This document shows, piece by piece, positions 1 through 64,000 of a stretch of DNA of 64,000 nt. The translations under genes were made by a program, and so were the position numbers. How positions within the stretch are numbered: the first letter of the stretch is position 1; each line of letters opens with the position of its first letter. The notes beneath the pieces are model-generated. The model worked only from the letters and a program-made list of their open reading frames with translations, did not search any database and was not told the origin of the DNA. The DNA comes from Candidatus Cloacimonadota bacterium (GTDB taxonomy: Bacteria > Muiribacteriota > UBA6191). The DNA lies in the NCBI GenBank assembly GCA_023954715.1, contig JAGSHD010000008.1, positions 62,001 to 126,000 on the forward strand. Reading direction: 5' to 3'.

Positions 1-2046
1 TGCTTGAATAGATGAGCCGTTTAACTGGATGTTGATTGGCGAAGATATTCGCCCTCTCTCAGCTCGAAATGCTAAGCTTTCTGCTCCAACTATCTCTCCG
101 ATCAATTTTCTCCATTCATTGGCTAACTCTCTTGAACCTATTTTAATAGTACGTTTTTCAGGAGGGGTAATTTCAAACTTTACTTCTCCAGTTTCGCTGG
201 TTCCACCTCTACCACCGGTAGTAGCCATGATATTTAAAATTACGCTTCCAGCTTTGAGATCAGTGTATTTATCCTTAAGGACTTCCGCCTTTTTGGAGAT
301 ATACTCTATGTGTTTATGTGTTACTTCAAAAGGGGTTCCCACAGGCATTTTTAAGGTAACTTTTATTGTTTCACTAGGTATCCTTGGAAAGAAAGTAAAT
401 TTAATCCATCCACCATAAATAAATGCGATGATTAGAGCTAGTGTACCAACAAATAGGCTTAAAGTGGTGGCTTTGTTTTGTAAGGTAGTTTTTAAGATTG
501 GTTGATAGTATTTCAAGATAGAATTTTCAAAACCATCAGCAAACCAGTGTTGAAATTTTTCAAATATACTTTGTTCATCTTTTTCTTTACGTAAAGTTAA
601 GTGCTTTAAATGGGAAGGTAAGATTAATTTTGATTCAATAAGCGAAAAGATGAGCACCGGTACTACTACAATAGGAAGCTGTGTAAATAAAATAGCTCTT
701 CTACCTTCAATAAAAGCTAAAGGCAAAAAGGCAGCAACTGTAGTTAAAACTCCAAAAGTTACCGGTGTTGAGATTTCTTTGGTCCCATTTATTGCAGCCA
801 TTTCTCCAGATTCAGATTTCTTGAGATGGGAGTAAATATTTTCACCTGTAACAATGGCATCATCAACTACAATTCCCAAAACAAGGATAAAACCAAAAAG
901 GCTTAAAACATTAATTGTTACCCCAAAGTAAGGCATAACTAAAAACGCACCCATAAATGAGATAGGAATTCCAACAAAAACCCAAATTGCTATAGCTGGT
1001 CTTAAAAAAAGGGTCAGAAGTAAGATAATCAAGATGCTACCTTGAACAGCACTGTTTAATAAAGTTTCAATTCTGTTTTTTACAATTTGTGAATCATCAT
1101 CCCAATACGACAATTCAAATCCCTCTGGTAGTGAACTTTGTTTCTTTTGAATGAGTGTTTTAACTTTATCAGCAACATCAATCGCGCTTTCATCTCCTAC
1201 TCTAAAGACGTCGATAAAAACAGCATTTTTGTTATTGAATTTACTACTAATAGGAGACTCTTCGAATCCATTTCTAACCGTTGCAATGTCCGATAATTTT
1301 AGCTTTGATCCACTCAGAAATGTTTTTATAGGAATTTGTTCGAATTGACCTTTGTCATAAGCTTGATTTTTTAAGTTGATTAATATGTCACCATTTACGG
1401 TTTTTAAGTTACCAGACGATAAGTCTAAACTAGAAGTTTTGATAGCGTTAGAAAGATCGCTAATAGTTAAACCATATTGCAAAAGGCGATCTTGGGATAC
1501 TTCGATACTAATTTCAAATTCTCGAACTCCCGTCAATTGTACCTGTGAAATTCCTTGAATTTGTACTAAATCATCTCGAATCTGTTGAGCATATTCACGA
1601 GTTTCCATTTCATTATAGGTACTCGAAAGTGTAACAACTATAACATCACGTTTTCGAATAGCTAAAGAGACTGTGGCATTTTCAGCATCAACCGGAAAGT
1701 TGTTTATGGAATCAATTTTACCTCGAACATCAGCCAACAACTGACGAGCATCATAGTTTGATTCGACTTCTATGGAAACAGAAGCATTGCCTTCAGATGA
1801 GACACTTGTTACCTCTTTAATACCTTCGAGTTCACTTAATGATTCTTCAATTTTTATGGTGATGCCTTTTTCAACATCTTGAGGACTTGCTCCTCGTAAA
1901 CTCATCTGAACTGTAATTCTATTGGTTTCAATATTTGGAAAAACCTCTAAAGGAATTAACTGAGTAACACTAAATAAGCCCGAAGCAAGGATTCCCCACA
2001 TTAGTAAATTAGCTGCAACGCTGTTTCTAGTAAACCATGCAATCAT
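1..2046 (-). CDS. RND-family efflux permease (AcrB/MdtC/CzcA type), C-terminal part cut by window edge
   Basis: Inner-membrane proton-driven transporter subunit of a tripartite efflux pump. The reading frame is open from ATG at 2046 to the left edge (about 682 codons; full RND permeases are about 1,000-1,050). The start MIAWFTRNSVAANLLMWGI is the typical first transmembrane helix of this family, followed by a periplasmic porter domain and then helices TM2-TM6. The intramembrane proton-relay motif VVDDAIVTGENI is intact, with the paired aspartates at residues 395-396. The start codon overlaps the stop of the upstream adaptor gene as TAATG, so the two are translationally coupled. The substrate cannot be told from sequence; the motif set fits the hydrophobe/amphiphile exporters better than metal exporters. 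No outer-membrane channel gene is visible beside it. Confidence 0.9.
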   Translation of the reverse strand, partial: MIAWFTRNSVAANLLMWGILASGLFSVTQLIPLEVFPNIETNRITVQMSLRGASPQDVEKGITIKIEESLSELEGIKEVTSVSSEGNASVSIEVESNYDARQLLADVRGKIDSINNFPVDAENATVSLAIRKRDVIVVTLSSTYNEMETREYAQQIRDDLVQIQGISQVQLTGVREFEISIEVSQDRLLQYGLTISDLSNAIKTSSLDLSSGNLKTVNGDILINLKNQAYDKGQFEQIPIKTFLSGSKLKLSDIATVRNGFEESPISSKFNNKNAVFIDVFRVGDESAIDVADKVKTLIQKKQSSLPEGFELSYWDDDSQIVKNRIETLLNSAVQGSILIILLLTLFLRPAIAIWVFVGIPISFMGAFLVMPYFGVTINVLSLFGFILVLGIVVDDAIVTGENIYSHLKKSESGEMAAINGTKEISTPVTFGVLTTVAAFLPLAFIEGRRAILFTQLPIVVVPVLIFSLIESKLILPSHLKHLTLRKEKDEQSIFEKFQHWFADGFENSILKYYQPILKTTLQNKATTLSLFVGTLALIIAFIYGGWIKFTFFPRIPSETIKVTLKMPVGTPFEVTHKHIEYISKKAEVLKDKYTDLKAGSVILNIMATTGGRGGTSETGEVKFEITPPEKRTIKIGSRELANEWRKLIGEIVGAESLAFRAERGRISSPINIQLNGSSIQA

Positions 2047-3152
2047 TATTTGACTCCAGTTGCTTTATTAACGACTTTAACTGCTGTACCAGAGCTAACA
2101 GCTCCTAATTTAGTTAAGATTATAGAGTCATTATTATGTAGGCCACTTGAAACAATGCTATGATTTGAGTCAGACCAAGCAATCTCGATGTCTTTTTTTC
2201 TTATAATATTGTTTTTTTCTATATAAACAAACTGTCCTTGATAAATGGCTTCTGAAGGAATAACAATCGCATTTTTGATCGGGGATACTTTTATTTTAGC
2301 ACTTAAAAACTCACCGACATGTAGTTTAGAATGAGGAGTAATTAACGCTATACAATACAATTGTTTAGATTGCTCATCTAAGAGACTTTGAGTCCTAACG
2401 ATTTGGCCTGTGAAAACACTATTAGATAAGTGAGACTTCAAGACGACACTGCCAATGTTATCAAAATCAAAGAGAGGTAAATCCTTATTTTTAATGGGCA
2501 AAGAAATTTCTATTTGATTGCTGGCATAAATATTAGCAAGTAAGGCATTGTTACTAATCACTTGGGACACTGTCAAATCAGTGTCAATGACTCTACCATC
2601 ATAAGGTGCATAGATTTCTGTTCTACTTAAAATTAACTTAGCCTTTTGTAGTTCTGCTTCAGCCGCGAGTAGATCCGTTTGTGCAGATCGTAACTGGGGG
2701 AGTTTTAATACAAGGTCGCTTGGTTTGGTATTGTTGCCTTGGTTACCCCATTCAAACTCAGCTTGTTTAGTGTAAGCTTTTGCTTCTAATAACTTCTGTT
2801 GTGCTAAAATAAGTTTTGATTGAGCAATTTTTTCGTTGGCTTGGTATTCAATGTCTTCAACTTTTACAAGTAGTTCACCTTTTTTAAATGTTGAGCCATC
2901 TTTAAAGTTATCACTTAGATAAATTACTTTACCAGAGACTTGAGATAAGACTTTTGTCTTAACTGAGGGTTGAGCATATCCAAAGCTTTCAAGATAAGGT
3001 GTAAAACTTTTAGCGTTAACTTTTAAGGTTTTTACAGATATTTTATTTTTCTTTGAAGATTTACCTCTTTTGGATTTTGGGGGATTATTAACAATATGAT
3101 TTATGCTAGCGATGCTTGCAATTATAATGATAATAGGTAGAATCTTTTTCAT
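2046..3152 (-). CDS. RND efflux periplasmic adaptor (membrane fusion protein, HlyD family)
   Basis: Periplasmic adaptor that joins the RND permease to an outer-membrane channel. The 368-residue protein starts with a basic residue pair and a hydrophobic stretch (residues 4-18) serving as signal or anchor. It then shows the family order: a lipoyl half-motif (KVLSQVSGKVIYL, about 66-78), a Gln/Ala/Lys-rich alpha-hairpin (about 105-175), the second lipoyl half (AELQKAKLILSRTEIYAPYDG, shortened: ILSRTEIYAPYDGRV), then beta-barrel and membrane-proximal domains. It is the first gene of a two-gene minus-strand operon and its TAA overlaps the permease ATG. Length is normal for the family. Not a lipoprotein: no cysteine at the cleavage region. 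Confidence 0.9.
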   Translation of the reverse strand: MKKILPIIIIIASIASINHIVNNPPKSKRGKSSKKNKISVKTLKVNAKSFTPYLESFGYAQPSVKTKVLSQVSGKVIYLSDNFKDGSTFKKGELLVKVEDIEYQANEKIAQSKLILAQQKLLEAKAYTKQAEFEWGNQGNNTKPSDLVLKLPQLRSAQTDLLAAEAELQKAKLILSRTEIYAPYDGRVIDTDLTVSQVISNNALLANIYASNQIEISLPIKNKDLPLFDFDNIGSVVLKSHLSNSVFTGQIVRTQSLLDEQSKQLYCIALITPHSKLHVGEFLSAKIKVSPIKNAIVIPSEAIYQGQFVYIEKNNIIRKKDIEIAWSDSNHSIVSSGLHNNDSIILTKLGAVSSGTAVKVVNKATGVK

Positions 3153-3284
3153 AGTAGGTTGAGTCCTTTGAGTATCTTATGATTCAAAACTAAGTTTTTA
3201 ATTACTGGTTTTATAAAAAGTTTCAGCTTGATTTAAAGTATGATTTTAGACAATAATTTATAAAAGTTACATGGATGTAATCAA

Positions 3285-3758
3285 ATGATTCACAAAGTTC
3301 AAGCATTTATCTTTAGATTTAAAAATAATAAAGCACAGGCGCTAGTATTTGAACACGACTTAACAAAAATACATCAAATGATCCGAGGAACGGTTGAAGA
3401 TTTAGAAGACTTAGAGACAGCAGTCTTAAGAGAAGTTGCAGAAGAGTCGGGATTGAAAAATTTAAAGCTTCATGAAAAATTTGGTGAGCAACTCCTACAA
3501 GTTAGAAGTGGTCCTACGCGATCGGGCCCATTTCAAGATCAAATGCATCATGCCTTTTTGTTAGAATGCCAAAAAGATACAGAAGATAAATGGACTCATC
3601 TAGCTGAGGGAAGTGTCGAGGAAAACGGGTTAAAGTTTCATTTTTATTGGGCCGAATTAAACGATAGTTTAATAGAGATAGTATTTGATGATTTTAAAGT
3701 CTTTATTCCTAAATTTATTGCTAGAGTTAAGACATTATCTGATAGTTGCTTGCTATGA
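3285..3758 (+). CDS. NUDIX hydrolase
   Basis: Hydrolase of a nucleoside diphosphate linked to another moiety; the substrate is unknown. The 157-residue protein carries a complete NUDIX box at residues 35-57: G35, E41, then the REVAEESGL core at 49-57, with all metal-binding glutamates present. The N-terminal strand KVQAFIFRF is typical of the fold. The stop overlaps the start of the next gene (ATGA at 3755-3758), so it is co-translated with a GNAT acetyltransferase. NUDIX-GNAT pairs of this sort usually act in housecleaning or small-molecule modification, but nothing here identifies the substrate. Confidence 0.88.
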   Translation: MIHKVQAFIFRFKNNKAQALVFEHDLTKIHQMIRGTVEDLEDLETAVLREVAEESGLKNLKLHEKFGEQLLQVRSGPTRSGPFQDQMHHAFLLECQKDTEDKWTHLAEGSVEENGLKFHFYWAELNDSLIEIVFDDFKVFIPKFIARVKTLSDSCLL

Positions 3759-4210
3759 TTCGATTGATTCAAAATGACTTGCTTTGTAATGCTATAAGGC
3801 TTTTAGAAATTCAACAACGATCATATAAAATTGAGGCTGAGATTATTGGCTTTAAAGATTTGCCACCATTGTTTGAAACAAAAGATAAACTTATGGCAGA
3901 CCAAGCTAAGTATTTAGCCTACATTGAAAATGGTTTGATTGTAGGATTTTTAGCTTATGAAGTCGATGACCAAACGTTAGAAATTCATAAATTAGTAGTT
4001 GACCCGGATTGTTTTAGAAAGGGTATTGCTTCTAAGCTATTGGATTATTTAATATTAGAAGCTCATGATATCAACTTGATGATTGTCTCAACTGGGGCTG
4101 ATAACAATCCTGCTATAAATTTATACAAAAATAAAGGCTTTGCTGTAACTCATGCATCAATAATTGAAGAAACACTTAAGATAGCTCATTTAAAACGAAT
4201 AATGGATTAA
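3755..4210 (+). CDS. GNAT-family N-acetyltransferase
   Basis: Acetyl-CoA-dependent acetyltransferase, about 151 residues. The acetyl-CoA binding motif A is visible as VVDPDCFRKGIASKLLDYL (R/Q-x-x-G-I/x-A pattern), followed by the NPAINLYKNKGF segment typical of motif B in RimI-like members. I chose the ATG at 3755, which overlaps the upstream stop (ATGA), over an in-frame TTG at 3746. The substrate could be a protein N-terminus or a small molecule; the sequence does not decide. Cotranscribed with the NUDIX gene. Confidence 0.85.
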   Translation: MIRLIQNDLLCNAIRLLEIQQRSYKIEAEIIGFKDLPPLFETKDKLMADQAKYLAYIENGLIVGFLAYEVDDQTLEIHKLVVDPDCFRKGIASKLLDYLILEAHDINLMIVSTGADNNPAINLYKNKGFAVTHASIIEETLKIAHLKRIMD

Positions 4211-4257
4211 ATTGTTAAGCAGGTGTTTAGTTTAGATCGTCGATGGTTTAAGGCTGT

Positions 4258-5004
4258 TTAGGCTAGTTGGCAAATGGCTTGATAAAGGCCAGGGTGCTCG
4301 CTATTTGTGTCGTCATCAATATTGTTATAAACAATTTTAAATCCAGCATCAACTAACTCGTTCTCAAGCCTTTTATGATCTCGGTAGACTCTTCTATGAG
4401 GGATGTAAAAACTACCGTCGATTTCTTTTTTTGATTTAAAATCGGAGCTTGCGCTGGCCTTTGTCCATAAAATACCGTCCGTATCCCAAAGAGAGCTATC
4501 TTTAAAGGTGGTTGTATCATTACCTAACATAGTAGATAGCCAAAAGTAGCCTTCGGGCTTGAGTGCGTTTTGTATATTTTGAAAGGCAAAAGTTCGGTCT
4601 TGTTGTGTAGCTATGCAATGCATACAATGCGCATCAACGATTAGATCATATTTGTTTTTCTGTAACTTGTCTTTACAAATGTCTGATTGATTATACTTGA
4701 TGTTTAAGTTTCTCTTTTTTGCTTGTTCACGTGCCACTTCAACAGCAGTCATGGAGATATCTATTCCATCAACTATAAAACCTAAATTTGCTAAAAAACA
4801 ACTACCGGGGCCTGTTCCACAACCAAGCTCTAAGGCCATTGGATTCTGAATTGAAAATGAAGACTGCTTTACTGCATACTCCCAAAAAGTTTTAAACCCA
4901 GTCTCTTCAAATTGAGAGCTTTGCCCTAAAAATTGATCCCAAGATTCGTGGCCTTGCTCTTTAAGTTTTTGATACGCTTTTTCGTGGATTTCGTAATAGT
5001 TCAT
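4258..5004 (-). CDS. class I SAM-dependent methyltransferase
   Basis: 248-residue Rossmann-fold methyltransferase. Motif I is ALELGCGTGPGSCFLANLG, followed by the acidic end of strand 2 (VDGIDIS), motif II around KYDLIVDAHCMHCI, and motif III LKPEGYFWLSTM. The insertion with WTKASASSDFKSKKE and a basic stretch lies in the substrate-binding part, so the acceptor is not recognisable. The gene stands alone on the minus strand, convergent with the NUDIX-GNAT pair; only about 47 bp separate the stops. Likely a small-molecule methylase of the Methyltransf_25/TehB-like type; no closer name is justified. Confidence 0.85.
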   Translation of the reverse strand: MNYYEIHEKAYQKLKEQGHESWDQFLGQSSQFEETGFKTFWEYAVKQSSFSIQNPMALELGCGTGPGSCFLANLGFIVDGIDISMTAVEVAREQAKKRNLNIKYNQSDICKDKLQKNKYDLIVDAHCMHCIATQQDRTFAFQNIQNALKPEGYFWLSTMLGNDTTTFKDSSLWDTDGILWTKASASSDFKSKKEIDGSFYIPHRRVYRDHKRLENELVDAGFKIVYNNIDDDTNSEHPGLYQAICQLA

Positions 5005-5084
5005 AGATCTACCTTGTTACAAAATTTAATATAGTTTAAACTTAAGTGAAACATGAGTAGATTACAAGTAGCAGTAGAGTTTAT

Positions 5085-5543
5085 TTATTGAAATCCAATG
5101 ATAACAAGATACAACGCAAAAACTCCACCAAGCACACTTATGTAGTATTGAGCAAAGATTGTAGACTTTTTAACATTTTTTGAATGCCAAACACCTGAAT
5201 ATTTGATTAGAGTGTCGGCTCCTTTTTGAAAATGTAACCAAATTGCTGCTCTTACCCATATGGTCATAACTGTTAACACAAATAAAACAGCATAAGGGTT
5301 GTTTAAATCTAAGGAGAAAAAGGCTTGCTCCAAAGTTAATCCACCAATAATTCTTCCAAAACCTAAAACAATCCAAGGCAGATTAGCCCAAAATAAAAAT
5401 CCGCGTAGTAGTTTTTCAAATCCTTCTTTAAGTTCAGGTTGTTCTTTACAAATTTTTCTGGCTTTCTTAGAGAAAGAAAAATGTTTAATAAAGCCAGTCA
5501 AAAGGCATAAAACCCAAAAATAATTATCGATAAATGGTGGCAT
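5085..5543 (-). CDS. small integral membrane protein, unknown function
   Basis: 152 residues with about four predicted membrane segments (around residues 7-19, 48-65, 84-104 and 132-150) separated by short charged loops, including a basic loop KKARKICKEQPELKEGFEK. No family recognised. The ATG at 5543 overlaps the TAA of the upstream HEPN-like gene as TAATG, indicating coupled translation. The tight pairing of a soluble HEPN-like protein with a small membrane protein is the only functional hint. Confidence 0.7.
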   Translation of the reverse strand: MPPFIDNYFWVLCLLTGFIKHFSFSKKARKICKEQPELKEGFEKLLRGFLFWANLPWIVLGFGRIIGGLTLEQAFFSLDLNNPYAVLFVLTVMTIWVRAAIWLHFQKGADTLIKYSGVWHSKNVKKSTIFAQYYISVLGGVFALYLVIIGFQ

Positions 5544-6037
5544 TAGCTTTTAAAATCACTTTTTTCAAAGGAATAAACATATATTACAAGTTTACAAACC
5601 TTTAACACGATATACAAAGATTCTTTCAAGGAAAGTTGTACATCCGCATGCATGCTTTTATTTCTTAGTTTTCTAATATTGTGCATTTCATCCACAAAGG
5701 CGTTGTTAAAAGCTCTACTACAGTGATGAATCCTATCTTTTAATTTGAGGGATTTTGGATCTATCTTTAAATCATTTGATAAATGGGTATCGATCACTTC
5801 TTCAAACACCCGAAAAGCCATCAACGAACTAGCTATCCAAAGCTGATTTTTAATACATAGATCAAGCTCAATCAACTCATCTTTAAAAAATGGAGTCATT
5901 CGAGTCACACATGTTTTTGGAAACAAGCCTAGTAAATGTTGCTCTTTATAAAGGTCTGAGTTATGGCTAGCACATGAATTTAAAAAATCACAAATGCCTG
6001 TAATGGTTTGAACTATTTGTTTTTCGGAATGGAGCAT
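5543..6037 (-). CDS. HEPN/DUF4145-like protein
   Basis: 164-residue all-helical soluble protein. Near the C-terminus it has IRKLRNKSMHADV with an R-N-x3-H motif (residues 125-130), the signature of HEPN domains, whose RNase members use this Arg and His. The preceding region (DRIHHCSRAFNNAFVDEMHN) fits the DUF4145 branch of the superfamily, members of which occur as accessory proteins as well as toxins. It is first in a two-gene operon with a small membrane protein, starts at 6037, and diverges from the large gene at 6197. No antitoxin-type partner (MNT nucleotidyltransferase) is adjacent, so a toxin role is not supported. Confidence 0.55.
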   Translation of the reverse strand: MLHSEKQIVQTITGICDFLNSCASHNSDLYKEQHLLGLFPKTCVTRMTPFFKDELIELDLCIKNQLWIASSLMAFRVFEEVIDTHLSNDLKIDPKSLKLKDRIHHCSRAFNNAFVDEMHNIRKLRNKSMHADVQLSLKESLYIVLKVCKLVIYVYSFEKSDFKS

Positions 6038-6196
6038 AAATAAAATTGGAGTAAAAGTTAGCTAGTAAAATAGATGTTTGAATACATACCGTATTTGAGT
6101 TGTAGAGCAACTTGGTTCATGAGTAAAGCAGTAATTCCGTTCTAAATCAAGTATAAATAATTCATAGACAGATACGTTAATCCAAGGAGTGTAATA

Positions 6197-8224
6197 GTGG
6201 ATAATATATTTGGTTATTTAGGGTATTGGTTTAGCCGTGTAGTTATGTTGATGCTGTTTCTCTTAATGCTTGTATTATTTTTTGAAATGGGAACAAAGTA
6301 TTATAGGGATTATAAGTTCTCGCAACAAAATATAAAATTAGCTACAGAGGGTGATAACCTATGGAGTAAACTTCAACAGCATCATGCATTTCATAAATAT
6401 TGGTTGTGGCTGAAGGATACAAACTTAGATATTTCAGACAAAAAAGCTTCAATTATTTTGTCTAGGCTAGTCTATTTTTTAGATAAACATAAAATGAATG
6501 ATTTATCATTTAAATTATTTTCCAATGCTACTGCATTAAAATTGAAAATTAGTATAGATCCCAATTTAAAAAAGATTTATGAGGCCAAAATGAAGGCATT
6601 GATACAGTTTGAGAATAAGTTAAAGGATGATTCTAAAAACGACCTTAGTAGTTATTTAAAATTTAAAGGAAAAAATGCTCCAGACTACCTAATAGATACA
6701 GGTATTAGGTATTGGAAAGTTGGTTATGAAGATAGAGGTAATGACCTGATAAAACGAGGTATACAAGGGTTGATAGATTACCCCAAGGAGTTGTTAACAA
6801 GAAATGTAAATTATATGCAGCCGATTAAACACTTGATAGATATAGATAAATGCAAAGAAGCATCTCATTTATTTAAAAGAGTTGTTACTAGTGAATATGT
6901 ATTGAATAGATACAAAATAAAGGTTGAGAACTGTTCTAAAAAGCTAGAAGTATTATTGAGTTTAATATTAACTATGGAAGAAAATCCAGGTAAGCCTGTC
7001 AATTTTGAAGCTTTTGGTTTTGATGATTTTAGGGAAGCAGCAGAAGAGTTACTTAAATTGAATCTAGATGTTGAAGCAAATAGGCTAGCTATTCATGAGG
7101 ATAGTTGCAACAAAAGGTGTGGTCCTACAAGGCAAAATCAATTATCTCGTTTGTATAGGTCCATAGGAAAAACTAATTTAGTCTCAAGGACATTATCTAA
7201 AGATACATCAATAAATTCTATTGATAGTTCTATCATTGAATCGAGTGACTCTACGTCAGATTTGTTGAAAAAAATAAGGGAGGGGGCAGTTCATAAGAAC
7301 CTCAATGAGACACTAAATGTAAGACTAAGTGAAGCGATACTAGACAATAATGAATACGATAGCTTGAACAAAAAAGATGATATATTAAAAATCTTTTTGT
7401 TAAAGAATAGCTATGATCGTGCATTGGCTTTGAGCGATAAGTATAAAGTAGGAGCTCAAAGAGACGAACGGTTAATGATGATAGTTAAGTCACTTTCTAA
7501 AGGGCAATATTTTGATGTTGCTAGAAGAGTACTAAAGCGCTTTAGTACAAAGTACTCTTTTTATGGTGAGGCAATGTCTATCTTAGCTGTTGAGTTATAT
7601 AGAAATGATCAATCAGTTGAGGCTTACAATTTGATCTCAAGTATCCCTAATACCCATTTAAATCGTGAACTCTCGTTTGAAAAAATTAGTAATATAAATA
7701 TTGGACAAAAGAAGTATAAAGTGGCAATTGATTCTGCATTTAAAGCTTCGCAAACAGATTATACACAGAAAATTGAAAAGGCACTGTTTCAGATTATCCC
7801 CAAATGTAATTCTATTGATCAACTAGAGATTTTAAAATATACCTTAAATCAAATGAAAAGTAGAGAAGAAGATTATTGGCATAACAAAGCTAAACTTAAA
7901 ATGGTTATTGGTAAATATTTTATCAGTTTAGGATATGCAACTAGTGGTTTGAAATTAATAGAGGATGGCTTATTAGATTATCCAGCAATAGAGCAGATTG
8001 TAGAAATGGATTTGTATTTAAAAAAGTGGGGTTTAAAGTTTGTAAATCAATCTAAATTTATAGCTGTAGCCATTAATCATACAGAAGACTTATATATCTT
8101 TAGAAGATCAAGACGAATACGTAAGAAAACAAAATCGATGGGATTAAAAGATGGACTTTTCTTTTACCAAGTGTGTGAGCTATGTAAGAGTAAACCAATA
8201 GATTTAACAAATCCCAATTTTTAA
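6197..8224 (+). CDS. membrane-anchored alpha-helical repeat protein, unknown function
   Basis: 675 residues. One membrane segment (about residues 11-30) anchors the protein; the rest is predicted soluble and strongly helical with repeated helix-turn-helix units that resemble degenerate TPR/Sel1-type solenoids. Asn, Lys and Ile are abundant and no catalytic motif is visible. The start is GTG at 6197, supported by AAGGAG seven bases upstream (6184-6189). It is monocistronic: the HEPN-like gene diverges upstream and the DUF4331 gene follows after about 225 bp. I recognise no family; a scaffolding role at the membrane is inference only. Confidence 0.7.
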   Translation: MDNIFGYLGYWFSRVVMLMLFLLMLVLFFEMGTKYYRDYKFSQQNIKLATEGDNLWSKLQQHHAFHKYWLWLKDTNLDISDKKASIILSRLVYFLDKHKMNDLSFKLFSNATALKLKISIDPNLKKIYEAKMKALIQFENKLKDDSKNDLSSYLKFKGKNAPDYLIDTGIRYWKVGYEDRGNDLIKRGIQGLIDYPKELLTRNVNYMQPIKHLIDIDKCKEASHLFKRVVTSEYVLNRYKIKVENCSKKLEVLLSLILTMEENPGKPVNFEAFGFDDFREAAEELLKLNLDVEANRLAIHEDSCNKRCGPTRQNQLSRLYRSIGKTNLVSRTLSKDTSINSIDSSIIESSDSTSDLLKKIREGAVHKNLNETLNVRLSEAILDNNEYDSLNKKDDILKIFLLKNSYDRALALSDKYKVGAQRDERLMMIVKSLSKGQYFDVARRVLKRFSTKYSFYGEAMSILAVELYRNDQSVEAYNLISSIPNTHLNRELSFEKISNINIGQKKYKVAIDSAFKASQTDYTQKIEKALFQIIPKCNSIDQLEILKYTLNQMKSREEDYWHNKAKLKMVIGKYFISLGYATSGLKLIEDGLLDYPAIEQIVEMDLYLKKWGLKFVNQSKFIAVAINHTEDLYIFRRSRRIRKKTKSMGLKDGLFFYQVCELCKSKPIDLTNPNF

Positions 8225-8451
8225 CCATAGAGCAAGTGTCAATTTGTAGGGCTGATCTTTAAACTAAATAGATTAAAATGAAAAACTATCAAAACCACAA
8301 ACTTTACTTCTATCTAAGTAATATTTGGTATTTCAATAAAATCCTTGTAAGATAGATTCTCATTTACTTATGATCTAATATATTTGTGACTTTTGATTCG
8401 ACTTGTTTAAAATTAGATCCATTTGATCACACAGTTTTAAATAGGATTATC

Positions 8452-9642
8452 ATGAATTTCAAAAAATATATATCTACTGGTTTGCTATCTGGTATGGCTT
8501 TCATCTCTACAAATCAACTTGATGCGTCTGATCATATCGACTTTTTTGGTGGATCTAAAAACACGACGATTCCACGTGCACTTGATTTAACTGACTTTTA
8601 TGCCTGGACTCCAGAAGAGGGTAAGCTAGTAGTAGCTGTAAATGCTCATTTAGCTGCGATCCCAGGAAAGACTCAGTTTTCAGAGCAAGCTTTATATAAG
8701 TTTCGACTTCGAAATGTAGAGATGCAAGATACTCCATCTAAAATGGTAAAGTTTCCTAAAGTTATAGGCACATCAGAAGATGAAGTCACTATTACCTGTC
8801 AAATAAAAAATAATGATGCAATTTGTGGTCTTGGCAATGTAGCTGGGGAGCAAACAGCAGAGGGTTTAACGGTTTATAGTGGAGTGCGTGGAGACTCATT
8901 TATTTTAGATGCTGTATGGGCTCGAAAGCGTTTTTCTGAATCTGGAAAGCCTGAAGTGATTGCACCGACTCCGTTGGCTAAACCAAGTAACTTCTCTGAC
9001 TTTTTAAACGTGTTGAATTTAACTGTAGAAATAGATATTGCAAAAGTTTTAGGTAGCGATAGATCCTTGGTAGGAGTTTTTAGCGAAGTTGTGGCAGGTG
9101 GAACAAGAGTAGATAGGGTTGGTCGTCCAGAAGTCACTAATATGATTATTCGAACAGATATGAAAGTTGCAATTGGTGTTGATTCAGATGGACAGCCAAT
9201 TCAAGAGTCAATCAAGCATATTTATAATAACGCTGATACTTTTCAGTTAAGTCCTCAAGCTAAGGGTTTATTTAGTAAGTTTATCGCAGCGGGGATCACA
9301 GGCTGGGATAAACAAGATGCAAAGACAGATTGGACAAGTACTGCTCAAGTTGATTTAACAAACCTATTGGTCAACGATTACTTGGTTGTAGATACAACCA
9401 AGACATGTGCTTACAATGTAAAAACTTTTTTAGATATTGAAAGAAGTATTGAGGGTACATATACAAGTTGTGGTGGTAGAACCCCGAGCGAAGATATCAT
9501 TGATACCTTGACTTCATTTTATGTTGCAGGTCCTAACGCTTCTAAGGAGGCGTATGGAGATGGGGTAACTCGAACGTTAAACCCACCGAGTAAGTTTGCA
9601 CCATATTTTTCAAAGCCATTTGTAAGACCTATACAAGATTAA
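8452..9642 (+). CDS. DUF4331 family exported protein
   Basis: Exported protein of about 396 residues belonging to DUF4331, whose members begin the mature region with a DHID-type motif; here it is SDHIDFFGG followed by DLTDFYAWTP. A Sec signal peptide precedes it (MNFKKYISTGLLSGMAFIST, cleavage likely after LDA). I chose ATG at 8452 because it gives the signal peptide directly; an upstream in-frame non-ATG start at 8386 would add an implausible leader. The gene is followed without any gap by a TPR protein, then a DUF309 protein, as one operon. The biochemical function of DUF4331 is unknown; the protein is presumably periplasmic or surface-located. Confidence 0.88.
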   Translation: MNFKKYISTGLLSGMAFISTNQLDASDHIDFFGGSKNTTIPRALDLTDFYAWTPEEGKLVVAVNAHLAAIPGKTQFSEQALYKFRLRNVEMQDTPSKMVKFPKVIGTSEDEVTITCQIKNNDAICGLGNVAGEQTAEGLTVYSGVRGDSFILDAVWARKRFSESGKPEVIAPTPLAKPSNFSDFLNVLNLTVEIDIAKVLGSDRSLVGVFSEVVAGGTRVDRVGRPEVTNMIIRTDMKVAIGVDSDGQPIQESIKHIYNNADTFQLSPQAKGLFSKFIAAGITGWDKQDAKTDWTSTAQVDLTNLLVNDYLVVDTTKTCAYNVKTFLDIERSIEGTYTSCGGRTPSEDIIDTLTSFYVAGPNASKEAYGDGVTRTLNPPSKFAPYFSKPFVRPIQD

Positions 9643-10893
9643 ATGATAAATACCATTCTTAATAAGAAGATTTTTGTAGCTCTTTTTTTGCTTGTATTTC
9701 TTTTTGATTTGAATGCTAACTCTTTGCATTTTTTGGGCAAAGAAAATCCATTTATTATAAAGCATACTATTTATTTGAGTAATATTGATGGTCAAATTGA
9801 TAATCTTAGGTTAAAAACTGATTATCTAAAATCTGATGTTGACTCCAGAGTATCATTGAGTGGAGCGCTATATAAAAGGGCATTTTACTCGGGTAGTTTA
9901 TCTGAGATTCAAGAGGCTCTAGATCATTTGTACACCGCTATAAAGCTTGCACAAAACGACCAGCAAATGTTAAGAAAAATCTATCTCTTAAAAGCGACTC
10001 AAGAGTTGAGCTTACATCGATATAGGCAAGCTCAGATTTCATTAAAGCTAGCTAAAAACAATGGTGCTACTCAACTTGAAACACAATCAATTCAAGCAGA
10101 TTTAGATTGGAATAAAGGGGATTACTCTTCAGCAATAGAGTTTTATAGTTTGGCTGCGAAAAATAGCCCAAATATGCACTCTATAATGCGTCTTGCAATT
10201 TTAAAACATCAATTAGGTCATTTTAAACAAGCAAATGATTTGTACCAAAAGTCGATTTCTATGTTTCAAGGCGCTAACCCTGTTGTTTACTCTTGGCTAC
10301 TTCTTCAATATGGGATCCATAAGTTAGAGTTAAATCAACTAAAAAAAGCTAAAGTTATATTTTCAAAGGCTTTAAGTATTTGCCCCAACTATGTTTTGGT
10401 ATTAGAGCATTTAGGAGAGACCGAAGCTAAGTTAGCTAATACAAAGAGATCTATAGAGATTTATGAAAAGGTTGTTCAGTTGAGCGATAATCCAGAGTTT
10501 AAAGCTCAATTGTCCTATCAGTACCGTAAATTAGGCAAATCTCATAGAGCTCATAAATTATTATCCCAAGCAACCAAAGACTACCAAAAGAGGGTTCAAA
10601 AGTATCCAAATGCTATGGGAGCCCATGCATCTTCTTTTTTCTTAGAAAACGATCAAAAACAATTGGCACTGAGCTTGTTAAAGACAAATCTTACAATACG
10701 TCCTAATAGTGAAAGCTATGTGGCATTAGCTGAGGTTCAAGTGAAGTTAAACATGTTAAAACAAGCAAAGCTTAACTTAGAGAAAGCTCTAAAGATGCCT
10801 GTGGTTTCAGCAAACCTTTGTGATTTATCACAAGAGTTAAAGATTGAAAAGTCCCTAGTCCCAAACACCTGTAATAGTTTTAAAAGTTTATGA
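9643..10893 (+). CDS. exported TPR-repeat protein
   Basis: 416 residues with an N-terminal signal segment (about residues 8-24, LFLLVFLFDLNAN) and then successive tetratricopeptide repeats from about residue 60 to the end, for example LDWNKGDYSSAIEFYSLAA and the AKVIFSKALSICPNYVLVLE region. The ATG directly abuts the TAA of the DUF4331 gene, so both are on one transcript and probably work together outside the cytoplasm. DUF4331 and TPR proteins occur together in other genomes; the joint function is not known. Its TGA overlaps the start of the DUF309 gene. Confidence 0.85.
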   Translation: MINTILNKKIFVALFLLVFLFDLNANSLHFLGKENPFIIKHTIYLSNIDGQIDNLRLKTDYLKSDVDSRVSLSGALYKRAFYSGSLSEIQEALDHLYTAIKLAQNDQQMLRKIYLLKATQELSLHRYRQAQISLKLAKNNGATQLETQSIQADLDWNKGDYSSAIEFYSLAAKNSPNMHSIMRLAILKHQLGHFKQANDLYQKSISMFQGANPVVYSWLLLQYGIHKLELNQLKKAKVIFSKALSICPNYVLVLEHLGETEAKLANTKRSIEIYEKVVQLSDNPEFKAQLSYQYRKLGKSHRAHKLLSQATKDYQKRVQKYPNAMGAHASSFFLENDQKQLALSLLKTNLTIRPNSESYVALAEVQVKLNMLKQAKLNLEKALKMPVVSANLCDLSQELKIEKSLVPNTCNSFKSL

Positions 10894-11243
10894 TGACCTC
10901 GCAAGAAAAACAATCTTATTTCTCTAAAGGATTAAACTACTTTAATTCTAAAAAGTTTTTTGAATCTCATGAAGAATGGGAGCAAATTTGGCTGCAGTGT
11001 CAAAATCGTGATGAAAAACTCTTGTATCAATCTATGATCATATTAGCAGGGGTTGGAGTACATCTACAAAAAAATAGACCGGCACCGGCACAGCGTTTAC
11101 AAAAGTTAGGTTTGATAAAATTAGAAGAGATTAAAAATCAGGATTACTCACAACAAATAAAACAACTTAAAAAACTTTACTTGAGAGTAATTGCAGACTT
11201 TTTGCAAGACCATTATTTGCTTAATTTTGATATACCTAAATGA
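10890..11243 (+). CDS. DUF309 family protein
   Basis: 117-residue cytoplasmic protein of the DUF309 family. The family signature is visible: FNSKKFFESHEEWEQIWL near the N-terminus (His and paired Glu conserved) and the GVGVHLQKNRPAPAQRLQKL segment in the middle. The start ATG overlaps the upstream stop by four bases (ATGA), making it the third gene of the DUF4331-TPR operon. Function unknown; the conserved His and Glu suggest a metal or ligand site. Confidence 0.85.
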   Translation: MMTSQEKQSYFSKGLNYFNSKKFFESHEEWEQIWLQCQNRDEKLLYQSMIILAGVGVHLQKNRPAPAQRLQKLGLIKLEEIKNQDYSQQIKQLKKLYLRVIADFLQDHYLLNFDIPK

Positions 11244-11287
11244 GATAAGTCACTTGTAAAATAAACCTTTGTACTTATAAACAAGAT

Positions 11288-12046
11288 TTATCTTGGATCT
11301 TCTTTTAGCAATTTTACTATGGCTCGAAAACCTCGTAGCAACTCTTGATCTTCAGTTAGTTTTTCAATGGATTTGGTAAATTCATTGAGAACTTTATCGT
11401 ATTGATCTTTGTTTGTTAGCTGTAAAGACTTCAATTGTTTTTGCAATAGATCAATAGCTTCTTGAAAGTCATTTTGCTTTTGATTCATTTGTATGCTTTC
11501 TTCTTGATATGTATTTTGAAAGTGAGCGAGTTTGTCTTCTAGATCAGCTAGTTTGATTTGAATTTGTTGCGAGTCATCTCTTGGGATAAGACATTGACTT
11601 TTTAAGTGAATCAATCTCTGTCTCTCTTTTTGGAAATAAGATAAAAGAGGTCTAAAGATTGTAGATAAAGTAAAAACACCCGAAAAGTAGTATCCAATCT
11701 GTGATTGTGACTGGTAAGAAATAAGAGCAGCTACTCCGGCACAAATAGCATGTACTACTAAACAAAGAAGAAGCAATCTAGATTTTGCTTTCAGTGCATA
11801 ATCTAGATCCTCTTTAGATACAAAGATATCTTTTTTTATACTTTGTTGTTGATTATAGATAACGTCCTTGGCCTCAAAATATAAGTCCCATGGGAGCTTC
11901 AACACAAGAACTAAGGACATAAAGCCAAAGACACAAAATATGACAGTAACCAAGGTATAAAAGCTAAACCAATTTAAATAAAATCCTAGCATTCCACATA
12001 GTATCAAAACGATATTGAATAAAATGGGGCCAAATGAAAAGTTCAT
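11288..12046 (-). CDS. membrane protein with C-terminal coiled coil, unknown function
   Basis: 252 residues. Four membrane segments are seen in the first half (about residues 5-22, 27-48, 92-110 and 118-137), in two hairpins with a charged cytoplasmic linker that includes SKEDLDYALKAKSR. The second half (about 160-245) is rich in Gln, Leu, Lys and Glu with heptad spacing, that is, a coiled coil. No family recognised. It is a single gene on the minus strand, convergent with the DUF309 gene (44 bp between stops). Confidence 0.7.
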   Translation of the reverse strand: MNFSFGPILFNIVLILCGMLGFYLNWFSFYTLVTVIFCVFGFMSLVLVLKLPWDLYFEAKDVIYNQQQSIKKDIFVSKEDLDYALKAKSRLLLLCLVVHAICAGVAALISYQSQSQIGYYFSGVFTLSTIFRPLLSYFQKERQRLIHLKSQCLIPRDDSQQIQIKLADLEDKLAHFQNTYQEESIQMNQKQNDFQEAIDLLQKQLKSLQLTNKDQYDKVLNEFTKSIEKLTEDQELLRGFRAIVKLLKEDPR

Positions 12047-12159
12047 AATTTCCTACAATCTGTGATTGGTTAGTTAGAGACTATTTATAGCAAAAATTAT
12101 ACGAGAATAATTAAATTTGTACATGGATAGCACTAATAAGTTTTATATCTATCAAATGT

Positions 12160-12537
12160 TTAAAATTTTGCTTGCGACAATTGTACGAAATTTCCGTCGG
12201 GATCCTCAAAGGTAGCTACCAGCTTTGGACCAACGTCAAAAATAGTTTTAGTAATGTCGTTGTCTGGATAAAAGCGGACTCCTTTTTTGGATAGCTCCTC
12301 TACAGCTGCTTGGATATCATCTACTTTAAAACTGATCATAACAGATTGCTTTTGAACAGTAGAGCTAGGATAGCCAATAAAATCCAATCCAAATCCACTT
12401 CCTTCTGGCATGTCATATCCCTGCCAATGATCATCTCCATAAGCTTTTTTTAGTCCAAGTGTTTCTGTATACCATTCTCTTAACTCTTTGTTTGGCGAAT
12501 GTATATATGTTACGTCTATCCCTTTAATCATGATCAA
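12160..12537 (-). CDS. VOC-superfamily protein (glyoxalase/bleomycin-resistance/dioxygenase fold)
   Basis: 125-residue single vicinal-oxygen-chelate unit. The beta-alpha-beta-beta-beta pattern is visible: GIDVTYIHSPNKELREWYTE, then the repeat that ends in VATFEDPDGNFVQLSQ, whose Glu before DPDGN is the usual metal ligand. The His at residue 12 is a likely second ligand. Members act as lyases, isomerases, dioxygenases or antibiotic-binding proteins; the sequence alone does not choose. The hairpin repeat at 12674-12775 lies upstream of this gene. Confidence 0.8.
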   Translation of the reverse strand: MIMIKGIDVTYIHSPNKELREWYTETLGLKKAYGDDHWQGYDMPEGSGFGLDFIGYPSSTVQKQSVMISFKVDDIQAAVEELSKKGVRFYPDNDITKTIFDVGPKLVATFEDPDGNFVQLSQAKF

Positions 12538-12868
12538 TCCTTACTCTATTTAGATATTTAATTAACTGCTTTCTTATTATATTTCAATGTAGCTTTTTTG
12601 TAATTATTCAGATGGTCTCTTCGACAAAAGTTGAGGGTCATATAAGTTTCTCGTAGTTTTTTGCTGTATTTATGCGGTTTAGCTCATTATCATCTTTTAT
12701 GTTTAAAGCTTTTTTCGAGTAGTTCACTACACTTCAAAATCTTTAAATACAAAATATAATAATGATCAAAAACCTAGGTGTAATCAACCTTTGTAAATAA
12801 ATTGAAAAATAGTAGCTGAATAGTTAGGCTTATTTTTAAACAGTTCTAACAAAGTCTTTATGATCTTG
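12538..12868. other. 331-bp intergenic region holding hairpin repeat copy 1
   Basis: The region lies between two minus-strand genes. Apart from the palindromic repeat at 12674-12790, described separately, I see no open frame with a ribosome binding site and no terminator with a T-run. Confidence 0.6.
12674..12775. repeat. palindromic repeat family, copy 1
   Basis: Shares GCGGTTTAGCTCAT, TCGAGTAGT and ACTACACTTCAAA with the two copies near 58.4-58.6 kb. Arms at about 12684-12708 and 12740-12765 form a 25-position stem with 21 Watson-Crick pairs. Two further positions become G-U pairs if the minus strand is transcribed. Short outer arms GGTTT and AAACC extend the stem. The apical part carries a small hairpin GTAG-TTCA-CTAC. 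Compared with copy 2, several stem positions differ on both arms in a compensating way. Both flanking genes are on the minus strand. Confidence 0.75.
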
Positions 12869-13714
12869 CTATTTAATATTTGAGTCAATCTGTTTAGTAC
12901 GCATGCTTTCAAAGTCGAGATTTAGGGGTAATCGTTCAAGCATAGCTTGGTCTAAGCAGAGCAATCTAGTTTCGTTGTAAAGATCAGATATCAGCTTGAT
13001 TAATAATGGTGTTCTCTCTTTTGATATATGATCTAATTTTTCTAGGAATTTATCTGGTTTAACATTTAATAGTGCAATCGTTTTAGAAAGTTGTTTATAG
13101 CCTGGCATTAAAGTGTTGTTGATAGCAAAGACAATGATCAAAAATGCTCTTTGTATACTAAACAAGGACTGTTGAATCATTATAGAGTCCTCTCGAGAAA
13201 TATGAATACTTAACATTTGTGTGGAGAACTGTTTGACTCCATACTCTATTATTTTTTCAAAATGATGTTTTGTGACTTTTATCTTCAATTCACCAACACC
13301 AATCTGGGGGTGCTCCCAGATAAGAGTGGGTGGTTGATAGCAAGATATAATTGCTTGAGTACTAGGATCGACGCGGTCCATATCATTAAACAAGTCTAAC
13401 TGCGCTTGTAGTGATTGATAGCTTATGTGCATCAAGTCAATCTTTTGTTTTTGAAAATATAAACAGTCTAGCAGAGTCCCATCTTTTGTTGTTTGGCTTC
13501 TCTCAAGCTTCATTGTCTGACTTTTTTCAATGCATTTGCTCAGTTCGTTATAATCGCAATTTTGATATACAAATACCAACTCGATATCAGAAAACTGGTC
13601 ATGAAACTCACGAGCTAGTGATCCTCCGATATAAATTTGAGTCAAAGATTTAGGGTTTGGTAATTGTTGTATGATTTCTCGAACCATTTGTTTGGCTATA
13701 TTTATTTTATCCAT
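12869..13714 (-). CDS. nucleotidyltransferase-fold protein
   Basis: 281 residues. The N-terminal domain has the pol-beta nucleotidyltransferase signature: IYIGGSLAREF with GGS at 30-32, followed by the metal-binding pair FSDIELVF (D43 and E45). The rest (about 120-260) is helical, as in DUF4037-like and aminoglycoside-nucleotidyltransferase-like proteins. It probably transfers a nucleotide to a small molecule or protein; the acceptor is unknown. The gene starts at ATG 13714 and is not overlapped by neighbours. A resistance role is possible but unsupported. Confidence 0.7.
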   Translation of the reverse strand: MDKINIAKQMVREIIQQLPNPKSLTQIYIGGSLAREFHDQFSDIELVFVYQNCDYNELSKCIEKSQTMKLERSQTTKDGTLLDCLYFQKQKIDLMHISYQSLQAQLDLFNDMDRVDPSTQAIISCYQPPTLIWEHPQIGVGELKIKVTKHHFEKIIEYGVKQFSTQMLSIHISREDSIMIQQSLFSIQRAFLIIVFAINNTLMPGYKQLSKTIALLNVKPDKFLEKLDHISKERTPLLIKLISDLYNETRLLCLDQAMLERLPLNLDFESMRTKQIDSNIK

Positions 13715-13969
13715 TCGTCTCCACGTTAATTTCCCTCAAATTATATACCCACTGTCCACATCAATACTAGTTAAAATTTAATTTAGAAAATCAGCAAATT
13801 ATAATATATCTCTGAGAGATCCACATATCTTTTTATGGATTCAACTATGCTAACAAAAGGTTCGTCTAAAAAAGAGGTTAATCTTGGTTCAAAAAATAAA
13901 AAGGATTTTTCAATTTGATATAATATCCAACTATTTTTAATAAAAGAAGTCATAGAAGGGGTACTCAAA

Positions 13970-15343
13970 GTGCGTTATAATTTGGTAATACTATTTTTTG
14001 GATTGGTGGGAAGTCTATATAGTGACTCTCAGCGGAGTGAACTACAAACTGTATTAGCAAGGCTAAAACAAATGGAGAAAAACCATCAAGAGCTTTTCCA
14101 AAAAATGAAAGAAGATATGGCGGGTCTTTCTAAAAAAGTTATTCAACTTGAGCAAGAAAATAAGAAAATGAAAAATGTACTTCACCCAAAAGCCAAGGCA
14201 AATTTGGATGGAAAGTTTGTCGTTAAGTCGACTGATGGTAAGCATAAATTTAAAATCGGTGGAAGACTGATGAATGATTGGTCTTTTTTTTCAGGGACAC
14301 CAGGTATCACAACAAAAACCGGAAATGGCTTTTCGAATCGAACGGGATTTAGAAGAGCAAGGATTCACCTTAGTGGAAACAGTTATGGAAACACCGGTTT
14401 TAAAATACAATATGACTTTGCGAAAAATGGGGAAGTTTCTTTAAAAGAAACATATCTTCATAAAAAACTCGATAATGGGGATTCTTTTTGGGTAGGCCAT
14501 GTAAAAGAGCCAACGGGACTGGAAAACTCAACGAGTTCAAATCACTTTCACTTTATGGAGAGAAGTCTTTTGAACTCATTTTATCCAGATTATAATACTG
14601 GTTTTGGATACGAAAAAAATGGAGAAAGATCGCCACTATATTATAAGCTAGGGGTCTTTCATGATACAGATCTTGATGGTAGGTCTAGTCCAAAAACTGG
14701 GATTGGAGCGGATGTAGATGGAGCATATAATTATACAGGACGTATGGTTTGGCTCCCTAAATTTAATCGAGATACGAACGATTTATTACATGTAGGCGCG
14801 ACTTATTCTTTTAGAAATTCAAACCATACAAATATCCGTTTTAAATCAACACCAGAGTCTAATCTTTGGGCGAATAGTTTTGTAGATTCAGGCAATATCC
14901 TTGCTGAACACACTATTTTAAGAGGATTAGAGTTTGCTATGACTAAAAATAATCTATCCATTCACTCTGAGTTTATGCAAGCTAGAGTTAAAATGCTTAA
15001 TTCTAATCCGATTTTTCAGGGGTGGTACCTGTCGGCTGGATGGATGTTAACTAAAGAAGCCCGAACATATTTAAAAGGCAAACGAAAATTTGGCAGAATC
15101 ATCCCCAATAAAAACTATTCTGATGGTGGAAAGGGTGCATGGGAGATTGCAGGTAGAGTATCCCATGTTGATCTAAGTGAGCCAGAGTTTAATATTCGTG
15201 GTGGAATCTTAGATAACTATACCTTAGGCTTAAATTGGTATATGAACCCATCCGTTCGCATCATGTTGAATCACGTTTGGAGTGAGCTAGAGTCCCAAGG
15301 CCAAGCAAAGTCTCTAAATCTCCGTTTTCAAATGGACTTTTGA
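13970..15343 (+). CDS. OprP/OprO-type outer-membrane porin with N-terminal coiled coil
   Basis: 457-residue outer-membrane protein. A short signal peptide (MRYNLVILFFGLVGSLYS) is followed by a coiled coil (about 25-70, RSELQTVLARLKQMEKNHQE) and then a beta-barrel ending in Phe (LRFQMDF). Segments such as KFKIGGRLMNDWSFF and GFRRARIHLSGNSYGNTGFKI (shortened: FRRARIHLSGNSYG) match the phosphate-selective porin family; similar proteins carry various anions. The start is GTG at 13970 with AGAAGGGG eight bases upstream. Monocistronic. The N-terminal coiled coil probably trimerises or links to the cell wall, as proposed for similar porins in several diderm phyla. Confidence 0.82.
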   Translation: MRYNLVILFFGLVGSLYSDSQRSELQTVLARLKQMEKNHQELFQKMKEDMAGLSKKVIQLEQENKKMKNVLHPKAKANLDGKFVVKSTDGKHKFKIGGRLMNDWSFFSGTPGITTKTGNGFSNRTGFRRARIHLSGNSYGNTGFKIQYDFAKNGEVSLKETYLHKKLDNGDSFWVGHVKEPTGLENSTSSNHFHFMERSLLNSFYPDYNTGFGYEKNGERSPLYYKLGVFHDTDLDGRSSPKTGIGADVDGAYNYTGRMVWLPKFNRDTNDLLHVGATYSFRNSNHTNIRFKSTPESNLWANSFVDSGNILAEHTILRGLEFAMTKNNLSIHSEFMQARVKMLNSNPIFQGWYLSAGWMLTKEARTYLKGKRKFGRIIPNKNYSDGGKGAWEIAGRVSHVDLSEPEFNIRGGILDNYTLGLNWYMNPSVRIMLNHVWSELESQGQAKSLNLRFQMDF

Positions 15344-15642
15344 TTTAATAGCCTGTAGATATTTTTATGATTCGATAATTGGAGATGTGAAATTTTTAAT
15401 ATTTCAAAGACTCTACAGATGATATGGGCCTAAAACTTAGTTTCAGTTTTACAACTACTATAGTAGTTTAGAGTGATCAATAGTCTATGAACCTTTTATC
15501 AGTACAATTGACAACCTTTGTCTATATCAAAGAGATAGGTAATGTTGAAAGTAAAGTTTAGGCTTGTATAACTTCTTATAACGATCTATATTACAATTAA
15601 GCGTACTTTTGCAAATAAAAGTAGTTGGGATTGGAGAGCCGA

Positions 15643-16254
15643 ATGTCAGAAGAAGTAGTCATAGAGTCTGAAGAGAATGTAAATCAAGTAGCATGTCAAT
15701 TGTGTCAAAGTGAAATCGAAGAGGGAGCTGAAATCTTCCTAAATGGAAACAAAGTTTGTAACTCGTGTAAAAACTCTATAGAACAAGAGTTAAAAGAAGA
15801 AATTCCTAACTCTCAAAACTTAATTATGGGGTGCGTAGGTGGACTGCTAGGAGCAATAGTCAGTGGTTTAATATGGGCTGGAATCGTCGTTGCTACCGAT
15901 TACGAAATAGGATACGTAGCAATCGGTGTAGGCTGGTTGACAGGTCTTGGAGTATCGACATTATCTGGTGGAAAGAAATCACAATCTTTACAAATTGTGG
16001 CAGCAATAAACTCTGTAATAGGATTACTAATAGCTAAATATATTATGTTTGCTCATTACTTAATTCCTGTTTTAAAGAAGCAAGAAAACTATGATGCTGA
16101 CTATTTTGATCCAATACTTATATCTATTTTTCCAGAAAATGTTTCACTTATGCTTAATGGATTTGACGCCCTTTGGGTAATTTTAGCACTGAGTACTGCT
16201 TATAGTATCCTTGCTCCAACTAAATTAGATTTTGATAAACCTGTAGATGAGTGA
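15643..16254 (+). CDS. zinc-ribbon membrane protein
   Basis: About 203 residues. The N-terminal 45 residues hold two CxxC knuckles (C18/C21 and C39/C42) in a B-box or zinc-ribbon-like arrangement. Four hydrophobic segments follow (about 60-80, 85-110, 118-138 and 168-188). I start it at ATG 15643, which has GGAGAG five bases upstream. Its last eight bases overlap the next gene, a site-2 protease, so the two are probably cotranslated and may act together. A zinc-ribbon sensor or substrate for the protease is conceivable but is inference. Function otherwise unknown. Confidence 0.7.
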   Translation: MSEEVVIESEENVNQVACQLCQSEIEEGAEIFLNGNKVCNSCKNSIEQELKEEIPNSQNLIMGCVGGLLGAIVSGLIWAGIVVATDYEIGYVAIGVGWLTGLGVSTLSGGKKSQSLQIVAAINSVIGLLIAKYIMFAHYLIPVLKKQENYDADYFDPILISIFPENVSLMLNGFDALWVILALSTAYSILAPTKLDFDKPVDE

Positions 16255-17182
16255 TTCAGCATTAGATAAATTAAAAAAGTTACAAGAAAAAGAGTCGCCT
16301 ATAGTTGAAAAAACTGAGGCTTCTAAAAAGGGGCTCTTTGGCTTTTTACTAGCCATATTGATTCTATTGGTGACTAAATTTAAGTTTGTTTTAATATTTA
16401 TTTTAACAAAAGGAAAGTTACTGCTCGGGGCTTTGAAGATAGGGCCAATTTTGACGACCTTTTCTACAATGTTTCTATCCATTTGGGTTTATTCAAGCTT
16501 CTATGGATTAAATTTAGCCATTGGTTTGTGTGTAATGATTCTGATTCATGAGTTGGGTCATGGTGCCATAGCTAAAACAATTGGTATGAAAGTTGGGACT
16601 CCTGTCTTTATACCATTTTTTGGTGCCTTGATTACCCTTAAAAATCAGTTAAAATCAAAGTGGCAAGAGGCGTTGATAGGGGCAGGAGGGCCTATTGCTG
16701 GAACCATAGGTGGAGTTTTGGTGCTCTTGATTAGCCAGTATCTGGAGTCTGATTACTATAGAGACCTTTTTGTAGTGATTTCATGGATTACTTTTATGAT
16801 AAACTTTTTTAATTTATTACCTGTTGCAGGTTTGGATGGTGATAGGATATCCAACGCATTTAGACCAGTATATTGGGCTCCAGGACTTTTGTTGATGGTT
16901 GCTTTAATATATTTTCAAAATAAGTTGAGCGGTACTGTTCCTCCCTTTATGATTTTTATAATAATTTTAGGCGCATTTAAGGCTTGGAAAACTCATAAAA
17001 AGTCTTTAGGATTAGATAAATCTCGATTAGTTGATCAGTTAGTTCAGACTAAAAAATATGAACGAGAAGATGTAACTATTTTTGAATCTATCTGGTCTTT
17101 TGTAATATATTTTGGTCTAGCTACAACACTTAGCTTTTTGATGATTTATTCAAACAGCCTATTACCAAAAATTTCTGGGTAA
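16247..17182 (+). CDS. site-2-protease-family (M50) intramembrane metallopeptidase
   Basis: 311-residue membrane protease. The zinc site is intact: HELGH at residues 101-105 inside a membrane helix, and the distal motif NLLPVAGLDGDR with the third ligand D197. Usually this motif reads LDGGR; here Asp follows the glycine, an uncommon variant. Further membrane helices lie at about 33-52, 147-165, 178-192, 215-235 and 285-302. These enzymes cleave membrane-embedded substrates such as anti-sigma factors or transcription factor anchors. It overlaps the zinc-ribbon membrane protein gene by eight bases. No sigma/anti-sigma pair is adjacent. Confidence 0.87.
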   Translation: MSDSALDKLKKLQEKESPIVEKTEASKKGLFGFLLAILILLVTKFKFVLIFILTKGKLLLGALKIGPILTTFSTMFLSIWVYSSFYGLNLAIGLCVMILIHELGHGAIAKTIGMKVGTPVFIPFFGALITLKNQLKSKWQEALIGAGGPIAGTIGGVLVLLISQYLESDYYRDLFVVISWITFMINFFNLLPVAGLDGDRISNAFRPVYWAPGLLLMVALIYFQNKLSGTVPPFMIFIIILGAFKAWKTHKKSLGLDKSRLVDQLVQTKKYEREDVTIFESIWSFVIYFGLATTLSFLMIYSNSLLPKISG

Positions 17183-17212
17183 TTGTTGTGAAATTTAATC
17201 AAAGGAATTCTA

Positions 17213-17290
17213 ATGTCGATGATGTTAATAAATGTTGACAGCAAAAGTATAGAGCTTTTCAAACCCAATAGAATTAAAAGTAGTATGTAA
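17213..17290 (+). CDS. possible 25-codon small ORF
   Basis: ATG at 17213 follows AAAGGAATTC and reads MSMMLINVDSKSIELFKPNR up to a TAA at 17288-17290, three bases before the next gene. It may be a translated leader or chance. Nothing in the peptide is recognisable. Confidence 0.2.
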   Translation: MSMMLINVDSKSIELFKPNRIKSSM

Positions 17291-17293
17291 ATT

Positions 17294-17869
17294 ATGTGTC
17301 CATCATCAAATGATTACTCAAAAATAAGTGGTATTGTATATTTAATAGGCATGCCTGGAGTAGGCAAATTATCTATAGCAAAAAAGTTAAATGAGACTTT
17401 ACATTGGAAACTTCTTGATAATCATACCATCATTAATTGTGTGACTTCTGTGCTTGATCGATCGGATCAAAATTGGTCTTCGATTGTAATGAATATGCGT
17501 AAAACTTTGTTTACTGGGCTTCATAAGATCTCAACCGATAATCATCAATTGATTGTCACAGATGCGATTGCTAGTTGTGATGATGATATCTTTCAAAATA
17601 TCAAGGATTTATCCACTGCATGGAGATGTAACTTGTACATAATTCGCTTATCTTGCTCAGAGTCTGAAAATATCTTTCGTTTGACACAAGAAGGCCGTCA
17701 GTCAAATCATAAACTTGTAGATAAGGATTTACTTGTTCATATCAGAAACAACTATCATTTATTTCAACCTCAAGATTATGAACTTTGTATCGATCTTGAA
17801 ACAAGTGATCTCACTATACAGGAGTCAGCAGATCATATTTTGAACTGGCTAGAAAGCTTTAACGGTTAA
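17294..17869 (+). CDS. P-loop kinase-like ATPase
   Basis: 191-residue protein of the small-kinase P-loop fold (shikimate-kinase or AAA_18-like). The Walker A loop is GMPGVGKLSIAK (residues 19-30) with Leu where Ser/Thr usually follows the Lys; this GK-L variant is known in a subset of these proteins. A later QEGRQSNHKL segment resembles the lid with its Arg. The substrate is unknown. The ATG is preceded by a weak ribosome binding site; a possible 25-codon ORF lies just upstream. It ends convergent with an unknown minus-strand gene. Confidence 0.6.
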   Translation: MCPSSNDYSKISGIVYLIGMPGVGKLSIAKKLNETLHWKLLDNHTIINCVTSVLDRSDQNWSSIVMNMRKTLFTGLHKISTDNHQLIVTDAIASCDDDIFQNIKDLSTAWRCNLYIIRLSCSESENIFRLTQEGRQSNHKLVDKDLLVHIRNNYHLFQPQDYELCIDLETSDLTIQESADHILNWLESFNG

Positions 17870-17910
17870 GTTAGATTTTTTATTGAAATAAGCTTAAAGA
17901 TAGAGTTTGT

Positions 17911-18498
17911 TTATACCCATTGATTGACATTGTTTAAGTAGTCATAATCTTCTTTCATGCGTTTAGCCATGATTGCGATAAAGCTACAAATATCACTTAA
18001 TACAGTGTACGAGAATTGATTACTTAAATATATTTTACAAGGAGAAATACTTCGACCGGATGGTATGAGGGCAATTTCACTAGACGATATTTCAAGATTT
18101 ATATCAACGGAGTACCAGCAGATTAATTTATATACATTATTAGCTAGGCTTTCTTTGGTAAGAGAGCTATCTAGATCGTAAACGTGAAAATTTAAATCCT
18201 TTAACACTGCTATAATTAAGTCAATCTTTTCCTTTTGAGACTCGATTGATTTTATTTGCGAGTCATCTTTGAAATAGTTTTTAGCGATGTTGACTACTAT
18301 GTTACAGATACAAAGATCCATATCAAAAGAGTAGTCTTCTTGTAAGGGGACTTGTAAAATAGTCTTTGTTTGGCTTTCATCAGAGTTTAACTTTAATAGT
18401 CTGCCTTCTGTTTCAACAGAAAATCTAGTTAACTTGTTAAAGCCAAGACTATCAAGCATTTCTAGAATATGCTGTTTTTTATCCTCTATACTATCCAC
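17911..18498 (-). CDS. hypothetical cytoplasmic protein
   Basis: 195 residues, acidic, with no signal or membrane segment. It seems to have two halves, each containing an MDLCICNIVVNIAK-like or DINLEISSSEIALIP-like beta-rich stretch, but no known domain is recognised. It is convergent with the P-loop gene. The start ATG at 18498 is the first in frame. Function unknown. Confidence 0.6.
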   Translation of the reverse strand: MDSIEDKKQHILEMLDSLGFNKLTRFSVETEGRLLKLNSDESQTKTILQVPLQEDYSFDMDLCICNIVVNIAKNYFKDDSQIKSIESQKEKIDLIIAVLKDLNFHVYDLDSSLTKESLANNVYKLICWYSVDINLEISSSEIALIPSGRSISPCKIYLSNQFSYTVLSDICSFIAIMAKRMKEDYDYLNNVNQWV

Positions 18499-18817
18499 AA
18501 AAACCCTTTGATTTGTTTAATGACTTGTATTCTATCACAATTATTCGTATCTCATTTTTAGACATGTTTATTTTGTGAAGTTGGGATGATTTACACATTG
18601 ATACAAGGTTACTCTATGTTATTGGCTGTTGTTAAAAATTGTTAATTTTAACGATGTTATTATGTGACTAGACTCACCGCTCTCATCTGTAGAGATCAAA
18701 AATCTATACTAAAGTCTCCCTAAAAGACTAATTTAAATCTAAAACTAGTGTTTAGTATTGACTTTTGATATAAAAGTGATATCATATTCATATCTTATAA
18801 ATATCAAGGAGAGAAAA
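18499..18817. other. 319-bp divergent intergenic region
   Basis: It lies between the divergent hypothetical gene (minus) and the SPFH gene (plus). It contains the promoter candidate at 18758-18785; the rest shows no gene or clear repeat. Confidence 0.55.
18758..18785 (+). promoter_or_regulatory. sigma-70-type promoter for the SPFH-RHH operon
   Basis: TTGACT (18758-18763) and TATCAT (18780-18785) with a 16-bp spacer, about 33 bp upstream of the SPFH start codon at 18818. Confidence 0.55.
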
Positions 18818-19681
18818 ATGAACAAAGAATTTATTAGATCGAGTGTAAATGGTTGGTTTATGATTTTAGTTGAATTGGCTTTGTTAGGAGGCACTATTTT
18901 CGGAGCTGCATCCGAAAGTCCTTTGATAATATTTAGTACAATCGGATTGTTTACTATTCTTACTCCTGGTTTTTTTATATTGCAACCAAATGAAGCAAGA
19001 GTATTGACTTTATTTGGTACTTACAAAGGTACAGTAAGGACACCAGGGCTACATTGGGTAAATCCTTTGATGTTTCCGATGGCGCAGTTGAACTTAAAAG
19101 TCTCTTTAAGATCAAGAAACTTAAACGGTCATACATTGAAAGTAAACGATAAAAAAGGTAATCCTATTGAAATTTCTGCAGTAGTGGTCTGGAGAGTACA
19201 AGATACAGCAAAATCTGTATTTGATGTGGATGATTACTGTGAGTATGTAAAAATTCAAAGTGAGGCAGCTATTCGACATTTGGCGAGTATCTATCCTTAT
19301 GATCATGGTGAAGCAGGTGAAAAGACACTTAGATGTGGTATGGGAGAGGTAGCTGAGTCACTCCGAAACGAGCTGACAGATAGGTTTTCTCAGGCTGGAA
19401 TTGAAGTTGTAGAAGCCAGACTTTCCCATTTAGCTTATGCACCTGAGATTGCACAGGCTATGTTACGAAGACAGCAAGCAGAAGCAGTTATAGCAGCTAG
19501 AAAAGTTGTTGTAGAAGGTGCTGTAAGTATGGTAGAAATGGCACTCACAAAACTAAGTGAACGTGGTGTAGTAGACTTAGACGAAGAGCGAAAGGCATCC
19601 ATGGTTAGTAACTTATTAGTAATATTGTGTGGTGAAAAAGAAGCTTCACCAGTAATTAACACCGGTACTTTATACAGTTAA
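18818..19681 (+). CDS. SPFH/band-7 domain membrane protein
   Basis: 287-residue SPFH (stomatin/prohibitin/flotillin/HflK) protein that oligomerises on the inner membrane. Two N-terminal hydrophobic segments (about 13-30 and 36-54) precede the band-7 domain that starts at [21 protein letters not shown] and includes [16 protein letters not shown] and the [20 protein letters not shown] helix. The ATG at 18818 has AAGGAGAG upstream; an in-frame TTG at 18758 is rejected because it coincides with the promoter -35 box. A 54-residue ribbon-helix-helix gene follows after three bases. SPFH-RHH pairs recur in many bacteria and the small protein is often annotated as Arc-like. Its role is thought to be in membrane organisation or stress; the RHH partner suggests autoregulation. 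Confidence 0.9.
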
Positions 19682-19684
19682 ATA

Positions 19685-19849
19685 ATGGCTAAAAAGAAAA
19701 AATCATTTTTGTTAAGGATGGACCCAGAGCTCTTTGAAGAATTAGAGCGTTGGGCAGGGGATGAATTTCGCTCAGTAAATGGGCAAGTGGAGTTTATCCT
19801 CAGACAAGCCATCCGCAAGCGAAAAGGCCCAAGCAAGCAAGAAGAATGA
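19685..19849 (+). CDS. Arc-type ribbon-helix-helix small DNA-binding protein
   Basis: 54 residues encoded directly behind the SPFH gene (ATG at 19685, three bases after its stop). The sequence KKSFLLRMDPELFEELERWA followed by RSVNGQVEFILRQAIRKRK is a clear ribbon-helix-helix: a basic strand, helix A, a turn at SVNGQ and helix B. Family members bind DNA as dimers, usually near their own operon. It probably represses the SPFH operon promoter. The operon closes with a strong hairpin terminator at 19873-19900. This is not a toxin-antitoxin pair on the evidence here: no small toxin gene lies beside it. Confidence 0.8.
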   Translation: MAKKKKSFLLRMDPELFEELERWAGDEFRSVNGQVEFILRQAIRKRKGPSKQEE

Positions 19850-19872
19850 TATAAGGAATTTTAAACACACAA

Positions 19873-19900
19873 AAGCTCTCCAAGTTTGGAGGGCTTTTTT
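19873..19900 (+). terminator. rho-independent terminator of the SPFH-RHH operon
   Basis: Stem AAGCTCTCCAA / TTGGAGGGCTT with a loop of two to three bases and one G-T pair, followed by a T-run. Confidence 0.85.
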
Positions 19901-20056
19901 AGTAAGTAAAGATAGAAACATTTATGAAAAGTATAATGATATGTTTAGTTTTTTATATGGTTAAAAGCGACTGATAGACTAATTTAAACAGGGAGGTAAT
20001 AAATAATTTGCAATAATAAAGATAGAGGAGTAGTATGGTTTAAAATAGGAGGAAAC

Positions 20057-22099
20057 ATGCTTAAAACTACCTTATTAACTATCCTTATTGTGTCGTCTAT
20101 ATTTTTCATTGGTTGTGACTCTAATCACAGCCCCAATTTATCTCCCACAGTATTTTCAGAGCTTGCTGTCCCCACAAATGCTGTGGATATTCAAACTTGG
20201 CTTAACCAAATGCCAGTACAAGCCTCAGCTTTAAAATCAAAAGTATTGAGTAGTACTTCATTAACTTGGGAGCAGGATATTCTTCCCGTTTATGATTTGA
20301 TCAAACAGTTGAATATAAATAAGACCTATTCAGGCTTACTTTTAAATCGAAGCCATGATCCTAATATTCGTACTTTGGGATATACGGGTTTTCAACAAAT
20401 TCCGGTTATTGAGAGCTCTATAAAAGATGATCAAAAGCTAAAAGCCAAAATTATGGAGGCATTGGATGTGCTCTCTATAAATAACCCTAAACAAAGGGAC
20501 GCAGCAAATTATTTCAACTCTATATACTCTACTAAACTAACTAGTACAGAGTTAAAACTACTATCTCAAGTAAATAATGAGTTAACTACAACATCATTAG
20601 CCTTTTATACTAACGCTTCTACAAAATCCTTTGTGACTACTTTTTCACAAATGGACTTTTCTTGCTTAAGCTCTAAGCTAAAGTCGAAGTTTTCAACTAA
20701 CTCTGCTAACGACTATATCTTTGATGCAAATCATGCCTATCAAGTTAATTTATTAAGGTCTTGTCTACCTGAGCCTATCCGAGAAAAAATATCTGCTACC
20801 ACAAGATCAAAAGCTTCTAAAGAAAACTCATTATTAACACCATATATTCTTAAAAAACGCTTAGAATGGGCAAAAATACAAGGTTATGATGATTTTGCAT
20901 CTGCAAGATTGTCAAGAACGATTTTGGCTACTACTACGGATGTAAAATCTTTTTTAGCAGAGGTAAACTATGGGACAAACCCTGCTATGGTTCGGTTAAA
21001 AAATAGATTTAAAGATTTACAAATGAGTGAAACAGGAGTAAGACCAACAACTGTTTTCGATTGGACTTATAGGCGTTACTATTCAGATGTTAGATCTCAA
21101 CTACATACGGGGGTTTCAACTACTCCCATTGTTTTTCAATATCCAGAGACTGTCGATCGAATGCTTGATCTGCTTGGTAAAGTTGTGGGAGTAAATCTCG
21201 TAAAAACTGGAGTAGCAAAGACAAAATGGAGTTCATACATAATAGAGTATAAGCTTTATGATACTGATTTAAATACTCCGATTGGCATATTATTACTTGA
21301 CCCTTATAAAGTAGAAAACACTAATAGTACTCCTGCCACCGTTGTGATACAACAGGGGAGAGTATTAGAGAGTGGAATCATAAAGACTCCAATTATTACA
21401 GTATCGATGCCTCTAAAGCAATCTAGTCAAAGTTTTACAAGTTATGATTATGAGAGTTTCGCCCATGAGTTTGGACATGCTTTTCACATGTTCTTACGTC
21501 CGTATAATCAGTCCTCAAAACACGATTTTCAAGAAACCCCATCAGCTTTTTTTGAAGAAATTGCATCTCACCCAAGTTTTTTTAAATCTATACTTAGTAC
21601 TAACCCAGATATTCCACTAACTTCATTGCCTAATGTTTTTGCATCTCGTTGGAACTACGAAAGACAAGATCCATTATATATAAGTGATAATATTCAAAGT
21701 ACTTTATCTTTAAGTCAGACTGCTTTAGATATTGCTACATGGACTAGTGGTAGTTCAACAGATTTTTCTGAAATTTTCAAAGAAAATAGTAAAAAATATA
21801 GGTTTCAATATTCTAACTTGGCTAAACCGGGTTATGATCTTGGGTATTTTGTAAACCCAAACACAGATGCTACTTATTACTTATATGTTTTGGGTAAAGT
21901 ATTGGCTAAAGACATGATGAGTATCTTTGAAGCTTCTCCAGATAAAGTTTTCGATAAAAATATAGGTAGACAGTATCGTAAGTATATCTTGGAGGAAACT
22001 TCACCAAACACCCAAAAGAGTATAGAGAGCTTTTTAGGTAGAAAGTGGAGTACTAACTCTTACAAAGTTTGGTTCGAAAATGCAACAAAAGACCTTTAG
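20057..22099 (+). CDS. M3-family metallopeptidase, lipoprotein
   Basis: 680-residue zinc oligopeptidase of the thimet/dipeptidyl-carboxypeptidase clan. It has a lipoprotein signal ending in FFIGC (Cys at residue 20), so the mature enzyme should be lipid-anchored in the periplasm or on the surface; M3 enzymes are normally cytoplasmic. HEFGH is at residues 470-474 and the downstream glutamate motif is ETPSAFFEE, both intact. A perfect AGGAGG Shine-Dalgarno site lies upstream (20047-20052). Monocistronic, with a hairpin terminator near 22190-22235. It likely trims peptides released by the secreted proteases encoded elsewhere in the window. Confidence 0.88.
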   Translation: MLKTTLLTILIVSSIFFIGCDSNHSPNLSPTVFSELAVPTNAVDIQTWLNQMPVQASALKSKVLSSTSLTWEQDILPVYDLIKQLNINKTYSGLLLNRSHDPNIRTLGYTGFQQIPVIESSIKDDQKLKAKIMEALDVLSINNPKQRDAANYFNSIYSTKLTSTELKLLSQVNNELTTTSLAFYTNASTKSFVTTFSQMDFSCLSSKLKSKFSTNSANDYIFDANHAYQVNLLRSCLPEPIREKISATTRSKASKENSLLTPYILKKRLEWAKIQGYDDFASARLSRTILATTTDVKSFLAEVNYGTNPAMVRLKNRFKDLQMSETGVRPTTVFDWTYRRYYSDVRSQLHTGVSTTPIVFQYPETVDRMLDLLGKVVGVNLVKTGVAKTKWSSYIIEYKLYDTDLNTPIGILLLDPYKVENTNSTPATVVIQQGRVLESGIIKTPIITVSMPLKQSSQSFTSYDYESFAHEFGHAFHMFLRPYNQSSKHDFQETPSAFFEEIASHPSFFKSILSTNPDIPLTSLPNVFASRWNYERQDPLYISDNIQSTLSLSQTALDIATWTSGSSTDFSEIFKENSKKYRFQYSNLAKPGYDLGYFVNPNTDATYYLYVLGKVLAKDMMSIFEASPDKVFDKNIGRQYRKYILEETSPNTQKSIESFLGRKWSTNSYKVWFENATKDL

Positions 22100-22473
22100 C
22101 CATCATGAAAACTCTGACCTTAGTTTTTTAAACTATGAAAAGTTATCTAAACTCTTCTAGATATTCCACTTTCAAAACTTTATAAAAGCTAGGCTTTGAA
22201 TAAGAATAATACAAAGCCTATTGAGATAGGTTTTTCATCCGAACAAATAGAAAAATCATTTGTATTTGGATAAAATCTCCGAATCTGACATTTATTATGT
22301 AACCAATCTATTTTATTTGACACTAACATAATCGTAGCCTTTGATTATATTACTGTTGTAGTATATCAAAAATGCTTATGGTACAATATATAGATACATG
22401 ATATAACATTAAGTTATATACAATAAGACAGTATTTTTCACGGGGGTGGAGAGTCAACTCTGCAGGGGGAGCA
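22100..22473. other. 374-bp intergenic region
   Basis: It contains the hairpins at 22190-22235 listed as terminator. The last 40 bases (22440-22473) are unusually G-rich for this genome, with AGAGT-CA-ACTCT as a small hairpin and GCAGGGGGAG as a candidate ribosome binding site for the small ORF at 22474. Nothing else recognised. Confidence 0.5.
22190..22235 (+). terminator. terminator of the M3 peptidase gene, two alternative hairpins
   Basis: TAGGCTTTG pairs perfectly with CAAAGCCTA (22190-22220). Overlapping it is CCTAT-TGAG-ATAGG followed by TTTTT (22217-22235). The two hairpins share CCTA and are mutually exclusive. Confidence 0.6.
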
Positions 22474-22596
22474 ATGTTAATTTTTGTAAGCTGTACAATA
22501 GTTTTAGGGTTTTTATTTAAAGATAAATTAGGCTTAGAGCGATTGTTTCAAAGTTTTGTGGATAAAATCGATCCAAGAAAAAACCTTTTAGGTTAG
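22474..22596 (+). CDS. possible small membrane protein (40 residues)
   Basis: ATG at 22474, preceded by AGGGGGAGC, opens a 40-codon frame beginning MLIFVSCTIVLGFLFKDKLG, with one hydrophobic segment and a basic/acidic tail (DKIDPRKNLLG). It ends immediately before the convergent stop of selO. The good ribosome binding site and single-pass profile favour a real gene; the short length and lack of a family keep confidence low. Confidence 0.4.
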   Translation: MLIFVSCTIVLGFLFKDKLGLERLFQSFVDKIDPRKNLLG

Positions 22597-24168
22597 TTAC
22601 GAACTACAAGATAACATGGAGCATCCGGGTTTATCTTTAGCCCAGTCGGGTCTTTTTCGAGCAAAAAACTCTTTACCAGTTTGTTCATCATACGGTCTTT
22701 TTAGGACCTCAAGAAGCTCATGAATCATAGTGTAATCGTTTTCGTTTGCTTTATCTATGGCAAGTTGAGAAAGGTAATTTCTTAAAACAAATTTAGGGTT
22801 TACTGAGTTCATGTTTTTGGCCCTAGCCTCAGTTGAAACTTCATCTTTTGCGCATCGCTCTATATAAGAGTTAAGCCAAGCACAACATTTAACAATATAA
22901 TCACTACTTAGGTCCTCATCGTAATAACAATCAACTAAATCTTGAGGTATCTCGTCGTATTTTAAGGTATGGTCTATTTTTGCCAAGCCTCTAAAAAATA
23001 AAGTCATATCTGTTTCTACGCTAGTTAAAAGATGAATCAATGAAGCAACTAATGCTTGATCAGACTCTTTATATTCAGACCACCCTAACTTTTTAGCCAT
23101 CATTTTGTTCCATTCGGATTTATAATAATCAGCAAAAAAGTCTAATGCCTCTTGAAGAGCGTCTGTATCTTCAATTAGAGGGTATATGGCATTTGCTAAT
23201 TGCACTAAATTCCAGTTTACCATGTGAGCTTGTTGTCCATAAGCATATCGCTTGTAACTAGCATCTGTAGTATTAGGAGTCCAATCTAAATCATAGTCTT
23301 CAAGCCATCCATAGGGGCCATAATCTATAGTTAATCCATGGATTGACATATTATCTGTATTCATAACGCCATGGACAAAACCAACACGCAACCAATGAAC
23401 TACCATATCTGCACTGGTTTTACAGACTTCTTTGTACCATTTTAAATAAGTATCTTTACTTGGAGTACCTAGGTGTGAAAAATGCTCGGTGATAGTGAAA
23501 TCTACAAGCTCTTTTAATAGGCCAAGCTCTTTACGTGCTGCTAAAATTTCAAAGTTTCCAAATCGGATAAAAGAGGGTGCTGTTCGACAGACAATTGCCC
23601 CATCTTCATAAGCTCCATTACCATCGTACATCATATCTCTATACACTTCTTCACCACTTAGAGCCAGACTAATTGCTCGCGTAGTAGGTACGCCTAAATA
23701 ATGCATAGCCTCACTGCATAAAAACTCTCTCACAGATGAACGTAAAACAGCGTAACCATCTCCAGATCGTGAGTAGGGAGTTGAGCCAGCACCTTTTAGT
23801 TGTAGGCAGATTTTTTTGTCCGCTTTAGTTGTAATATCTCCTAAAATGATCGCTCTACCGTCTCCAAGTTGATTAGCCCAATTACCAAATTGATGGCCTC
23901 CATAACACATGGCATAAGGAGTCATATCATCGTAAATCTTTTGACCTGTAAAAAACTGATTAAACTCTGGTGTATCAAATAGATTTTTATCTAAATCAAT
24001 CTCAGCTGCTGCATCTAAAGAGATGGCTATGACATTTGCTGTGTCAAATTTTTCGGGTTCTACTTTAGAGTAACAAGCTTTAGGAACCTGTCTTGTATAG
24101 TTTTCGATGATAGGATCACCCTGTAAAGCATTGATAAAGTTATGATTGAATTTAAGATTTAAGGTCAT
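22597..24168 (-). CDS. selO: protein adenylyltransferase SelO (YdiU/UPF0061)
   Basis: 523-residue pseudokinase-fold enzyme that transfers AMP from ATP to protein Ser/Thr/Tyr residues and is linked to oxidative stress. Family motifs are seen throughout: MCYGGHQFGNWANQLGDGRA, LQLKGAGSTPYSRSGDGYAV, GVMNTDNMSIHGLTIDYGP and the C-terminal tail ending LSCSS, where Cys occupies the position that is selenocysteine in some eukaryotic homologues. I start it at ATG 24168 (MTLNLKFNHNF), the position matching the family start; a TTG at 24183 is also in frame. Full length, single gene. Confidence 0.93.
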   Translation of the reverse strand: MTLNLKFNHNFINALQGDPIIENYTRQVPKACYSKVEPEKFDTANVIAISLDAAAEIDLDKNLFDTPEFNQFFTGQKIYDDMTPYAMCYGGHQFGNWANQLGDGRAIILGDITTKADKKICLQLKGAGSTPYSRSGDGYAVLRSSVREFLCSEAMHYLGVPTTRAISLALSGEEVYRDMMYDGNGAYEDGAIVCRTAPSFIRFGNFEILAARKELGLLKELVDFTITEHFSHLGTPSKDTYLKWYKEVCKTSADMVVHWLRVGFVHGVMNTDNMSIHGLTIDYGPYGWLEDYDLDWTPNTTDASYKRYAYGQQAHMVNWNLVQLANAIYPLIEDTDALQEALDFFADYYKSEWNKMMAKKLGWSEYKESDQALVASLIHLLTSVETDMTLFFRGLAKIDHTLKYDEIPQDLVDCYYDEDLSSDYIVKCCAWLNSYIERCAKDEVSTEARAKNMNSVNPKFVLRNYLSQLAIDKANENDYTMIHELLEVLKRPYDEQTGKEFFARKRPDWAKDKPGCSMLSCSS

Positions 24169-24475
24169 TTTAAGTATATCCAAGATTTAAATGATGGGAG
24201 TCTAGTAAGTAGATCTATTCTAGAATAAGATCTAGTCTAATATATAGCATTACAATAACTTTATTTTGATAGAAAATCTATCGAATTTTATATATATTTT
24301 GTATTCATAAATAATGTATAACTGGTACTTTATTTGGAGTAAAAGGTCTGAATAAAATCAAATTAGTAAAAAGACTTGTCAAACTCAAATTTATCCTTAT
24401 AGTTCACGTTGTTAGTAGTGTAAAAACTTTGTTGGTGTTATAACTTTTTTTTAAAACTTACGTATTGTATATCCT
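24169..24475. other. 307-bp divergent intergenic region between selO and the endonuclease I gene
   Basis: Very AT-rich. It contains the promoter candidate at 24376-24403; no other gene or repeat seen. Confidence 0.5.
24376..24403 (+). promoter_or_regulatory. candidate promoter of the endonuclease I gene
   Basis: TTGTCA (24376-24381), a 16-bp spacer and TATAGT (24398-24403), about 72 bp upstream of the start codon at 24476. Confidence 0.45.
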
Positions 24476-25588
24476 ATGACAAAATTATTATCTTTTCTCA
24501 GTATCTTATTTTTGGTTTCCACATCCTTTGCTGTAGATGATTTTGATGCTCCTTTTTTGTTTGAAGAGGTAGATGCCTCTCAAAATTTAGGACAAAAATC
24601 TTTTACAAAAGCAAAAAACTTTCTTAAAAATGACATCTATCCAAGTCATCAAGAGGGTATCTACTGTGGTTGTACTTACGATAAGCAAGTAGTTGTAAAA
24701 GACTATCAAGAAGAAAAATTAAAAGCACTAACACGATACAAGTTGTTTCACTGGGATTCTGAAGAAGGTTTTCAATACCCAACAGAAGAAGAGTTCAATA
24801 ATAAAAAACCAACTTATAAGTTAGTTCCTAATCCAGAGACTTGTGGATTTGAGCCCAAAGGCAACGGTACAAGAGCAAAGCAGATGGAGTGGGAGCACGT
24901 GGTTCCAGCCTCATTTTTTGGACATACTTTCTCTGAATGGGAAAACGGACATGACACTTGTATATCTACTCCACGCCAAGTACGAAAATGTAAAAGATTA
25001 AATGCTGTAGAGCTTCGATCTGTAGCATCTGAGCCTAAGTGTACAACAGATCCTGCTACTGGAGTTCAAACATGTGTTAGTAAAGATATCGTATGTGAAA
25101 CGTATATGTCTGACCCAAAACCTTATTCTGGGCGAAGATGTTTGACTAAAGTAAGTGAAGAGTACTCATTGATGCAAGCTGATATGCATAACTTGTATCC
25201 AGCTATTGGTGATGTAAACGGTTATAGAAGTAACTTTCCAATGGCTGAAATCGCTGGTGAAGCCAGAGAATTTGGTAAATGTGATGCAGAAATCAAAGAT
25301 AAAAAGTTTGAGCCAAGAAACGAAGTTCGTGGTGATATAGCAAGAACACACTTTTATATGCAAGATGCTTATAAAGCGCACATGCCTATTTCTGATGAAA
25401 TGTACGAAATGCTTAAAAGGTGGAACGATCTAGATCCAGTAGATACATGGGAATGCGATCGAAACAAAAAGATTGCAGAGCTTCAAGGAAATGAAAATGA
25501 GTTTGTATCCAAGCCATGTGAAAAGCTTCTAAAAAGAAATGCAAAGCGAAAAGGTATCTTTCAAGTATTATTTGATTTATTCAAATAG
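24476..25588 (+). CDS. secreted endonuclease I (EndA/NucM family)
   Basis: 370-residue non-specific nuclease with a signal peptide (MTKLLSFLSILFLVSTSFA). The beta-beta-alpha-metal active site is visible: MEWEHVVPASFFGH with the general-base H141, then ADMHNLYPAIGDVNGYRSN with the metal-binding Asn. The RGDIARTHFYM motif follows. A Cys-rich insert (about 157-215, with CISTPRQVRKC and CETYMSDPKPYSGRRC) suggests disulfides and an extracytoplasmic location. Longer than Escherichia coli EndA (235 residues) because of this insert and the N-terminal region. Probably degrades external DNA for nutrition. Followed by a strong terminator. Confidence 0.9.
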   Translation: MTKLLSFLSILFLVSTSFAVDDFDAPFLFEEVDASQNLGQKSFTKAKNFLKNDIYPSHQEGIYCGCTYDKQVVVKDYQEEKLKALTRYKLFHWDSEEGFQYPTEEEFNNKKPTYKLVPNPETCGFEPKGNGTRAKQMEWEHVVPASFFGHTFSEWENGHDTCISTPRQVRKCKRLNAVELRSVASEPKCTTDPATGVQTCVSKDIVCETYMSDPKPYSGRRCLTKVSEEYSLMQADMHNLYPAIGDVNGYRSNFPMAEIAGEAREFGKCDAEIKDKKFEPRNEVRGDIARTHFYMQDAYKAHMPISDEMYEMLKRWNDLDPVDTWECDRNKKIAELQGNENEFVSKPCEKLLKRNAKRKGIFQVLFDLFK

Positions 25589-25593
25589 CCTTT

Positions 25594-25646
25594 AAAAAAT
25601 AGCCCTGAGTTACAAGTAGATTGTGGTTCAGGGCTATTTTTTTTTT
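25594..25646. terminator. terminator after the endonuclease I gene, possibly bidirectional
   Basis: AAAAAATAGCCCTGA pairs with TCAGGGCTATTTTTT around a 19-base loop that can partly pair. The T-run (9 T) continues on the plus strand; the A-run on the other side would serve the minus strand. Confidence 0.85.
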
Positions 25647-25823
25647 GCTACTTTTGGAATGGGCAATGTTTTTATTATCTTAAAGTAAAAGTTTTCTACC
25701 CATCATATACCGGCTATACCAGTATAAAAGTTAGAGTTATCTAATGGAAATTTAGAAGAGCTTGCTTGGGTTTTGACAAGATACAAAAATAGAAAAGCCT
25801 TTTACATTTGGATATAGCAATAT

Positions 25824-27518
25824 CTAATTAGAAATTTGTGTCTCTATCTGAGGTAGCTTTTTACCAAAGATAAAAACAATCAGCATTAACAGACTTATCC
25901 CAAAGCATAAACCAATGGTTACAGGGAGTTTGGTGATACTCAAAAACAGATATGTCAAAACACAAACACTTGCTACGGTTGAGGCATAGGGTAATTGAGT
26001 TTTTACATGGTTTATGTGCTCGATTCTACAAGACAATGAAGATAGTATCGTTGTATCAGAAATTGGCGAGCAATGATCTCCATAGCTTGCACCTCCTAGT
26101 ATTGCAGATAAAGATGCTAAAAATAAATATGCATTTTCAGGAGAGTGTAAACTTGTTAGTGAAAAAACCATGGGGACCATTAAGGTCATACATCCCCAAG
26201 ATGTACCTGTTGAAAATGCGATGAGGGCAGAAACTAAAAATATTAAGATAGGTATCAATCCAATCCACAAATGAAGCTCTACTAAAGAGGAAACAAATAC
26301 CCCCGTTTTTAGTACTTCACATATATGTCCAAGACTCCAAGATAAAAGTAGTATCAGGGTAGGCATGATCATTTCTTTTCCACCGATGATCCAAGTCTTA
26401 AGAGACTTAAAGATGGATGTGCCTTGGCGAAAATACCCCATTAATATGGCTAATGTACATCCAAAATAAGAAGAGACCATTAAAGAAGTGCCACTATCGC
26501 CTCTTGCTACAGTATCCCAAAAAGCAGTTGAGCCTTTTATTTTGCTACCAGTGAAATATAAACAGGCTAAAGTAAGCACAATAACACTTAAAATAGGTAA
26601 TAATGCGTTCAAAATAAAGGCTTTTTGATTATCCATAGACGTCAAGTCATGATTTGTAGAGTTGACCGTCGGGTAGAGCTCCTCATCACTAAGGTTTTGC
26701 CTCTTTTTTTCAAACTCTAACATGGGGCCAAAATCACGTTTAGACAGGACTATAATCAGTATAAATATCAGAGAGAATATGGCATAAAAAGCGTAGGGCA
26801 GAGAGTTTAAAAATAAGCTATAGGCATTTGTCTTAGAAAATATATCAAAACGTTGCATAGCCTCTTGAAACAATCCTAATTCAAAACCAATCCATGTGGA
26901 TACGGGGGCTATTGTTGCAACCGGTGCTGCTGTTGAATCAACAATCCAAGCAAGCTTTTCTCTAGAAATTTTCATACGATCAGCGATAGGACGCATTGTG
27001 TTTCCAACAATTAATGTGTTTGCATAATCATCAAAGAAAATTACAACTCCCATACCAAAGGCACTCAACTGCGCACTAACTTTTGATTTTGAAAATCGAT
27101 CGAAAAAAGATACGATTCCTTTGGTGCCTCCATTGATACCACAGATTTCAATTAATCCACCTAAGGCAAATGCAAATAGAATAATTTTAATGTGATACCA
27201 ATTTAAAGTAGAAAAAGAAAGCTTATCTAAATCTCCAAGAATCTGAGATACAATTAGAGATGAGCTATGTAAAAAAGAGTGACCAAGAGAGTAGTTAGAT
27301 GCCAAAAGACTTCCCAAAAATACTCCTCCAAGCAAAGAAGGAATCACTTTTTGAGTAGCAAAAGCGAGTAATATGGTTACTACTGCTGGTATAGTAGAGT
27401 ATGTAGAGTTTATTGGATTGGATGGTTTTACAATAATTAAATAAAAAAGAGCCAGCATAAATATAGTAAAACCAATATGTGTTCTTGTAAGCTTTTTAAG
27501 CCAATTTTTTTGAGTCAT
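25824..27518 (-). CDS. NhaC-family Na+/H+ antiporter
   Basis: 564-residue polytopic membrane transporter of the NhaC/SLC family with about 11-13 membrane helices. The motifs FFDDYANTLIVGNTMRP (ion-binding Asp pair), DSTAAPVATIAPVSTWIGFE and FSTGTSWGCMTLMVP are typical. It likely exchanges sodium (or an organic cation) for protons and supports life in a saline medium, which is inference. It is followed by 30 bp and lies downstream of the hypothetical gene at 27549, so both may share a transcript. The start MTQKNWLKK is directly preceded by an untranslated gap without overlap. Confidence 0.88.
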   Translation of the reverse strand: MTQKNWLKKLTRTHIGFTIFMLALFYLIIVKPSNPINSTYSTIPAVVTILLAFATQKVIPSLLGGVFLGSLLASNYSLGHSFLHSSSLIVSQILGDLDKLSFSTLNWYHIKIILFAFALGGLIEICGINGGTKGIVSFFDRFSKSKVSAQLSAFGMGVVIFFDDYANTLIVGNTMRPIADRMKISREKLAWIVDSTAAPVATIAPVSTWIGFELGLFQEAMQRFDIFSKTNAYSLFLNSLPYAFYAIFSLIFILIIVLSKRDFGPMLEFEKKRQNLSDEELYPTVNSTNHDLTSMDNQKAFILNALLPILSVIVLTLACLYFTGSKIKGSTAFWDTVARGDSGTSLMVSSYFGCTLAILMGYFRQGTSIFKSLKTWIIGGKEMIMPTLILLLSWSLGHICEVLKTGVFVSSLVELHLWIGLIPILIFLVSALIAFSTGTSWGCMTLMVPMVFSLTSLHSPENAYLFLASLSAILGGASYGDHCSPISDTTILSSLSCRIEHINHVKTQLPYASTVASVCVLTYLFLSITKLPVTIGLCFGISLLMLIVFIFGKKLPQIETQISN

Positions 27519-27548
27519 TTTTGTTCCGTGATTTGATGGGTTGTGGAT

Positions 27549-27977
27549 TTAAAAATCTTGTGGGTGTAAATAACAATATTGCGTATCTTCTGCTAAATGT
27601 GCAATATATCCACAACAATTCGTATGAAATCTAGGTAAAATTAATTTGCGAAAAATATTTTTTAGAAGAGGGATATTCCACAAAAACCAAGAGATATTGG
27701 CCCATTGAGAGTATTTTATCTTGGCAAGCTTAGGATGAAGAGGAGTTTCAAAATCAAAGCAAAAGCTTAACTCCCAATCCTTTGGTAGTTGATCTTCATG
27801 AAACTCATGTACTCCATCTACCCCACAGTCTAACTCATAATAATACGAGCCATGTTTTGCTATAACATGATTGTAATAGGCTTTGGGCTTAAACATCAAA
27901 CGGGTAGACTCTCGGATCAAATCAGGCAAGAGTCCTAGCTGACGAACTCTATATACTTGTATATGATATGATTGCAT
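27549..27977 (-). CDS. hypothetical protein
   Basis: 142 residues, no signal peptide. The features are a Trp/Phe-rich centre (SQWANISWFLWNIPLLK) and two cysteines NCCGYIAH near the C-terminus that, with nearby His residues (H115 or so and H124), could bind metal. No family recognised. It lies 30 bp upstream of the NhaC antiporter in the same direction and may form an operon with it. Confidence 0.55.
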   Translation of the reverse strand: MQSYHIQVYRVRQLGLLPDLIRESTRLMFKPKAYYNHVIAKHGSYYYELDCGVDGVHEFHEDQLPKDWELSFCFDFETPLHPKLAKIKYSQWANISWFLWNIPLLKNIFRKLILPRFHTNCCGYIAHLAEDTQYCYLHPQDF

Positions 27978-28127
27978 AAGTTTTCTAAGTTAACTTTTGT
28001 TGATTTGTATTTTGAGTAAAGGATAAATAGTTAGGGTCATTTAGTATATACTGAAAACTAAAAGCTTTACTAGTATTAAATAGATCATCAGTAATGAGAG
28101 ATTTAGCAAGATAATGAGGTAGATTCT

Positions 28128-30050
28128 GTGGATTTAGAAAAAGAGTTAAAAAATTATTTCGGTTTCGATCATTTTAATCAAGGTCAAAAAGAAGTTATCA
28201 CTAAAATAATGCAAGGAAAATCAGCAGCAGCTATCTTTCCTACTGGTTCTGGTAAGTCTCTATGTTATCAATTACCGTCACAATTGCTAGATAATATGAC
28301 TTTGGTTGTATCTCCACTTTTGTCTTTAATGAAAGATCAATTAGACTTTTTAAAGTCTCACAATATCAAAGCAGAGAGATTAGACTCAAGTTTATCTAAA
28401 GAAGATTATACCAAAATTTTAGAAGATGCCAGAATGGGTGAGTTAAAAGTATTGATGATTTCTGTAGAGCGCTTTAAAAATGAAAGATTTCGTAGTCATT
28501 TGAAGCGTATGAAAATCTCACTTTTAGTAATAGATGAAGCTCATTGTATTTCAGAGTGGGGCCACAATTTTCGCCCAGAGTATTTAAATATTCCTAATTA
28601 TCAAAGGCAGTTTCAGATTCCGCAAGTACTTTTATTGACTGCGACAGCAACCAAAGAGGTCGCTTTAGATATGTGCTCTAAGCTAGACGTATCTAGTGAG
28701 GATATCGTAAATACAGGGTTTTATAGAGACAATTTAGATATCGGTGTGATCCCATTAACAAACTCAAATAAAGCAGAGACCCTACTTGGCTTAATAAATC
28801 AAAAGCCAAATGCTCCTACTATTGTATATGTAACTTTGCAAAAAACTGCGGAAAACGTAGCATCTTTTTTACAATCTAATGGTATCAATGCAAAGCATTA
28901 CCATGCAGGCATGAAAAACGATGTAAGAGAGCAAGTACAAAATCAATTTATGGGTGATCATGTACAAGTAATTGTAGCCACTATCGCTTTTGGGATGGGG
29001 ATAGATAAAAGAAATATTCGTTGTGTTATTCATTTTGATTTACCAAAATCTTTAGAGTCTTATAGTCAAGAGATCGGTAGAGCCGGTCGAGATGGCTTAA
29101 AATCAGATTGTTATTTGTTGGCTTGTAAGGACTCAATAAATATTTTAGAAAACTTCGTTTATGGTGATACACCAGACCTACAAGCAATAGAAGCACTTTT
29201 AGACAAAGTTCAATCTCAAGAAGGTAAGTTACTTGAGATAAAGTCTCATGAGCTAGTTAAAGAGCTAAATATTAAAAACTTGCCTCTAAAAACTCTTTTG
29301 GTGTATTTAGGTATAGATCAATTGATTCAGCCAAAGTACACCTACTTTGAAGACTACACTTATAAGTATCTAGTAGATAAGGAGCAAATTTTAAACTCCT
29401 TTGATGATAGACGAAGAGCTTTTATCTCGTCCATTTTTGAAAATAGCCTTCATAAAAAAATATGGGCTACTATTGATATGGGTTCTATAGCTAAACACAC
29501 AGGGGATAACCGCGATAAGGTGATTACTGCTCTAGAGTATTTGAATGAAAAGTCTATGATCGAACTTCAATCGAAAAGTGCTGTTGAAGTTTATGAGATT
29601 ATCAATAGAGATTTTTCAAAGACAGAGCAAGCAGCAAAGATACATGAGTTATTTGTGAGCAAACAGGATACTAATATTCAAAAGATTCATGATCTTTTAG
29701 AGTTTTTTGAAGGGGATCAATGTATCTCGTTTCGATTAGCTTCATATTTTTCTCAATCAGTGGATGATGCAAAGTGTGGTCATTGTTCGGTATGTATGTC
29801 TGGTCCAGTTCAGTTTTCAGTAACAAAAGAGCTTCAAAATATCGATGAGTTAGATCTTTCTTCCATGTTAAAAGAGGTTCAGGTAATTCTTGCAGATAAA
29901 GTGTCCATCTCAATGTTAGTAAAATTTTTATGCGGCTTAGAGAGCCCTATCTTTACTAAACTAAAGATAAAAAAACTAGAGCATTTTGCTTGTTTAGAAA
30001 GCTACTCTGTTAGAGACGTTCAAAGAAAGGTTCAAGAAATATGGAGTTAA
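28128..30050 (+). CDS. recQ: RecQ-family ATP-dependent DNA helicase
   Basis: 640-residue superfamily 2 helicase for DNA repair. Walker A is FPTGSGKSLCYQLP; the DEAH box with the RecQ aromatic loop is VIDEAHCISEWGHNFRPEY; motif VI is QEIGRAGRDG. The zinc-binding region near the C-terminus ends in KCGHCSVC. The winged-helix part after it is short, and I see no clear HRDC domain. It begins at GTG 28128 with AGGT upstream. Its last ten bases overlap rmuC, forming a DNA-maintenance operon. Confidence 0.9.
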   Translation: MDLEKELKNYFGFDHFNQGQKEVITKIMQGKSAAAIFPTGSGKSLCYQLPSQLLDNMTLVVSPLLSLMKDQLDFLKSHNIKAERLDSSLSKEDYTKILEDARMGELKVLMISVERFKNERFRSHLKRMKISLLVIDEAHCISEWGHNFRPEYLNIPNYQRQFQIPQVLLLTATATKEVALDMCSKLDVSSEDIVNTGFYRDNLDIGVIPLTNSNKAETLLGLINQKPNAPTIVYVTLQKTAENVASFLQSNGINAKHYHAGMKNDVREQVQNQFMGDHVQVIVATIAFGMGIDKRNIRCVIHFDLPKSLESYSQEIGRAGRDGLKSDCYLLACKDSINILENFVYGDTPDLQAIEALLDKVQSQEGKLLEIKSHELVKELNIKNLPLKTLLVYLGIDQLIQPKYTYFEDYTYKYLVDKEQILNSFDDRRRAFISSIFENSLHKKIWATIDMGSIAKHTGDNRDKVITALEYLNEKSMIELQSKSAVEVYEIINRDFSKTEQAAKIHELFVSKQDTNIQKIHDLLEFFEGDQCISFRLASYFSQSVDDAKCGHCSVCMSGPVQFSVTKELQNIDELDLSSMLKEVQVILADKVSISMLVKFLCGLESPIFTKLKIKKLEHFACLESYSVRDVQRKVQEIWS

Positions 30051-31393
30051 ATCAGCAACTATTAGTAGCTATTGGCTTGCAAAGTATAGTTTTGTTAATC
30101 ATTTTGTATAAGCTTGTTTTTACCAAAAATAGCTATGAAAACACAGATGAAAAAATCTCTACTTTGATCAAAGATGAGTTTTGTAGAAATCGTGATGAGA
30201 GTAATAAAAACTTTAAAGAAAATCGACAAGAGTTAAGTCAGTCAGTGCACCAGTTGAACGAAGCAATTATCACAAAATTTGAAGAGTTCTTAGAAAAACA
30301 AAGAAGTAACTTTGCACTGTTTGAAGCAAAACAAGTAGAAAATTTTGATCGATTTCAACTTTCTCAAAAAAGATATTTTGAAGATTTACAAAACCAACAG
30401 CTAGATCGACAAAAGGACTTAAAAGAGAGTTTACGACTCATTAAAGAAGATATAGAAAAACAATTAGATAAAATGCGTATAGACAATCAATCCCAACTCA
30501 ATGAAATGAGAAAAACAGTGGATGAAAAACTAGAAACAACTCTAGAAAAACGATTAGGAGAGTCTTTTAAACTTGTTAGTGAGAGACTAGAGCAAGTTCA
30601 TAAAGGCTTAGGCGAGATGCAAACTTTAGCTAGTGGGGTAGGAGACCTGAAAAAGGTTTTATCCAATGTAAAAACGCGAGGGATCCTAGGAGAATACCAA
30701 CTAGAAACTATATTAGAGCAAATATTAACTACTTCTCAATACGAAAAAGATGTAAAAACCAAAAAGGGTAGTGGGGCTCATGTGGAGTTTGCGATCAAAC
30801 TCCCAGGGCAATCGATGAATGAGCATATTTGGCTTCCTGTTGATGCCAAATTCCCGCTTGAAACTTACTCTGCTTTACAAGATGCTTATCAATTAGGTGA
30901 TATCACTCAGATCAATTCCTTGAAAAAAGATCTATCCAAAACAATAGAAAGCTTTGCTAAAGATATTAGTGGGAAGTATATCGACCCTCCCCATACAACA
31001 GACTTTGCAATCATGTTTTTACCCATCGAAGGTTTATACGCAGAAGTTTTGAGAGAGCCTCAGTTATTTGAAAAACTGCAACGTAGCTATGGGATAACAG
31101 TAGCAGGACCAACTACACTATCTGCTTTATTAAACAGTCTACAAATGGGCTTTAGAACCTTAGCTGTTCAACGAAGATCCAGTGAAGTCTGGAAGGTGTT
31201 AAGTACTGTAAAGACGGAGTTTGTTAAGTTTTCTGATCAGTTAACCAAAGTAAATCGACAGTTAGATACAGCCAAATCCTCTTTAGATGTGCTACAAAAT
31301 ACAAGGGTCAATGTCTTAACACGCAAATTAAAAGATGTTGAAGTATTAGAGCAAGATTCAAATAATTTATTGGATTCAGTGAAAGATACTTAA
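30041..31393 (+). CDS. rmuC: RmuC-family DNA recombination protein
   Basis: 450 residues. An N-terminal membrane segment (about 6-25) is followed by a long coiled coil (about 40-190) and the nuclease-like RmuC domain (about 200-400) with GILGEYQLETILEQIL, LPVDAKFPLETYSAL and the TDFAIMFLPIEGLYAEVL segment. RmuC limits inversions at short inverted repeats and is related to restriction-type nucleases. Its start overlaps the recQ end, and its 3' end overlaps a convergent small gene by 18 bp. Confidence 0.9.
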   Translation: MELNQQLLVAIGLQSIVLLIILYKLVFTKNSYENTDEKISTLIKDEFCRNRDESNKNFKENRQELSQSVHQLNEAIITKFEEFLEKQRSNFALFEAKQVENFDRFQLSQKRYFEDLQNQQLDRQKDLKESLRLIKEDIEKQLDKMRIDNQSQLNEMRKTVDEKLETTLEKRLGESFKLVSERLEQVHKGLGEMQTLASGVGDLKKVLSNVKTRGILGEYQLETILEQILTTSQYEKDVKTKKGSGAHVEFAIKLPGQSMNEHIWLPVDAKFPLETYSALQDAYQLGDITQINSLKKDLSKTIESFAKDISGKYIDPPHTTDFAIMFLPIEGLYAEVLREPQLFEKLQRSYGITVAGPTTLSALLNSLQMGFRTLAVQRRSSEVWKVLSTVKTEFVKFSDQLTKVNRQLDTAKSSLDVLQNTRVNVLTRKLKDVEVLEQDSNNLLDSVKDT

Positions 31394-31714
31394 ATTGAGC
31401 TCAATAGGCTCACCTAGCCAGTTTAAATGCTTTGTATGATCTAGCAGATCATTTGTCGAGCACCCATGGACCAGAACACTTAATCCTTCTCTATTTTGAT
31501 CTAGCCACTTTACAAAGTCAGCTTGATTTGAGTTAAAAGCAAATTGGCAGCTCCACTTTGGGTGAGGTCCTACTAATTTTTGGTGTACTCTACCGATTTG
31601 AACATCAAAGAGCTTCTCAACTTTTTGAACTAACTCTTCAACAACAGACAAGCTGTCTTGATCAAAGTAAATATGAGCATGATAGTTGGATGATTCGCTA
31701 TAAGGTAATGTCAT
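31376..31714 (-). CDS. DOPA 4,5-dioxygenase-like family protein
   Basis: 112 residues matching the DOPA-dioxygenase family (Pfam PF08883): YHAHIYFDQDSLSV with the conserved HAH, then HQKLVGPHPKWSCQFAF and a third His in VLVHGCSTNDLLDHT. These histidines bind Fe(II) in characterised members, where the enzyme cleaves catechols; bacterial members mostly have no known substrate. The 3' end overlaps the convergent rmuC gene by 18 bases. Single gene. Confidence 0.85.
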   Translation of the reverse strand: MTLPYSESSNYHAHIYFDQDSLSVVEELVQKVEKLFDVQIGRVHQKLVGPHPKWSCQFAFNSNQADFVKWLDQNREGLSVLVHGCSTNDLLDHTKHLNWLGEPIELNLSIFH

Positions 31715-31741
31715 GGTGTTATCCTATTTTGGTATGAATAA

Positions 31742-31772
31742 TAAAAACGCCCAATACAATGTATTAGGCGTA
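31742..31772 (-). terminator. terminator of the PepF gene
   Basis: Hairpin ACGCC-TAATACA / TGTATTGGGCGT read on the minus strand, followed by TTTTTAT. It lies just downstream of the oligoendopeptidase stop at 31799. Confidence 0.75.
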
Positions 31773-31798
31773 AGTTTAATTATAAAGGTTTTAAAATT

Positions 31799-33592
31799 TT
31801 ACTTTTTAACCAAAGTTTCTAACTCATCTACATATTCAGAGACAAAGTCAAAGCCTGATTGTAAAAACTCCGGGTCATGAATATCTAAGTCTAGATGGTC
31901 TTTTAAAAGATCAGATAACTCAGCAGATCCTCCCGCTTTAAGTAACTCTAAATAGCCTGGTAAAAACCCTTCTTTATCTTGTCTGTATTTTTGAAAGAGT
32001 GCCAAAACAACCAACATACTCATGGAGTAAGTCCAACAATAAAAAGGCACATGAAACATGTGAGGAATAATCGACCAAGCATATTTTTCAAGTTCTGGAG
32101 TTTTGATGGTATCTGCGTTTCTTGCTATAACTAAGTCATACCAAATTTTGTTAATATCATCAGAAGATAATGCCTTTGATAAAGACTCTTTGTGACATTT
32201 AAATTCAAACTCTGAGATCATCGTTTGACGAAACAATACAGATACTAAAGACCCGATTTGCTCGTCTAAAACTAAAATTTTATCTTCATCAGACAGTTCA
32301 TCGTGATCTAACAAGTAATCTAATAATATAAGCTCATTTAATTGAGAAGCAGTCTCAGCACTTACTAAAGTACAACCGTGGTATAAAGGGGATTGTGCAT
32401 CAGCATATAAACTTTGATGGACAGCGTGTCCCATTTCGTGTGCTAGAGTAAACATACTATCATAGTCATCTTGATAGCTCATTAAGATATAAGAGCCGTG
32501 CTCTCCTGTTCCCATGCAATATGCACCAGATTGTTTACCATCCATTGGTAGAGTATCTACTTTATTTTGAGCAAAAATATCCTGAGCTAATTGAGCATAT
32601 TCTGGTGAAAATTCAACTAACGAATCAAGTAACCACTTTTTAGCCTGATCATAAGGAACATTGATCTTTTTATCAGATAAAGGAGCACCAAAATCAGCAT
32701 AAGTATACTCATCAAGATTTAATAATTTCTTTTTTAGTGAGTGATACTTTCTGAATAGAGCTACATTTTTGTGGGATACATCAAAAAGGTTTTCAATATC
32801 TTGTGGAGTCACTTCTTGATTTAAGCTAGAGCTAGTCATTACATGATCAGCTTTTCGTAACTTGCTTAAGTCCGTTTGATAACAACCAATAACATTTTTA
32901 TAAGTATATGAGAAAAATGGATTTTGCTCTTTATAAGTTTCTAATCGTCTATTTTTTAAAGCCATTCTAGTGTTTTGATCAGGATGAGACATTAAGGCTT
33001 TAATCTTAGATTCAGTAAGTTTTACTTCTTTACCATCGATTTCTAAAGTACCAAAGTCCATTCTAGATTCGATTTCATCATAAAATCTTGACCAAGCTCC
33101 TCCAGCATAGGGAGAGAAAGAGTGAATCACTTTTTCCTCTTCATCATTTAGAGTTAATTTACGGCCTTTAGAAATACTTGTAAGTAAGTTTTTCCATTTA
33201 GAGATCTCTTTATCGTTGAGTAACTTATCAAATGAATCTTCATCCATCTTTTTAAGGCTGTTAAAAAATTGAGAGTGACCAATAGTAATATCATTTATAA
33301 ATAATTGCTGACTTTGAAAAAATGCTTGGGCTGTACTATCTTTCAATTTAGTGTCTTTATTTAACATAGAAAAAGCAAAGAGCTTTCTGATGTTTCTTGA
33401 TACGTCTTCACAGATTTCAAATGATTCATTCAATTCACAAGAAGATATCGTACAATCTTTTATTTTTGTGGTAAATGGGGCAAGTTTCTCTATGTTTTGT
33501 TTTAAAGTAACTTTGTCATTTTCAATGTTTGGATCTTCAAGACCACTGTAGATCGTAGTAATATCCCATTTTGCAAAATTAGTGTTTTCCAT
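31799..33592 (-). CDS. pepF: oligoendopeptidase F (M3 family)
   Basis: 597-residue cytoplasmic zinc peptidase that degrades short peptides. The catalytic motif TLAHEMGHAVHQ has HEMGH at residues 385-389, followed by the glutamate motif LVSAETASQLNE. The N-terminal domain KWDITTIYSGLEDPNIE is typical of PepF. Unlike the other M3 enzyme of this window it has no signal peptide, so the two act in different compartments. Single gene, with its own terminator at 31742-31772. Confidence 0.93.
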   Translation of the reverse strand: MENTNFAKWDITTIYSGLEDPNIENDKVTLKQNIEKLAPFTTKIKDCTISSCELNESFEICEDVSRNIRKLFAFSMLNKDTKLKDSTAQAFFQSQQLFINDITIGHSQFFNSLKKMDEDSFDKLLNDKEISKWKNLLTSISKGRKLTLNDEEEKVIHSFSPYAGGAWSRFYDEIESRMDFGTLEIDGKEVKLTESKIKALMSHPDQNTRMALKNRRLETYKEQNPFFSYTYKNVIGCYQTDLSKLRKADHVMTSSSLNQEVTPQDIENLFDVSHKNVALFRKYHSLKKKLLNLDEYTYADFGAPLSDKKINVPYDQAKKWLLDSLVEFSPEYAQLAQDIFAQNKVDTLPMDGKQSGAYCMGTGEHGSYILMSYQDDYDSMFTLAHEMGHAVHQSLYADAQSPLYHGCTLVSAETASQLNELILLDYLLDHDELSDEDKILVLDEQIGSLVSVLFRQTMISEFEFKCHKESLSKALSSDDINKIWYDLVIARNADTIKTPELEKYAWSIIPHMFHVPFYCWTYSMSMLVVLALFQKYRQDKEGFLPGYLELLKAGGSAELSDLLKDHLDLDIHDPEFLQSGFDFVSEYVDELETLVKK

Positions 33593-33799
33593 TTGCTTCC
33601 TTTTTTAGCTAAGATTTAAACTGGTTTTGAACCATTCGTAATGACTATATAATAGTAGGATTACTTATTTTTTAGGTTCAAGTAAGAGCTTGAATTCTTT
33701 AAAAATTCATTATTAACTATATTGTATTATCTAATTTTTTAGTCTTTTGCAATGGAAGTCACGAATGGCTCACATTACAATGCTTGTAAAAACCTGTCT

Positions 33800-34387
33800 T
33801 TAGGACTTTTTTAGAAGGCAATTCAACCAAAACTCATGGCTTCGTTCTGGTCTTCGATCTTCTTGCTTATAAATTTGGATAATCTCAAAGAGTTTATGTT
33901 GATGGATAAATTCAGTGAAAGAGTTTTCAGTAAAGTTATAAAAGCTTCGTTGGCCTTTAAGGGTCTGTCCTTCTCCATATTTATAGGAGCAATAAAGTAT
34001 ACCATTTGGCTTGAGTGCATTAAATAATCGTTGAAAAACTTGTATATGGTCTTCATGGGATACATGAAGTAGGGAGGCATTAGCCCAAATAGCATCAAAT
34101 TTAGCTATCCAATTGATATCTTCAAAGCTCATTTTTAAAATATTAATATTAAATTGGGTCTTAGCAATTTTTTGAAAATCTTCTATAGGATCTATGCTGA
34201 CAACTTCAAAGCCCTTTTTTAAGAAGTGGTTAGAGTCACGCCCTGTACCACATCCAGCATCTAAAATTTTCGCTTGATTTTGTAGGAGCTTTAAAAATAT
34301 ACTCCAATTATCAAATAACTCTAGACCGATGGTATCTTTAGTAAAATCGGCTATATTTTCTTTATAAAATTTTAAACTTGAACTCAT
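33800..34387 (-). CDS. class I SAM-dependent methyltransferase
   Basis: 195 residues. Motif I is AKILDAGCGTGRDSNHFLKKG, followed by the strand-2 acidic end VVSIDPI, motif II AKFDAIWANASLLH and motif III LKPNGILYCSYKYG. It is compact, close to the TehB/Methyltransf_11 group; the RHEFWLN-type C-terminus (SHEFWLNCLLKK) resembles small-molecule methylases. Substrate unknown. Single gene, divergent from the clostripain-type protease. Confidence 0.85.
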   Translation of the reverse strand: MSSSLKFYKENIADFTKDTIGLELFDNWSIFLKLLQNQAKILDAGCGTGRDSNHFLKKGFEVVSIDPIEDFQKIAKTQFNINILKMSFEDINWIAKFDAIWANASLLHVSHEDHIQVFQRLFNALKPNGILYCSYKYGEGQTLKGQRSFYNFTENSFTEFIHQHKLFEIIQIYKQEDRRPERSHEFWLNCLLKKS

Positions 34388-34560
34388 TACTCCACTTTAC
34401 GATTTTTTGGTATGAAAGGCATTTAGTTTTGAATTTGGGTAAGTCTTTTTTGTGGTATAGATAAAAGTCCCAAAAACTTTATTACTTTTGATAAAATAGA
34501 GAAACCTTTGTGCGGCTTAGGCGTATTATAGTCTGTAATAGATAATATATTGGAGAAATA

Positions 34561-35832
34561 ATGTTAAAAAAAGTATTGTTTGGTGCTGTATGCGCAGGGC
34601 TTTTGCAGACACAGGGCTTTAGCCAAGATGTAAAAAAATGGGCATTTTATGGGTATTTTGTTGGAGATGATAAAACAGCAAGCCTTGAAACATCTCAAGT
34701 AAGGGATATTATAGAGCTAAAAAACGGTCTAAGAGCAAATAATGCTCATGTGGTTGTTCAACATGATCGCTCTGATAAGACAAACAGTACTTTAAAAAGT
34801 TTTTACCATGATCCTAATTACTCCGGTGTATCTCGATATGAGATAGGCTTAGATGGAATTTCTTCTGTTAAAAAAATTGGTGAAAAAAACATGGGAGATG
34901 CTCAGACTTTCTTTAACTTTTTAGACTGGTCGATGCAAAACTACCCCGCCGAAAATGTTGTTCTTACAGTCAATGCTCATGGTTCAGGAATCTTATCTTG
35001 GTCTGGGCCTACTAGCGTTAGAGATAATAAATCTTATGATGATGTTAATTTAGATACAAACCCATTTGATCCCTTTGTTGGTTATGATCACACAGGCGAC
35101 AGTTTAACTATTATAGAGTTCAAACGAGTGCTGGAAGAGATTAAAACAAAATACCCACAATCTAAGATTCGAGTTATCATTTTTGATGCTTGTTTGTCTG
35201 AAGGTGTAGAAGTAATGTCTGATTTAAAAGATGTTACTGATGTTGTTATTGGTTCTGCTACTACTATTCCTGGCACAGGAATGGATTATAAAGCAGTTAC
35301 TCAAGCAATGACAAGCAATGTAGATGAGGTTGTATTGGCTAAGCATGTTGCAGAAGCTTTTATTGATTCAGTGGGTAATAACAATTTGATTTCTGTATAT
35401 CATCTTGGTTCAATGCATGTGTTTGAGCAAAAGTTAGATGCGTTTTCTGATGCATTGATCAACGCTATGGACACTCATCATAAAAAAGGTATACGAGGCC
35501 TAAGAAACTACACAGACAATTATTGGGATATTTATAGCATAGCAAGTTCTATTCGTTCTGGTAATTCAGACTTGGGTAGTGACTCTACTTTGGTAAACGC
35601 AGCAACTGAGATGATGATTGCACAAAAAGAAATGAATCTCGTAACATGGACAAAGGGGGACTGGAAAGGCACAATGGGTCTATCCATTTTTTGGCCAGAT
35701 AGAGATACCTATAAGAAATATAGAGATTTCTATAAAAAGTTGAGTTTCTCCAAAAACCATAGATGGGATGAGTTTTTAGATAGATTCATCTTAAATAAAA
35801 GACCAGCGATATTTGATCAACTATACAAATAG
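34561..35832 (+). CDS. secreted clostripain-family (C11) cysteine peptidase
   Basis: 423 residues. A signal peptide (MLKKVLFGAVCAGLLQTQG, cleavage near FSQD) is followed by the C11 caspase-like fold. The catalytic His is in VVLTVNAHGSGILSW (H140) and the catalytic Cys in IIFDACLSEGVEV (C211). Enzymes of this family cut after Arg or Lys. The protein has no extra binding domain. It is a single gene with a good bidirectional terminator at 35903-35941. Probably an exported digestive or processing protease. Confidence 0.88.
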   Translation: MLKKVLFGAVCAGLLQTQGFSQDVKKWAFYGYFVGDDKTASLETSQVRDIIELKNGLRANNAHVVVQHDRSDKTNSTLKSFYHDPNYSGVSRYEIGLDGISSVKKIGEKNMGDAQTFFNFLDWSMQNYPAENVVLTVNAHGSGILSWSGPTSVRDNKSYDDVNLDTNPFDPFVGYDHTGDSLTIIEFKRVLEEIKTKYPQSKIRVIIFDACLSEGVEVMSDLKDVTDVVIGSATTIPGTGMDYKAVTQAMTSNVDEVVLAKHVAEAFIDSVGNNNLISVYHLGSMHVFEQKLDAFSDALINAMDTHHKKGIRGLRNYTDNYWDIYSIASSIRSGNSDLGSDSTLVNAATEMMIAQKEMNLVTWTKGDWKGTMGLSIFWPDRDTYKKYRDFYKKLSFSKNHRWDEFLDRFILNKRPAIFDQLYK

Positions 35833-35902
35833 ACTGATCTTGGGTTTTTTGATCTACGGATGACTAAGCCCTTTATAAGTATAGTCATTTGTTCAAAGAT
35901 AT

Positions 35903-35941
35903 AAAAAACTCCCTTAACATTAGTATGTTAAGGGAGTTTTT
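35903..35941. terminator. bidirectional terminator between the C11 protease and the methyltransferase gene
   Basis: AAAAAACTCCCTTAACAT / ATGTTAAGGGAGTTTTT, a perfect stem of about 17 bp with a four-base loop TAGT. The genes on either side are convergent. Confidence 0.9.
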
Positions 35942-35953
35942 GATTTTAAAGAA

Positions 35954-37927
35954 CTATATAGAAGAGTTAAACTCTGACTCGTTTTCGTATCCATGTACCT
36001 TTAGAGTTTCTTGAAAATCTGTAAAGTTAGGACCATGGTCTTCGATACAGATATCTAGTTCTGTAAGTTTATCACTATGCTTCTTTAATAGATCAAAGGA
36101 CTCCCATCTTTCATCAAAAAACCTCACTTTATGAAACAATAATTGAGGATGTTTGATTTCAGCGTAATCAAATACTTTTACTTTTTGATAGGCTAAATTT
36201 ACCTTTACTCGGAGTTCAAGTTTAGGAAGCAGGTCATTATAAAAGTCAGAATACTTCATCAAACTTAATTTACTAGACTCCTTGTGAATCTTAATTAAAT
36301 CAAAGTCTGATATATTACCCAAGAGTCTTTCACAGCATCCAACATAGATCCGTAAAACAGGATGTAACTGATCGTGTTGATCCATACGAACATAAAGTGA
36401 TTTCTCATCTTTAAATCCTATCTCACTTTGAGTACATAAAGTTGAAATAACTTGCGGGTCAGCAACCGAGTACAATAGGCTCAATGCTTGTTGATGAGCG
36501 ACATCATATTCGTCTAAAAAGTACTCAATGTCATTGATAATAGACTCATCAATTTCATCTTTTGGAAGTCTTTGATTAAAGTTAGCCACGGCTAGATAGA
36601 CAAGTAGGTCTTTTCGTTTTATATCATAGGCTTTATCAAAAGATAACTCACCAACCTCTGCCTTATAGATTCGTTGAACCTGCTCAGCTGAGCCTACTTC
36701 TTTGATTGTTTCTTCAAGTTTAGAAAACTCACTTACAAGGGGCGGTCTACCGAGTTGATTAGTAAGAGTTAACAGGTCTTTAAGGTCTTGAGAGTAGTTA
36801 ATCTTAGAAAAGTCATGAGAAAAATTACTAATGGATCGGATACATGCTTTTTTTAAAATATCTTGGTGCATTTCTTTATTTTTTAGAACATAAAAAATTC
36901 CGATCCCAGCAGCAATAACGTAACAAGTGCCTAGGGTGTCTTCAATAAACTGTTTAAAGTCATTTTGAGTATAAAACTTTTTGAAGTTACTATCTTGTGT
37001 AATCACTCCATCTCCATAAGCCTGAAGCCTAGAAGCTGAAGAAGTACTTTGAACATCACAAGAAACCACAAAAATAGACTTACAGTATTTGTAGGCAGTT
37101 TGTAAAGTTTTTGAACGTAAAATAGGGTCTTCGATATTAGAAAGGGTATCCCCTAAGTGGACAATATCAGCCTTTTTTCGCGACCCTTTTGGCTTTGTTT
37201 TAGGATCCCATCCATAAGATTTAAGGCCAAGTATTTGTAAACCTTGTAGATCATATTCATTGCCACAATGATAGTCCATGATGGTAATCTTATCTTGAAT
37301 TAAAGAGTTTTCAAACAGACATAGTAAAGACTTTGAAAAGCCATAGTTTAAAATAGCGTCTCGGTGCTGGTAATTAATTTGTCTAGTACCTGTAGGCTTG
37401 GTATGTTGAGGCTCAGGTAGGAGAGTGATCTCATGTTGGTCAATTTTAATGTTGGCCACACTAACTATTAGATCCCAAACCTTCTGATGTTTTATATGGT
37501 CTAATGCAATATTTATTTTGTGTGACAATAAAGACTCAGTAAATTGAGAGAAGTCTTTAAATAAACTGTTTTTTGGAGATAAAGTTAGCTCTTTTTGCAA
37601 CAAGATAGTAGGGTTTAAGGACTTAGAATAAGATAACTTTTGAACACTTCCGTTTGCTAAATTAATATGAATCGCTTCTAATAATTTTGGTACTGCATGA
37701 TCCTTAAAGTTTTGATACTTTTGAAAACAAATTTTATATTGGTCTAAATGTAGTTTTAACACATTAAAGGATGGATCGACTTTTAACTTATTTTTTAAAG
37801 TGTTAACTAGCTGAGAGCCATTTGATTTCAATTCATCAAAGTCTTGAGCATAGATTAAAATAGCGTCATTAGATTTTTTACCAAATGAAAGGGCTTCGAG
37901 TTCGGTTTTAAAACTTGTAAAGTTCAT
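35954..37927 (-). CDS. DNA phosphorothioation-associated putative methyltransferase (Dnd-related family)
   Basis: 657 residues. The middle third matches the methyltransferase family linked to dnd phosphorothioation loci: SYGWDPKTKPKGSRKKADIV, LGDTLSNIEDPILRSKTLQ, AYGDGVITQDSNFKKFYTQ (303-321) and AAGIGIFYVLKN. The SAM-binding loop is altered: IMDYHCGNEYDLQ (217-228), where the family has DYGCGxGxD, so catalytic competence is doubtful. The N-terminal 170 and C-terminal 290 residues are not recognised. No dnd, dpt or ssp genes are adjacent; the gene stands alone between a protease and the MEMO fusion. It could act with a remote locus or on another substrate. Confidence 0.75.
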   Translation of the reverse strand: MNFTSFKTELEALSFGKKSNDAILIYAQDFDELKSNGSQLVNTLKNKLKVDPSFNVLKLHLDQYKICFQKYQNFKDHAVPKLLEAIHINLANGSVQKLSYSKSLNPTILLQKELTLSPKNSLFKDFSQFTESLLSHKINIALDHIKHQKVWDLIVSVANIKIDQHEITLLPEPQHTKPTGTRQINYQHRDAILNYGFSKSLLCLFENSLIQDKITIMDYHCGNEYDLQGLQILGLKSYGWDPKTKPKGSRKKADIVHLGDTLSNIEDPILRSKTLQTAYKYCKSIFVVSCDVQSTSSASRLQAYGDGVITQDSNFKKFYTQNDFKQFIEDTLGTCYVIAAGIGIFYVLKNKEMHQDILKKACIRSISNFSHDFSKINYSQDLKDLLTLTNQLGRPPLVSEFSKLEETIKEVGSAEQVQRIYKAEVGELSFDKAYDIKRKDLLVYLAVANFNQRLPKDEIDESIINDIEYFLDEYDVAHQQALSLLYSVADPQVISTLCTQSEIGFKDEKSLYVRMDQHDQLHPVLRIYVGCCERLLGNISDFDLIKIHKESSKLSLMKYSDFYNDLLPKLELRVKVNLAYQKVKVFDYAEIKHPQLLFHKVRFFDERWESFDLLKKHSDKLTELDICIEDHGPNFTDFQETLKVHGYENESEFNSSI

Positions 37928-38121
37928 AATATATTTGGGGTTTCCTGTAGTTGTATTATATGATTTGTACGATAACTATGAATCTATAATAGTGCTTTTT
38001 TATTTACTGGATAAAGTGTAGTAACAATTCCAAAAAAAAACTACGTATGCTCAAAATTTAGACTAGTTTTTAAATTTATTTTAGAGCTTAGAGGACTATT
38101 TTTTAATAATAGGGGGGTATC

Positions 38122-39555
38122 ATGTGTAAAAGTCATATAAAATGCTTGTTTATAGTATTTATACTTTGTCCTATGGTCTTTTGTAAGAATAGACCCGCAG
38201 TTTTCGCCAATAAGGGGTGGTATAGTAATCAAGCAGAGGTTTTAAAGTCCCAGCTAACAAAAAATCGAGCCCTAAGTCAAAAGGTTTTTGCTCTAATTTC
38301 TCCCCATGCTGGTTTCATTTATAGTTTAGAGGTGGCTAAAAGTGCGTTTTCACGGGTAGATCCATCGCGAGTTAAAAGAGTTATAATATTAGGACCGAGC
38401 CACTATAAAGCGAGTACAAAAGCTATCTTAAGTGATTTTTACCAATTTGATACTCCCATTGGGCCTATCAACCAAGATTTACAATTAGTACACCAACTTT
38501 TAAAGCATAGTAAGTATTTTAACTTAGACAATGCTACACAAACTAAAGAGCATAGTATAGAGCTACAATTACCTCTGATTAAAACATATTTTCCAGAAGC
38601 AAGTATTGTTTCTATTTTAATTCCCGATCAATCTATTGAGGTTTTAAGCGCATATGCTAAACATATACAAAATGAGATTACCCCTAGTGACTTGGTTTTG
38701 ATTTCAACGGATATGTCACACTACCCCTCTTTAAAGTTGGCAAAAGCAATTGATAAAAGATCTTTTGAAGTACTGAGATCAATGGATGCTAGGTCACTTT
38801 TGAAATATGAACATACAATTCGAAAAAATAAACTAGCCTCCTGTGCATTTTGTGGGATTGCGCCATTGGTTGTTTCTAAGTTAATCTATCCACCAAATCA
38901 ATATGACTTTTCTAAAGTTGCTTATGATACATCTTTCTCAAAATCAGGAGATCTACATCGAGTGGTTGGTTATGGCGGTTTGATCGTAATGAAAAAGTCA
39001 CAATTGAATGAAAAAACAAAGTCAGATCTACTAAAAATAAGTAAATCCACCTTAAATAAGATATATCAAGTAGGTAATGCTCCTGTTTCTTCAGAAATGG
39101 AGATGGATTTGAATCTAAAAGATTTAGGGGCCTTTGTAAGCTTAAAAAATAATCATCGAGTTAGAGGCTGTATCGGGGTGTTTGAAAGTGAGATGAATCT
39201 GGCAAACTTAGTTTCTTATTTGACGGTACAAGCTAGTAAAGATAGTAGATTTGTTTCTAATCCAATAACTAAGTCCGAGTTAGCAAGTTTAGAGATTGAA
39301 ATTTCTGTATTGTCCCCTATCAATGCTATAAGTGACTATAGAGATATAGTTATTGGCAGTGATGGGATAATTGTTGAGTTAGACGGTCAAAGAGCAGTTT
39401 TTTTACCACAAGTTGCTATAGAAAATAACTGGGGTAAAAAGGAGTTTTGGCAATATTTATGTAAAAGTAAATTATCTAAACAAAAAGATGCATATCTTTT
39501 GAAAAGGGCAAAACTCTACAAATTTACAGCAACAGTATTTTCAAGGGATTATTAA
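38122..39555 (+). CDS. MEMO-AMMECR1 fusion (AmmeMemoRadiSam proteins B and A) with signal peptide
   Basis: 477 residues joining two domains usually encoded separately. Residues about 25-290 are the MEMO domain: ISPHAGFIYSLEVA (H62), IILGPSHYKAS (H94), STDMSHY (D197, H200) and CAFCG (C241-C244), the metal-site residues of the family. Residues about 300-477 are AMMECR1, with LGAFVSLKNNHRVRGCIG (RGCIG 348-352). Genomic association links both with a radical SAM enzyme in the AmmeMemoRadiSam system, whose product is unknown; no such partner is next to this gene. The N-terminus (residues 6-21) looks like an export signal or anchor, which is odd for this system. ATG 38122 follows AGGGGGGT. Confidence 0.88.
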   Translation: MCKSHIKCLFIVFILCPMVFCKNRPAVFANKGWYSNQAEVLKSQLTKNRALSQKVFALISPHAGFIYSLEVAKSAFSRVDPSRVKRVIILGPSHYKASTKAILSDFYQFDTPIGPINQDLQLVHQLLKHSKYFNLDNATQTKEHSIELQLPLIKTYFPEASIVSILIPDQSIEVLSAYAKHIQNEITPSDLVLISTDMSHYPSLKLAKAIDKRSFEVLRSMDARSLLKYEHTIRKNKLASCAFCGIAPLVVSKLIYPPNQYDFSKVAYDTSFSKSGDLHRVVGYGGLIVMKKSQLNEKTKSDLLKISKSTLNKIYQVGNAPVSSEMEMDLNLKDLGAFVSLKNNHRVRGCIGVFESEMNLANLVSYLTVQASKDSRFVSNPITKSELASLEIEISVLSPINAISDYRDIVIGSDGIIVELDGQRAVFLPQVAIENNWGKKEFWQYLCKSKLSKQKDAYLLKRAKLYKFTATVFSRDY

Positions 39556-39557
39556 GT

Positions 39558-40280
39558 TTAATAGTAGATCCAGTTTGTAGAGGTGCTATTGTTGTTTGTC
39601 ACTGATATAGAGCTCTCTATAGATTGACTTTGCATTTCAGATGATGCATCTACTTTAGTCAAATTAATGTTTAGATTGTCATCTTTACCAAACTCGACTT
39701 CGATATTTTGAGAGATGTAACCAGACTTAGAAAAGCTTAGTTGTTTTTTGGAATATAAAAATGCCTCTAATGTAATGCTACTTTCACCTTTGGAGTTTGT
39801 TTTGATCTTATTATCTTTACTTTTTATATATACCCATTTAGGAGATATATTTACGGATAAAGTTCTCTTAAGTATGTTTTGAGCTAGCTCCATGTCTTCT
39901 GGGCTAAGTTCTTGTTGCAGTCGGTCTATATAATCTTTTGCTCTTAGATATCCTGAGTCATACGATTTTATCATCCATGCTAAAGCTTTGATTTTATTTG
40001 TTTCGCAGCCAATTCCAGTATTGAGATATACTCCGAGTCCATAAGAGGCTTTATTGTATCCCTGTTTTGCAGACTCTAGCATGTATTTAAAAGACAGTGT
40101 CTCACTTTTTTCAATGGTTTTACCTTCATAATATAAATTAGACAGCTCGTATTGAGCCCATGCGATCTTTTTGTCAGCAAACTTTTTAATTAAATCTATC
40201 TTAGAATTTTGAGAAAAGATAATCGTATTGCAGATAAAAAGGCGAAGGATAAGTACAATTGAAGATTTGGCAAAACTCAT
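39558..40280 (-). CDS. exported Sel1-repeat protein with PEGA-like C-terminal domain
   Basis: 240 residues. A signal segment (about 5-22) is followed by Sel1-type repeats (AWAQYELSNLYYEGKTIEKS and KASYGLGVYLNTGIGCETN), a linker helix, and a beta domain of PEGA or carboxypeptidase-regulatory type (ITLEAFLYSKKQLSFSKSGY). The C-terminal tail is Ser/Thr/Asn-rich. It lies just downstream of a 55-codon gene on the same strand (stop only four bases before this ATG) and abuts the 3' end of the MEMO fusion. Sel1 and PEGA domains bind proteins or cell-wall material; the actual role is unknown. Confidence 0.7.
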   Translation of the reverse strand: MSFAKSSIVLILRLFICNTIIFSQNSKIDLIKKFADKKIAWAQYELSNLYYEGKTIEKSETLSFKYMLESAKQGYNKASYGLGVYLNTGIGCETNKIKALAWMIKSYDSGYLRAKDYIDRLQQELSPEDMELAQNILKRTLSVNISPKWVYIKSKDNKIKTNSKGESSITLEAFLYSKKQLSFSKSGYISQNIEVEFGKDDNLNINLTKVDASSEMQSQSIESSISVTNNNSTSTNWIYY

Positions 40281-40284
40281 GTCT

Positions 40285-40452
40285 TTAAATCTCTGAAAGC
40301 TGATCTAATTGTATCGTTGTTTTTTGAAACAATTTATAATGTTGGGAGTTGTTAGGATTTTCAGTAATGAGTTCATCAATGACTCTGTTTTGGTCTTTCA
40401 TTCTTAATGAAAAAGAGTCTAAGGCTAAATTTGAAGTATTAGAGGTGCTCAC
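40285..40452 (-). CDS. small protein upstream of the Sel1 gene (55 residues)
   Basis: Minus-strand frame that starts at GTG 40452, with AAAGGAG seven bases upstream, and stops at 40285, four bases before the ATG of the Sel1/PEGA gene. The product is a soluble helical peptide with SFSLRMKDQNRVIDELITE and SQHYKLFQKTTIQLDQL. No family is recognised. The strong ribosome binding site, tight spacing to the next gene and position right after a terminator support a real gene. Confidence 0.6.
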   Translation of the reverse strand: MSTSNTSNLALDSFSLRMKDQNRVIDELITENPNNSQHYKLFQKTTIQLDQLSEI

Positions 40453-40472
40453 AAAATCTCCTTTTAAATGGC

Positions 40473-40508
40473 AAAAAAAAATTGGCCTCTTCTGCCAAAG
40501 AGGCCAAT
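40473..40508 (-). terminator. terminator of the GT-C-type membrane protein gene
   Basis: ATTGGCCTCTT / AAGAGGCCAAT, an 11-bp perfect stem with a six-base loop, followed on the minus strand by eight or nine T. Confidence 0.9.
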
Positions 40509-40618
40509 AAGAGCTTATAAGAAAGCTCAGTAGTTTTTAGGGTCAATTCTATTATCGACAACATATTTAATGTTTTAAAGGGTATTTTTGTATTTCTTTT
40601 GATACGAAAGTGTCTTTG

Positions 40619-41932
40619 CTAGCTATGATCTTTTATTTTGTGTTTTGAGTTGTAGAAACTTAAAGACAAGATAAACCAAGCTATACCAGTAATCAGGGCT
40701 AGTGATTCAAGAGGGTCTACTCCAATATAAAATAGATAGTAAAATGACAGTAGAGATATAAAATAGTGCTGATTATATCTATCACAATAATTGATATAAA
40801 AAGGTACAGCCATCAAGAAATACCATGGGTTAGCTACAGGACTACAAATAAAAAATAATACACTCATTAAAATAAAACTATTATGTTTAATAGTACGAAA
40901 GTACCACTTATAATATATGGTTAAAAATACAATGATAAATATAAGTAAAAATACAATTCTTGTATAAAGTAATGCTTGTTCTAATGGGGCTATGTTTTCT
41001 AGGTATACTCTAAGATAGGTAAACAAGCCATTGTTAAACTCCCATTGGTTAATGAAAGTATTTAAACTCGATTTCTTTAAAAAACGGGAGGGATACCATA
41101 GATAGGAGCAGACTTCGAAACTAAGCCATACGAGTAGGATCCTCCAACGACTATGTTTGAAAAATGGGAGATAGATTATACTATAGCCTTTTAGGTGTAT
41201 GGCTAAGGCAAAAAGTACACTGTGTAATTTCGTCTTGTGATCATTGTAAAAAACTATGGCTCCCACTATCAAGAGACCAATCCAAAGATCATAGTGTCGA
41301 TTTAGATGTCCTTCATAGAGTACTAAAGGATGAACATACCATGCACATATTAACTTCATATTTAAAAAATAATTAGGGCTATACTTTTTAATATATAAAA
41401 ATAGTAGGATTAGCAACAAAGCCTCTGTTCCAATAAAAAGAAACCCCAATGAAATAGGATTATCTATTAGTCGAAACATTGAGATTACTATTGGGGGGTA
41501 AATAGCACTCAATGTAGCAAAGCCAGAATGATTTATGTAATGGTATAAACTATCGCCACTATATCCTTGATCTTCATGAAGAGTGTAAATCATACCAAAC
41601 TCCATAGGGGATACTTTATAGGGATTGATATCTTGATTAAGCATCTGTCCTTCAACGATATATCGATAATAGTCATCTTCAAATAAAGGGTTTGATATGC
41701 AAAATAGAAGTCTCAAAATAAAAAATAAAATCAGCACTTTGTACTGAACAAATAATTTTGTTTGTATCATTAATCGAGGAAACAAAAATGAGGTAAAGAT
41801 GATTATGATAACTAAGATGATGTTACTAAGATGAAGATCCATATTTTTTTGGTATAGATTTATAGCTACAAACAAGAATAGTAATATGATGTATATAATA
41901 AATTGATATTGTACGTTCAAATATTTTTTCAT
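40619..41932 (-). CDS. polytopic membrane protein, GT-C-type glycosyltransferase-like
   Basis: 437 residues with about 11-12 membrane helices. After the second or third helix comes LFEDDYYRYIVEGQMLNQD (from residue 84), the acidic first-loop motif (DDxYRY...EG) of GT-C mannosyltransferase-like enzymes that use polyprenyl-phosphate sugars. INPYKVSP and SAIYPPIVIS are also typical of this group, as is NPWYFLMAVPF. No partner for glycan synthesis is adjacent, so the sugar and acceptor remain unknown. Single gene with a strong terminator. Confidence 0.65.
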   Translation of the reverse strand: MKKYLNVQYQFIIYIILLFLFVAINLYQKNMDLHLSNIILVIIIIFTSFLFPRLMIQTKLFVQYKVLILFFILRLLFCISNPLFEDDYYRYIVEGQMLNQDINPYKVSPMEFGMIYTLHEDQGYSGDSLYHYINHSGFATLSAIYPPIVISMFRLIDNPISLGFLFIGTEALLLILLFLYIKKYSPNYFLNMKLICAWYVHPLVLYEGHLNRHYDLWIGLLIVGAIVFYNDHKTKLHSVLFALAIHLKGYSIIYLPFFKHSRWRILLVWLSFEVCSYLWYPSRFLKKSSLNTFINQWEFNNGLFTYLRVYLENIAPLEQALLYTRIVFLLIFIIVFLTIYYKWYFRTIKHNSFILMSVLFFICSPVANPWYFLMAVPFYINYCDRYNQHYFISLLSFYYLFYIGVDPLESLALITGIAWFILSLSFYNSKHKIKDHS

Positions 41933-42179
41933 GGGGGTCGTTAAAAAAGCAGTCTTTTATGTAAGTTAATTTGGTTTTGTTTGTCTCATCATACATATAG
42001 ACACTTTATTTAGCTAGAGAGCTACTATGTTTTAGTATGAAAAAAATCTTCTGGATTTATATTGTATTATTACATGTTTCGTTATAGCTTATATGGATAC
42101 TATTGAAAATATGGTCTCCAATTTAATTTAATCTAAGCGATTAGAAGTAATTTATTAAGTCCAATATGTTATAAAAGAG

Positions 42180-42566
42180 ATGAAGATGCAGATAAAAATA
42201 TTATTGTTACTAGGGTCTATATTTGTAGGCTCTTCTTATGCTTCTGGTACAATTGTGATTCCTCCACCTCCAAAACCAAAAGTAGTGTTGGATCAAGCAA
42301 AAATAGATCAGGGTAAGTCATTGTTTTTTAAAACAAATGAAGCGGGAGTTAGCTGTAGTACCTGTCACATTAAAGGTGCTAAAAAAGCCTTTCGACGTAG
42401 AAAACTAGCCCGTAAGCTGAAAAAGATTTCTAAAAATGTTAAAAAATGTGGTCTTACCGAAGGACGAATGGGAGAGCATTTCTATAACCAACTAAACAAA
42501 GAGGATATCGTAGCAATACAGCAGTTTTTGGCTAAAAAATATCGTCTTGAGGATTACTTGAGGTAA
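42180..42566 (+). CDS. small exported monohaem cytochrome c
   Basis: 128 residues with a signal peptide (MKMQIKILLLLGSIFVGSSYA) and a proline-rich spacer (IVIPPPPKPK). There is one haem c motif, CSTCH, at residues 59-63. A Met in EGRMGEHF may be the distal ligand. The core between these is unusually basic (KKAFRRRKLARKLKKISKNVKK), which suggests binding to an acidic partner or surface. The next gene, an outer-membrane barrel, starts four bases downstream of the stop, so they are one operon. It is a periplasmic electron carrier or a small redox subunit. Confidence 0.82.
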   Translation: MKMQIKILLLLGSIFVGSSYASGTIVIPPPPKPKVVLDQAKIDQGKSLFFKTNEAGVSCSTCHIKGAKKAFRRRKLARKLKKISKNVKKCGLTEGRMGEHFYNQLNKEDIVAIQQFLAKKYRLEDYLR

Positions 42567-42570
42567 AATT

Positions 42571-43425
42571 ATGTATTATAAATATATTGCTTTAATGTTG
42601 TTATCATCTTCTATTTGCTTTGCTAATCCATGGGCAAATGGTGAAGATCAAGGGTATTTTGCTTTGACTTATTCTGTGGCTGATTATGATCGTATTTATT
42701 CAACAGATAAACAGTTTCATCTCCAACCAATTTCAAATACTGGTGTAGCAAGAGAAGTGACTAATGAGTCATTGAGATTGGATGCAGAGCTTGGTATCAA
42801 TGATACGGACACTGTAGTTGTTCGCACACAATTTGCAAATGTTGGGGCCTATGAGTCGGTGTTTCCACAAAATGTTTTTGGCCCATCTTACGAGGGCATC
42901 AGTGATACTTATATCGGTTTTAAAAGAAACTACAGAAACAGAAAAGTCGGAATGTCCATGGAGCTTGGATATATTATAGCTGATGACTATAAGGCAGATG
43001 CAATTACAAGTCCTGGCTATGGTAGTGATGCTGTAGCTTTGACATGGCACTGGGGACTAATTTTAACCCCTAAAGATTACTTATCTACTAATATTCAATA
43101 TAGACATTACTTAGATGATAATGTTTCAGATCAACTGTCACTTAATTTTGATTATACTAAAGTTTTAGACCCTTTATGGTCGTTACGATTTTTTGGTAAC
43201 TATGCAAACAGCATGGGCGGAGTAAATTTATTTGATGCAGCTTCTGGCTGGACTAATTTTGCGTTTCACAAAAAAGATGAGATGAGACTGTCCTTTGGTA
43301 CGGGTGTCAATTATAACATTAACTCCTTTTGGTCCGCATCGGTAAATATTTCTCATCTGTTTGATGGTCGAAATACAGATGCATCCGATTCAAGCTTAGC
43401 AGTATCTTTAATTAAAAGGTTTTAG
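42571..43425 (+). CDS. outer-membrane beta-barrel protein
   Basis: 284 residues with a signal peptide (MYYKYIALMLLSSSICFA) and alternating amphipathic strands to the C-terminal Phe (SDSSLAVSLIKRF), as in outer-membrane barrels. SLRLDAELGINDTDTVVVRT and GLILTPKDYLSTNIQYRHYL are typical strands. The length fits a 10-12-stranded transporter-like barrel; no exact family named. It is cotranscribed with the cytochrome c gene, and an adenylyl cyclase gene begins three bases after its stop. The pairing of cytochrome and barrel suggests electron or metal traffic at the outer membrane, which is inference. Confidence 0.75.
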   Translation: MYYKYIALMLLSSSICFANPWANGEDQGYFALTYSVADYDRIYSTDKQFHLQPISNTGVAREVTNESLRLDAELGINDTDTVVVRTQFANVGAYESVFPQNVFGPSYEGISDTYIGFKRNYRNRKVGMSMELGYIIADDYKADAITSPGYGSDAVALTWHWGLILTPKDYLSTNIQYRHYLDDNVSDQLSLNFDYTKVLDPLWSLRFFGNYANSMGGVNLFDAASGWTNFAFHKKDEMRLSFGTGVNYNINSFWSASVNISHLFDGRNTDASDSSLAVSLIKRF

Positions 43426-43428
43426 AAC

Positions 43429-45003
43429 TTGTCCTCTACAAGATTGGATAATAGTATAAAAGTTAGAGATAAAACCCTTTTTGAAAAGATTTCAAAGAGG
43501 GTATTTACTCCCATTGGTTTAGTTTTTTTAATCTCCATAGTTTGTGTTGGTTTTTTTGAGTCTTATATTTATCAAAAAAATAGTACAGAGACATTAAATA
43601 AGTTAAAGTTTGATCTAGGACACTCTCTTTTAAACACTGCAAAATTAGCAGCTCTATCCATTTCACCTACGGATCATGTTGAAGTCTTTTCAAGTAGTGA
43701 TTATGAACTACCAGAATTTGTGAGGATGCGTGACTCTTTACGTAATATAAAAAAAGAGGTAGACCTCAAAGAAGAAATTTATACTCTTCGAATCGACGAA
43801 GAAGATCACAAAAAAGCCAATTTTATAGTTATGTCAGGTGATACTCCTTATATTGGACGGGCTTATACCATTCCAGATAGTATGTTACCCGTTTTTACTA
43901 AAGGTCAAGCGATATATACAGATGTGTATCTGAGTTCTTCCGATGAAAAAAAGCGTTGGATGTCTGCTTTTGCACCAATCGAAGAGCCAGACTCTGAATT
44001 TTATGCTGTGTTAGAAATTGACATTAGTGTTGAAGAGGTTTTATCTACTCATGACAAAGATATGGCCACCTTACGCCTAATTTTAGTCTTACGAACGCTT
44101 TTTTTCTTGATACTGTTTGGCTTAACCTATTATCTGTTTTCTAGAATCCTAAACAAGGGTATGGATTTACTAGTAGATAAACCTCTCAATATCATAGGTA
44201 AATTTGTGTATCGTGTGGGTGAAGGTGATTTAGATGGAAAATTGGATATAAATTCTGGTGATGAGTTTGAGGTTTTAGGTAACTCTATGAACCACATGGT
44301 CGTTGGTCTAAAAGCTAAAAGAGCCATGAGTAGATTCTTGACAGATATGACTTTGAAAGAAGTTGATGAGATTTCTCAGGGCAAAGAGCATTCATTAAGT
44401 GGAAGTAAAAAGCTAGTAACTACTTTGTTTTCAGACATTAGAGGTTTTACTACTATTTCAGAAAACTATGATCCTAGTGTTGTTGTCGATGCTTTAAATT
44501 TTTATTTTGAAAACGTGTTACCAATTATAGATAAATATGGTGGCTCACTTGATAAAATTATAGGTGATGCTGTGATGGCGGTTTTTATCACTACTTATGA
44601 TGAAGGGGGAGAGATTGTCTTAAATGGGGCAGACTCTGCGGTAAAAGCGTCCCTTGAAATGCAAAAAAAGCTTGATCAGATTCGTTCAGAAATGGTATCG
44701 AAAAACATGCCGGAGTTTTTTGTGGGATATGGTCTAAACACTGGAGAAGCAATTGTCGGAAACGTTGGGACTCAACAGGTTATGTCCCGTACGGTATTTG
44801 GAGATTCAGTTAATTTGGCAGCAAGAGTTGAAAGTCTCTCCAAAGAAGGCAAAAGTTCAAAAATTCTGATTACAGAATATACCCAACAGGCTATGACTAT
44901 TAATATTGAAAATTCATTTTTAATGGAAACCATTGTTAAAGGTAAAAGCTATCCCGTTAAGATTTATGAGTTAGATGCAGCTGAACTTGATAAAGTAGAA
45001 TAA
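43429..45003 (+). CDS. membrane class III adenylyl cyclase with HAMP domain
   Basis: 524 residues. Two membrane helices (about 25-45 and 213-237) flank a periplasmic sensor region (46-212, possibly CHASE/Cache-like); a HAMP domain follows (about 240-300) and then the cyclase domain (about 325-515). The metal-binding aspartates are in TTLFSDIRGFTTISE (D336) and KIIGDAVMAVF (D380); the Lys (K376) and the Asp before SVNLAARVESLS fit ATP rather than GTP as substrate. The start is TTG at 43429 with AAAAGG upstream, three bases after the barrel gene, so the cyclase closes the operon. It makes cAMP in response to an external signal. Confidence 0.88.
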   Translation: MSSTRLDNSIKVRDKTLFEKISKRVFTPIGLVFLISIVCVGFFESYIYQKNSTETLNKLKFDLGHSLLNTAKLAALSISPTDHVEVFSSSDYELPEFVRMRDSLRNIKKEVDLKEEIYTLRIDEEDHKKANFIVMSGDTPYIGRAYTIPDSMLPVFTKGQAIYTDVYLSSSDEKKRWMSAFAPIEEPDSEFYAVLEIDISVEEVLSTHDKDMATLRLILVLRTLFFLILFGLTYYLFSRILNKGMDLLVDKPLNIIGKFVYRVGEGDLDGKLDINSGDEFEVLGNSMNHMVVGLKAKRAMSRFLTDMTLKEVDEISQGKEHSLSGSKKLVTTLFSDIRGFTTISENYDPSVVVDALNFYFENVLPIIDKYGGSLDKIIGDAVMAVFITTYDEGGEIVLNGADSAVKASLEMQKKLDQIRSEMVSKNMPEFFVGYGLNTGEAIVGNVGTQQVMSRTVFGDSVNLAARVESLSKEGKSSKILITEYTQQAMTINIENSFLMETIVKGKSYPVKIYELDAAELDKVE

Positions 45004-45050
45004 TCTTTGTTAAATAGAACAATACTTTTCGAACTATTTAGAGTTAGCCC

Positions 45051-45078
45051 TTGACGATTAGTAAATCCCCCTTAATAT
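45051..45078 (+). promoter_or_regulatory. promoter of the M4 protease gene
   Basis: TTGACG (45051-45056), 16-bp spacer, TAATAT (45073-45078), about 77 bp upstream of the ATG at 45155. The gene also has a GGAG ribosome binding site. Confidence 0.5.
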
Positions 45079-45154
45079 GAAGACGAAAATTTGGTCACTT
45101 TTGGCCGAGCATATAAAGTTTATTTATAAAAAATAGTGATTCTTAGGAGATAGA

Positions 45155-46783
45155 ATGACAAATATTAAAAAGTTAGTAGTCGGAGTAATCGGACTTGGAT
45201 TAGTTTCATCTAGTTTTGCAACAGACCATAATAAAGGTTATGAGCTAATGTCAAAAGATTTAGGTTTCAATAAGATTGGTCTAAATTTAAAAAATCATTT
45301 AACTGAGTTAAACTCTTTTGAAGATAAAGACGGAAACACTTTCGTTAACTATCAAAAGAAAGCAAATGGTTATAAAGTATATGGAGAAACAAAGACTATT
45401 TTGTTTCCAAAATCAGATCGTTTTTCAAACTACTTAGCTCCTGTTAGAGGGTTGAGTGAAAATGAAGTTTCTTTCATGAGAGATCATGATGAAGATCTAG
45501 CTGAAACAGATACAGTAAAATTAACTGAATCTAGAGCGTATACAATTGCTGTTCAAAATCTTCGATCAAATAAGCAACTATTGCATGAGTCACTACCTTC
45601 ACATTTAGCTAAATCTGGTGATTTAGTTATGTACCGAGACGTTTATGATGAGTATAAACTGGTTTATAACTTAACTTTACCTGGTATCCATGACGGTCTA
45701 AAGACTTCTTATGAGTTCTTCATTGAAGCAAATACTGGTGAAATCGTTGATAAAATCAGAACAACATACTCAGTAGAAGGTCACGGTGTCGATTTAACTG
45801 ATGGTCATACTCATACTTTTGACGTCGAGAAATCTGGTGGAAACTTCATCATGAAAGATACTGCACGTCAGTTAAACGTATACAATTCAAGCAAAGGTCG
45901 ACACTCTTCTGACGCTGATGGTACATGGGATTCAGAAGGTACTTCTAGAAAAACAAACCAAAAAGCAGAAGTTGAACTATACTTAAACATGGCTAGAGTA
46001 ATTGATTACTTTAAAGACACTTTCAATATTATCTGGAAAGATGGACGAGATGACGTTCATGCAACAGCACACGTAAGAACAAACTTTAACAATGCTTATT
46101 ATTCTTCTTGGCAAGGTGGATTTTTCTTTGGAGATGGATCTGGAGATGCTAAAGGGTTTGATTATTTAACTAAAGGTTTAGATGTAGCTGGTCATGAGTT
46201 TACTCATGGTGTTATAGATATTTATATGCCATTAACTTATAGTGGTGAGTCTGGTGCATTAAACGAGCATATTGCTGATGTTTTTGGTGCAATGGTTGAT
46301 GATAAAGATTGGCAAATGGGAGATAATATCACTATCGGTGATAAACCAGCTCTTAGAAATATGAAAGATCCAGCTCGAGGAAACTCTCATTTATTTGTAG
46401 AGGGTAATACTTATGATGACTGGAGAAAGATGATGAAAGATAATAATCTTAAAGCATCTATCTATCCAGACAGAGTAAAAAGTAAGATTATTTGTAGTTC
46501 TGGTCAAGATAACGGTGGAGTACATTTAAACTCTTCTATCTTCAATAAGTTTGTATACCTAATCTCCACTGGTAACGAAATTGAAGGGGATGGTCTAGGA
46601 AGAAAGCTTGTAGCTAATATCTACATGAGAATGATGAAGGCAAAAATGCTTTCAAGAAGAGCTAGCTTCATTGATTTTAGAGATAAATTTTTAGTAGCAG
46701 CTGATCTTGAATTAGAAGGTAATGGCGATAAAGATGCATTAATGACAACTGTTAAAAATGCGTTTGCTCGGATAGATTTATAA
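45155..46783 (+). CDS. secreted thermolysin-type M4 metalloprotease
   Basis: 542-residue preproenzyme. A signal peptide (MTNIKKLVVGVIGLGLVSSSFA) is followed by a propeptide (about 25-205, FTP/PepSY type) and the catalytic domain. The zinc motif HEFTH is at 347-351, the third ligand E371 lies in GALNEHIADVFG, and the catalytic His is H457 in NGGVHLNSS. All catalytic residues are present. It has a promoter candidate upstream and a strong terminator downstream, that is, it is a single-gene unit. Probably a secreted digestive protease. Confidence 0.95.
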   Translation: MTNIKKLVVGVIGLGLVSSSFATDHNKGYELMSKDLGFNKIGLNLKNHLTELNSFEDKDGNTFVNYQKKANGYKVYGETKTILFPKSDRFSNYLAPVRGLSENEVSFMRDHDEDLAETDTVKLTESRAYTIAVQNLRSNKQLLHESLPSHLAKSGDLVMYRDVYDEYKLVYNLTLPGIHDGLKTSYEFFIEANTGEIVDKIRTTYSVEGHGVDLTDGHTHTFDVEKSGGNFIMKDTARQLNVYNSSKGRHSSDADGTWDSEGTSRKTNQKAEVELYLNMARVIDYFKDTFNIIWKDGRDDVHATAHVRTNFNNAYYSSWQGGFFFGDGSGDAKGFDYLTKGLDVAGHEFTHGVIDIYMPLTYSGESGALNEHIADVFGAMVDDKDWQMGDNITIGDKPALRNMKDPARGNSHLFVEGNTYDDWRKMMKDNNLKASIYPDRVKSKIICSSGQDNGGVHLNSSIFNKFVYLISTGNEIEGDGLGRKLVANIYMRMMKAKMLSRRASFIDFRDKFLVAADLELEGNGDKDALMTTVKNAFARIDL

Positions 46784-46793
46784 TCTAATTAAT

Positions 46794-46835
46794 AAAAAGT
46801 CCCTTAGTTTTTTAAACTAAGGGACTTTTTTTTTA
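46794..46835 (+). terminator. terminator of the M4 protease gene
   Basis: AAAAAGTCCCTTAGTTT / AAACTAAGGGACTTTTT with a very short loop and a run of ten T. Confidence 0.92.
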
Positions 46836-47035
46836 TTTTAGTGACATTTTCTTTATATAGAGTAAAACTTTGTTTTTAGAAAAAATGTGATGGTTTGAGT
46901 GATCGATTTTTTTAGTTATACTAAACTACATGAATACAAAAAACGGATTTTGAGTATTTCAAGCAATCAGTATATGAAGTAGTATTTGTAGTAGAGGCCA
47001 CGGAGGGCAAGAAGATAATCTTCAAGGAGAAGAAA

Positions 47036-47572
47036 ATGAAGCTAAAATTAGTATTATTAGCAGCCATCTTGGTTCAGGTAGTAGCAGCTGGTGAGTATCA
47101 GTACGGAAAGTATGTGTATTTCAACCCAAGCTTAACAGCGGACTCAGCGCCACATAGTTACTATACAAAAGACAGAGTAAAAAGAAAGCGAACTAGAAGA
47201 GCAACTCGAAGACGACGAGTAGTCCCTACTATGAAACGTAGAGTAGTTTATCAACCAGTTGAGTATGTTTATTATGAGCCACAAACATATCGTGAGCCTA
47301 AAATTTGCACTACTAGAAACAATATCGTAAAAGAGATCAATAGAGGGGCGCCTAGACGAGTAGTAAATGGTACTTATCGAGTATGTGATGAAGCAGTAAG
47401 CAATAGATACAAATCAGAAAACTTTCAATGGAGATGGACTCACTCTAACCCAGCGTATTCTAAAACTCCTGTATATGTAGAGGATCAGCCTCATGTATCT
47501 CGATACGGAAAAAGATTTAATAAGTATCAAACAATTCGTCATAATGCAGACAGAGAGTATTACTACCGGTAA
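47036..47572 (+). CDS. exported arginine-rich protein, unknown function
   Basis: 178 residues with a signal peptide (MKLKLVLLAAILVQVVAA). The mature protein has a very basic block (KRKRTRRATRRRRVV, about 48-62), Tyr-rich stretches (YVYYEPQTY) and two cysteines (CTTRN and VCDEA). Such composition suggests binding to polyanions (DNA, lipopolysaccharide or acidic polymers). ATG 47036 has AAGGAG upstream, inside a small palindrome (GAAGATAATCTTC). The next gene starts six bases after this stop and also encodes an exported protein. No family recognised. Confidence 0.7.
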   Translation: MKLKLVLLAAILVQVVAAGEYQYGKYVYFNPSLTADSAPHSYYTKDRVKRKRTRRATRRRRVVPTMKRRVVYQPVEYVYYEPQTYREPKICTTRNNIVKEINRGAPRRVVNGTYRVCDEAVSNRYKSENFQWRWTHSNPAYSKTPVYVEDQPHVSRYGKRFNKYQTIRHNADREYYYR

Positions 47573-47577
47573 TTTAT

Positions 47578-48171
47578 ATGAAAAAGTTAAGCATAGTATT
47601 ATTAGCGTTTTTAAGTGTATCTGTGGCTTTTTCTTATGGTCGACGACCTTATAAAGCTCCAGGATTATATACAGCAGAGCCCTACCCTGTTGAATATAGA
47701 TACCCTGGTGAGTATTGGGGATTTGAAAAGCGATTTGATGATGGAAACGTGCAATTGCATATGAGATCCTTAAATGAAGCAGAAGAGTATCGAAACTCTA
47801 GACCTCCATTTGATCAGCGAGTAAAAGTCCAATTTGAAGATACTTTTGGTTTAGGACGTTTTGTTCACAGTTATCAAACAATGATTCCTGATGAAAAAGG
47901 AAAACAACACCGAATTACTTTTCATTGGAGTTCATATTTTGTTGTCAAAAATAGAACCATGGGACTCTTTAAAAGAAGAAAGTTTGTTCAATATATAAAA
48001 GTAACCATTGATGGACGTAGATTATTCTTAGTAGATGATTACGTAGACAATGGGGCTTATGATTATGAAGACTTCTTTTCTTTAGGTAAACAAAAGTATA
48101 GGTTAAAAATGTCTATGCAGTCTCACAAAAGGGATTACTTTTTTGGAGTTAGTTTAATTGCAGGTCCTTAG
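47578..48171 (+). CDS. exported protein, unknown function (partner of the Arg-rich protein)
   Basis: 197 residues with a signal peptide (MKKLSIVLLAFLSVSVAFS). The N-terminus of the mature part is rich in Pro, Tyr and Arg; the remainder (about 60-197) looks like a beta-sandwich, with KVQFEDTFGLGRFVHSYQT and YIKVTIDGRRLFLVDDY. It is encoded six bases downstream of the Arg-rich exported protein. No family recognised; a surface or matrix role is inference. Confidence 0.65.
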   Translation: MKKLSIVLLAFLSVSVAFSYGRRPYKAPGLYTAEPYPVEYRYPGEYWGFEKRFDDGNVQLHMRSLNEAEEYRNSRPPFDQRVKVQFEDTFGLGRFVHSYQTMIPDEKGKQHRITFHWSSYFVVKNRTMGLFKRRKFVQYIKVTIDGRRLFLVDDYVDNGAYDYEDFFSLGKQKYRLKMSMQSHKRDYFFGVSLIAGP

Positions 48172-48191
48172 ATAGTAGTCTGATTTCTTTA

Positions 48192-48222
48192 AAATAAAGC
48201 ATCAATTTTGGTGCTTTATTTT
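48192..48222. terminator. bidirectional terminator between convergent genes
   Basis: AAATAAAGCATCAA / TTGGTGCTTTATTT with a two-base loop and one G-T pair; it overlaps the last codons of the convergent DCC gene. Confidence 0.75.
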
Positions 48223-48566
48223 GCTTTACAGGCTTTTGACTTCTTTCGATATTTTTTTAATAGAAAATAGATAAACTGAATGACTTTAGAGATTGGATAT
48301 AGTCGCAGCACTGGATACAAATATTTGACAAACTTCAAGTGACGAGTAAGTTCAATGAGAGCATGGTGTCCTTTGTATATATCTTGTGGGCCCAAAAAGT
48401 GAATCTCTTGGTTGAGTTCATGGTAGGGGATCTCTTGGTTATCTTCTAAGTGGCTTTGAAAAGGCTCAACGCAAAGGAGGGCGTCATTTTTAAGATATAG
48501 GACGACCTTTGATAGTTTTTGACATAGAAGACAGTCTCCATCAAAAAGTAGCTTAGAATTGTTCAT
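48216..48566 (-). CDS. DCC-family thiol-disulfide oxidoreductase-like protein (DUF393)
   Basis: About 116 residues with the family signature near the N-terminus: LLFDGDCLLCQKLSK (DxDCxxC). It is followed by a helical region and a Lys-rich C-terminus (KKYRKKSKACKAK). I start it at ATG 48566, preceded by AAGAGGG; an in-frame TTG six codons upstream is the alternative. It is the last gene of a three-gene operon after the MoxR ATPase and a hypothetical protein. Members are predicted to bind or exchange thiols; function unknown. Confidence 0.82.
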   Translation of the reverse strand: MNNSKLLFDGDCLLCQKLSKVVLYLKNDALLCVEPFQSHLEDNQEIPYHELNQEIHFLGPQDIYKGHHALIELTRHLKFVKYLYPVLRLYPISKVIQFIYFLLKKYRKKSKACKAK

Positions 48567-48587
48567 GATCCCTCTTAAAGTCAATAC

Positions 48588-49052
48588 TTAGTATCCTCGA
48601 GACTCATATTCATTTAATAGAAGCGGTAAAAACTGCTCTTTGTAGCGGCCTTTCATTAGGTTTACTTTTACCTGATCCCCATCTATGGTAACCATTGTAT
48701 TTGGTATTTCAACTTCTACATTGATGGGGTCACCTTTAGAAGGTACATTATCAAGTTGTTTCATCGGATCGGTAGGTATTAGATAGCCTTTTGTGATGAT
48801 AGGGTCCTCTAGTCCATCAACTTGAAAGCTAACTTGTATAGTCATAGCAATATCTTCTTTGTTTAATGGATATAAGCCAAAGTATACGCAATCAATTAAT
48901 GAGATATTTACACCAGGTAAAAAACGCTTATAGTTTAAAAGAAACAAGCCCAAATCTGTAAAGAAATTTTCGTGCTTAGGAGGCACTTTCATTGCAGTTG
49001 TTTGTGTACTTTTTATAGATTGAACTAACTCTAAAGTTTGTGTGGGATTCAT
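48588..49052 (-). CDS. hypothetical protein between MoxR and DCC genes
   Basis: 154 residues, no signal peptide, predicted mixed alpha/beta. A central strand-rich part includes GLYPLNKEDIAMTIQVSF and DPINVEVEIPNTMVTIDGDQ. It begins one base after the MoxR stop, so the two are translationally linked, and it ends 21 bp before the DCC gene. No family recognised. As the immediate neighbour of a MoxR ATPase it may be its client or adaptor, in place of the usual VWA protein; inference only. Confidence 0.65.
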   Translation of the reverse strand: MNPTQTLELVQSIKSTQTTAMKVPPKHENFFTDLGLFLLNYKRFLPGVNISLIDCVYFGLYPLNKEDIAMTIQVSFQVDGLEDPIITKGYLIPTDPMKQLDNVPSKGDPINVEVEIPNTMVTIDGDQVKVNLMKGRYKEQFLPLLLNEYESRGY

Positions 49053-49053
49053 T

Positions 49054-50019
49054 TTATAGTCTTTCTAGTTGTGATGTGATTTTTTCTAAGACTAAATCGG
49101 TATTTAGTCCTTCTGCTTCGCCTTCAAAATTTAGTGCCATTCGATGTCTAAACGTGGGTAAAACCATTTGCAAGATATCTTGCTTTGATACATTTAATCG
49201 TCCATGAAAATAAGCATAGGCTTTAGCCGCTAGTATCAAAGATTGTAATCCCCTAGGGCCAACTCCAAAAGATACATACTTTTTGGCTTGGGCTGATGCG
49301 CCGTCCCCAGAAGGTTGGGTTGCTAAAACTAACTTACATGCTAACTCGTTTAGATGAGATGCGATAGGGACATCACGAATATTTTTACGAATTTCAAGAA
49401 TAGATGGTACATCAACTACAGGAAAAAGCTCAACAGTATCATTGGCTGTTGTAGTATCAACAATTTTCATTAACGTGTCCAAATCAGGAAAAGGTAAATC
49501 GATCTTAAAGAAGAAACGATCCAATTGAGCCTCTGGGAGTTTATATGTTCCGTCCATTTCTAGTGGATTTTGTGTACCCATTACAAAAAATGGTTGTTGT
49601 AAGTGATGGGACTTTCCAGCAACTGAAATAGAGCCTTCACCCATGGCTTCCAGCAATGCAGATTGAGTTTTGGCTGTGGCTCGATTTATTTCATCAGCTA
49701 AAATTAAATTTGCAAATAAGGGGCCTTTTTGAAAACGAAAGACTCGTTCACCAGATTGTAGCTGATGGATTACGGTTGTTCCGATAATATCAGCTGGCAT
49801 TAAATCGGGAGTAAACTGAATTCTATTAAATTTAATGTTTAAAATATGTGATATGGTTTTTACTAACAGGGTTTTACCAAGCCCCGGAACTCCTTCTAGT
49901 AAAACGTGACCACCACAAAAAAAAGCGATAATTACTTGTTCTATAAGTTCATCGTTTCCTATGATGACTTTATGCGCTTCTTTTTTAATATTTTTAAATA
50001 CTAATTGAGGGTCGATCAT
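49054..50019 (-). CDS. MoxR-family AAA+ ATPase
   Basis: 321-residue chaperone-type ATPase. Walker A is EGVPGLGKTLLVK (K49), Walker B with the MoxR loop is LILADEINRATAKTQSALLEAM, and sensor 1 is VMGTQNPLEMDGTYKLPEAQLDRF (shortened here: MGTQNPLEMDG, PEAQLDRF). Full length. MoxR proteins usually sit beside DUF58 and VWA-domain genes and help activate them. Here the downstream genes are a hypothetical protein and a DCC protein instead, so the operon is unusual. First gene of the operon; its start is preceded by AAGGAA. Confidence 0.92.
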   Translation of the reverse strand: MIDPQLVFKNIKKEAHKVIIGNDELIEQVIIAFFCGGHVLLEGVPGLGKTLLVKTISHILNIKFNRIQFTPDLMPADIIGTTVIHQLQSGERVFRFQKGPLFANLILADEINRATAKTQSALLEAMGEGSISVAGKSHHLQQPFFVMGTQNPLEMDGTYKLPEAQLDRFFFKIDLPFPDLDTLMKIVDTTTANDTVELFPVVDVPSILEIRKNIRDVPIASHLNELACKLVLATQPSGDGASAQAKKYVSFGVGPRGLQSLILAAKAYAYFHGRLNVSKQDILQMVLPTFRHRMALNFEGEAEGLNTDLVLEKITSQLERL

Positions 50020-50468
50020 GAAATTCCTTGGTGAGTTTGCTTTAACTAACTTATGTAATTTAAAGTCTTTGGTGTAAAAGTTTTCACAGTTTAAAATATT
50101 TTACTTGTGATTCATAGAGTTGCAATGATTTAAGTCATAAGTTTTTTTATTCAAAATGGAATTGAGCTTTTTAAAACGGTATGAGCTTGAGTAATAGGCA
50201 AAAATGTAAAATAATGGAGTTATTTGTAATGGTTAGAAAATTTAGTTCTTATCATGTCCAAGAGTTTGTTAAACCCTAACAATTTTGTTCGATATAATTT
50301 ATGAAAGCAGATACTTTCTTCAAATTGATGATTATATCAATTATATTGGCTTGTATTGATACGATTAGAACTTTGTGTTTATTTCATACGTAGTATATAT
50401 TGATGTAAATTTCTAACGAAAAAGAAAATAGCAACTTTAGAGTATTTTAAGGTTGTGTAAGAGTATTT
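50020..50468. other. 449-bp divergent intergenic region
   Basis: It lies between moxR (minus) and the HEAT lipoprotein gene (plus) and presumably holds both promoters. It is AT-rich. I see no open frame with a ribosome binding site, no terminator and no copy of the palindromic repeat. Confidence 0.5.
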
Positions 50469-51623
50469 ATGAAAAAAAGTTTTTTAATAGCGTCAATTGC
50501 GATAGCTGGCTTAACCGGATGTTTCTCAAAAGGAGACTCTCCCTACCAAGAGCAATTGTATTCTGCTGAAAGCTTTTTTTTAAACTTTGAAGTTGATAAG
50601 TCAATAGCTATCATAGAGGAGTTAAAATCTGAAAAGGATCTTCCCGATAGATATTACTCGATTGCTGTTAAGAGTTATGTGAGAAAACAAAATTTTGCAA
50701 AGGCTTTTGAAGTACTTGCACAGTGGGATAAAGTTTCTAAAAAGGAGCATAACTCAGAGTATAAAGAAGTTTTGATCTCTTACTTACGTAATTTTATTAG
50801 TAAAGATAGTAAAACTTTAAAATTTGAAGCTATTGTAACTCTCGGTGAAATTAAAGACTTTGCATCTAAAAAAGCTTTGATGGATATGTTTTCACAAAAG
50901 TCTCGTGCTATTCGAGTAGCTGTTTGTTATTCGTTATTTTTGCTTGGTGATGGTGAGAGAGCATTGGGATATTTAAAAGATAGATCTATGTACTCTTCTT
51001 TAAACTCTCGCTTTTTGGCATCTGTTCTACTAACTCAGTTAGAGATCGAAGCTTTAAAGGATACTTATGTTCAGATGCTACAAGATCCTGAGCCTGCTAT
51101 TCAAGCATTAGCCATCAAATCCCTTGTTGCTCTTGATTTGAGAGACGAAGTTTCTAAAATCGAGACTGTATATCAAGAGAGCTACACTTCTCAAATGAAA
51201 ATGTTATGTTCTTGGGCCATGGCAAAAATGGGTAAATCTAGTTATAAGTCTGTTTTAAAGTCATATATTAAAAATGAAAAGACAAAAACTATAGCTCAAC
51301 TTTATTTGTTACGATTAGGCGATGATACCTACCTTGAGCCGGTTCTTAGTAATTTAGATAAACTAGACAATGAGAGTCGATTTTTGGTATATGAGTATCT
51401 TAAAGACAATAATCAATTAGAGTTGGTAGAAAAAGAGATAAAGAGTGTCTTAGGTGATTTTATGGGAGACGTTTTGACTAAAAAACTCGCCATAGAAATG
51501 ATTATTAAGCACAAAATACCAGTTAAAAAAGAGCTTTTACAAAGTCAGCTATCATCTCCTTTCCCTGAAGTACGTCTAGCAGGCACAAGAGCACTATTAC
51601 TAAGTGGTCTCTTAGATAAATAA
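50469..51623 (+). CDS. HEAT-repeat lipoprotein
   Basis: 384 residues. A lipoprotein signal ends in GLTGC (Cys at residue 18). The mature protein has helical pairs from about 30 to 380; the middle units resemble HEAT/PBS-lyase-like repeats, for example LKFEAIVTLGEIKDFASKKA and QDPEPAIQALAIKSLVAL. It is probably a periplasmic or surface scaffold. Followed after 75 bp by a 63-codon gene in the same direction. No enzymatic motif. Confidence 0.8.
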   Translation: MKKSFLIASIAIAGLTGCFSKGDSPYQEQLYSAESFFLNFEVDKSIAIIEELKSEKDLPDRYYSIAVKSYVRKQNFAKAFEVLAQWDKVSKKEHNSEYKEVLISYLRNFISKDSKTLKFEAIVTLGEIKDFASKKALMDMFSQKSRAIRVAVCYSLFLLGDGERALGYLKDRSMYSSLNSRFLASVLLTQLEIEALKDTYVQMLQDPEPAIQALAIKSLVALDLRDEVSKIETVYQESYTSQMKMLCSWAMAKMGKSSYKSVLKSYIKNEKTKTIAQLYLLRLGDDTYLEPVLSNLDKLDNESRFLVYEYLKDNNQLELVEKEIKSVLGDFMGDVLTKKLAIEMIIKHKIPVKKELLQSQLSSPFPEVRLAGTRALLLSGLLDK

Positions 51624-51698
51624 ACTGTCCAAATTTCCTATTATTAAATTTAAAATGCTATAATGCATATATAAGATAATTTTTTTCTAGGAGCTTCC

Positions 51699-51890
51699 AT
51701 GAATATAGATACCTCAGGACTAAAACAATCCATGTCTTTACAGACTCAATCCTCTAAAAAGTTGAGTGCGGGTAACACTCTGGGTGGTATGACAGATTCC
51801 ATTTCAGCAGAAAACAGCTTTGAAGCTAATTCTAAAGTCGTTCAGGCAAAAGATGAAATGTTAGGAACTTTACTCGATTTAAAGGCTTAG
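51699..51890 (+). CDS. mini-protein with flagellar-rod-like C-terminal helix
   Basis: 63 residues with a strong ribosome binding site (AGGAGC). The C-terminal part, SFEANSKVVQAKDEMLGTLL, closely resembles the terminal helix of flagellar rod proteins (FlgC/FlgG type), where SYEANxKVxxTxDEMLGTLLDL is common. The rod N-terminal helix and core are absent; the N-terminal 35 residues are Ser/Thr/Gly-rich. A terminator follows at 51903. It may be a reduced rod-like protein or a chance look-alike; no other flagellar gene is in the window. Confidence 0.6.
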   Translation: MNIDTSGLKQSMSLQTQSSKKLSAGNTLGGMTDSISAENSFEANSKVVQAKDEMLGTLLDLKA

Positions 51891-51902
51891 GTCATTTAAC
51901 GT

Positions 51903-51936
51903 AAAAAAAAACTCCCAAAAAAGGGAGTTTTTTTTA
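51903..51936. terminator. bidirectional terminator
   Basis: AAAAAAAACTCCC / GGGAGTTTTTTTT with an AAAAAA loop, between the mini-protein gene and the convergent gene ending at 51949. Confidence 0.9.
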
Positions 51937-51948
51937 TTAAAGAGGTAT

Positions 51949-53145
51949 TTATTGTTGAATTTGAAACAAACTAAGTAGCTCTTTATGATTATTTAAAATA
52001 TAGTTAAATCGAAGATTTTCTCTTGATTGAGCTCCACCATCATTAATCAAACCAAGTGGGTTTCCACCGGCGTACATTGTCCCTCGTGGGTCGCCATATT
52101 GATTAAATCCACGTTCCGCTAAATATCGGTCGATACTAAATTTTTGATTGTTTGATAAATCGTAGTTTTGCACTCTTATAGTTTGGTTACCAGTGTTTAC
52201 TGGACCTTGTACATTTTCTACGTGTTTTACAAAGCTTCCCGCTTGTGTGTAAATATATACTCGTTGTTCGTTTCTGTTTTGACCTGTAACTCCACCAGTA
52301 ATCCGTGCTACTACTTGAATTTGATTATTAGCAATTTCAGAAACAGAGTCAATCATAACGTTGATCCGATTATTACTTACAAAGCGTGGATCTGCTTGTA
52401 GCTCTTGCTGTAGTCTAACTTTAGCATCATAAGTAGCTCTTTCTCTGGATTGTTGTTGTTGAATAACAGAGTTACTTTGGTAGGGGCCATAATTTTGGTT
52501 GTTTCCGTATCCATTCCAAGAGTTTTGATAAGGTCGATGAAATTGCTGTCCCCATGGATTGTTGAAGCCGTTACCAAAATTAGGGTTAAAACCGTTTTGC
52601 CAATGGTTTGGTTGATAGTTTACTCCAGGACGATTTGTCTGATAAAACTGTTGACCTGCTTTATAATCTGGGTTAGTGAAAGGGTTTCTATGAAGTCTTG
52701 CTGTTTGCCCTGGAATCACATTTGTATGTGCATTCATAGCATTTATAGCATGAACAGGAGCACCTTCTCTAAATTGAGTGTTTCCACCATAACCACGAGC
52801 ATCCCAAGATGTGCTTAAATTACCGTTGAAAGAGGAATGGTTTCTAACAGGACCTCTATAGAAAAAAGTATCTCGCTTAAGCTCAGGATTGATTGAACCA
52901 ATAGGAGAGTTAGCAGTAACTCCATTATTGCTATCAACATCGGTCATCATAGACTCACGATTTAACATGTTTCGTAGTTGTGTAATCGATAGTTTAAGCT
53001 CTTTTTGCTTTTTTTCATCGGTCTCTGTTGCTAAAGATTGAAGTTTCGCTTGAAGCATCAATTGGATCTCTTCTCTTTGGTTTGCCCAGGACCCATTAAC
53101 GACTAATGCCAAAGTAATTGCTTTAAGTAAATTATTTAATTTCAT
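51949..53145 (-). CDS. exported Asn/Gly/Gln-rich low-complexity protein
   Basis: 398 residues with a signal peptide (MKLNNLLKAITLALVVNGSWA). Residues about 22-60 form a short coiled coil (EIQLMLQAKLQSLATETDEK). The centre (about 140-225) is a low-complexity, Asn-, Gly-, Gln-, Tyr- and Trp-rich region containing GFNPNFGNGFNNPWGQQF. A basic beta-rich C-terminal part follows (NRINVMIDSVSEIANNQIQV). It may be a surface or matrix protein; the aromatic Asn/Gly-rich centre resembles self-assembling sequences. No family recognised. Confidence 0.7.
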   Translation of the reverse strand: MKLNNLLKAITLALVVNGSWANQREEIQLMLQAKLQSLATETDEKKQKELKLSITQLRNMLNRESMMTDVDSNNGVTANSPIGSINPELKRDTFFYRGPVRNHSSFNGNLSTSWDARGYGGNTQFREGAPVHAINAMNAHTNVIPGQTARLHRNPFTNPDYKAGQQFYQTNRPGVNYQPNHWQNGFNPNFGNGFNNPWGQQFHRPYQNSWNGYGNNQNYGPYQSNSVIQQQQSRERATYDAKVRLQQELQADPRFVSNNRINVMIDSVSEIANNQIQVVARITGGVTGQNRNEQRVYIYTQAGSFVKHVENVQGPVNTGNQTIRVQNYDLSNNQKFSIDRYLAERGFNQYGDPRGTMYAGGNPLGLINDGGAQSRENLRFNYILNNHKELLSLFQIQQ

Positions 53146-53246
53146 GAATTCATCCTTCTATCTTAAGATCTACGTAATAAAATACGATAGAAAAGTAGAT
53201 ATGTTTCATAGTATTTCAAAAATAGGCTAAATAAACAAGATTTTGT

Positions 53247-55046
53247 ATGAACAAAGAAAAGAAAGAATCCATAGTAAAACTCTTACTAGGACTGGTAATG
53301 TTGGTGTTTTTAGGTTCGGGATGTACTGGATCTAATAATCCACTGTATATTGCTCCTCCAGGAGTCATAGAAGGCACAGTTTTAGATGCTGCTGCCAACC
53401 CAGTTCAGAGTGTTAACGTCATTTTAGAGAATCAATTGCAAAATTCTGGCAGTGTACAGACCGATGCAGCGGGTAAGTTTTCTATTAAATCAGCAGATCC
53501 TGGTGTATATGACTTAGTAGCAAGTAAAACAATTCAAGCTGTAAGTTACAAGGCTAGAGTCAGATATTTGAATGTTCATGATCAGGCACTAACAGCAACC
53601 GATATAAAAATTAAACCCGCTGGTGTGATTACTGGAAAAGTAATATTAGAAGGAAAAACCACCAATGAAGGTGTTGTTGTTACTCTAGAAGGAACAGGAA
53701 AGACCTCAACGAGTGATGCAGCGGGTAATTATAGTTTTACTGATGTTGCGTATACCGTAAATAACCTAAGTTATACAATTGGCTTTTTTAAAAATGACTT
53801 CGCCTTAGCTAAAATTGAGGATATTGGTTTAGTTGCTGGAGATACTATTGCAGTGGAGACAATTACTTTACAAAACTTAAATCCCGATGAAAGAGCAGAT
53901 TTATCAGGCTCTGTACGACTAGACTCTAAAACAGATTTGTCTGGTTTAAAAATAGAATTACTTGGTACAACAATCAATCCAGTAGAGATCGTATCTTCAT
54001 CAACCAATCCTGCTACTTTTGAATTTAAAAATCTGCCATTCGGAAGCTATATAATTAAATTTAGTCATGATGATTACTTACCCCAAGAGATTCCGCTAAC
54101 TTTAAAGACGGGACAACCAAATGTTGTATTACCTGAAGTAACTTTACTAGGATACTGGCATTTACCAGAGAACATCAAAGCAAGTGAACTAACATTGTCC
54201 CCCGGTGGATTTCAATTAGCTTATTGTAAAGATCATAACTCTAATACGAGTTATAATGGGGATATATTTTTAACAGACCTCCACGGGACTTCATATAATC
54301 AAAAAATTACTTTTAATGGGAAATGTGCTGCTGGACGAGGATTATCATGGTCTAATGACGGTAAATTATTAGCTTATACTAGAAAAGTAAACAATGACCC
54401 CGGTGCATTTACTTATGTTGCACTCATCTCCTCCTCTGGTGGTGATATTACAAAATTGATTAGTGAAACCAATGATGTTACACAGCCTTCTTTTGCTCCA
54501 GATAATAACTCTATGATTTATCAATATTCAAACGGTGCTGGAGGTCAATTAGTTGAATCAACTCTAACTTTGAAAAAATCAGGCTATGTTTTAGAAAATG
54601 AGGTTATGATTTTAAACACACTTTTAAACGATCAAGTTGGGGTGAATCAATTTACATCCATAGAGTATGGATTAAGTGGTAGAATCATTTATTCGCAAAA
54701 TGGTGTGGGTGGTATATCTAATAAAGGTGCCTTTACTTTACCAAACAATGCTAATGGTAATACCAGTCTAATATTTACAATAAATACGCAATTGGGTCTT
54801 GAAGAGCATGCTATCACCTATAATTTAGAAAATGATAAATTGGCTTTTTCGGTGTTAGATGGTACTTCAAGTCAAAATGGAATCTATATGTGTAATATCG
54901 ATGGTACCAATGCAGAGCGAATCTCAAGCGCTTATGGATTAAGTCTTGAAATTACGGATGATGGTAAATACATTTACTTCATAGATAAAAGAGCTAGCTA
55001 TTCTAAGAGAATTACTCGATTGATTGTTCCGAGTCAATGGAGATAG
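53247..55046 (+). CDS. lipoprotein with carboxypeptidase-regulatory-like and PD40/TolB-like repeats
   Basis: 599 residues. The lipoprotein signal ends in LGSGC (Cys at residue 26). Three regulatory-like beta-sandwich units follow: GVIEGTVLDAAANPVQSVNV, GVITGKVILEGKTTNEGVVV and LSGSVRLDSKTDLSGLKIEL. From about residue 300 come beta-propeller-like repeats of PD40 type (LSPGGFQLAYCKD, WSNDGKLLAYTRK, FAPDNNSMIYQYS). It is an exported surface or periplasmic lipoprotein for ligand or protein binding. The downstream radical SAM gene is convergent. Confidence 0.82.
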   Translation: MNKEKKESIVKLLLGLVMLVFLGSGCTGSNNPLYIAPPGVIEGTVLDAAANPVQSVNVILENQLQNSGSVQTDAAGKFSIKSADPGVYDLVASKTIQAVSYKARVRYLNVHDQALTATDIKIKPAGVITGKVILEGKTTNEGVVVTLEGTGKTSTSDAAGNYSFTDVAYTVNNLSYTIGFFKNDFALAKIEDIGLVAGDTIAVETITLQNLNPDERADLSGSVRLDSKTDLSGLKIELLGTTINPVEIVSSSTNPATFEFKNLPFGSYIIKFSHDDYLPQEIPLTLKTGQPNVVLPEVTLLGYWHLPENIKASELTLSPGGFQLAYCKDHNSNTSYNGDIFLTDLHGTSYNQKITFNGKCAAGRGLSWSNDGKLLAYTRKVNNDPGAFTYVALISSSGGDITKLISETNDVTQPSFAPDNNSMIYQYSNGAGGQLVESTLTLKKSGYVLENEVMILNTLLNDQVGVNQFTSIEYGLSGRIIYSQNGVGGISNKGAFTLPNNANGNTSLIFTINTQLGLEEHAITYNLENDKLAFSVLDGTSSQNGIYMCNIDGTNAERISSAYGLSLEITDDGKYIYFIDKRASYSKRITRLIVPSQWR

Positions 55047-55048
55047 TT

Positions 55049-56431
55049 TTAGTCGGCTTGGTTTGAAGCATAAATATTATAATGGTTATCTTGTATCCAT
55101 TGTTTTAAACGAGATAATCGATTGGCTCTAATTTCTGGGGTATTATCAACACTAAACCATAATGATGGGTCTTGATTTTCTGGAAATTGAATTGCATATC
55201 GTTCTTTATTATCTGATAGAAACGACCCTGGTAATGCGATACAGCTATTAATTGAGGTAAACCCTGAAATATATTGTTTATGATTGTCTAAAAACTGAAG
55301 AGTTTCTAAAAAGTGATCTTCTGTTTCACCAGGAAACCCAACAATAATATTGAGCTGGGTGTTTATTTTAGATTCAAAGATACGTTGAAGTGCTTCTGAG
55401 CAGTATTTTTGGTTGAATCCCTTTTTCATCATTTTCATTACATCATTAGACCCACTTTCAAGCCCTAAGTTTAAAGTCTGTAAACCATAGGATTTTAATG
55501 TATTTAAATGGGTGCTTGTAAGTTGTTTATTTGGAGTGGCTAAAGCGATCCATGTAAATCTCTGTCCATTGTTTGCTAGTTTTTCAAAGGCACTACAGAG
55601 TTCTTCCATCACTCCATTGATTAACAAATCGTTAAACCATAGCTTACGGTAGCCCAATTTATAATAATGGCTTAAAATGGCTACGATATGATCTGTAGAT
55701 AGTTTTCTAAAGGTTCCCATAGATTTAAAGTCAGAGCAAAATCTACATTTAAACAAACAAGATCGACTTGTTATAATTGGTAGAGCGTTTTCTACATAAG
55801 TGTTTAGTAATAGGGATGAAAAATCTGGGACAACTGATTGATTTAGGCTACTTTGAACAAATTGTCGATCAATACATAGTTCTCCCATAGTGCTGTATAC
55901 ACCTTGTGGAGACGGTTTGTTTTTGTTGCTGTCTAACCATCGTATGATTTCAACAATAGCTTGTTCACCTTCTCCCACAAAATAATAATCAAAGGATTTG
56001 GAGATTTTAACTCTTGGTTCTTTGAAGGTTGTTTCTGGTCCACCAGCGATTAAGACTTTATTGGTATGCTGTTTTAATCGATCTGCTACAATGTTGCTAA
56101 CCCATACATTAGAGTCTAACACAGTAAATCCAATGTAGGGTGCAGGATGTGCAATCAATTGATTTACAAGCTGATCAATTAAAGGCTCTAACAAAGGTAA
56201 AATCTCATGTTCAAAGCGCTGTGGGCAGAGCCATGGATCTAAATTGCTCTTATCCCAGAGTCTAATGCGATCTTGATGTTTTAACTTGTTGTAACACTCG
56301 ATATTAAAATCTATAAGATCACATTGGATATCATGTTGATTCAAAGATGATTTAAGAAGAGCAATCCCTAAGGGGGGGAGTTCTGGCCCCCATGAAGGAC
56401 AGATTGTGAGTATAAGCTTGGATTGACCCAT
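55049..56431 (-). CDS. B12-binding-domain radical SAM protein
   Basis: 460 residues. The N-terminal 130 residues look like a cobalamin-binding Rossmann domain (ILTICPSWGPELPPLGIALL) without the DxHxxG motif, which is often missing. The radical SAM cluster motif is SRSCLFKCRFCSDF (CxxxCxxC), followed by ATPNKQLTSTHLNTLKSYGL and NLGLESGSNDVMKMMKKG (SAM-binding). It probably methylates or rearranges a small molecule or a peptide. It lies three bases after a 109-residue gene, suggesting that that protein is its partner or substrate. Confidence 0.85.
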   Translation of the reverse strand: MGQSKLILTICPSWGPELPPLGIALLKSSLNQHDIQCDLIDFNIECYNKLKHQDRIRLWDKSNLDPWLCPQRFEHEILPLLEPLIDQLVNQLIAHPAPYIGFTVLDSNVWVSNIVADRLKQHTNKVLIAGGPETTFKEPRVKISKSFDYYFVGEGEQAIVEIIRWLDSNKNKPSPQGVYSTMGELCIDRQFVQSSLNQSVVPDFSSLLLNTYVENALPIITSRSCLFKCRFCSDFKSMGTFRKLSTDHIVAILSHYYKLGYRKLWFNDLLINGVMEELCSAFEKLANNGQRFTWIALATPNKQLTSTHLNTLKSYGLQTLNLGLESGSNDVMKMMKKGFNQKYCSEALQRIFESKINTQLNIIVGFPGETEDHFLETLQFLDNHKQYISGFTSINSCIALPGSFLSDNKERYAIQFPENQDPSLWFSVDNTPEIRANRLSRLKQWIQDNHYNIYASNQAD

Positions 56432-56434
56432 GAT

Positions 56435-56764
56435 TTACAGAGCTGGTTTAAAAAGGCTCTTTAGATCTTCTTGAAGTAATACAATGACCTGTGGCATGCC
56501 ATGTGCACTCAAGAGTTGATTTAGATGCTTTTCAATGCGCTTTTTTTCTAGGGGCCATGGTTCTGACAAATTTAAGTTTGGTATAAAAGGAAAAAATCGA
56601 TCATGAATGGTATGAAAAATACTATAAAGAAGTACCTTTCGTACTTCCCAATTTTGTAGATTTAAAACTAAAGTAAAGCCGTCACTAATATGCGGTAAGT
56701 CTTTATATTGGATGATACCGTCTGCATCGATTTGGATTCCGTCAAATTTGTGAGAGTGGTTCAT
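56435..56764 (-). CDS. hypothetical protein paired with the radical SAM enzyme
   Basis: 109 residues, no signal peptide. It contains HISDGFTLVLNLQNWEVRKV and a Pro/Phe-rich FFPFIPNLNLSEPWPLEKK segment. Not recognised; it does not look like a leader-binding PqqD. Its stop is three bases from the radical SAM start, so both are translated together. It might be the substrate or a modulator of the enzyme. Confidence 0.55.
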   Translation of the reverse strand: MNHSHKFDGIQIDADGIIQYKDLPHISDGFTLVLNLQNWEVRKVLLYSIFHTIHDRFFPFIPNLNLSEPWPLEKKRIEKHLNQLLSAHGMPQVIVLLQEDLKSLFKPAL

Positions 56765-56846
56765 TGCTACCTTTTTAATAGAAAAATCATTGATTTAAGC
56801 TTACTAGTATACTATATATTTAAATTATTTCGTATGGGAATTAGAG

Positions 56847-57683
56847 TTAGTTTAATATTTTTGAATCTAGAAACTTTAAGGGGTCTATAGATTGATTGAG
56901 TTTCTTAATCTCAAATATAAAGATATTCTCTGTTGAATTATTTGTAGTATATCCGATAATTTCTTGTGACTTAATCATTACATTTTGCTTTTTTGCTTTA
57001 ATTGATCCGAGCTTTATATATAAGGTAAAAAAGTTATCGAGATGATCAAGGATAACCATATTGCCATAACCTTTAAATTTACCACTATAAATAACTAAGC
57101 CGGCTCTAGATGCATATACACTTTGTTTTTTTGCGACCTTAAGTAAAATACCATTATTATTAGTTCCGTTATTTTGTTCACCAAATTTACCATTTGTAGC
57201 TAGAGTAGGGTTTTTTATTGGCCATAGATATTGCTTCTTTTTTGAGTTATTTACCTTAGGTTGCACTTTAGGGTTAGTAGGTTGTTTATACTTTTTAGGT
57301 TTCTGATTACTTCTTGTCTTTTTGTACTTTGGTTTAGAAGGGGGAGGGACATACTTTTTTACAGCATGTTTGGGATGTGGATGTTGTTCAAATTTCTGTT
57401 TAGGGTTTTCTTTATAAGTACTTCTAGGGATATATATTCTAGCTAAAGGTAAGATATTGTTGCGTACTTTATTAGCTCGTTTCAAACGCTTTTCAGATAC
57501 GTTAAATCTTCTAGATAGAGACCAAAAACTATCACCTTTTTTGGTTTGGTAATAAAAACCTTTTCTTTCTTTTGTGCCTGTTCTTTTTGAAAAAATCTTT
57601 TTTAAAAAGTTAAAAGAATAAGTCTTTTGGGCAGACGGAAGCAAGAAGAAGGACATCATTATGTAGCTGATTAAAAATTTCAT
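56847..57683 (-). CDS. LysM plus catalytically degenerate M23 (LytM) protein
   Basis: 278 residues with a signal segment (residues 2-18). A LysM domain (about 43-88, YYQTKKGDSFWSLSRRFNVS) binds peptidoglycan. It is followed by a Lys/Pro linker (89-150) and an M23 fold (about 151-272). All metal and catalytic positions of M23 are replaced: the HxGxD motif reads NNGIL (176-180), the second His motif reads YIKLG (K224), and HFEIR reads IFEIK (F256). Such degenerate LytM proteins (EnvC, NlpD) activate amidases during division. So it is probably an amidase activator or structural cell-wall protein, not an endopeptidase. Confidence 0.8.
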   Translation of the reverse strand: MKFLISYIMMSFFLLPSAQKTYSFNFLKKIFSKRTGTKERKGFYYQTKKGDSFWSLSRRFNVSEKRLKRANKVRNNILPLARIYIPRSTYKENPKQKFEQHPHPKHAVKKYVPPPSKPKYKKTRSNQKPKKYKQPTNPKVQPKVNNSKKKQYLWPIKNPTLATNGKFGEQNNGTNNNGILLKVAKKQSVYASRAGLVIYSGKFKGYGNMVILDHLDNFFTLYIKLGSIKAKKQNVMIKSQEIIGYTTNNSTENIFIFEIKKLNQSIDPLKFLDSKILN

Positions 57684-58087
57684 TATCCGTTTGAGTTGCG
57701 TTTAAACCGGTAATCTTTCTAATTAAACTTCGCCATGAATCTAAGTTGCGCTTTTTTTATTACATGGTTCTATGGTTTTCGGTATAGCTTCATTTGTAGA
57801 ATAGTACAAATACGACTATGATTTATTATATAAACTTAAGCTAGACATTTTCTAGGGACAGCATCTATTTTTATACATGGATCCTGCGAAGTATAATGCA
57901 TTTACGCTACATTTTGTCTTGTCCTTGTTTGTACAATGTATTTTGACTTAGTGTAGTTTAGGTTTTTTTTTACTTTTGATGGAAAGCTCTTAGCTTTACT
58001 ATTGTTTTTTAAAAAATAGTGATATCTTTTATGCTTAAAGAAGGTTAGAAGTAACTGACCAAGTTAAAGTTTATTTAAGGAGCTACA
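57684..58087. other. 404-bp divergent intergenic region
   Basis: It lies between the LysM-M23 gene (minus) and the 62-codon gene (plus). It holds an AT-only hairpin near 57999-58020 (ACTATT-G-TTTTTT / AAAAAATAGT) but no clear gene, terminator or promoter box I would commit to. Confidence 0.45.
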
Positions 58088-58276
58088 ATGATCAAACCAG
58101 AACATCAAGATGATTTAAAATTTATGGCACGAGCTATTTTCAGTCACGAATTGGCAAATAAAAAAGTTTTTAATGAGCCAGATCTTGTAAGAGATTACTA
58201 CCGAATTGTTCGATCATTAGAGCCAATTTTTGATGATATTGATATTGATAAGATGCTCACAACCTCCATATTCTAA
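58088..58276 (+). CDS. small acidic protein, unknown function
   Basis: 62 residues starting at ATG 58088 with AAGGAGC upstream, and with a hairpin terminator at 58310-58342. The sequence is helical and acidic, containing LKFMARAIFSHELANKK and EPIFDDIDIDKML. No family or motif recognised. The good ribosome binding site and terminator support a real gene. Directly downstream is a tandem repeat with copies of the palindromic element. Confidence 0.7.
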   Translation: MIKPEHQDDLKFMARAIFSHELANKKVFNEPDLVRDYYRIVRSLEPIFDDIDIDKMLTTSIF

Positions 58277-58309
58277 ATAGTAGGTAGATTTGAGGGCTTA
58301 TCGCTCTGA

Positions 58310-58342
58310 AACAGATTGTTCTTTTGCAATCTGTTTTTTTTT
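58310..58342 (+). terminator. terminator of the 62-codon gene
   Basis: AACAGATTG / CAATCTGTT with an eight-base loop and a run of T. Confidence 0.8.
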
Positions 58343-58361
58343 GTTTCCGCGTGTTTTTAAT

Positions 58362-58470
58362 GCGGTTTAGCTCATCATCATCTTTTGGGCTTAATGCTTT
58401 TCTCGAGTAGTAAACTACACTTCAAACGCAGTAAGCCCAAAATATAACGACGATCTTCAACCTCGGTTGT
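58362..58470. repeat. palindromic repeat family, copy 2
   Basis: The best-folded copy. The arms at about 58372-58397 and 58428-58453 align as a 26-position stem with 21 Watson-Crick pairs, of which GGGCTTA / TAAGCCC is the core. Three of the five remaining positions become G-U pairs in a minus-strand transcript. Outer arms GGTT and AACC extend it. The apical part contains GTAG-TAAA-CTAC and the conserved ACTACACTTCAAA. Confidence 0.8.
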
Positions 58471-58497
58471 TGACGTACCTTGGGAGCTTATTTTTGA

Positions 58498-58526
58498 AAC
58501 AGATTGTTTATTACAGTCTGTTTTTT
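58498..58526 (+). terminator. second terminator-like hairpin (duplicated unit)
   Basis: AACAGATTG / CAGTCTGTT with a seven-base loop and T-run; a diverged duplicate of the one at 58310. Confidence 0.65.
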
Positions 58527-58544
58527 CTTTTCATAAGTTTTTTT

Positions 58545-58650
58545 ATGCGGTTTATCTCACTATGATCTTTTGGGCTTGAAGTTTTTTTTGAGTAATAAAC
58601 TACACTTCAAACGGTGTAAACCCATAAGGTAACGAAGACTTTTGAATCCC
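58545..58650. repeat. palindromic repeat family, copy 3 (diverged)
   Basis: Keeps ATGCGGTTTA, ATCTTTTGGGCTTGA and AAACTACACTTCAAAC but has lost much of the outer stem; the inner arms still pair GGG with CCC. It is the second unit of the tandem duplication. Confidence 0.65.
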
Positions 58651-58685
58651 GTCAGATTAGACTCATACTTTTCCATTTAAACTAT

Positions 58686-59399
58686 CTACTCAAAAAGAGA
58701 TATTATCGAAAACTTGGTCAGAAGGGATTGTGGTAACTTTTCTAAGCTTCCAGGGCTTGTATACTCATCAGATACTTTGACGCTAGAGCAATCGACTTTA
58801 GTTAAACTAGTTTTGAAGTCTTCCCAGATCCAAACAGCTTCGCCATTTTGTAGAGCACTTATACCATGAGTGACAATGTTAAGGCACTTTGATTCAAGTT
58901 GCATAATAGAATATTCAATCAATTTTAGATGTTCAATATTCATAATATTGGTGTCAGGGTTTACTGCATCAGATATGAGTTTATATGGATAGCTGTCACT
59001 TAAATACTCTAAGTTATTAAAGTTAGCATTACTAATGGCTTTCACAATGTCTGAATTGAGTGGTAAAGATGCAATCCACTTTAATTTACGAGAGAACTCA
59101 ATATCTGTAGACTTTTTCAATCCATATTGTATGCAGGCTAATGCAAAAATAGAGTTAGACAGCATGCATAATTGAGAGTAACTAGCAAACCTCAACCTAT
59201 CAACTACCTGTTGAGACTCTACTCCATGAATTATCAAGTTTAAACCATAATCTAATAGCGTCTTGTGGTCTTCTACTAAATAGTCCGATAAATCATTTAA
59301 TGATTTGTGTTCTGATCTGATTATTTGAAGCCACTTTGTTATTTTATCAAAAAGGTATAAATCAGATTTGGGATCGATGTTAAGTAAATCATAGTGCAT
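58686..59399 (-). CDS. hypothetical cytoplasmic protein
   Basis: 237 residues, all-helical, without signal or membrane segment. LLDYGLNLIIHGVESQQVVD in the N-terminal half weakly recalls the helix-turn of MotA-like proteins (HG-x-sxxxV), but the membrane part of MotA is absent. A second similar HGI stretch is near residue 178, so the protein may hold two related halves. No confident family. The ATG at 59399 is the start; a bidirectional terminator separates it from deoC. Confidence 0.55.
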   Translation of the reverse strand: MHYDLLNIDPKSDLYLFDKITKWLQIIRSEHKSLNDLSDYLVEDHKTLLDYGLNLIIHGVESQQVVDRLRFASYSQLCMLSNSIFALACIQYGLKKSTDIEFSRKLKWIASLPLNSDIVKAISNANFNNLEYLSDSYPYKLISDAVNPDTNIMNIEHLKLIEYSIMQLESKCLNIVTHGISALQNGEAVWIWEDFKTSLTKVDCSSVKVSDEYTSPGSLEKLPQSLLTKFSIISLFE

Positions 59400-59446
59400 A
59401 TTTGGATACCTTTTAGTGAACTTGGTTTCTCATGTTTCATTTAAAC

Positions 59447-59478
59447 AAAAAAACCGCCTAAATTTAAGCGGTTTTTTT
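59447..59478. terminator. bidirectional terminator behind deoC
   Basis: AAAAAACCGC(C)TAAATTTA(A)GCGGTTTTTT, a palindrome with T-runs on both strands. It ends the lysS-BMC-P-deoC operon on the minus strand. Confidence 0.85.
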
Positions 59479-59503
59479 AATTGAGGTTGAGTTGGTGGGT
59501 GGT

Positions 59504-60856
59504 TTAGTACTTACCAGCTCCTGCATCTTGGCCTGTAACGATAGCGATACTTGCGCTTACTCCAAGTCGGTTTGCACCGGCTTCGATCATTGCTTTAGCG
59601 TCTTTGGAGTTTCTTACTCCACCAGATGCTTTAACACCCATATCAGGGCCTACTACTGTTCGCATTAGTTTTACATGCTCGATGGTTGCTCCACCTTTTG
59701 AAAAACCTGTAGATGTTTTAACAAAGTGTGCATTAGCTTCTTTACATAATCTTGAAGCGATGATGATCTCTTCTCTGGTTAGTAAGGCTGTTTCAAGGAT
59801 TACTTTTACTAATGTGCCATTACATGCTTCAACTACTGCACGAACGTCTTCTCTAACGAAATCATAGTCTTTACTCTTTAATGCAGAGATGTTTAAAACC
59901 ATGTCAATTTCACCAGCACCGTTTCGGATTGCTTCTGCTGCTTCAAAACACTTTGTACCTGTTGTAGTTGCTCCTAATGGAAAACCAATTACTGTACATA
60001 CTTTAACGCTAGAGTCTCTTAATAACTCTGCACAAAGGCTTACATAATAGGGATTTACACACACAGAGGCAAATTGATATTGTTTTGCTTCAGCACATAA
60101 CTTTTCGATCTCTTTTTTAGTTGCTTCTGGTTTTAAAAATGTATGATCAATATATCTAGCTAACTCTTTATTATGATTAATTGGAGGTAGAGTAGATAAA
60201 GGTGAGTTCATAGAAACTGGCATATATGCAGTTTTAGGAGACTCTGTGATCTCTTGGTCAAATTGATAACCAAACTTAACAAGCTTTTCAATGATAAGGT
60301 TAAACTCATCCATCATAGCTTGAGGCAGTCTAGGAATTTGATCTAAACTAATCCAAACAGGCTTACCCCACAAAAGAGCTTTTCGTGTAGCTAGAGCTGG
60401 TAGATTATCAGCTTGTAGGTAAGCTAATTTTGATAGTGTATTTAGGGTTGGATTTACCAAATGAAAATGATCATAAACCTCTAGGCCTTGAACCCCCTCA
60501 TCTCCAAATAAATACTCGTAACCAGCAAATGGTCGACTAGCAACATTAGAAAACAAATCTTGAGCATTTTCAGATAAAAGCACTTTTGTTTGGCGATACT
60601 TAGATTTTAGCTCTTTGAATCGTAAAACTGTTTCTTCTTGGAGTTGTGTATTACCACAAACGATAACCATAGACTTAAGTTTACCAGTGTCTCCTGTGTT
60701 TAACGGGACTCTAGGTGTTGGAATGCTATTATAATTTGTAGCACTACTAACCACTGGAGCAGAGCTAGTGCTTGGATTGCTCTGATTACTCGGAACATCA
60801 TAAAGCTTCATTACTTCTCTGGTTACTCTTTCAATTAAGTCATTTTTAGTACTCAT
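59504..60856 (-). CDS. deoC: deoxyribose-phosphate aldolase with N-terminal encapsulation peptide and extra domain
   Basis: 450 residues, about 200 longer than plain DeoC (220-260). Residues 1-19 ([19 protein letters not shown]) form an amphipathic helix of the type that targets cargo into bacterial microcompartments. A Ser/Pro/Asn linker (20-58) follows, then an alpha/beta domain (59-205, [20 protein letters not shown]) that resembles the flavoprotein-like domain of microcompartment proteins. DeoC is at about 228-445: EIDMVLNIS (D318), HFVKTSTGF (Schiff-base K380) and GVKASGGVR (K409), all intact. DeoC splits deoxyribose 5-phosphate into acetaldehyde and glyceraldehyde 3-phosphate. Third gene of the operon lysS-BMC-P-deoC. 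Confidence 0.9.
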
Positions 60857-60917
60857 ATTGTCTCCAACTGATTAAATCTAAGATTCTATAGTTAAGTATA
60901 TAAGATGAAAGTAGAAA

Positions 60918-61193
60918 TTATCTTTCATCTTTGGTTATTTTATCAACAATACCAACAATTACGCTTTGTACCGGTGAACCTTTGAGGTTAAGTACCTGTT
61001 GAGTACCTCCACCTTCTTGATCAATTAAAACCGTATTACCAATACTCGATTGAACAGAGTCTATAGTAACAAAGGCTTCACCAGTGTTTGTTCCGTCTGG
61101 TAGGACAGGTTGAACTAAATAAAGTTTTTGACCATCTAGGCAGGGATGCTTGATGGTCGAAATAACTTGTTTTACAACTTTGGCTAGTTTCAT
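60918..61193 (-). CDS. bacterial microcompartment vertex (BMC-P) shell protein, EutN/CcmL family
   Basis: 91 residues, a full-length pentameric vertex protein. The family pattern is visible: KVVKQVISTIKHPCLDGQKL, the middle FVTIDSVQSSIGNTVLID and the C-terminal VQSVIVGIVDKIT. Such pentamers close the corners of protein-shelled organelles. Its start overlaps the lysS stop (TAATG) and deoC follows 61 bp later. No hexameric BMC-H or BMC-T shell gene is in the window, so the rest of the shell must be encoded elsewhere. Confidence 0.92.
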   Translation of the reverse strand: MKLAKVVKQVISTIKHPCLDGQKLYLVQPVLPDGTNTGEAFVTIDSVQSSIGNTVLIDQEGGGTQQVLNLKGSPVQSVIVGIVDKITKDER

Positions 61194-62689
61194 TAGTCCT
61201 TATTTTTCATGTGAGGAAACAAAATAACTTCACGAATTGAATTATTATCAGATAATAACATGGTTAGTCTATCAATTCCAATACCTAAACCTCCTGCTGG
61301 TGGCATTGCGTACTCGAGTGACTCCACATAATCCATATCTAAGTGATGAGCTTCGTCATCTCCTTGCTCTCTGTCTGCAACTTGACTTTGAAATCGATCC
61401 AGTTGGTCGATAGGGTCATTTAATTCAGAAAAAGCGTTTGCGATTTCCATGTGGGCAACAGTTGCTTCAAATCTAAAAGTCATTCCAGGTTGATCAGGAA
61501 TCTCTTTAGCTAAAGGGGATAGCTCTTTTGGATAATCATAAATGAAAGTAGGTTGAAATAATGTTGGTTCAACAATATCTTCAAACAATGCATCATATAA
61601 TTTACCGATTGGCATCTTAGGGTCTACGTCCACTTTTCGTTCTTTACAAATGGATTGGACCTTTTCATACTCTTTTAAATCTTCAGGGTTGATATTACCT
61701 AACTCACAGATTGCATCTAGGTATCTCATTCGCTTCCATGGTCGTTGAAAATTTAATGTTTCTCCATTATATGGAACTTCTAATGTGCCGTGAGCAGCCA
61801 TACAAGAGTTTGTTACAAGCTCTTCGGTTAGGTCCATCATTCCTTCAAAATCGCTATATGCTTCATAAAGTTCGATTGTTGTAAACTCAGGATTATGCTT
61901 TTGAGATATGCCTTCATTTCTGAAGATTCTACCGATTTCATATACTTTTTCAAGACCACCCACGAGTAATCTCTTTAAATGAAGTTCAGTAGCGATTCTC
62001 ATGTAAAACTCCATATCAAGAGCATTATGATGAGTTACAAACGGTCTTGCAGCAGCTCCACCAGGGATAGAGTGTAATACGGGAGTTTCTACCTCTATAT
62101 AGTCTTGAGCATCTAGAGTTTTTCTGAAACTAGAGATTAATTTAGATCTAGTAATAAAAGTATTTCGAGCTTTTTCATTTACAATTAAGTCTAAATATCT
62201 CTTACGATATCTAAGCTCCTTATCAGTAAGTCCATGAAACTTTTCAGGAAGAGGTCTTAGGGCACAAGATAATATAGTTAACTCACTTACTCGTACAGAA
62301 AGCTCATCTTTTTTGGTTTTGAAAAGGGTACCTTTGATCCCAATGATATCTCCAACATATAGTTTTTTAAATGATAAAAATTCTTCTTCACTAACAGAGT
62401 CTTTTCTTAGATAAAACTGTATAGAGCCTGTTAAATCTTGAAGGTTTCCAAAGGCAGCTTTTCCCATGCTTCTTTGGTTCATAATTCTACCAGCGATGCA
62501 ATATTCACCTAAGTTCGTTGTGGCTTCTTCACCTTTTGGTTCAGCTTCATTCCAGTCATTAATTAGGTTTAATACTTTATGAGTACGTTTATATGCAGAA
62601 CCAAAGGGGTCTATTCCCATATCTTTTAGATCTTGTAATCTTTCTTTTCTTGCAACGAGTTCGTCTTGTGCATTTACTTCTTGGCTCAT
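61193..62689 (-). CDS. lysS: lysyl-tRNA synthetase, class II
   Basis: 498-residue cytoplasmic enzyme charging tRNA-Lys. An N-terminal OB-fold anticodon-binding domain (GEYCIAGRIMNQRSMGKAAF) is followed by the class II catalytic core: motif 2 YEIGRIFRNEGISQKHNPEF and motif 3 GLGIGIDRLTMLLSDNNSIR. Full length. It opens the minus-strand operon and its stop overlaps the BMC-P start, so a housekeeping gene drives translation of a microcompartment gene. Ribosome binding site AAGGAATC upstream of the ATG at 62689. Confidence 0.95.
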   Translation of the reverse strand: MSQEVNAQDELVARKERLQDLKDMGIDPFGSAYKRTHKVLNLINDWNEAEPKGEEATTNLGEYCIAGRIMNQRSMGKAAFGNLQDLTGSIQFYLRKDSVSEEEFLSFKKLYVGDIIGIKGTLFKTKKDELSVRVSELTILSCALRPLPEKFHGLTDKELRYRKRYLDLIVNEKARNTFITRSKLISSFRKTLDAQDYIEVETPVLHSIPGGAAARPFVTHHNALDMEFYMRIATELHLKRLLVGGLEKVYEIGRIFRNEGISQKHNPEFTTIELYEAYSDFEGMMDLTEELVTNSCMAAHGTLEVPYNGETLNFQRPWKRMRYLDAICELGNINPEDLKEYEKVQSICKERKVDVDPKMPIGKLYDALFEDIVEPTLFQPTFIYDYPKELSPLAKEIPDQPGMTFRFEATVAHMEIANAFSELNDPIDQLDRFQSQVADREQGDDEAHHLDMDYVESLEYAMPPAGGLGIGIDRLTMLLSDNNSIREVILFPHMKNKD

Positions 62690-63018
62690 GTGATTCCTTG
62701 TGAATTTATATTTGGTGTGGTTTGTGTATAATTATGCATCACCAAAACATTATATAATTAAAATAGTTAGGCATTTATAATGCACAACAGTATTCAAGAA
62801 AATTAAGTTCTTGGCAAGTCTTTTAAAAATTTAAACCATTTTTTTTAGAGTGTGTGAAGTAGTTGCTTTTAAAACTAGATGGTTAAGACATCTTTTTTGA
62901 ATCAGTTCAAATTAATCTAGTCTTGAGTCATAACATTAGTTCATTTTTACTATTTTAAGTGAAGTTTTTTCTTGTTACAATGTATAGGTAGTTAAATCTA
63001 ACATTAGGAACCATTAAT
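62690..63018. other. 329-bp divergent intergenic region
   Basis: It lies between lysS (minus) and the HEAT protein gene (plus) and must hold the promoters for both; I find no box convincing enough to name and no gene. Confidence 0.5.
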
Positions 63019-64000
63019 ATGGATGATCAAATTGTTCGAAATACAGTGGCTAAGTTGTTCTCAACAGATCGTGAGTTACGGCTTGAGACCTTAAAAGAAA
63101 TTTCAATAGCAGATATGCCTGCTTATGATAAAGCACTAGTCTATTTCTTTAGAAGCGATCCAAGCATCGAAGAGAAAATTATTTGTATACGATCATTTCA
63201 TAACTTTGATAGAGAAGGTGTTTTAGAGTGTATAGAAGATGCTAGTGTAGACGAATACTATGAGATTCGTTTGTCCGCTTTTAAAAGAGTAGCGAAGCTT
63301 AAAACAGACCAAGACTTAATCAAGTACTCTTACATTTTGTTACGAGGATTACTGGACTCACATGCTGAAAATTTGGCCTTTTGTCTTGAAATATTTCAGA
63401 GTTCTAAACTGAAGGATAAATTAAGTCAATTGATTGCTATCCATTATGATCAAAATAATCCGTCATCATGTTTGGCGACTTTGTTTTTAATTTATGAGTT
63501 AAATTTGTCTGATCAACTATTTGTTTTGGAGACTTGTTTAAATCATGAAGACTCTAGAGTCAGTTCTTATGCTGTAAAACTACTTCCTCTTTACATTAAG
63601 AAGTTTCCTCACCTTAAAGACTTAGAAGTTCGAACAAGAGTGATCGACACAGAAGAAGTAGACTTAAAGCAGTTAAGTACAACTTTAAAAGATAAGGATA
63701 TTACAAAAGTTGTTGATTATCTGATTAAGCTTAGAAAGCTACCAAAGACAATGCTGACTACTGAGGTATTGGATTGCTTATTGTCTCATCTAAAAGATGA
63801 GATTAATCCATTTATCATCGCAACAATTATAAAGACTTTGCCATGTTTTGAAAACTTTAAGGCTTATGATGAAATTTGTGAGTATTTGTTACACGAGGAT
63901 CAAAGAGTAGTAGCTAACTGTGTAGAGTGTCTATCTGACCAAGGAGATAAAAGAGTTTTAGAGTTTATTGCTCTCAAAATCGCTCACCTAGATTATTCTA
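63019..64000 (+). CDS. HEAT-like repeat protein, truncated by window edge
   Basis: The frame is open from ATG 63019 (AGGAACC upstream) to the right edge, 327 codons so far. The product starts MDDQIVRNTVAKLFSTDREL and is a chain of helical pairs such as DEYYEIRLSAFKRVAKLK and VANCVECLSDQGDKRVLEF, typical of HEAT/PBS-lyase-like repeats. No signal peptide, so it is cytoplasmic, in contrast to the HEAT lipoprotein at 50469. The C-terminal part and any attached domain are out of view. Confidence 0.75.
   Translation, partial: MDDQIVRNTVAKLFSTDRELRLETLKEISIADMPAYDKALVYFFRSDPSIEEKIICIRSFHNFDREGVLECIEDASVDEYYEIRLSAFKRVAKLKTDQDLIKYSYILLRGLLDSHAENLAFCLEIFQSSKLKDKLSQLIAIHYDQNNPSSCLATLFLIYELNLSDQLFVLETCLNHEDSRVSSYAVKLLPLYIKKFPHLKDLEVRTRVIDTEEVDLKQLSTTLKDKDITKVVDYLIKLRKLPKTMLTTEVLDCLLSHLKDEINPFIIATIIKTLPCFENFKAYDEICEYLLHEDQRVVANCVECLSDQGDKRVLEFIALKIAHLDYS

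Follow-up and report, generated by a model that had tools for sequence, protein, structure and literature searches.

The window, that is, the whole stretch of 64,000 nucleotides analysed here, contains three copies of a palindromic repeat. Their limits and the features around them are listed in Table 1. All three copies were found where an earlier note on this DNA had placed them, and they share the words GCGGTTTAGCTCAT (GCGGTTTATCTCAC in copy 3), GAGTAG/GAGTAA and ACTACACTTCAAA. A short ORF in the left arm (ATGCGG...TAG, MRFSSSSSFVFKAFFE) was ruled out by a stop or a frameshift in loci L102, L103 and L030 and in copy 3, and a start resembling a tRNA (GCGGTTTAGCTCA) is accompanied by no other tRNA features. 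Copies 1 and 2 each form one long imperfect hairpin, in which the minus strand reaches -24.9 kcal/mol (z -4.0) and -41.8 kcal/mol (z -6.9), respectively, z being taken against mononucleotide shuffles. The fold of copy 3 is gone (z -0.4). The earlier observation is confirmed.

The three copies had been treated alike, but they are not equivalent. Copy 1 is carried by a MITE, whereas copies 2 and 3 stand in tandem downstream of a gene and terminators. At this gene, terminator and hairpin are duplicated in tandem with a period of 185 bp, the second terminator-like hairpin and copy 3 being the duplicate. No TIRs were found within 160 nt of copies 2 and 3, with up to 3-4 mismatches allowed. Both represent the original gene-end kind, duplicated locally in tandem, and are not MITEs.

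Table 1. Features at the two loci of the window; hairpin limits are those of the covariance model.
Feature	Position	Strand	Description
Left target-site duplication (TSD) GCTTTTTT	12592..12599		7/8 match to 12828-12835
228-bp MITE with copy 1; TIRs GTAATTATTCAGATGG / AGCTGAATAGTTAG	12600..12827	(+)	31 full-length relatives in the genome
Copy 1	12671..12779	(-)	hairpin core within the MITE; minus strand folds better
Right TSD GCTTATTT	12828..12835		7/8 match to left TSD
62-aa ORF (...LTTSIF*)	58088..58276	(+)	gene followed at its 3' end by copies 2 and 3
Intrinsic-terminator-like hairpin CAGATTG...CAATCTG + T run	58312..58342	(+)	directly 5' of copy 2; read from sequence
Copy 2	58359..58467	(-)	intact class A gene-end hairpin, stop codon +85 nt, co-oriented with the gene; antisense folds better
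Second terminator-like hairpin CAGATTG...CAGTCTG + T run	58500..58526	(+)	between copies 2 and 3
Copy 3	58544..58652	(-)	decayed duplicate of a gene-end hairpin; fold lost

A family of hairpins behind stop codons

Copies of the repeat are dispersed in the window genome, where blastn found ~40. The covariance-model scan proposed in the earlier note was carried out and gave ~65 matching places in the window genome and 28 in a sister species. The model of the window-genome family (R1), run in 96 relatives, matched the sister species alone. A model built from the sister species (R2) matched those 28 loci and about a dozen additional loci in the window genome, with E as low as 1e-24, and it had no match in two genomes from another genus of the same family. 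The window assembly is a draft, 86% complete, and the genus comparison includes one sister-species genome. Sequence differs strongly between the window and sister species, with pairing kept. About 20 further copies in the window genome are, like copies 2 and 3, without TIRs. The numbers of matching places in the two species, together with the very strong covariation described below, rule out chance resemblance. An exact-pattern scan of public genomes and a search of plasmids and phages each gave 0 matches, the surroundings of enolase in 80 named genomes, where the closest enolase is 73% identical, gave nothing at E<0.1, and a sequence search of the literature gave chance primer matches only. 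In Rfam, nothing in the window scored above the gathering score, and the best family matches were at chance level (E 0.7-0.8). This family of imperfect hairpins of ~105 nt is old, of genus level, and partly inherited vertically.

Nearly every copy examined of the two classes distinguished below lies 3' of an ORF (once of a tRNA gene) and in the same orientation. The distance from the stop codon to the hairpin core is bimodal, with none between 10 and 49 nt. Class B hairpins (13 copies) lie -1 to 10 nt from the stop codon. Class A hairpins (25 copies) lie 49-99 nt past it, 23 of them at 72-89 nt, and are preceded by a G/T-rich spacer that ends in a T tract. An intrinsic terminator stands directly downstream of 9 of the 13 class B hairpins and of none of the 25 in class A, and for at least two class A hairpins, those of locus L153 and copy 2 of the window, a real terminator was found upstream. 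The hairpin is not itself an intrinsic terminator, as terminators are separate structures that come before it in some class A cases or after it in class B.

The host genes, named by sequence recognition and uncurated, are mostly housekeeping genes, such as those for enolase, PEPC, acetyl-CoA synthetase (Acs), RpsB, RplQ, NrdB, Prs and pyruvate kinase. GcvH, AhcY, SucD, dihydrolipoamide dehydrogenase, PHA synthase, flagellins and OppF are also among them. Six orthologous loci carry the hairpin in both species, namely those of enolase, MoaE, SucD, an OppF-like protein, a SPOR-domain protein and a cytochrome c; protein identity at these six is 59-95%. At the common loci the foot of the hairpin is often alike, and the distal stem and tip differ through paired changes. 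This setting at gene 3' ends, with the hairpin co-oriented with the gene, had been overlooked in the earlier note. The ancestral form of the family is the co-oriented hairpin behind gene stop codons and not the MITE.

Compensatory stem changes had been noticed between copies 1 and 2 and attributed to selection on the fold, and the lack of significant covariation in a larger alignment had been named as grounds for giving this up. We examined an alignment of 43 non-MITE copies from the two species. Standard pairs make up 92.4% of the pair cells, and compensatory two-sided changes occur at 28 of 37 pairs (237 cells). The covariation score is 0.441 as against 0.146±0.009 in shuffled alignments, with 0/500 shuffles reaching 0.441, and in a control with slid partners it is at most 0.118. 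Fitting the alignment to the model biases it toward the structure, but the margin is far larger than such a bias. Some interruptions of the stem are also conserved in both species, for instance an A opposite a G beside the TTTT/AAAA block and an internal loop below the tip hairpin. The fold of the gene-end hairpins is under selection, and the condition named in the earlier note for giving up this reading did not hold.

A MITE with a hairpin as cargo

When the window-genome copies are aligned with their flanks, most of them extend to an element of 226-228 bp with TIRs GTAATTATTCAGGTGG...TAGCTGAATAGTTAC. Among the window-genome copies with the TIRs of this MITE (GTAATTATTCAG...CTGAATAGTTAC), 31 are full and 16 are short. 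An 8-bp TSD of at least 7/8 identity flanks 22 of the full and 12 of the short elements (34/47 in all). Copy 1 also has such a near-perfect TSD (GCTTTTTT/GCTTATTT), outside the 228-bp MITE. No TSD had been visible in the earlier analysis because the borders were drawn too narrowly; what moves is the 228-bp MITE as a whole rather than the 100-bp palindrome. The 16 short MITEs (~131 bp) are without precisely the hairpin, which makes the hairpin a separable cargo. A tree of the MITE arms, bearing on when the core was gained or lost, is weakly supported and forces at least two switches. The left 72 nt of the MITE are similar to the spacer that precedes class A hairpins in the window genome. This resemblance suggests that the MITE derives from a class A unit, which would most simply be its origin. 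The 8-bp TSD and the GTAA ends presumably point to an IS66-type transposase as the source; a search for this family (PF03050) gave no match in the 86%-complete window assembly. One gene-end hairpin unit in the window species became MITE cargo and spread to dozens of further sites.

Analogous hairpins and known repeats

Hairpins of a similar layout occur in G012, a genome from another family of the phylum, in which R2 gave three weak matches (E about 1e-4). A model-free hairpin scan of 209 kb of G012, which at a loose threshold was informative only once both strands were required, brought out a separate group of highly stable hairpins. The model built on nine of these (R3) has covariation of its own (0.404 vs 0.172). 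Its matches comprise at least 110 full-length copies in G012, practically none in the rest of the phylum, and none in the window genus. Among 29 hairpins examined in G012, 27 start -17 to 20 nt from the stop of an ORF, and the antisense strand folds better in all 29. The families of the window genus and G012 may be akin, judging by their shared layout and the resemblance of their tips, with no two-way match of their profiles. The motif at the G012 tip (GAGGCGTAC-loop-GTACG) occurs in multiple copies in about ten genera of the domain, with a reversed control pattern near zero, and the multicopy cases inspected are mostly tips of 117-144-nt hairpins whose fold is more stable on the strand with the motif. 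In the window genus, class B has a tip (CGACGTGTAC-TAGT-GTACACGAG) that resembles that of G012, which we regard as a lead only.

Several known systems share some of these properties. ERIC is a palindrome of ~127 bp that has been reported at gene 3' ends. REPs are palindromes of 20-40 bp with a GTAG or CGTC tag at one end (PMC3733652). The gene-end hairpins are, like REPs and other extragenic palindromes (PMC3733652, PMC2817692), dispersed, located mostly 3' of coding regions, and conserved in fold. Unlike REPs, they are ~105 nt long, have no GTAG/CGTC tag at the foot (TATGCGG...AACC), and are gene-oriented and stop-codon-anchored, with the antisense strand favoured. A search of the window genome for RAYT (Y1 transposase, PF01797), our criterion for GTAG-class REPs, gave a best E of 0.09. 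Integron attC sites (PMC2727003) show the same order of a gene followed by an imperfect hairpin and likewise keep structure while sequence varies. The preference for the bottom strand (49/50 and 29/29) and the conserved interruptions of the stem are also shared with attC, as an analogy only. However, the hairpins end in GCGGTY...GTAACC or GCGGTTT...AACC, with no R/L core boxes, neither R'' (RYYYAAC) nor R' (GTTRRRY); they form no cassette arrays, lie behind chromosomal core genes, and have an analogous family in G012, where no IntI was found at E<1e-40. The earlier statement that the repeat matches no riboswitch, REP or attC was right. A MITE with TIR and TSD does carry copy 1 and some 30 of its relatives (PMC10969869), but the hairpin occurs MITE-free at orthologous gene ends and in the sister species, and its conserved part is the fold and not the TIR. 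Unexplained intergenic, palindromic, multicopy families are known in Geobacter genomes (PMC2700814, PMC2996986). These are similarly uncharacterised and are likened here by description, not by sequence; unlike the gene-end hairpins, they have no reported gene anchoring or strand bias.

Strand asymmetry and possible modes of action

The fold of the gene-antisense strand is the more stable one in 49 of 50 copies under RNA parameters and in 50 of 50 under DNA parameters; two of the 50 are MITE-borne. The folding strand has 73 G·T against 36 A·C mismatches, a count that is partly circular since the alignment leans toward the folding strand, and this is consistent with the earlier remark that the residual wobbles fit the minus strand. 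The repeat had been taken for either a structured RNA or a mobile palindrome, and each is partly true: the fold is selected and copy 1 is mobile as MITE cargo, but the minus-strand bias alone does not imply RNA. This is because the promoter side of a minus-strand transcript is, by eye, not conserved and because a DNA strand is equally biased (50/50).

We tentatively propose, at somewhat less than an even chance, that this gene-end hairpin family, which is under fold selection and has partly been spread by a MITE, acts as a template-strand DNA hairpin read by a putative protein. At the ends of genes and transcription units, the hairpin would function in single-stranded, folded form, and the strand that matters would be the gene-antisense strand, i.e., the template strand. 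Its most likely form would be a DNA hairpin extruded or exposed on that strand, whose shape, consisting of the foot helix, the conserved mismatches and the tip hairpin, may be recognised by a putative DNA-processing protein. Candidate outcomes are recombination, end protection or supercoil handling. Such a hairpin would be attC-like in principle and yet no attC, and use of the resident integron integrase is no part of the proposal. Several points count against this proposal. Class B hairpins are transcribed, since 9 of 13 are located before an intrinsic terminator; a stable fold is also available to the sense RNA (mean -32 vs -41 kcal/mol for the antisense); and no protein partner of the gene-end hairpins was found. 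Moreover, the six loci common to both species are a minority of all loci, the kinship with the G012 family is supported by layout and tip only, and the wobble count is partly circular. A bolder version, in which the hairpins are genome-wide, shape-recognised ssDNA sites on the template strand at gene 3' ends, that is, attC-like units of gene and hairpin outside integrons that serve a candidate recombinase or nuclease, seems quite unlikely.

Transcription of class B is what would be expected of a REP/ERIC-like 3'-UTR RNA, in which a hairpin in the sense transcript blocks exonucleases at the 3' end or defines where an RNase cuts. The hairpins are sense-oriented behind genes, highly expressed genes are among the hosts, class B stands between stop codon and terminator in 9/13, and an RNA role is assumed for many REPs, which are mostly 3' of coding regions (PMC3733652). 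However, if a sense RNA were under selection, the reverse bias would be expected, and in 78 of 79 copies examined from two lineages the antisense fold is the stronger one. Furthermore, class A follows a T tract, and a real terminator at least at L153 and in copy 2 of the window, and a downstream terminator was seen in 0/25. We consider this explanation possible but rather unlikely. A minus-strand RNA produced at gene 3' ends would account for the strand on which the fold is better, but it needs a promoter in flanks that are unconserved by eye and that are terminators in class B, and no Rfam family matches; it is therefore very unlikely. In comparison with both kinds of RNA, the folded DNA strand is the most economical reading, though unproven.

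The family could also be a purely selfish palindrome without host function, i.e., a MITE family whose older copies are without ends and whose paired changes arise by quasi-palindrome correction. Most full copies in the window genome are indeed MITEs with TIRs and TSDs, and related multicopy palindromes occur in other genomes. On the other hand, MITE ends were present in 0 of 12 sister-species copies examined in detail (of 28), copies at orthologous loci keep the fold, and anchoring to stop codons is tight and bimodal. A mutational process that perfects palindromes would erase the conserved mismatches, and their retention speaks against such a process alone. This makes the selfish origin unlikely, if only a little more so than the 3'-UTR RNA. 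The integron offers one more candidate: a true IntI is encoded in both species (464 and 461 bits), genes are followed by hairpins, and the bottom strand is the one that folds, so the hairpins could be attC sites belonging to a resident chromosomal integron. But the RYYYAAC/GTTRRRY boxes are absent, the cassette region beside intI has, by eye, attC-like ends of canonical sequence instead, the hairpins are dispersed behind core genes and not in arrays, and G012 has at least 110 hairpins without IntI at E<1e-40. It is thus highly improbable that they are sites of this integron.

Extragenic palindromes are usually seen as scattered selfish repeats. Here, they are stop-anchored and co-oriented, occupy orthologous sites, and carry dozens of paired substitutions. 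Anchoring, co-orientation, inheritance and paired changes on the antisense strand together call for a reader of the fold. The family also shows how a MITE can take up a functional hairpin and multiply it, so that mere counts of repeats would mislead. Gene-end hairpins make the choice between action as RNA and action as folded DNA concretely testable. The resemblance to a gene followed by attC bears on the question of attC origin; if the bolder version of the proposal is true, attC-like gene-end sites would be a candidate source of the attC of integron cassettes.

Short MITE forms and half hairpins

Besides the full MITE that carries the hairpin as cargo, there is a short form of about 131 bp from which the hairpin is precisely absent (L046, L049, L051, L053, L056, L063, L066, L067, L069, L070). 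Full and short forms are intermixed on the tree, which is weak, and because they are not separated there, the hairpin may have been lost from or gained by the MITE repeatedly, each time at the same foot. Another short copy, L064, retains GATG-AGCTAAACC, an inverted remnant of the hairpin foot, as if the remainder of the hairpin had been removed by a template switch. The right half of the hairpin also occurs alone, in three copies (table).

Half hairpins and integron integrase genes
Feature	Position	Remark
Half hairpin	L004:2859-2921	overlaps stop codon of PHA synthase gene
Half hairpin	L014:1009-1066	starts 7 nt past 113-aa ORF
Half hairpin	L033:704-760	right half only
Integron integrase gene	L127:3452-4402 (G000:C9)	464 bits
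Integron integrase gene	L129:3858-4811 (G001:C43)	461 bits

Contig ends and integron integrases

Sequence that looks like 5S rRNA lies at contig ends (L033:1-410, L041, L156, L157), with a cluster of gene-end hairpins, some of the copies partial, next to it. The integrase genes of the window genome (G000) and its sister species (G001) are genuine integron integrases of a lineage with few relatives, and attC-like sites (TCTAAC...GTTAGAC) lie near them.

Stop-codon hairpins in G012 and their tip motif

G012, a distant genome from another family of the phylum, contains at least 110 hairpins of about 101 nt immediately 3' of stop codons (loci L252-L320). Their folding strand is AATGAGATGAAGGTTGG...CAAGATTCGCTCATT, and all 29 copies examined fold better on the antisense strand. 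This set is a more numerous analogue of the window family within the same phylum, and it looks younger. A second repeat, TGTAGGGACAGGCCCCTGTGCCTGTCC, is frequently found downstream (flanks of L294, L300, L308, L311). Searching with the pattern GAGGCGTACN{3,7}GTACG revealed the G012 tip motif in many copies per genome in about ten genera spread over the domain (L347, L350, L351, L352, L354, L355), where, in the cases read, it mostly caps strand-asymmetric hairpins of 117-144 nt. Hairpins with this tip seem to be a widespread, uncharacterised class of palindromes.

Follow-up and report, generated by a model that had tools for sequence, protein, structure and literature searches.

The AmmeMemoRadiSam system, whose product is unknown, consists of MEMO, AMMECR1 and a radical SAM enzyme. 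Archaea and humans alike have conserved versions of MEMO and AMMECR1, whose reaction is unknown as well. The most relevant comparative work is that of Burroughs et al. (2019), reported to deal with the PCAD-Memo superfamily. Searching the open-access literature by family name, we found nothing on the function of these families in bacteria. For human MEMO1, an iron site formed by H49, H81 and C244 has been described, dioxygenase activity was not detected, and the reaction is unknown (PMC11081632).

The window, by which we mean the whole stretch of 64,000 nucleotides that was analysed, contains a gene that belongs to both the MEMO and the AMMECR1 family and to a branch of exported fusions of the A (AMMECR1) and B (MEMO) components (Table 1). 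The preliminary description of this DNA had read a complete MEMO domain with its metal-site residues and a complete AMMECR1 domain with RGCIG in one frame, and this is confirmed well beyond chance, both domains scoring above the curated cut-offs. Pfam Memo (PF01875) matches aa 33-287 with 153 bits (cut-off 27) and Pfam AMMECR1 (PF01871) aa 309-473 with 123 bits (cut-off 25); the NCBIfam models AmmeMemoSam_B (TIGR04336, 192 bits, cut-off 26, profile positions 1-270 of 270) and AmmeMemoSam_A (TIGR04335, 112.5 bits, cut-off 99) match over their full lengths. An AlphaFold2 model of the mature part, built with an alignment of 85 fusions, has a mean pLDDT of 93.3 and a pTM of 0.75. In Foldseek searches with this model, the first domain matches MEMO1 at an E of about 1e-22 and the second matches three AMMECR1-family structures (1vaj, E 1.5e-15); LigB-type dioxygenases follow.

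Table 1. Features of the MEMO-AMMECR1 fusion gene, in window coordinates
Feature	Position	Strand	Basis
Whole gene: MEMO-AMMECR1 fusion with predicted export signal, 477 aa	38122..39555	+	ORF, profile matches
Ribosome-binding site GGGGGG, purine-rich, 4 bases before ATG	38112..38117	+	sequence
Predicted signal of Sec type, aa 1-21; cleavage possible at VFC-KN; without canonical lipobox	38122..38184	+	hydropathy rule; domain model from aa 24
MEMO domain, aa 24-289 (TIGR04336)	38191..38988	+	Pfam, NCBIfam, Foldseek
H62, equivalent of MEMO1 iron ligand H49	38305..38307	+	alignment
H94, equivalent of MEMO1 iron ligand H81	38401..38403	+	alignment
C244, equivalent of MEMO1 iron ligand C244	38851..38853	+	alignment
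AMMECR1 domain, aa 303-473 (TIGR04335)	39028..39540	+	Pfam, NCBIfam, Foldseek
RGCIG signature, aa 348-352	39163..39177	+	sequence, alignment

The gene resembles each of the described systems in part. With AmmeMemoRadiSam (TIGR04335, TIGR04336 and the radical SAM family TIGR04337) it shares the A and B components, and in its relatives the radical SAM gene is an immediate neighbour, but in the window A and B are fused and exported and the radical SAM gene is missing from the genome as assembled. Human MEMO1 (PDB 7KQ8, 7L5C, 3BCZ) has the fold of the first half and its His/His/Cys iron site, but is cytosolic, lacks an AMMECR1 domain and is only 24% identical to the window protein in the structural alignment. 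The AMMECR1 structures PH0010 (1VAJ), MM0484 (1ZQ7) and ST0229 (1WSC) share the fold and the RGCIG loop of the second half, but in these entries the proteins stand alone and carry no signal. LigB-type extradiol dioxygenases such as 2-aminophenol 1,6-dioxygenase (3VSH) and DesB (3WR8) match the MEMO half in overall fold, with E about 1e-7 to 1e-6, and in its two His ligands, whereas the third ligand in the window protein is Cys instead of Glu, which departs from a 2-His-1-carboxylate site.

The start codon of the fusion is firm, since an in-frame TAG (38110-38112) and the run of G residues precede the ATG. The protein begins with MCKSHIKCLFIVFILCPMVFC-KN, that is, with two Lys followed by an uncharged core of 11 residues. 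The core of this N-terminus, MCKSHIKCLFIVFILCPMVFCKN, has a mean Kyte-Doolittle value of 3.04, which places it in the top four of 37 window genes under the same scoring. Conserved sequence sets in at aa 24, and therefore about one signal-peptide length lies ahead of the MEMO domain. Residues 18-21, MVFC, were considered as a lipobox and ruled out, because F does not fit at position -1. Combining the hydropathy rule with the evidence from homologues, we infer that the protein is exported through a Sec-type signal. The atypical cleavage site, and the positive K22 and R24 after the core, are features that an uncleaved membrane anchor, or translation from M18, would also explain, and either would leave the protein acting on the cytoplasmic side. 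We regard this as improbable: the only good ribosome-binding site belongs to the first ATG, the Lys before the core gives a charge bias by which the domains should lie outside and the N-terminus stay inside, and most homologous fusions have clear, unrelated signals at the equivalent place, several of them lipoprotein-like. An export signal was also what the preliminary description had seen in the hydrophobic N-terminal segment, and this reading holds up. It had named as the contrary outcome a negative signal prediction together with homologues whose start falls after residue 22. The window protein, however, passes the signal rule, and N-terminal signals of their own are borne by most homologues.

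We considered and rejected the notion that fusions of this kind are unusual, as they recur commonly across many phyla. A scan of GTDB with the fusion alignment, which may leave out the window organism's own records, gave at least 584 confirmed stretches, and the best 80 of these come from WOR-3, Deltaproteobacteria, Bacteroidota, Omnitrophota, Acidobacteriota, Chloroflexota, Patescibacteria, Elusimicrobia and others. The preliminary description had held that the fusion confirms joint action of MEMO and AMMECR1. The recurrence of the fusion in many phyla speaks for joint action, but "confirms" is too strong a word, because co-occurrence is not biochemistry. The scan patterns came from inside the domains, and therefore N-terminal signals were not selected for. 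Among the matches listed, 58 of 77 classifiable fusions are exported by a fixed rule, and 93 of 312 neighbouring genes pass a similar rule. Five signals escaped the rule, three because of neutral n-regions (L093, L097, L116) and two of Tat type (L113, L162), and were corrected by eye for the pair counts given below; L126, which has the membrane partner described below, and L164, which looks exported by eye, were kept as scored, namely as unexported. Together with the signals that are frequent in the neighbouring radical SAM genes, these numbers give good support to the earlier proposal of a periplasmic step.

A second, LigB-like type of A-B fusion occurs in the window's phylum (L216:1887-3326, L060:1381-2802, L059:1099-2511, L230:1464-2804), where it adjoins a short radical SAM gene; at L216 and L060 the fusion has a signal-like N-terminus and its radical SAM neighbour is unsignalled. 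A stand-alone AMMECR1 (L043:1495-2175, minus strand) has a signal-like N-terminus followed by CSSCGNC, and the same genome has a Tat-type radical SAM gene without an exported fusion.

The radical SAM enzymes (TIGR04337) of the window's phylum and of the GTDB loci often carry plain Tat motifs, for example NRRQFLLDLCTIAGAAGIAGLL or MISRRQFLADICTIAGTVGIGGML. Among 118 distinct TIGR04337-type proteins we counted 70 with Tat-like signals, 5 with Sec-like signals and 43 with none; of 312 neighbouring genes, 39 pass the Tat rule. When the tree is built from the catalytic domain alone (n=118), export state changes 4 times, as against 35 times in shuffles. TatC is encoded in 20 of 20 GTDB genomes tested that have a Tat-type enzyme, in two of five with a Sec-type enzyme (L094, L099, L115, L145, G009) and in three of five with an unsignalled enzyme (L143, L152, L114, L128, L157). 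The CxxxCxxC cysteines and an N-terminal Cys cluster are invariant in these partners. Among solved radical SAM structures, pyruvate formate-lyase activating enzyme (3C8F, 3CB8, 8FO0) comes closest to their predicted fold; the partners have in addition the N-terminal Cys cluster, C-terminal Cys pairs, an export signal and, in one branch, a CxxCH motif. Our search of the open-access literature turned up no description of such an exported radical SAM enzyme; the signals may have been noticed earlier.

The CxxCH motif lies between signal and enzyme in 11 Tat-type radical SAM proteins, 10 of which share the frame A-P-x-A-x-[FY]-W...CxxCH...H...[VI]xCxxC, and at the equivalent place in none of the 43 enzymes without export signal. 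The motif may mark a haem c site or a zinc site, the segment being modelled at low confidence (pLDDT about 58-68). Such a CxxCH with a distal His ahead of the radical SAM domain is encoded at L096:1676-2824, L106:4466-5614, L118:1311-2459 and eight more loci.

Fusion and radical SAM enzyme agree in their predicted compartment in 54 of 58 adjacent pairs, with signals corrected by eye. By rule alone, the GTDB pairs comprise 31 with both partners exported, 5 with neither, and 4 and 4 mixed (Fisher p 0.01, ignoring kinship); correcting five signals by eye turns these into 36, 5, and 1 and 2. Pairs from other phyla, added after removal of repeats, contributed 13 concordant cases and 1 discordant case, giving 49 pairs with both exported, 5 with neither, and 1 and 3 mixed (Fisher p 7e-5, again ignoring kinship). 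Put differently, a signal-bearing radical SAM gene stands beside 49 of 52 exported fusions and beside 1 of 6 unexported ones. The exceptions among the exported fusions, with an unsignalled radical SAM neighbour, are L143, L152 and L273; they count against the reading that we favour below. A kinship-corrected test yields three usable contrasts, of which about two agree and none disagree, and has no power with so few unexported fusions.

Many loci encode a further candidate member, a protein of about 690-840 aa in which a spermidine-synthase domain is framed by two membrane blocks. Its gene is located directly downstream of the fusion, or between the fusion and the radical SAM gene. Counting only loci flanked by 2.8 kb or more in both directions, we found it at 22 of 37 exported and at 1 of 9 unexported loci. 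Examples beside exported fusions are L096:4311-6392, L108:7366-9522, L122:4694-6823 and L120:7509-9944, among others; in Bacteroidota the protein has an additional, His-containing N-terminal membrane segment. At one locus (L099:7447-8103), a DsbD_2 membrane protein (PF13386, DsbD-like) is encoded directly downstream of the exported fusion, and is a possible electron route across the membrane.

These observations suggest a tentative model, to which we give somewhat less than even odds, in which many phyla possess a complete extracytoplasmic AmmeMemoRadiSam system made up of a Tat-exported radical SAM enzyme, an exported fusion and the membrane spermidine-synthase-like protein, the window gene being the MEMO/AMMECR1 half of such a system whose radical part was lost or replaced. 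To our knowledge there is no earlier case of radical SAM chemistry outside the cytoplasm, so this would be the first. Going by their signals, the relatives would run that chemistry beyond the membrane, where we know of no source of SAM or of low-potential electrons; the missing source of both is the strongest argument against the model. For the five radical SAM enzymes with Sec-type signals, the cluster would in addition have to be assembled outside, and it is hard to see how. The Tat pathway transports folded, cofactor-loaded proteins, and SAM and reductant are cytoplasmic. The radical chemistry of the relatives might accordingly take place inside, with the loaded enzyme exported later or the signal serving merely as an anchor, and with nothing radical happening outside. 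We consider this a serious alternative, if a doubtful one. Against it, the fusion partner, with its Sec signals, would be unfolded inside, and the CxxCH of the 11 Tat-type enzymes, if it binds haem c, receives its haem only beyond the cytoplasm.

The window organism itself does not fit a complete system. Its genome assembly (4.58 Mb, 86% complete) was searched by profiles and yields one MEMO and one AMMECR1 match, both of them the window fusion. TIGR04337 has no match in this assembly, with control matches in 8 of 14 genomes, and a profile built from 52 radical SAM sequences finds nothing in it even at E<=1. The genome does encode TatC. Both genes flanking the fusion are unrelated to it and on the opposite strand, so that the fusion is not part of an operon and has no signal-bearing radical SAM gene beside it. 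Proteins of the window genome that match PF01564 were considered as the membrane partner and rejected, as they lack the C-terminal membrane block and are located elsewhere. The close relatives G001-G003 have none of TIGR04337, MEMO and AMMECR1. A complete AmmeMemoRadiSam system in this organism is not supported, and the genome search for the radical SAM gene that the preliminary description had proposed came back empty with both profiles. On present data, the fusion is a divergent orphan that is not part of a complete system.

Since 14% of the assembly is missing, the remaining genes of the system could in principle reside there, the more so as radical SAM gene and fusion are often, not always, adjacent and can be up to several kb apart. 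This is very unlikely in our view. Genomes of the same genus and family, up to 95% complete, are also without TIGR04337, MEMO and AMMECR1, and the radical SAM gene of relatives is usually within a few kb of the fusion, whereas here none lies on the same contig, in the 62 kb on the left or in the further sequence on the right.

The divergence of the copy raises the question of whether it still works. On a tree of 143 fusions its branch, the longest, measures 1.66 against a median of 0.33 and is the only end branch flagged as long; no relative exceeds 35% identity to it. Of 54 columns with a conservation of 93% or more, it has changed 9, more than any other fusion but one. Taken with the absent radical SAM partner, the nearest kin devoid of MEMO or AMMECR1 genes and the lack of an operon, these figures would suit a decaying gene, either transferred in or left over after loss of the system, whose exported product has little or no activity. 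We think this unlikely: all 477 codons form an unbroken frame, D197, H200, the RGCIG loop (RGC.G in the alignment) and every metal ligand are retained, and the modelled fold is of high confidence. Because the metal-site residues are kept, the window fusion most likely still performs only the MEMO/AMMECR1 step.

Altogether, we favour, at a probability of roughly 0.55, the reading that the gene encodes an exported fusion of MEMO and AMMECR1, active beyond the cytoplasmic membrane and an orphan in the window organism. The drift in 9 of the 54 conserved columns argues against it, as the window copy may be losing function. In the proposed mechanism, the N-terminal segment would send the fusion through Sec. 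The MEMO half, of LigB-like fold, would bind iron by two His and one Cys, as judged from human MEMO1, and the AMMECR1 half would bring its conserved RGC[IV]G loop to that same substrate or product. Most bacteria with the exported fusion encode as its partner a radical SAM enzyme, of the pyruvate-formate-lyase-activase type, that has a Tat or Sec signal of its own, and often the membrane spermidine-synthase-like protein as well. Together, these partners would constitute an AmmeMemoRadiSam system outside the cytoplasm, which would make or alter a compound or protein located in the envelope. In one branch, haem c could be bound by the CxxCH and distal His and pass electrons to the radical SAM cluster, and the membrane spermidine-synthase-like protein could be the source or the consumer of a compound derived from SAM at the membrane. 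In the window organism, with the partners missing from the assembly, the fusion would persist as a fast-evolving orphan. An exported version of MEMO and AMMECR1 ties both to the cell envelope or to another extracytoplasmic substrate, and so narrows the search for the product. It also predicts a radical SAM enzyme outside the cytoplasm; if true, chemistry thought to be confined to the cell interior may run beyond the cell membrane.

Three other genes of the window deserve mention. The upstream, divergent neighbour of the fusion (35954-37927, minus strand) encodes a DNA phosphorothioation-associated putative methyltransferase (TIGR04096, 384 bits); by eye, no Dnd genes were recognised nearby. 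At 59504-60856 (minus strand), a protein resembling deoxyribose-phosphate aldolase has a long N-terminal extension reminiscent of a microcompartment targeting segment, and at 42180-42566 (plus strand) a small signal-bearing protein with one CxxCH (CSTCH) looks like a mono-haem cytochrome; both are impressions gained from the sequence alone.
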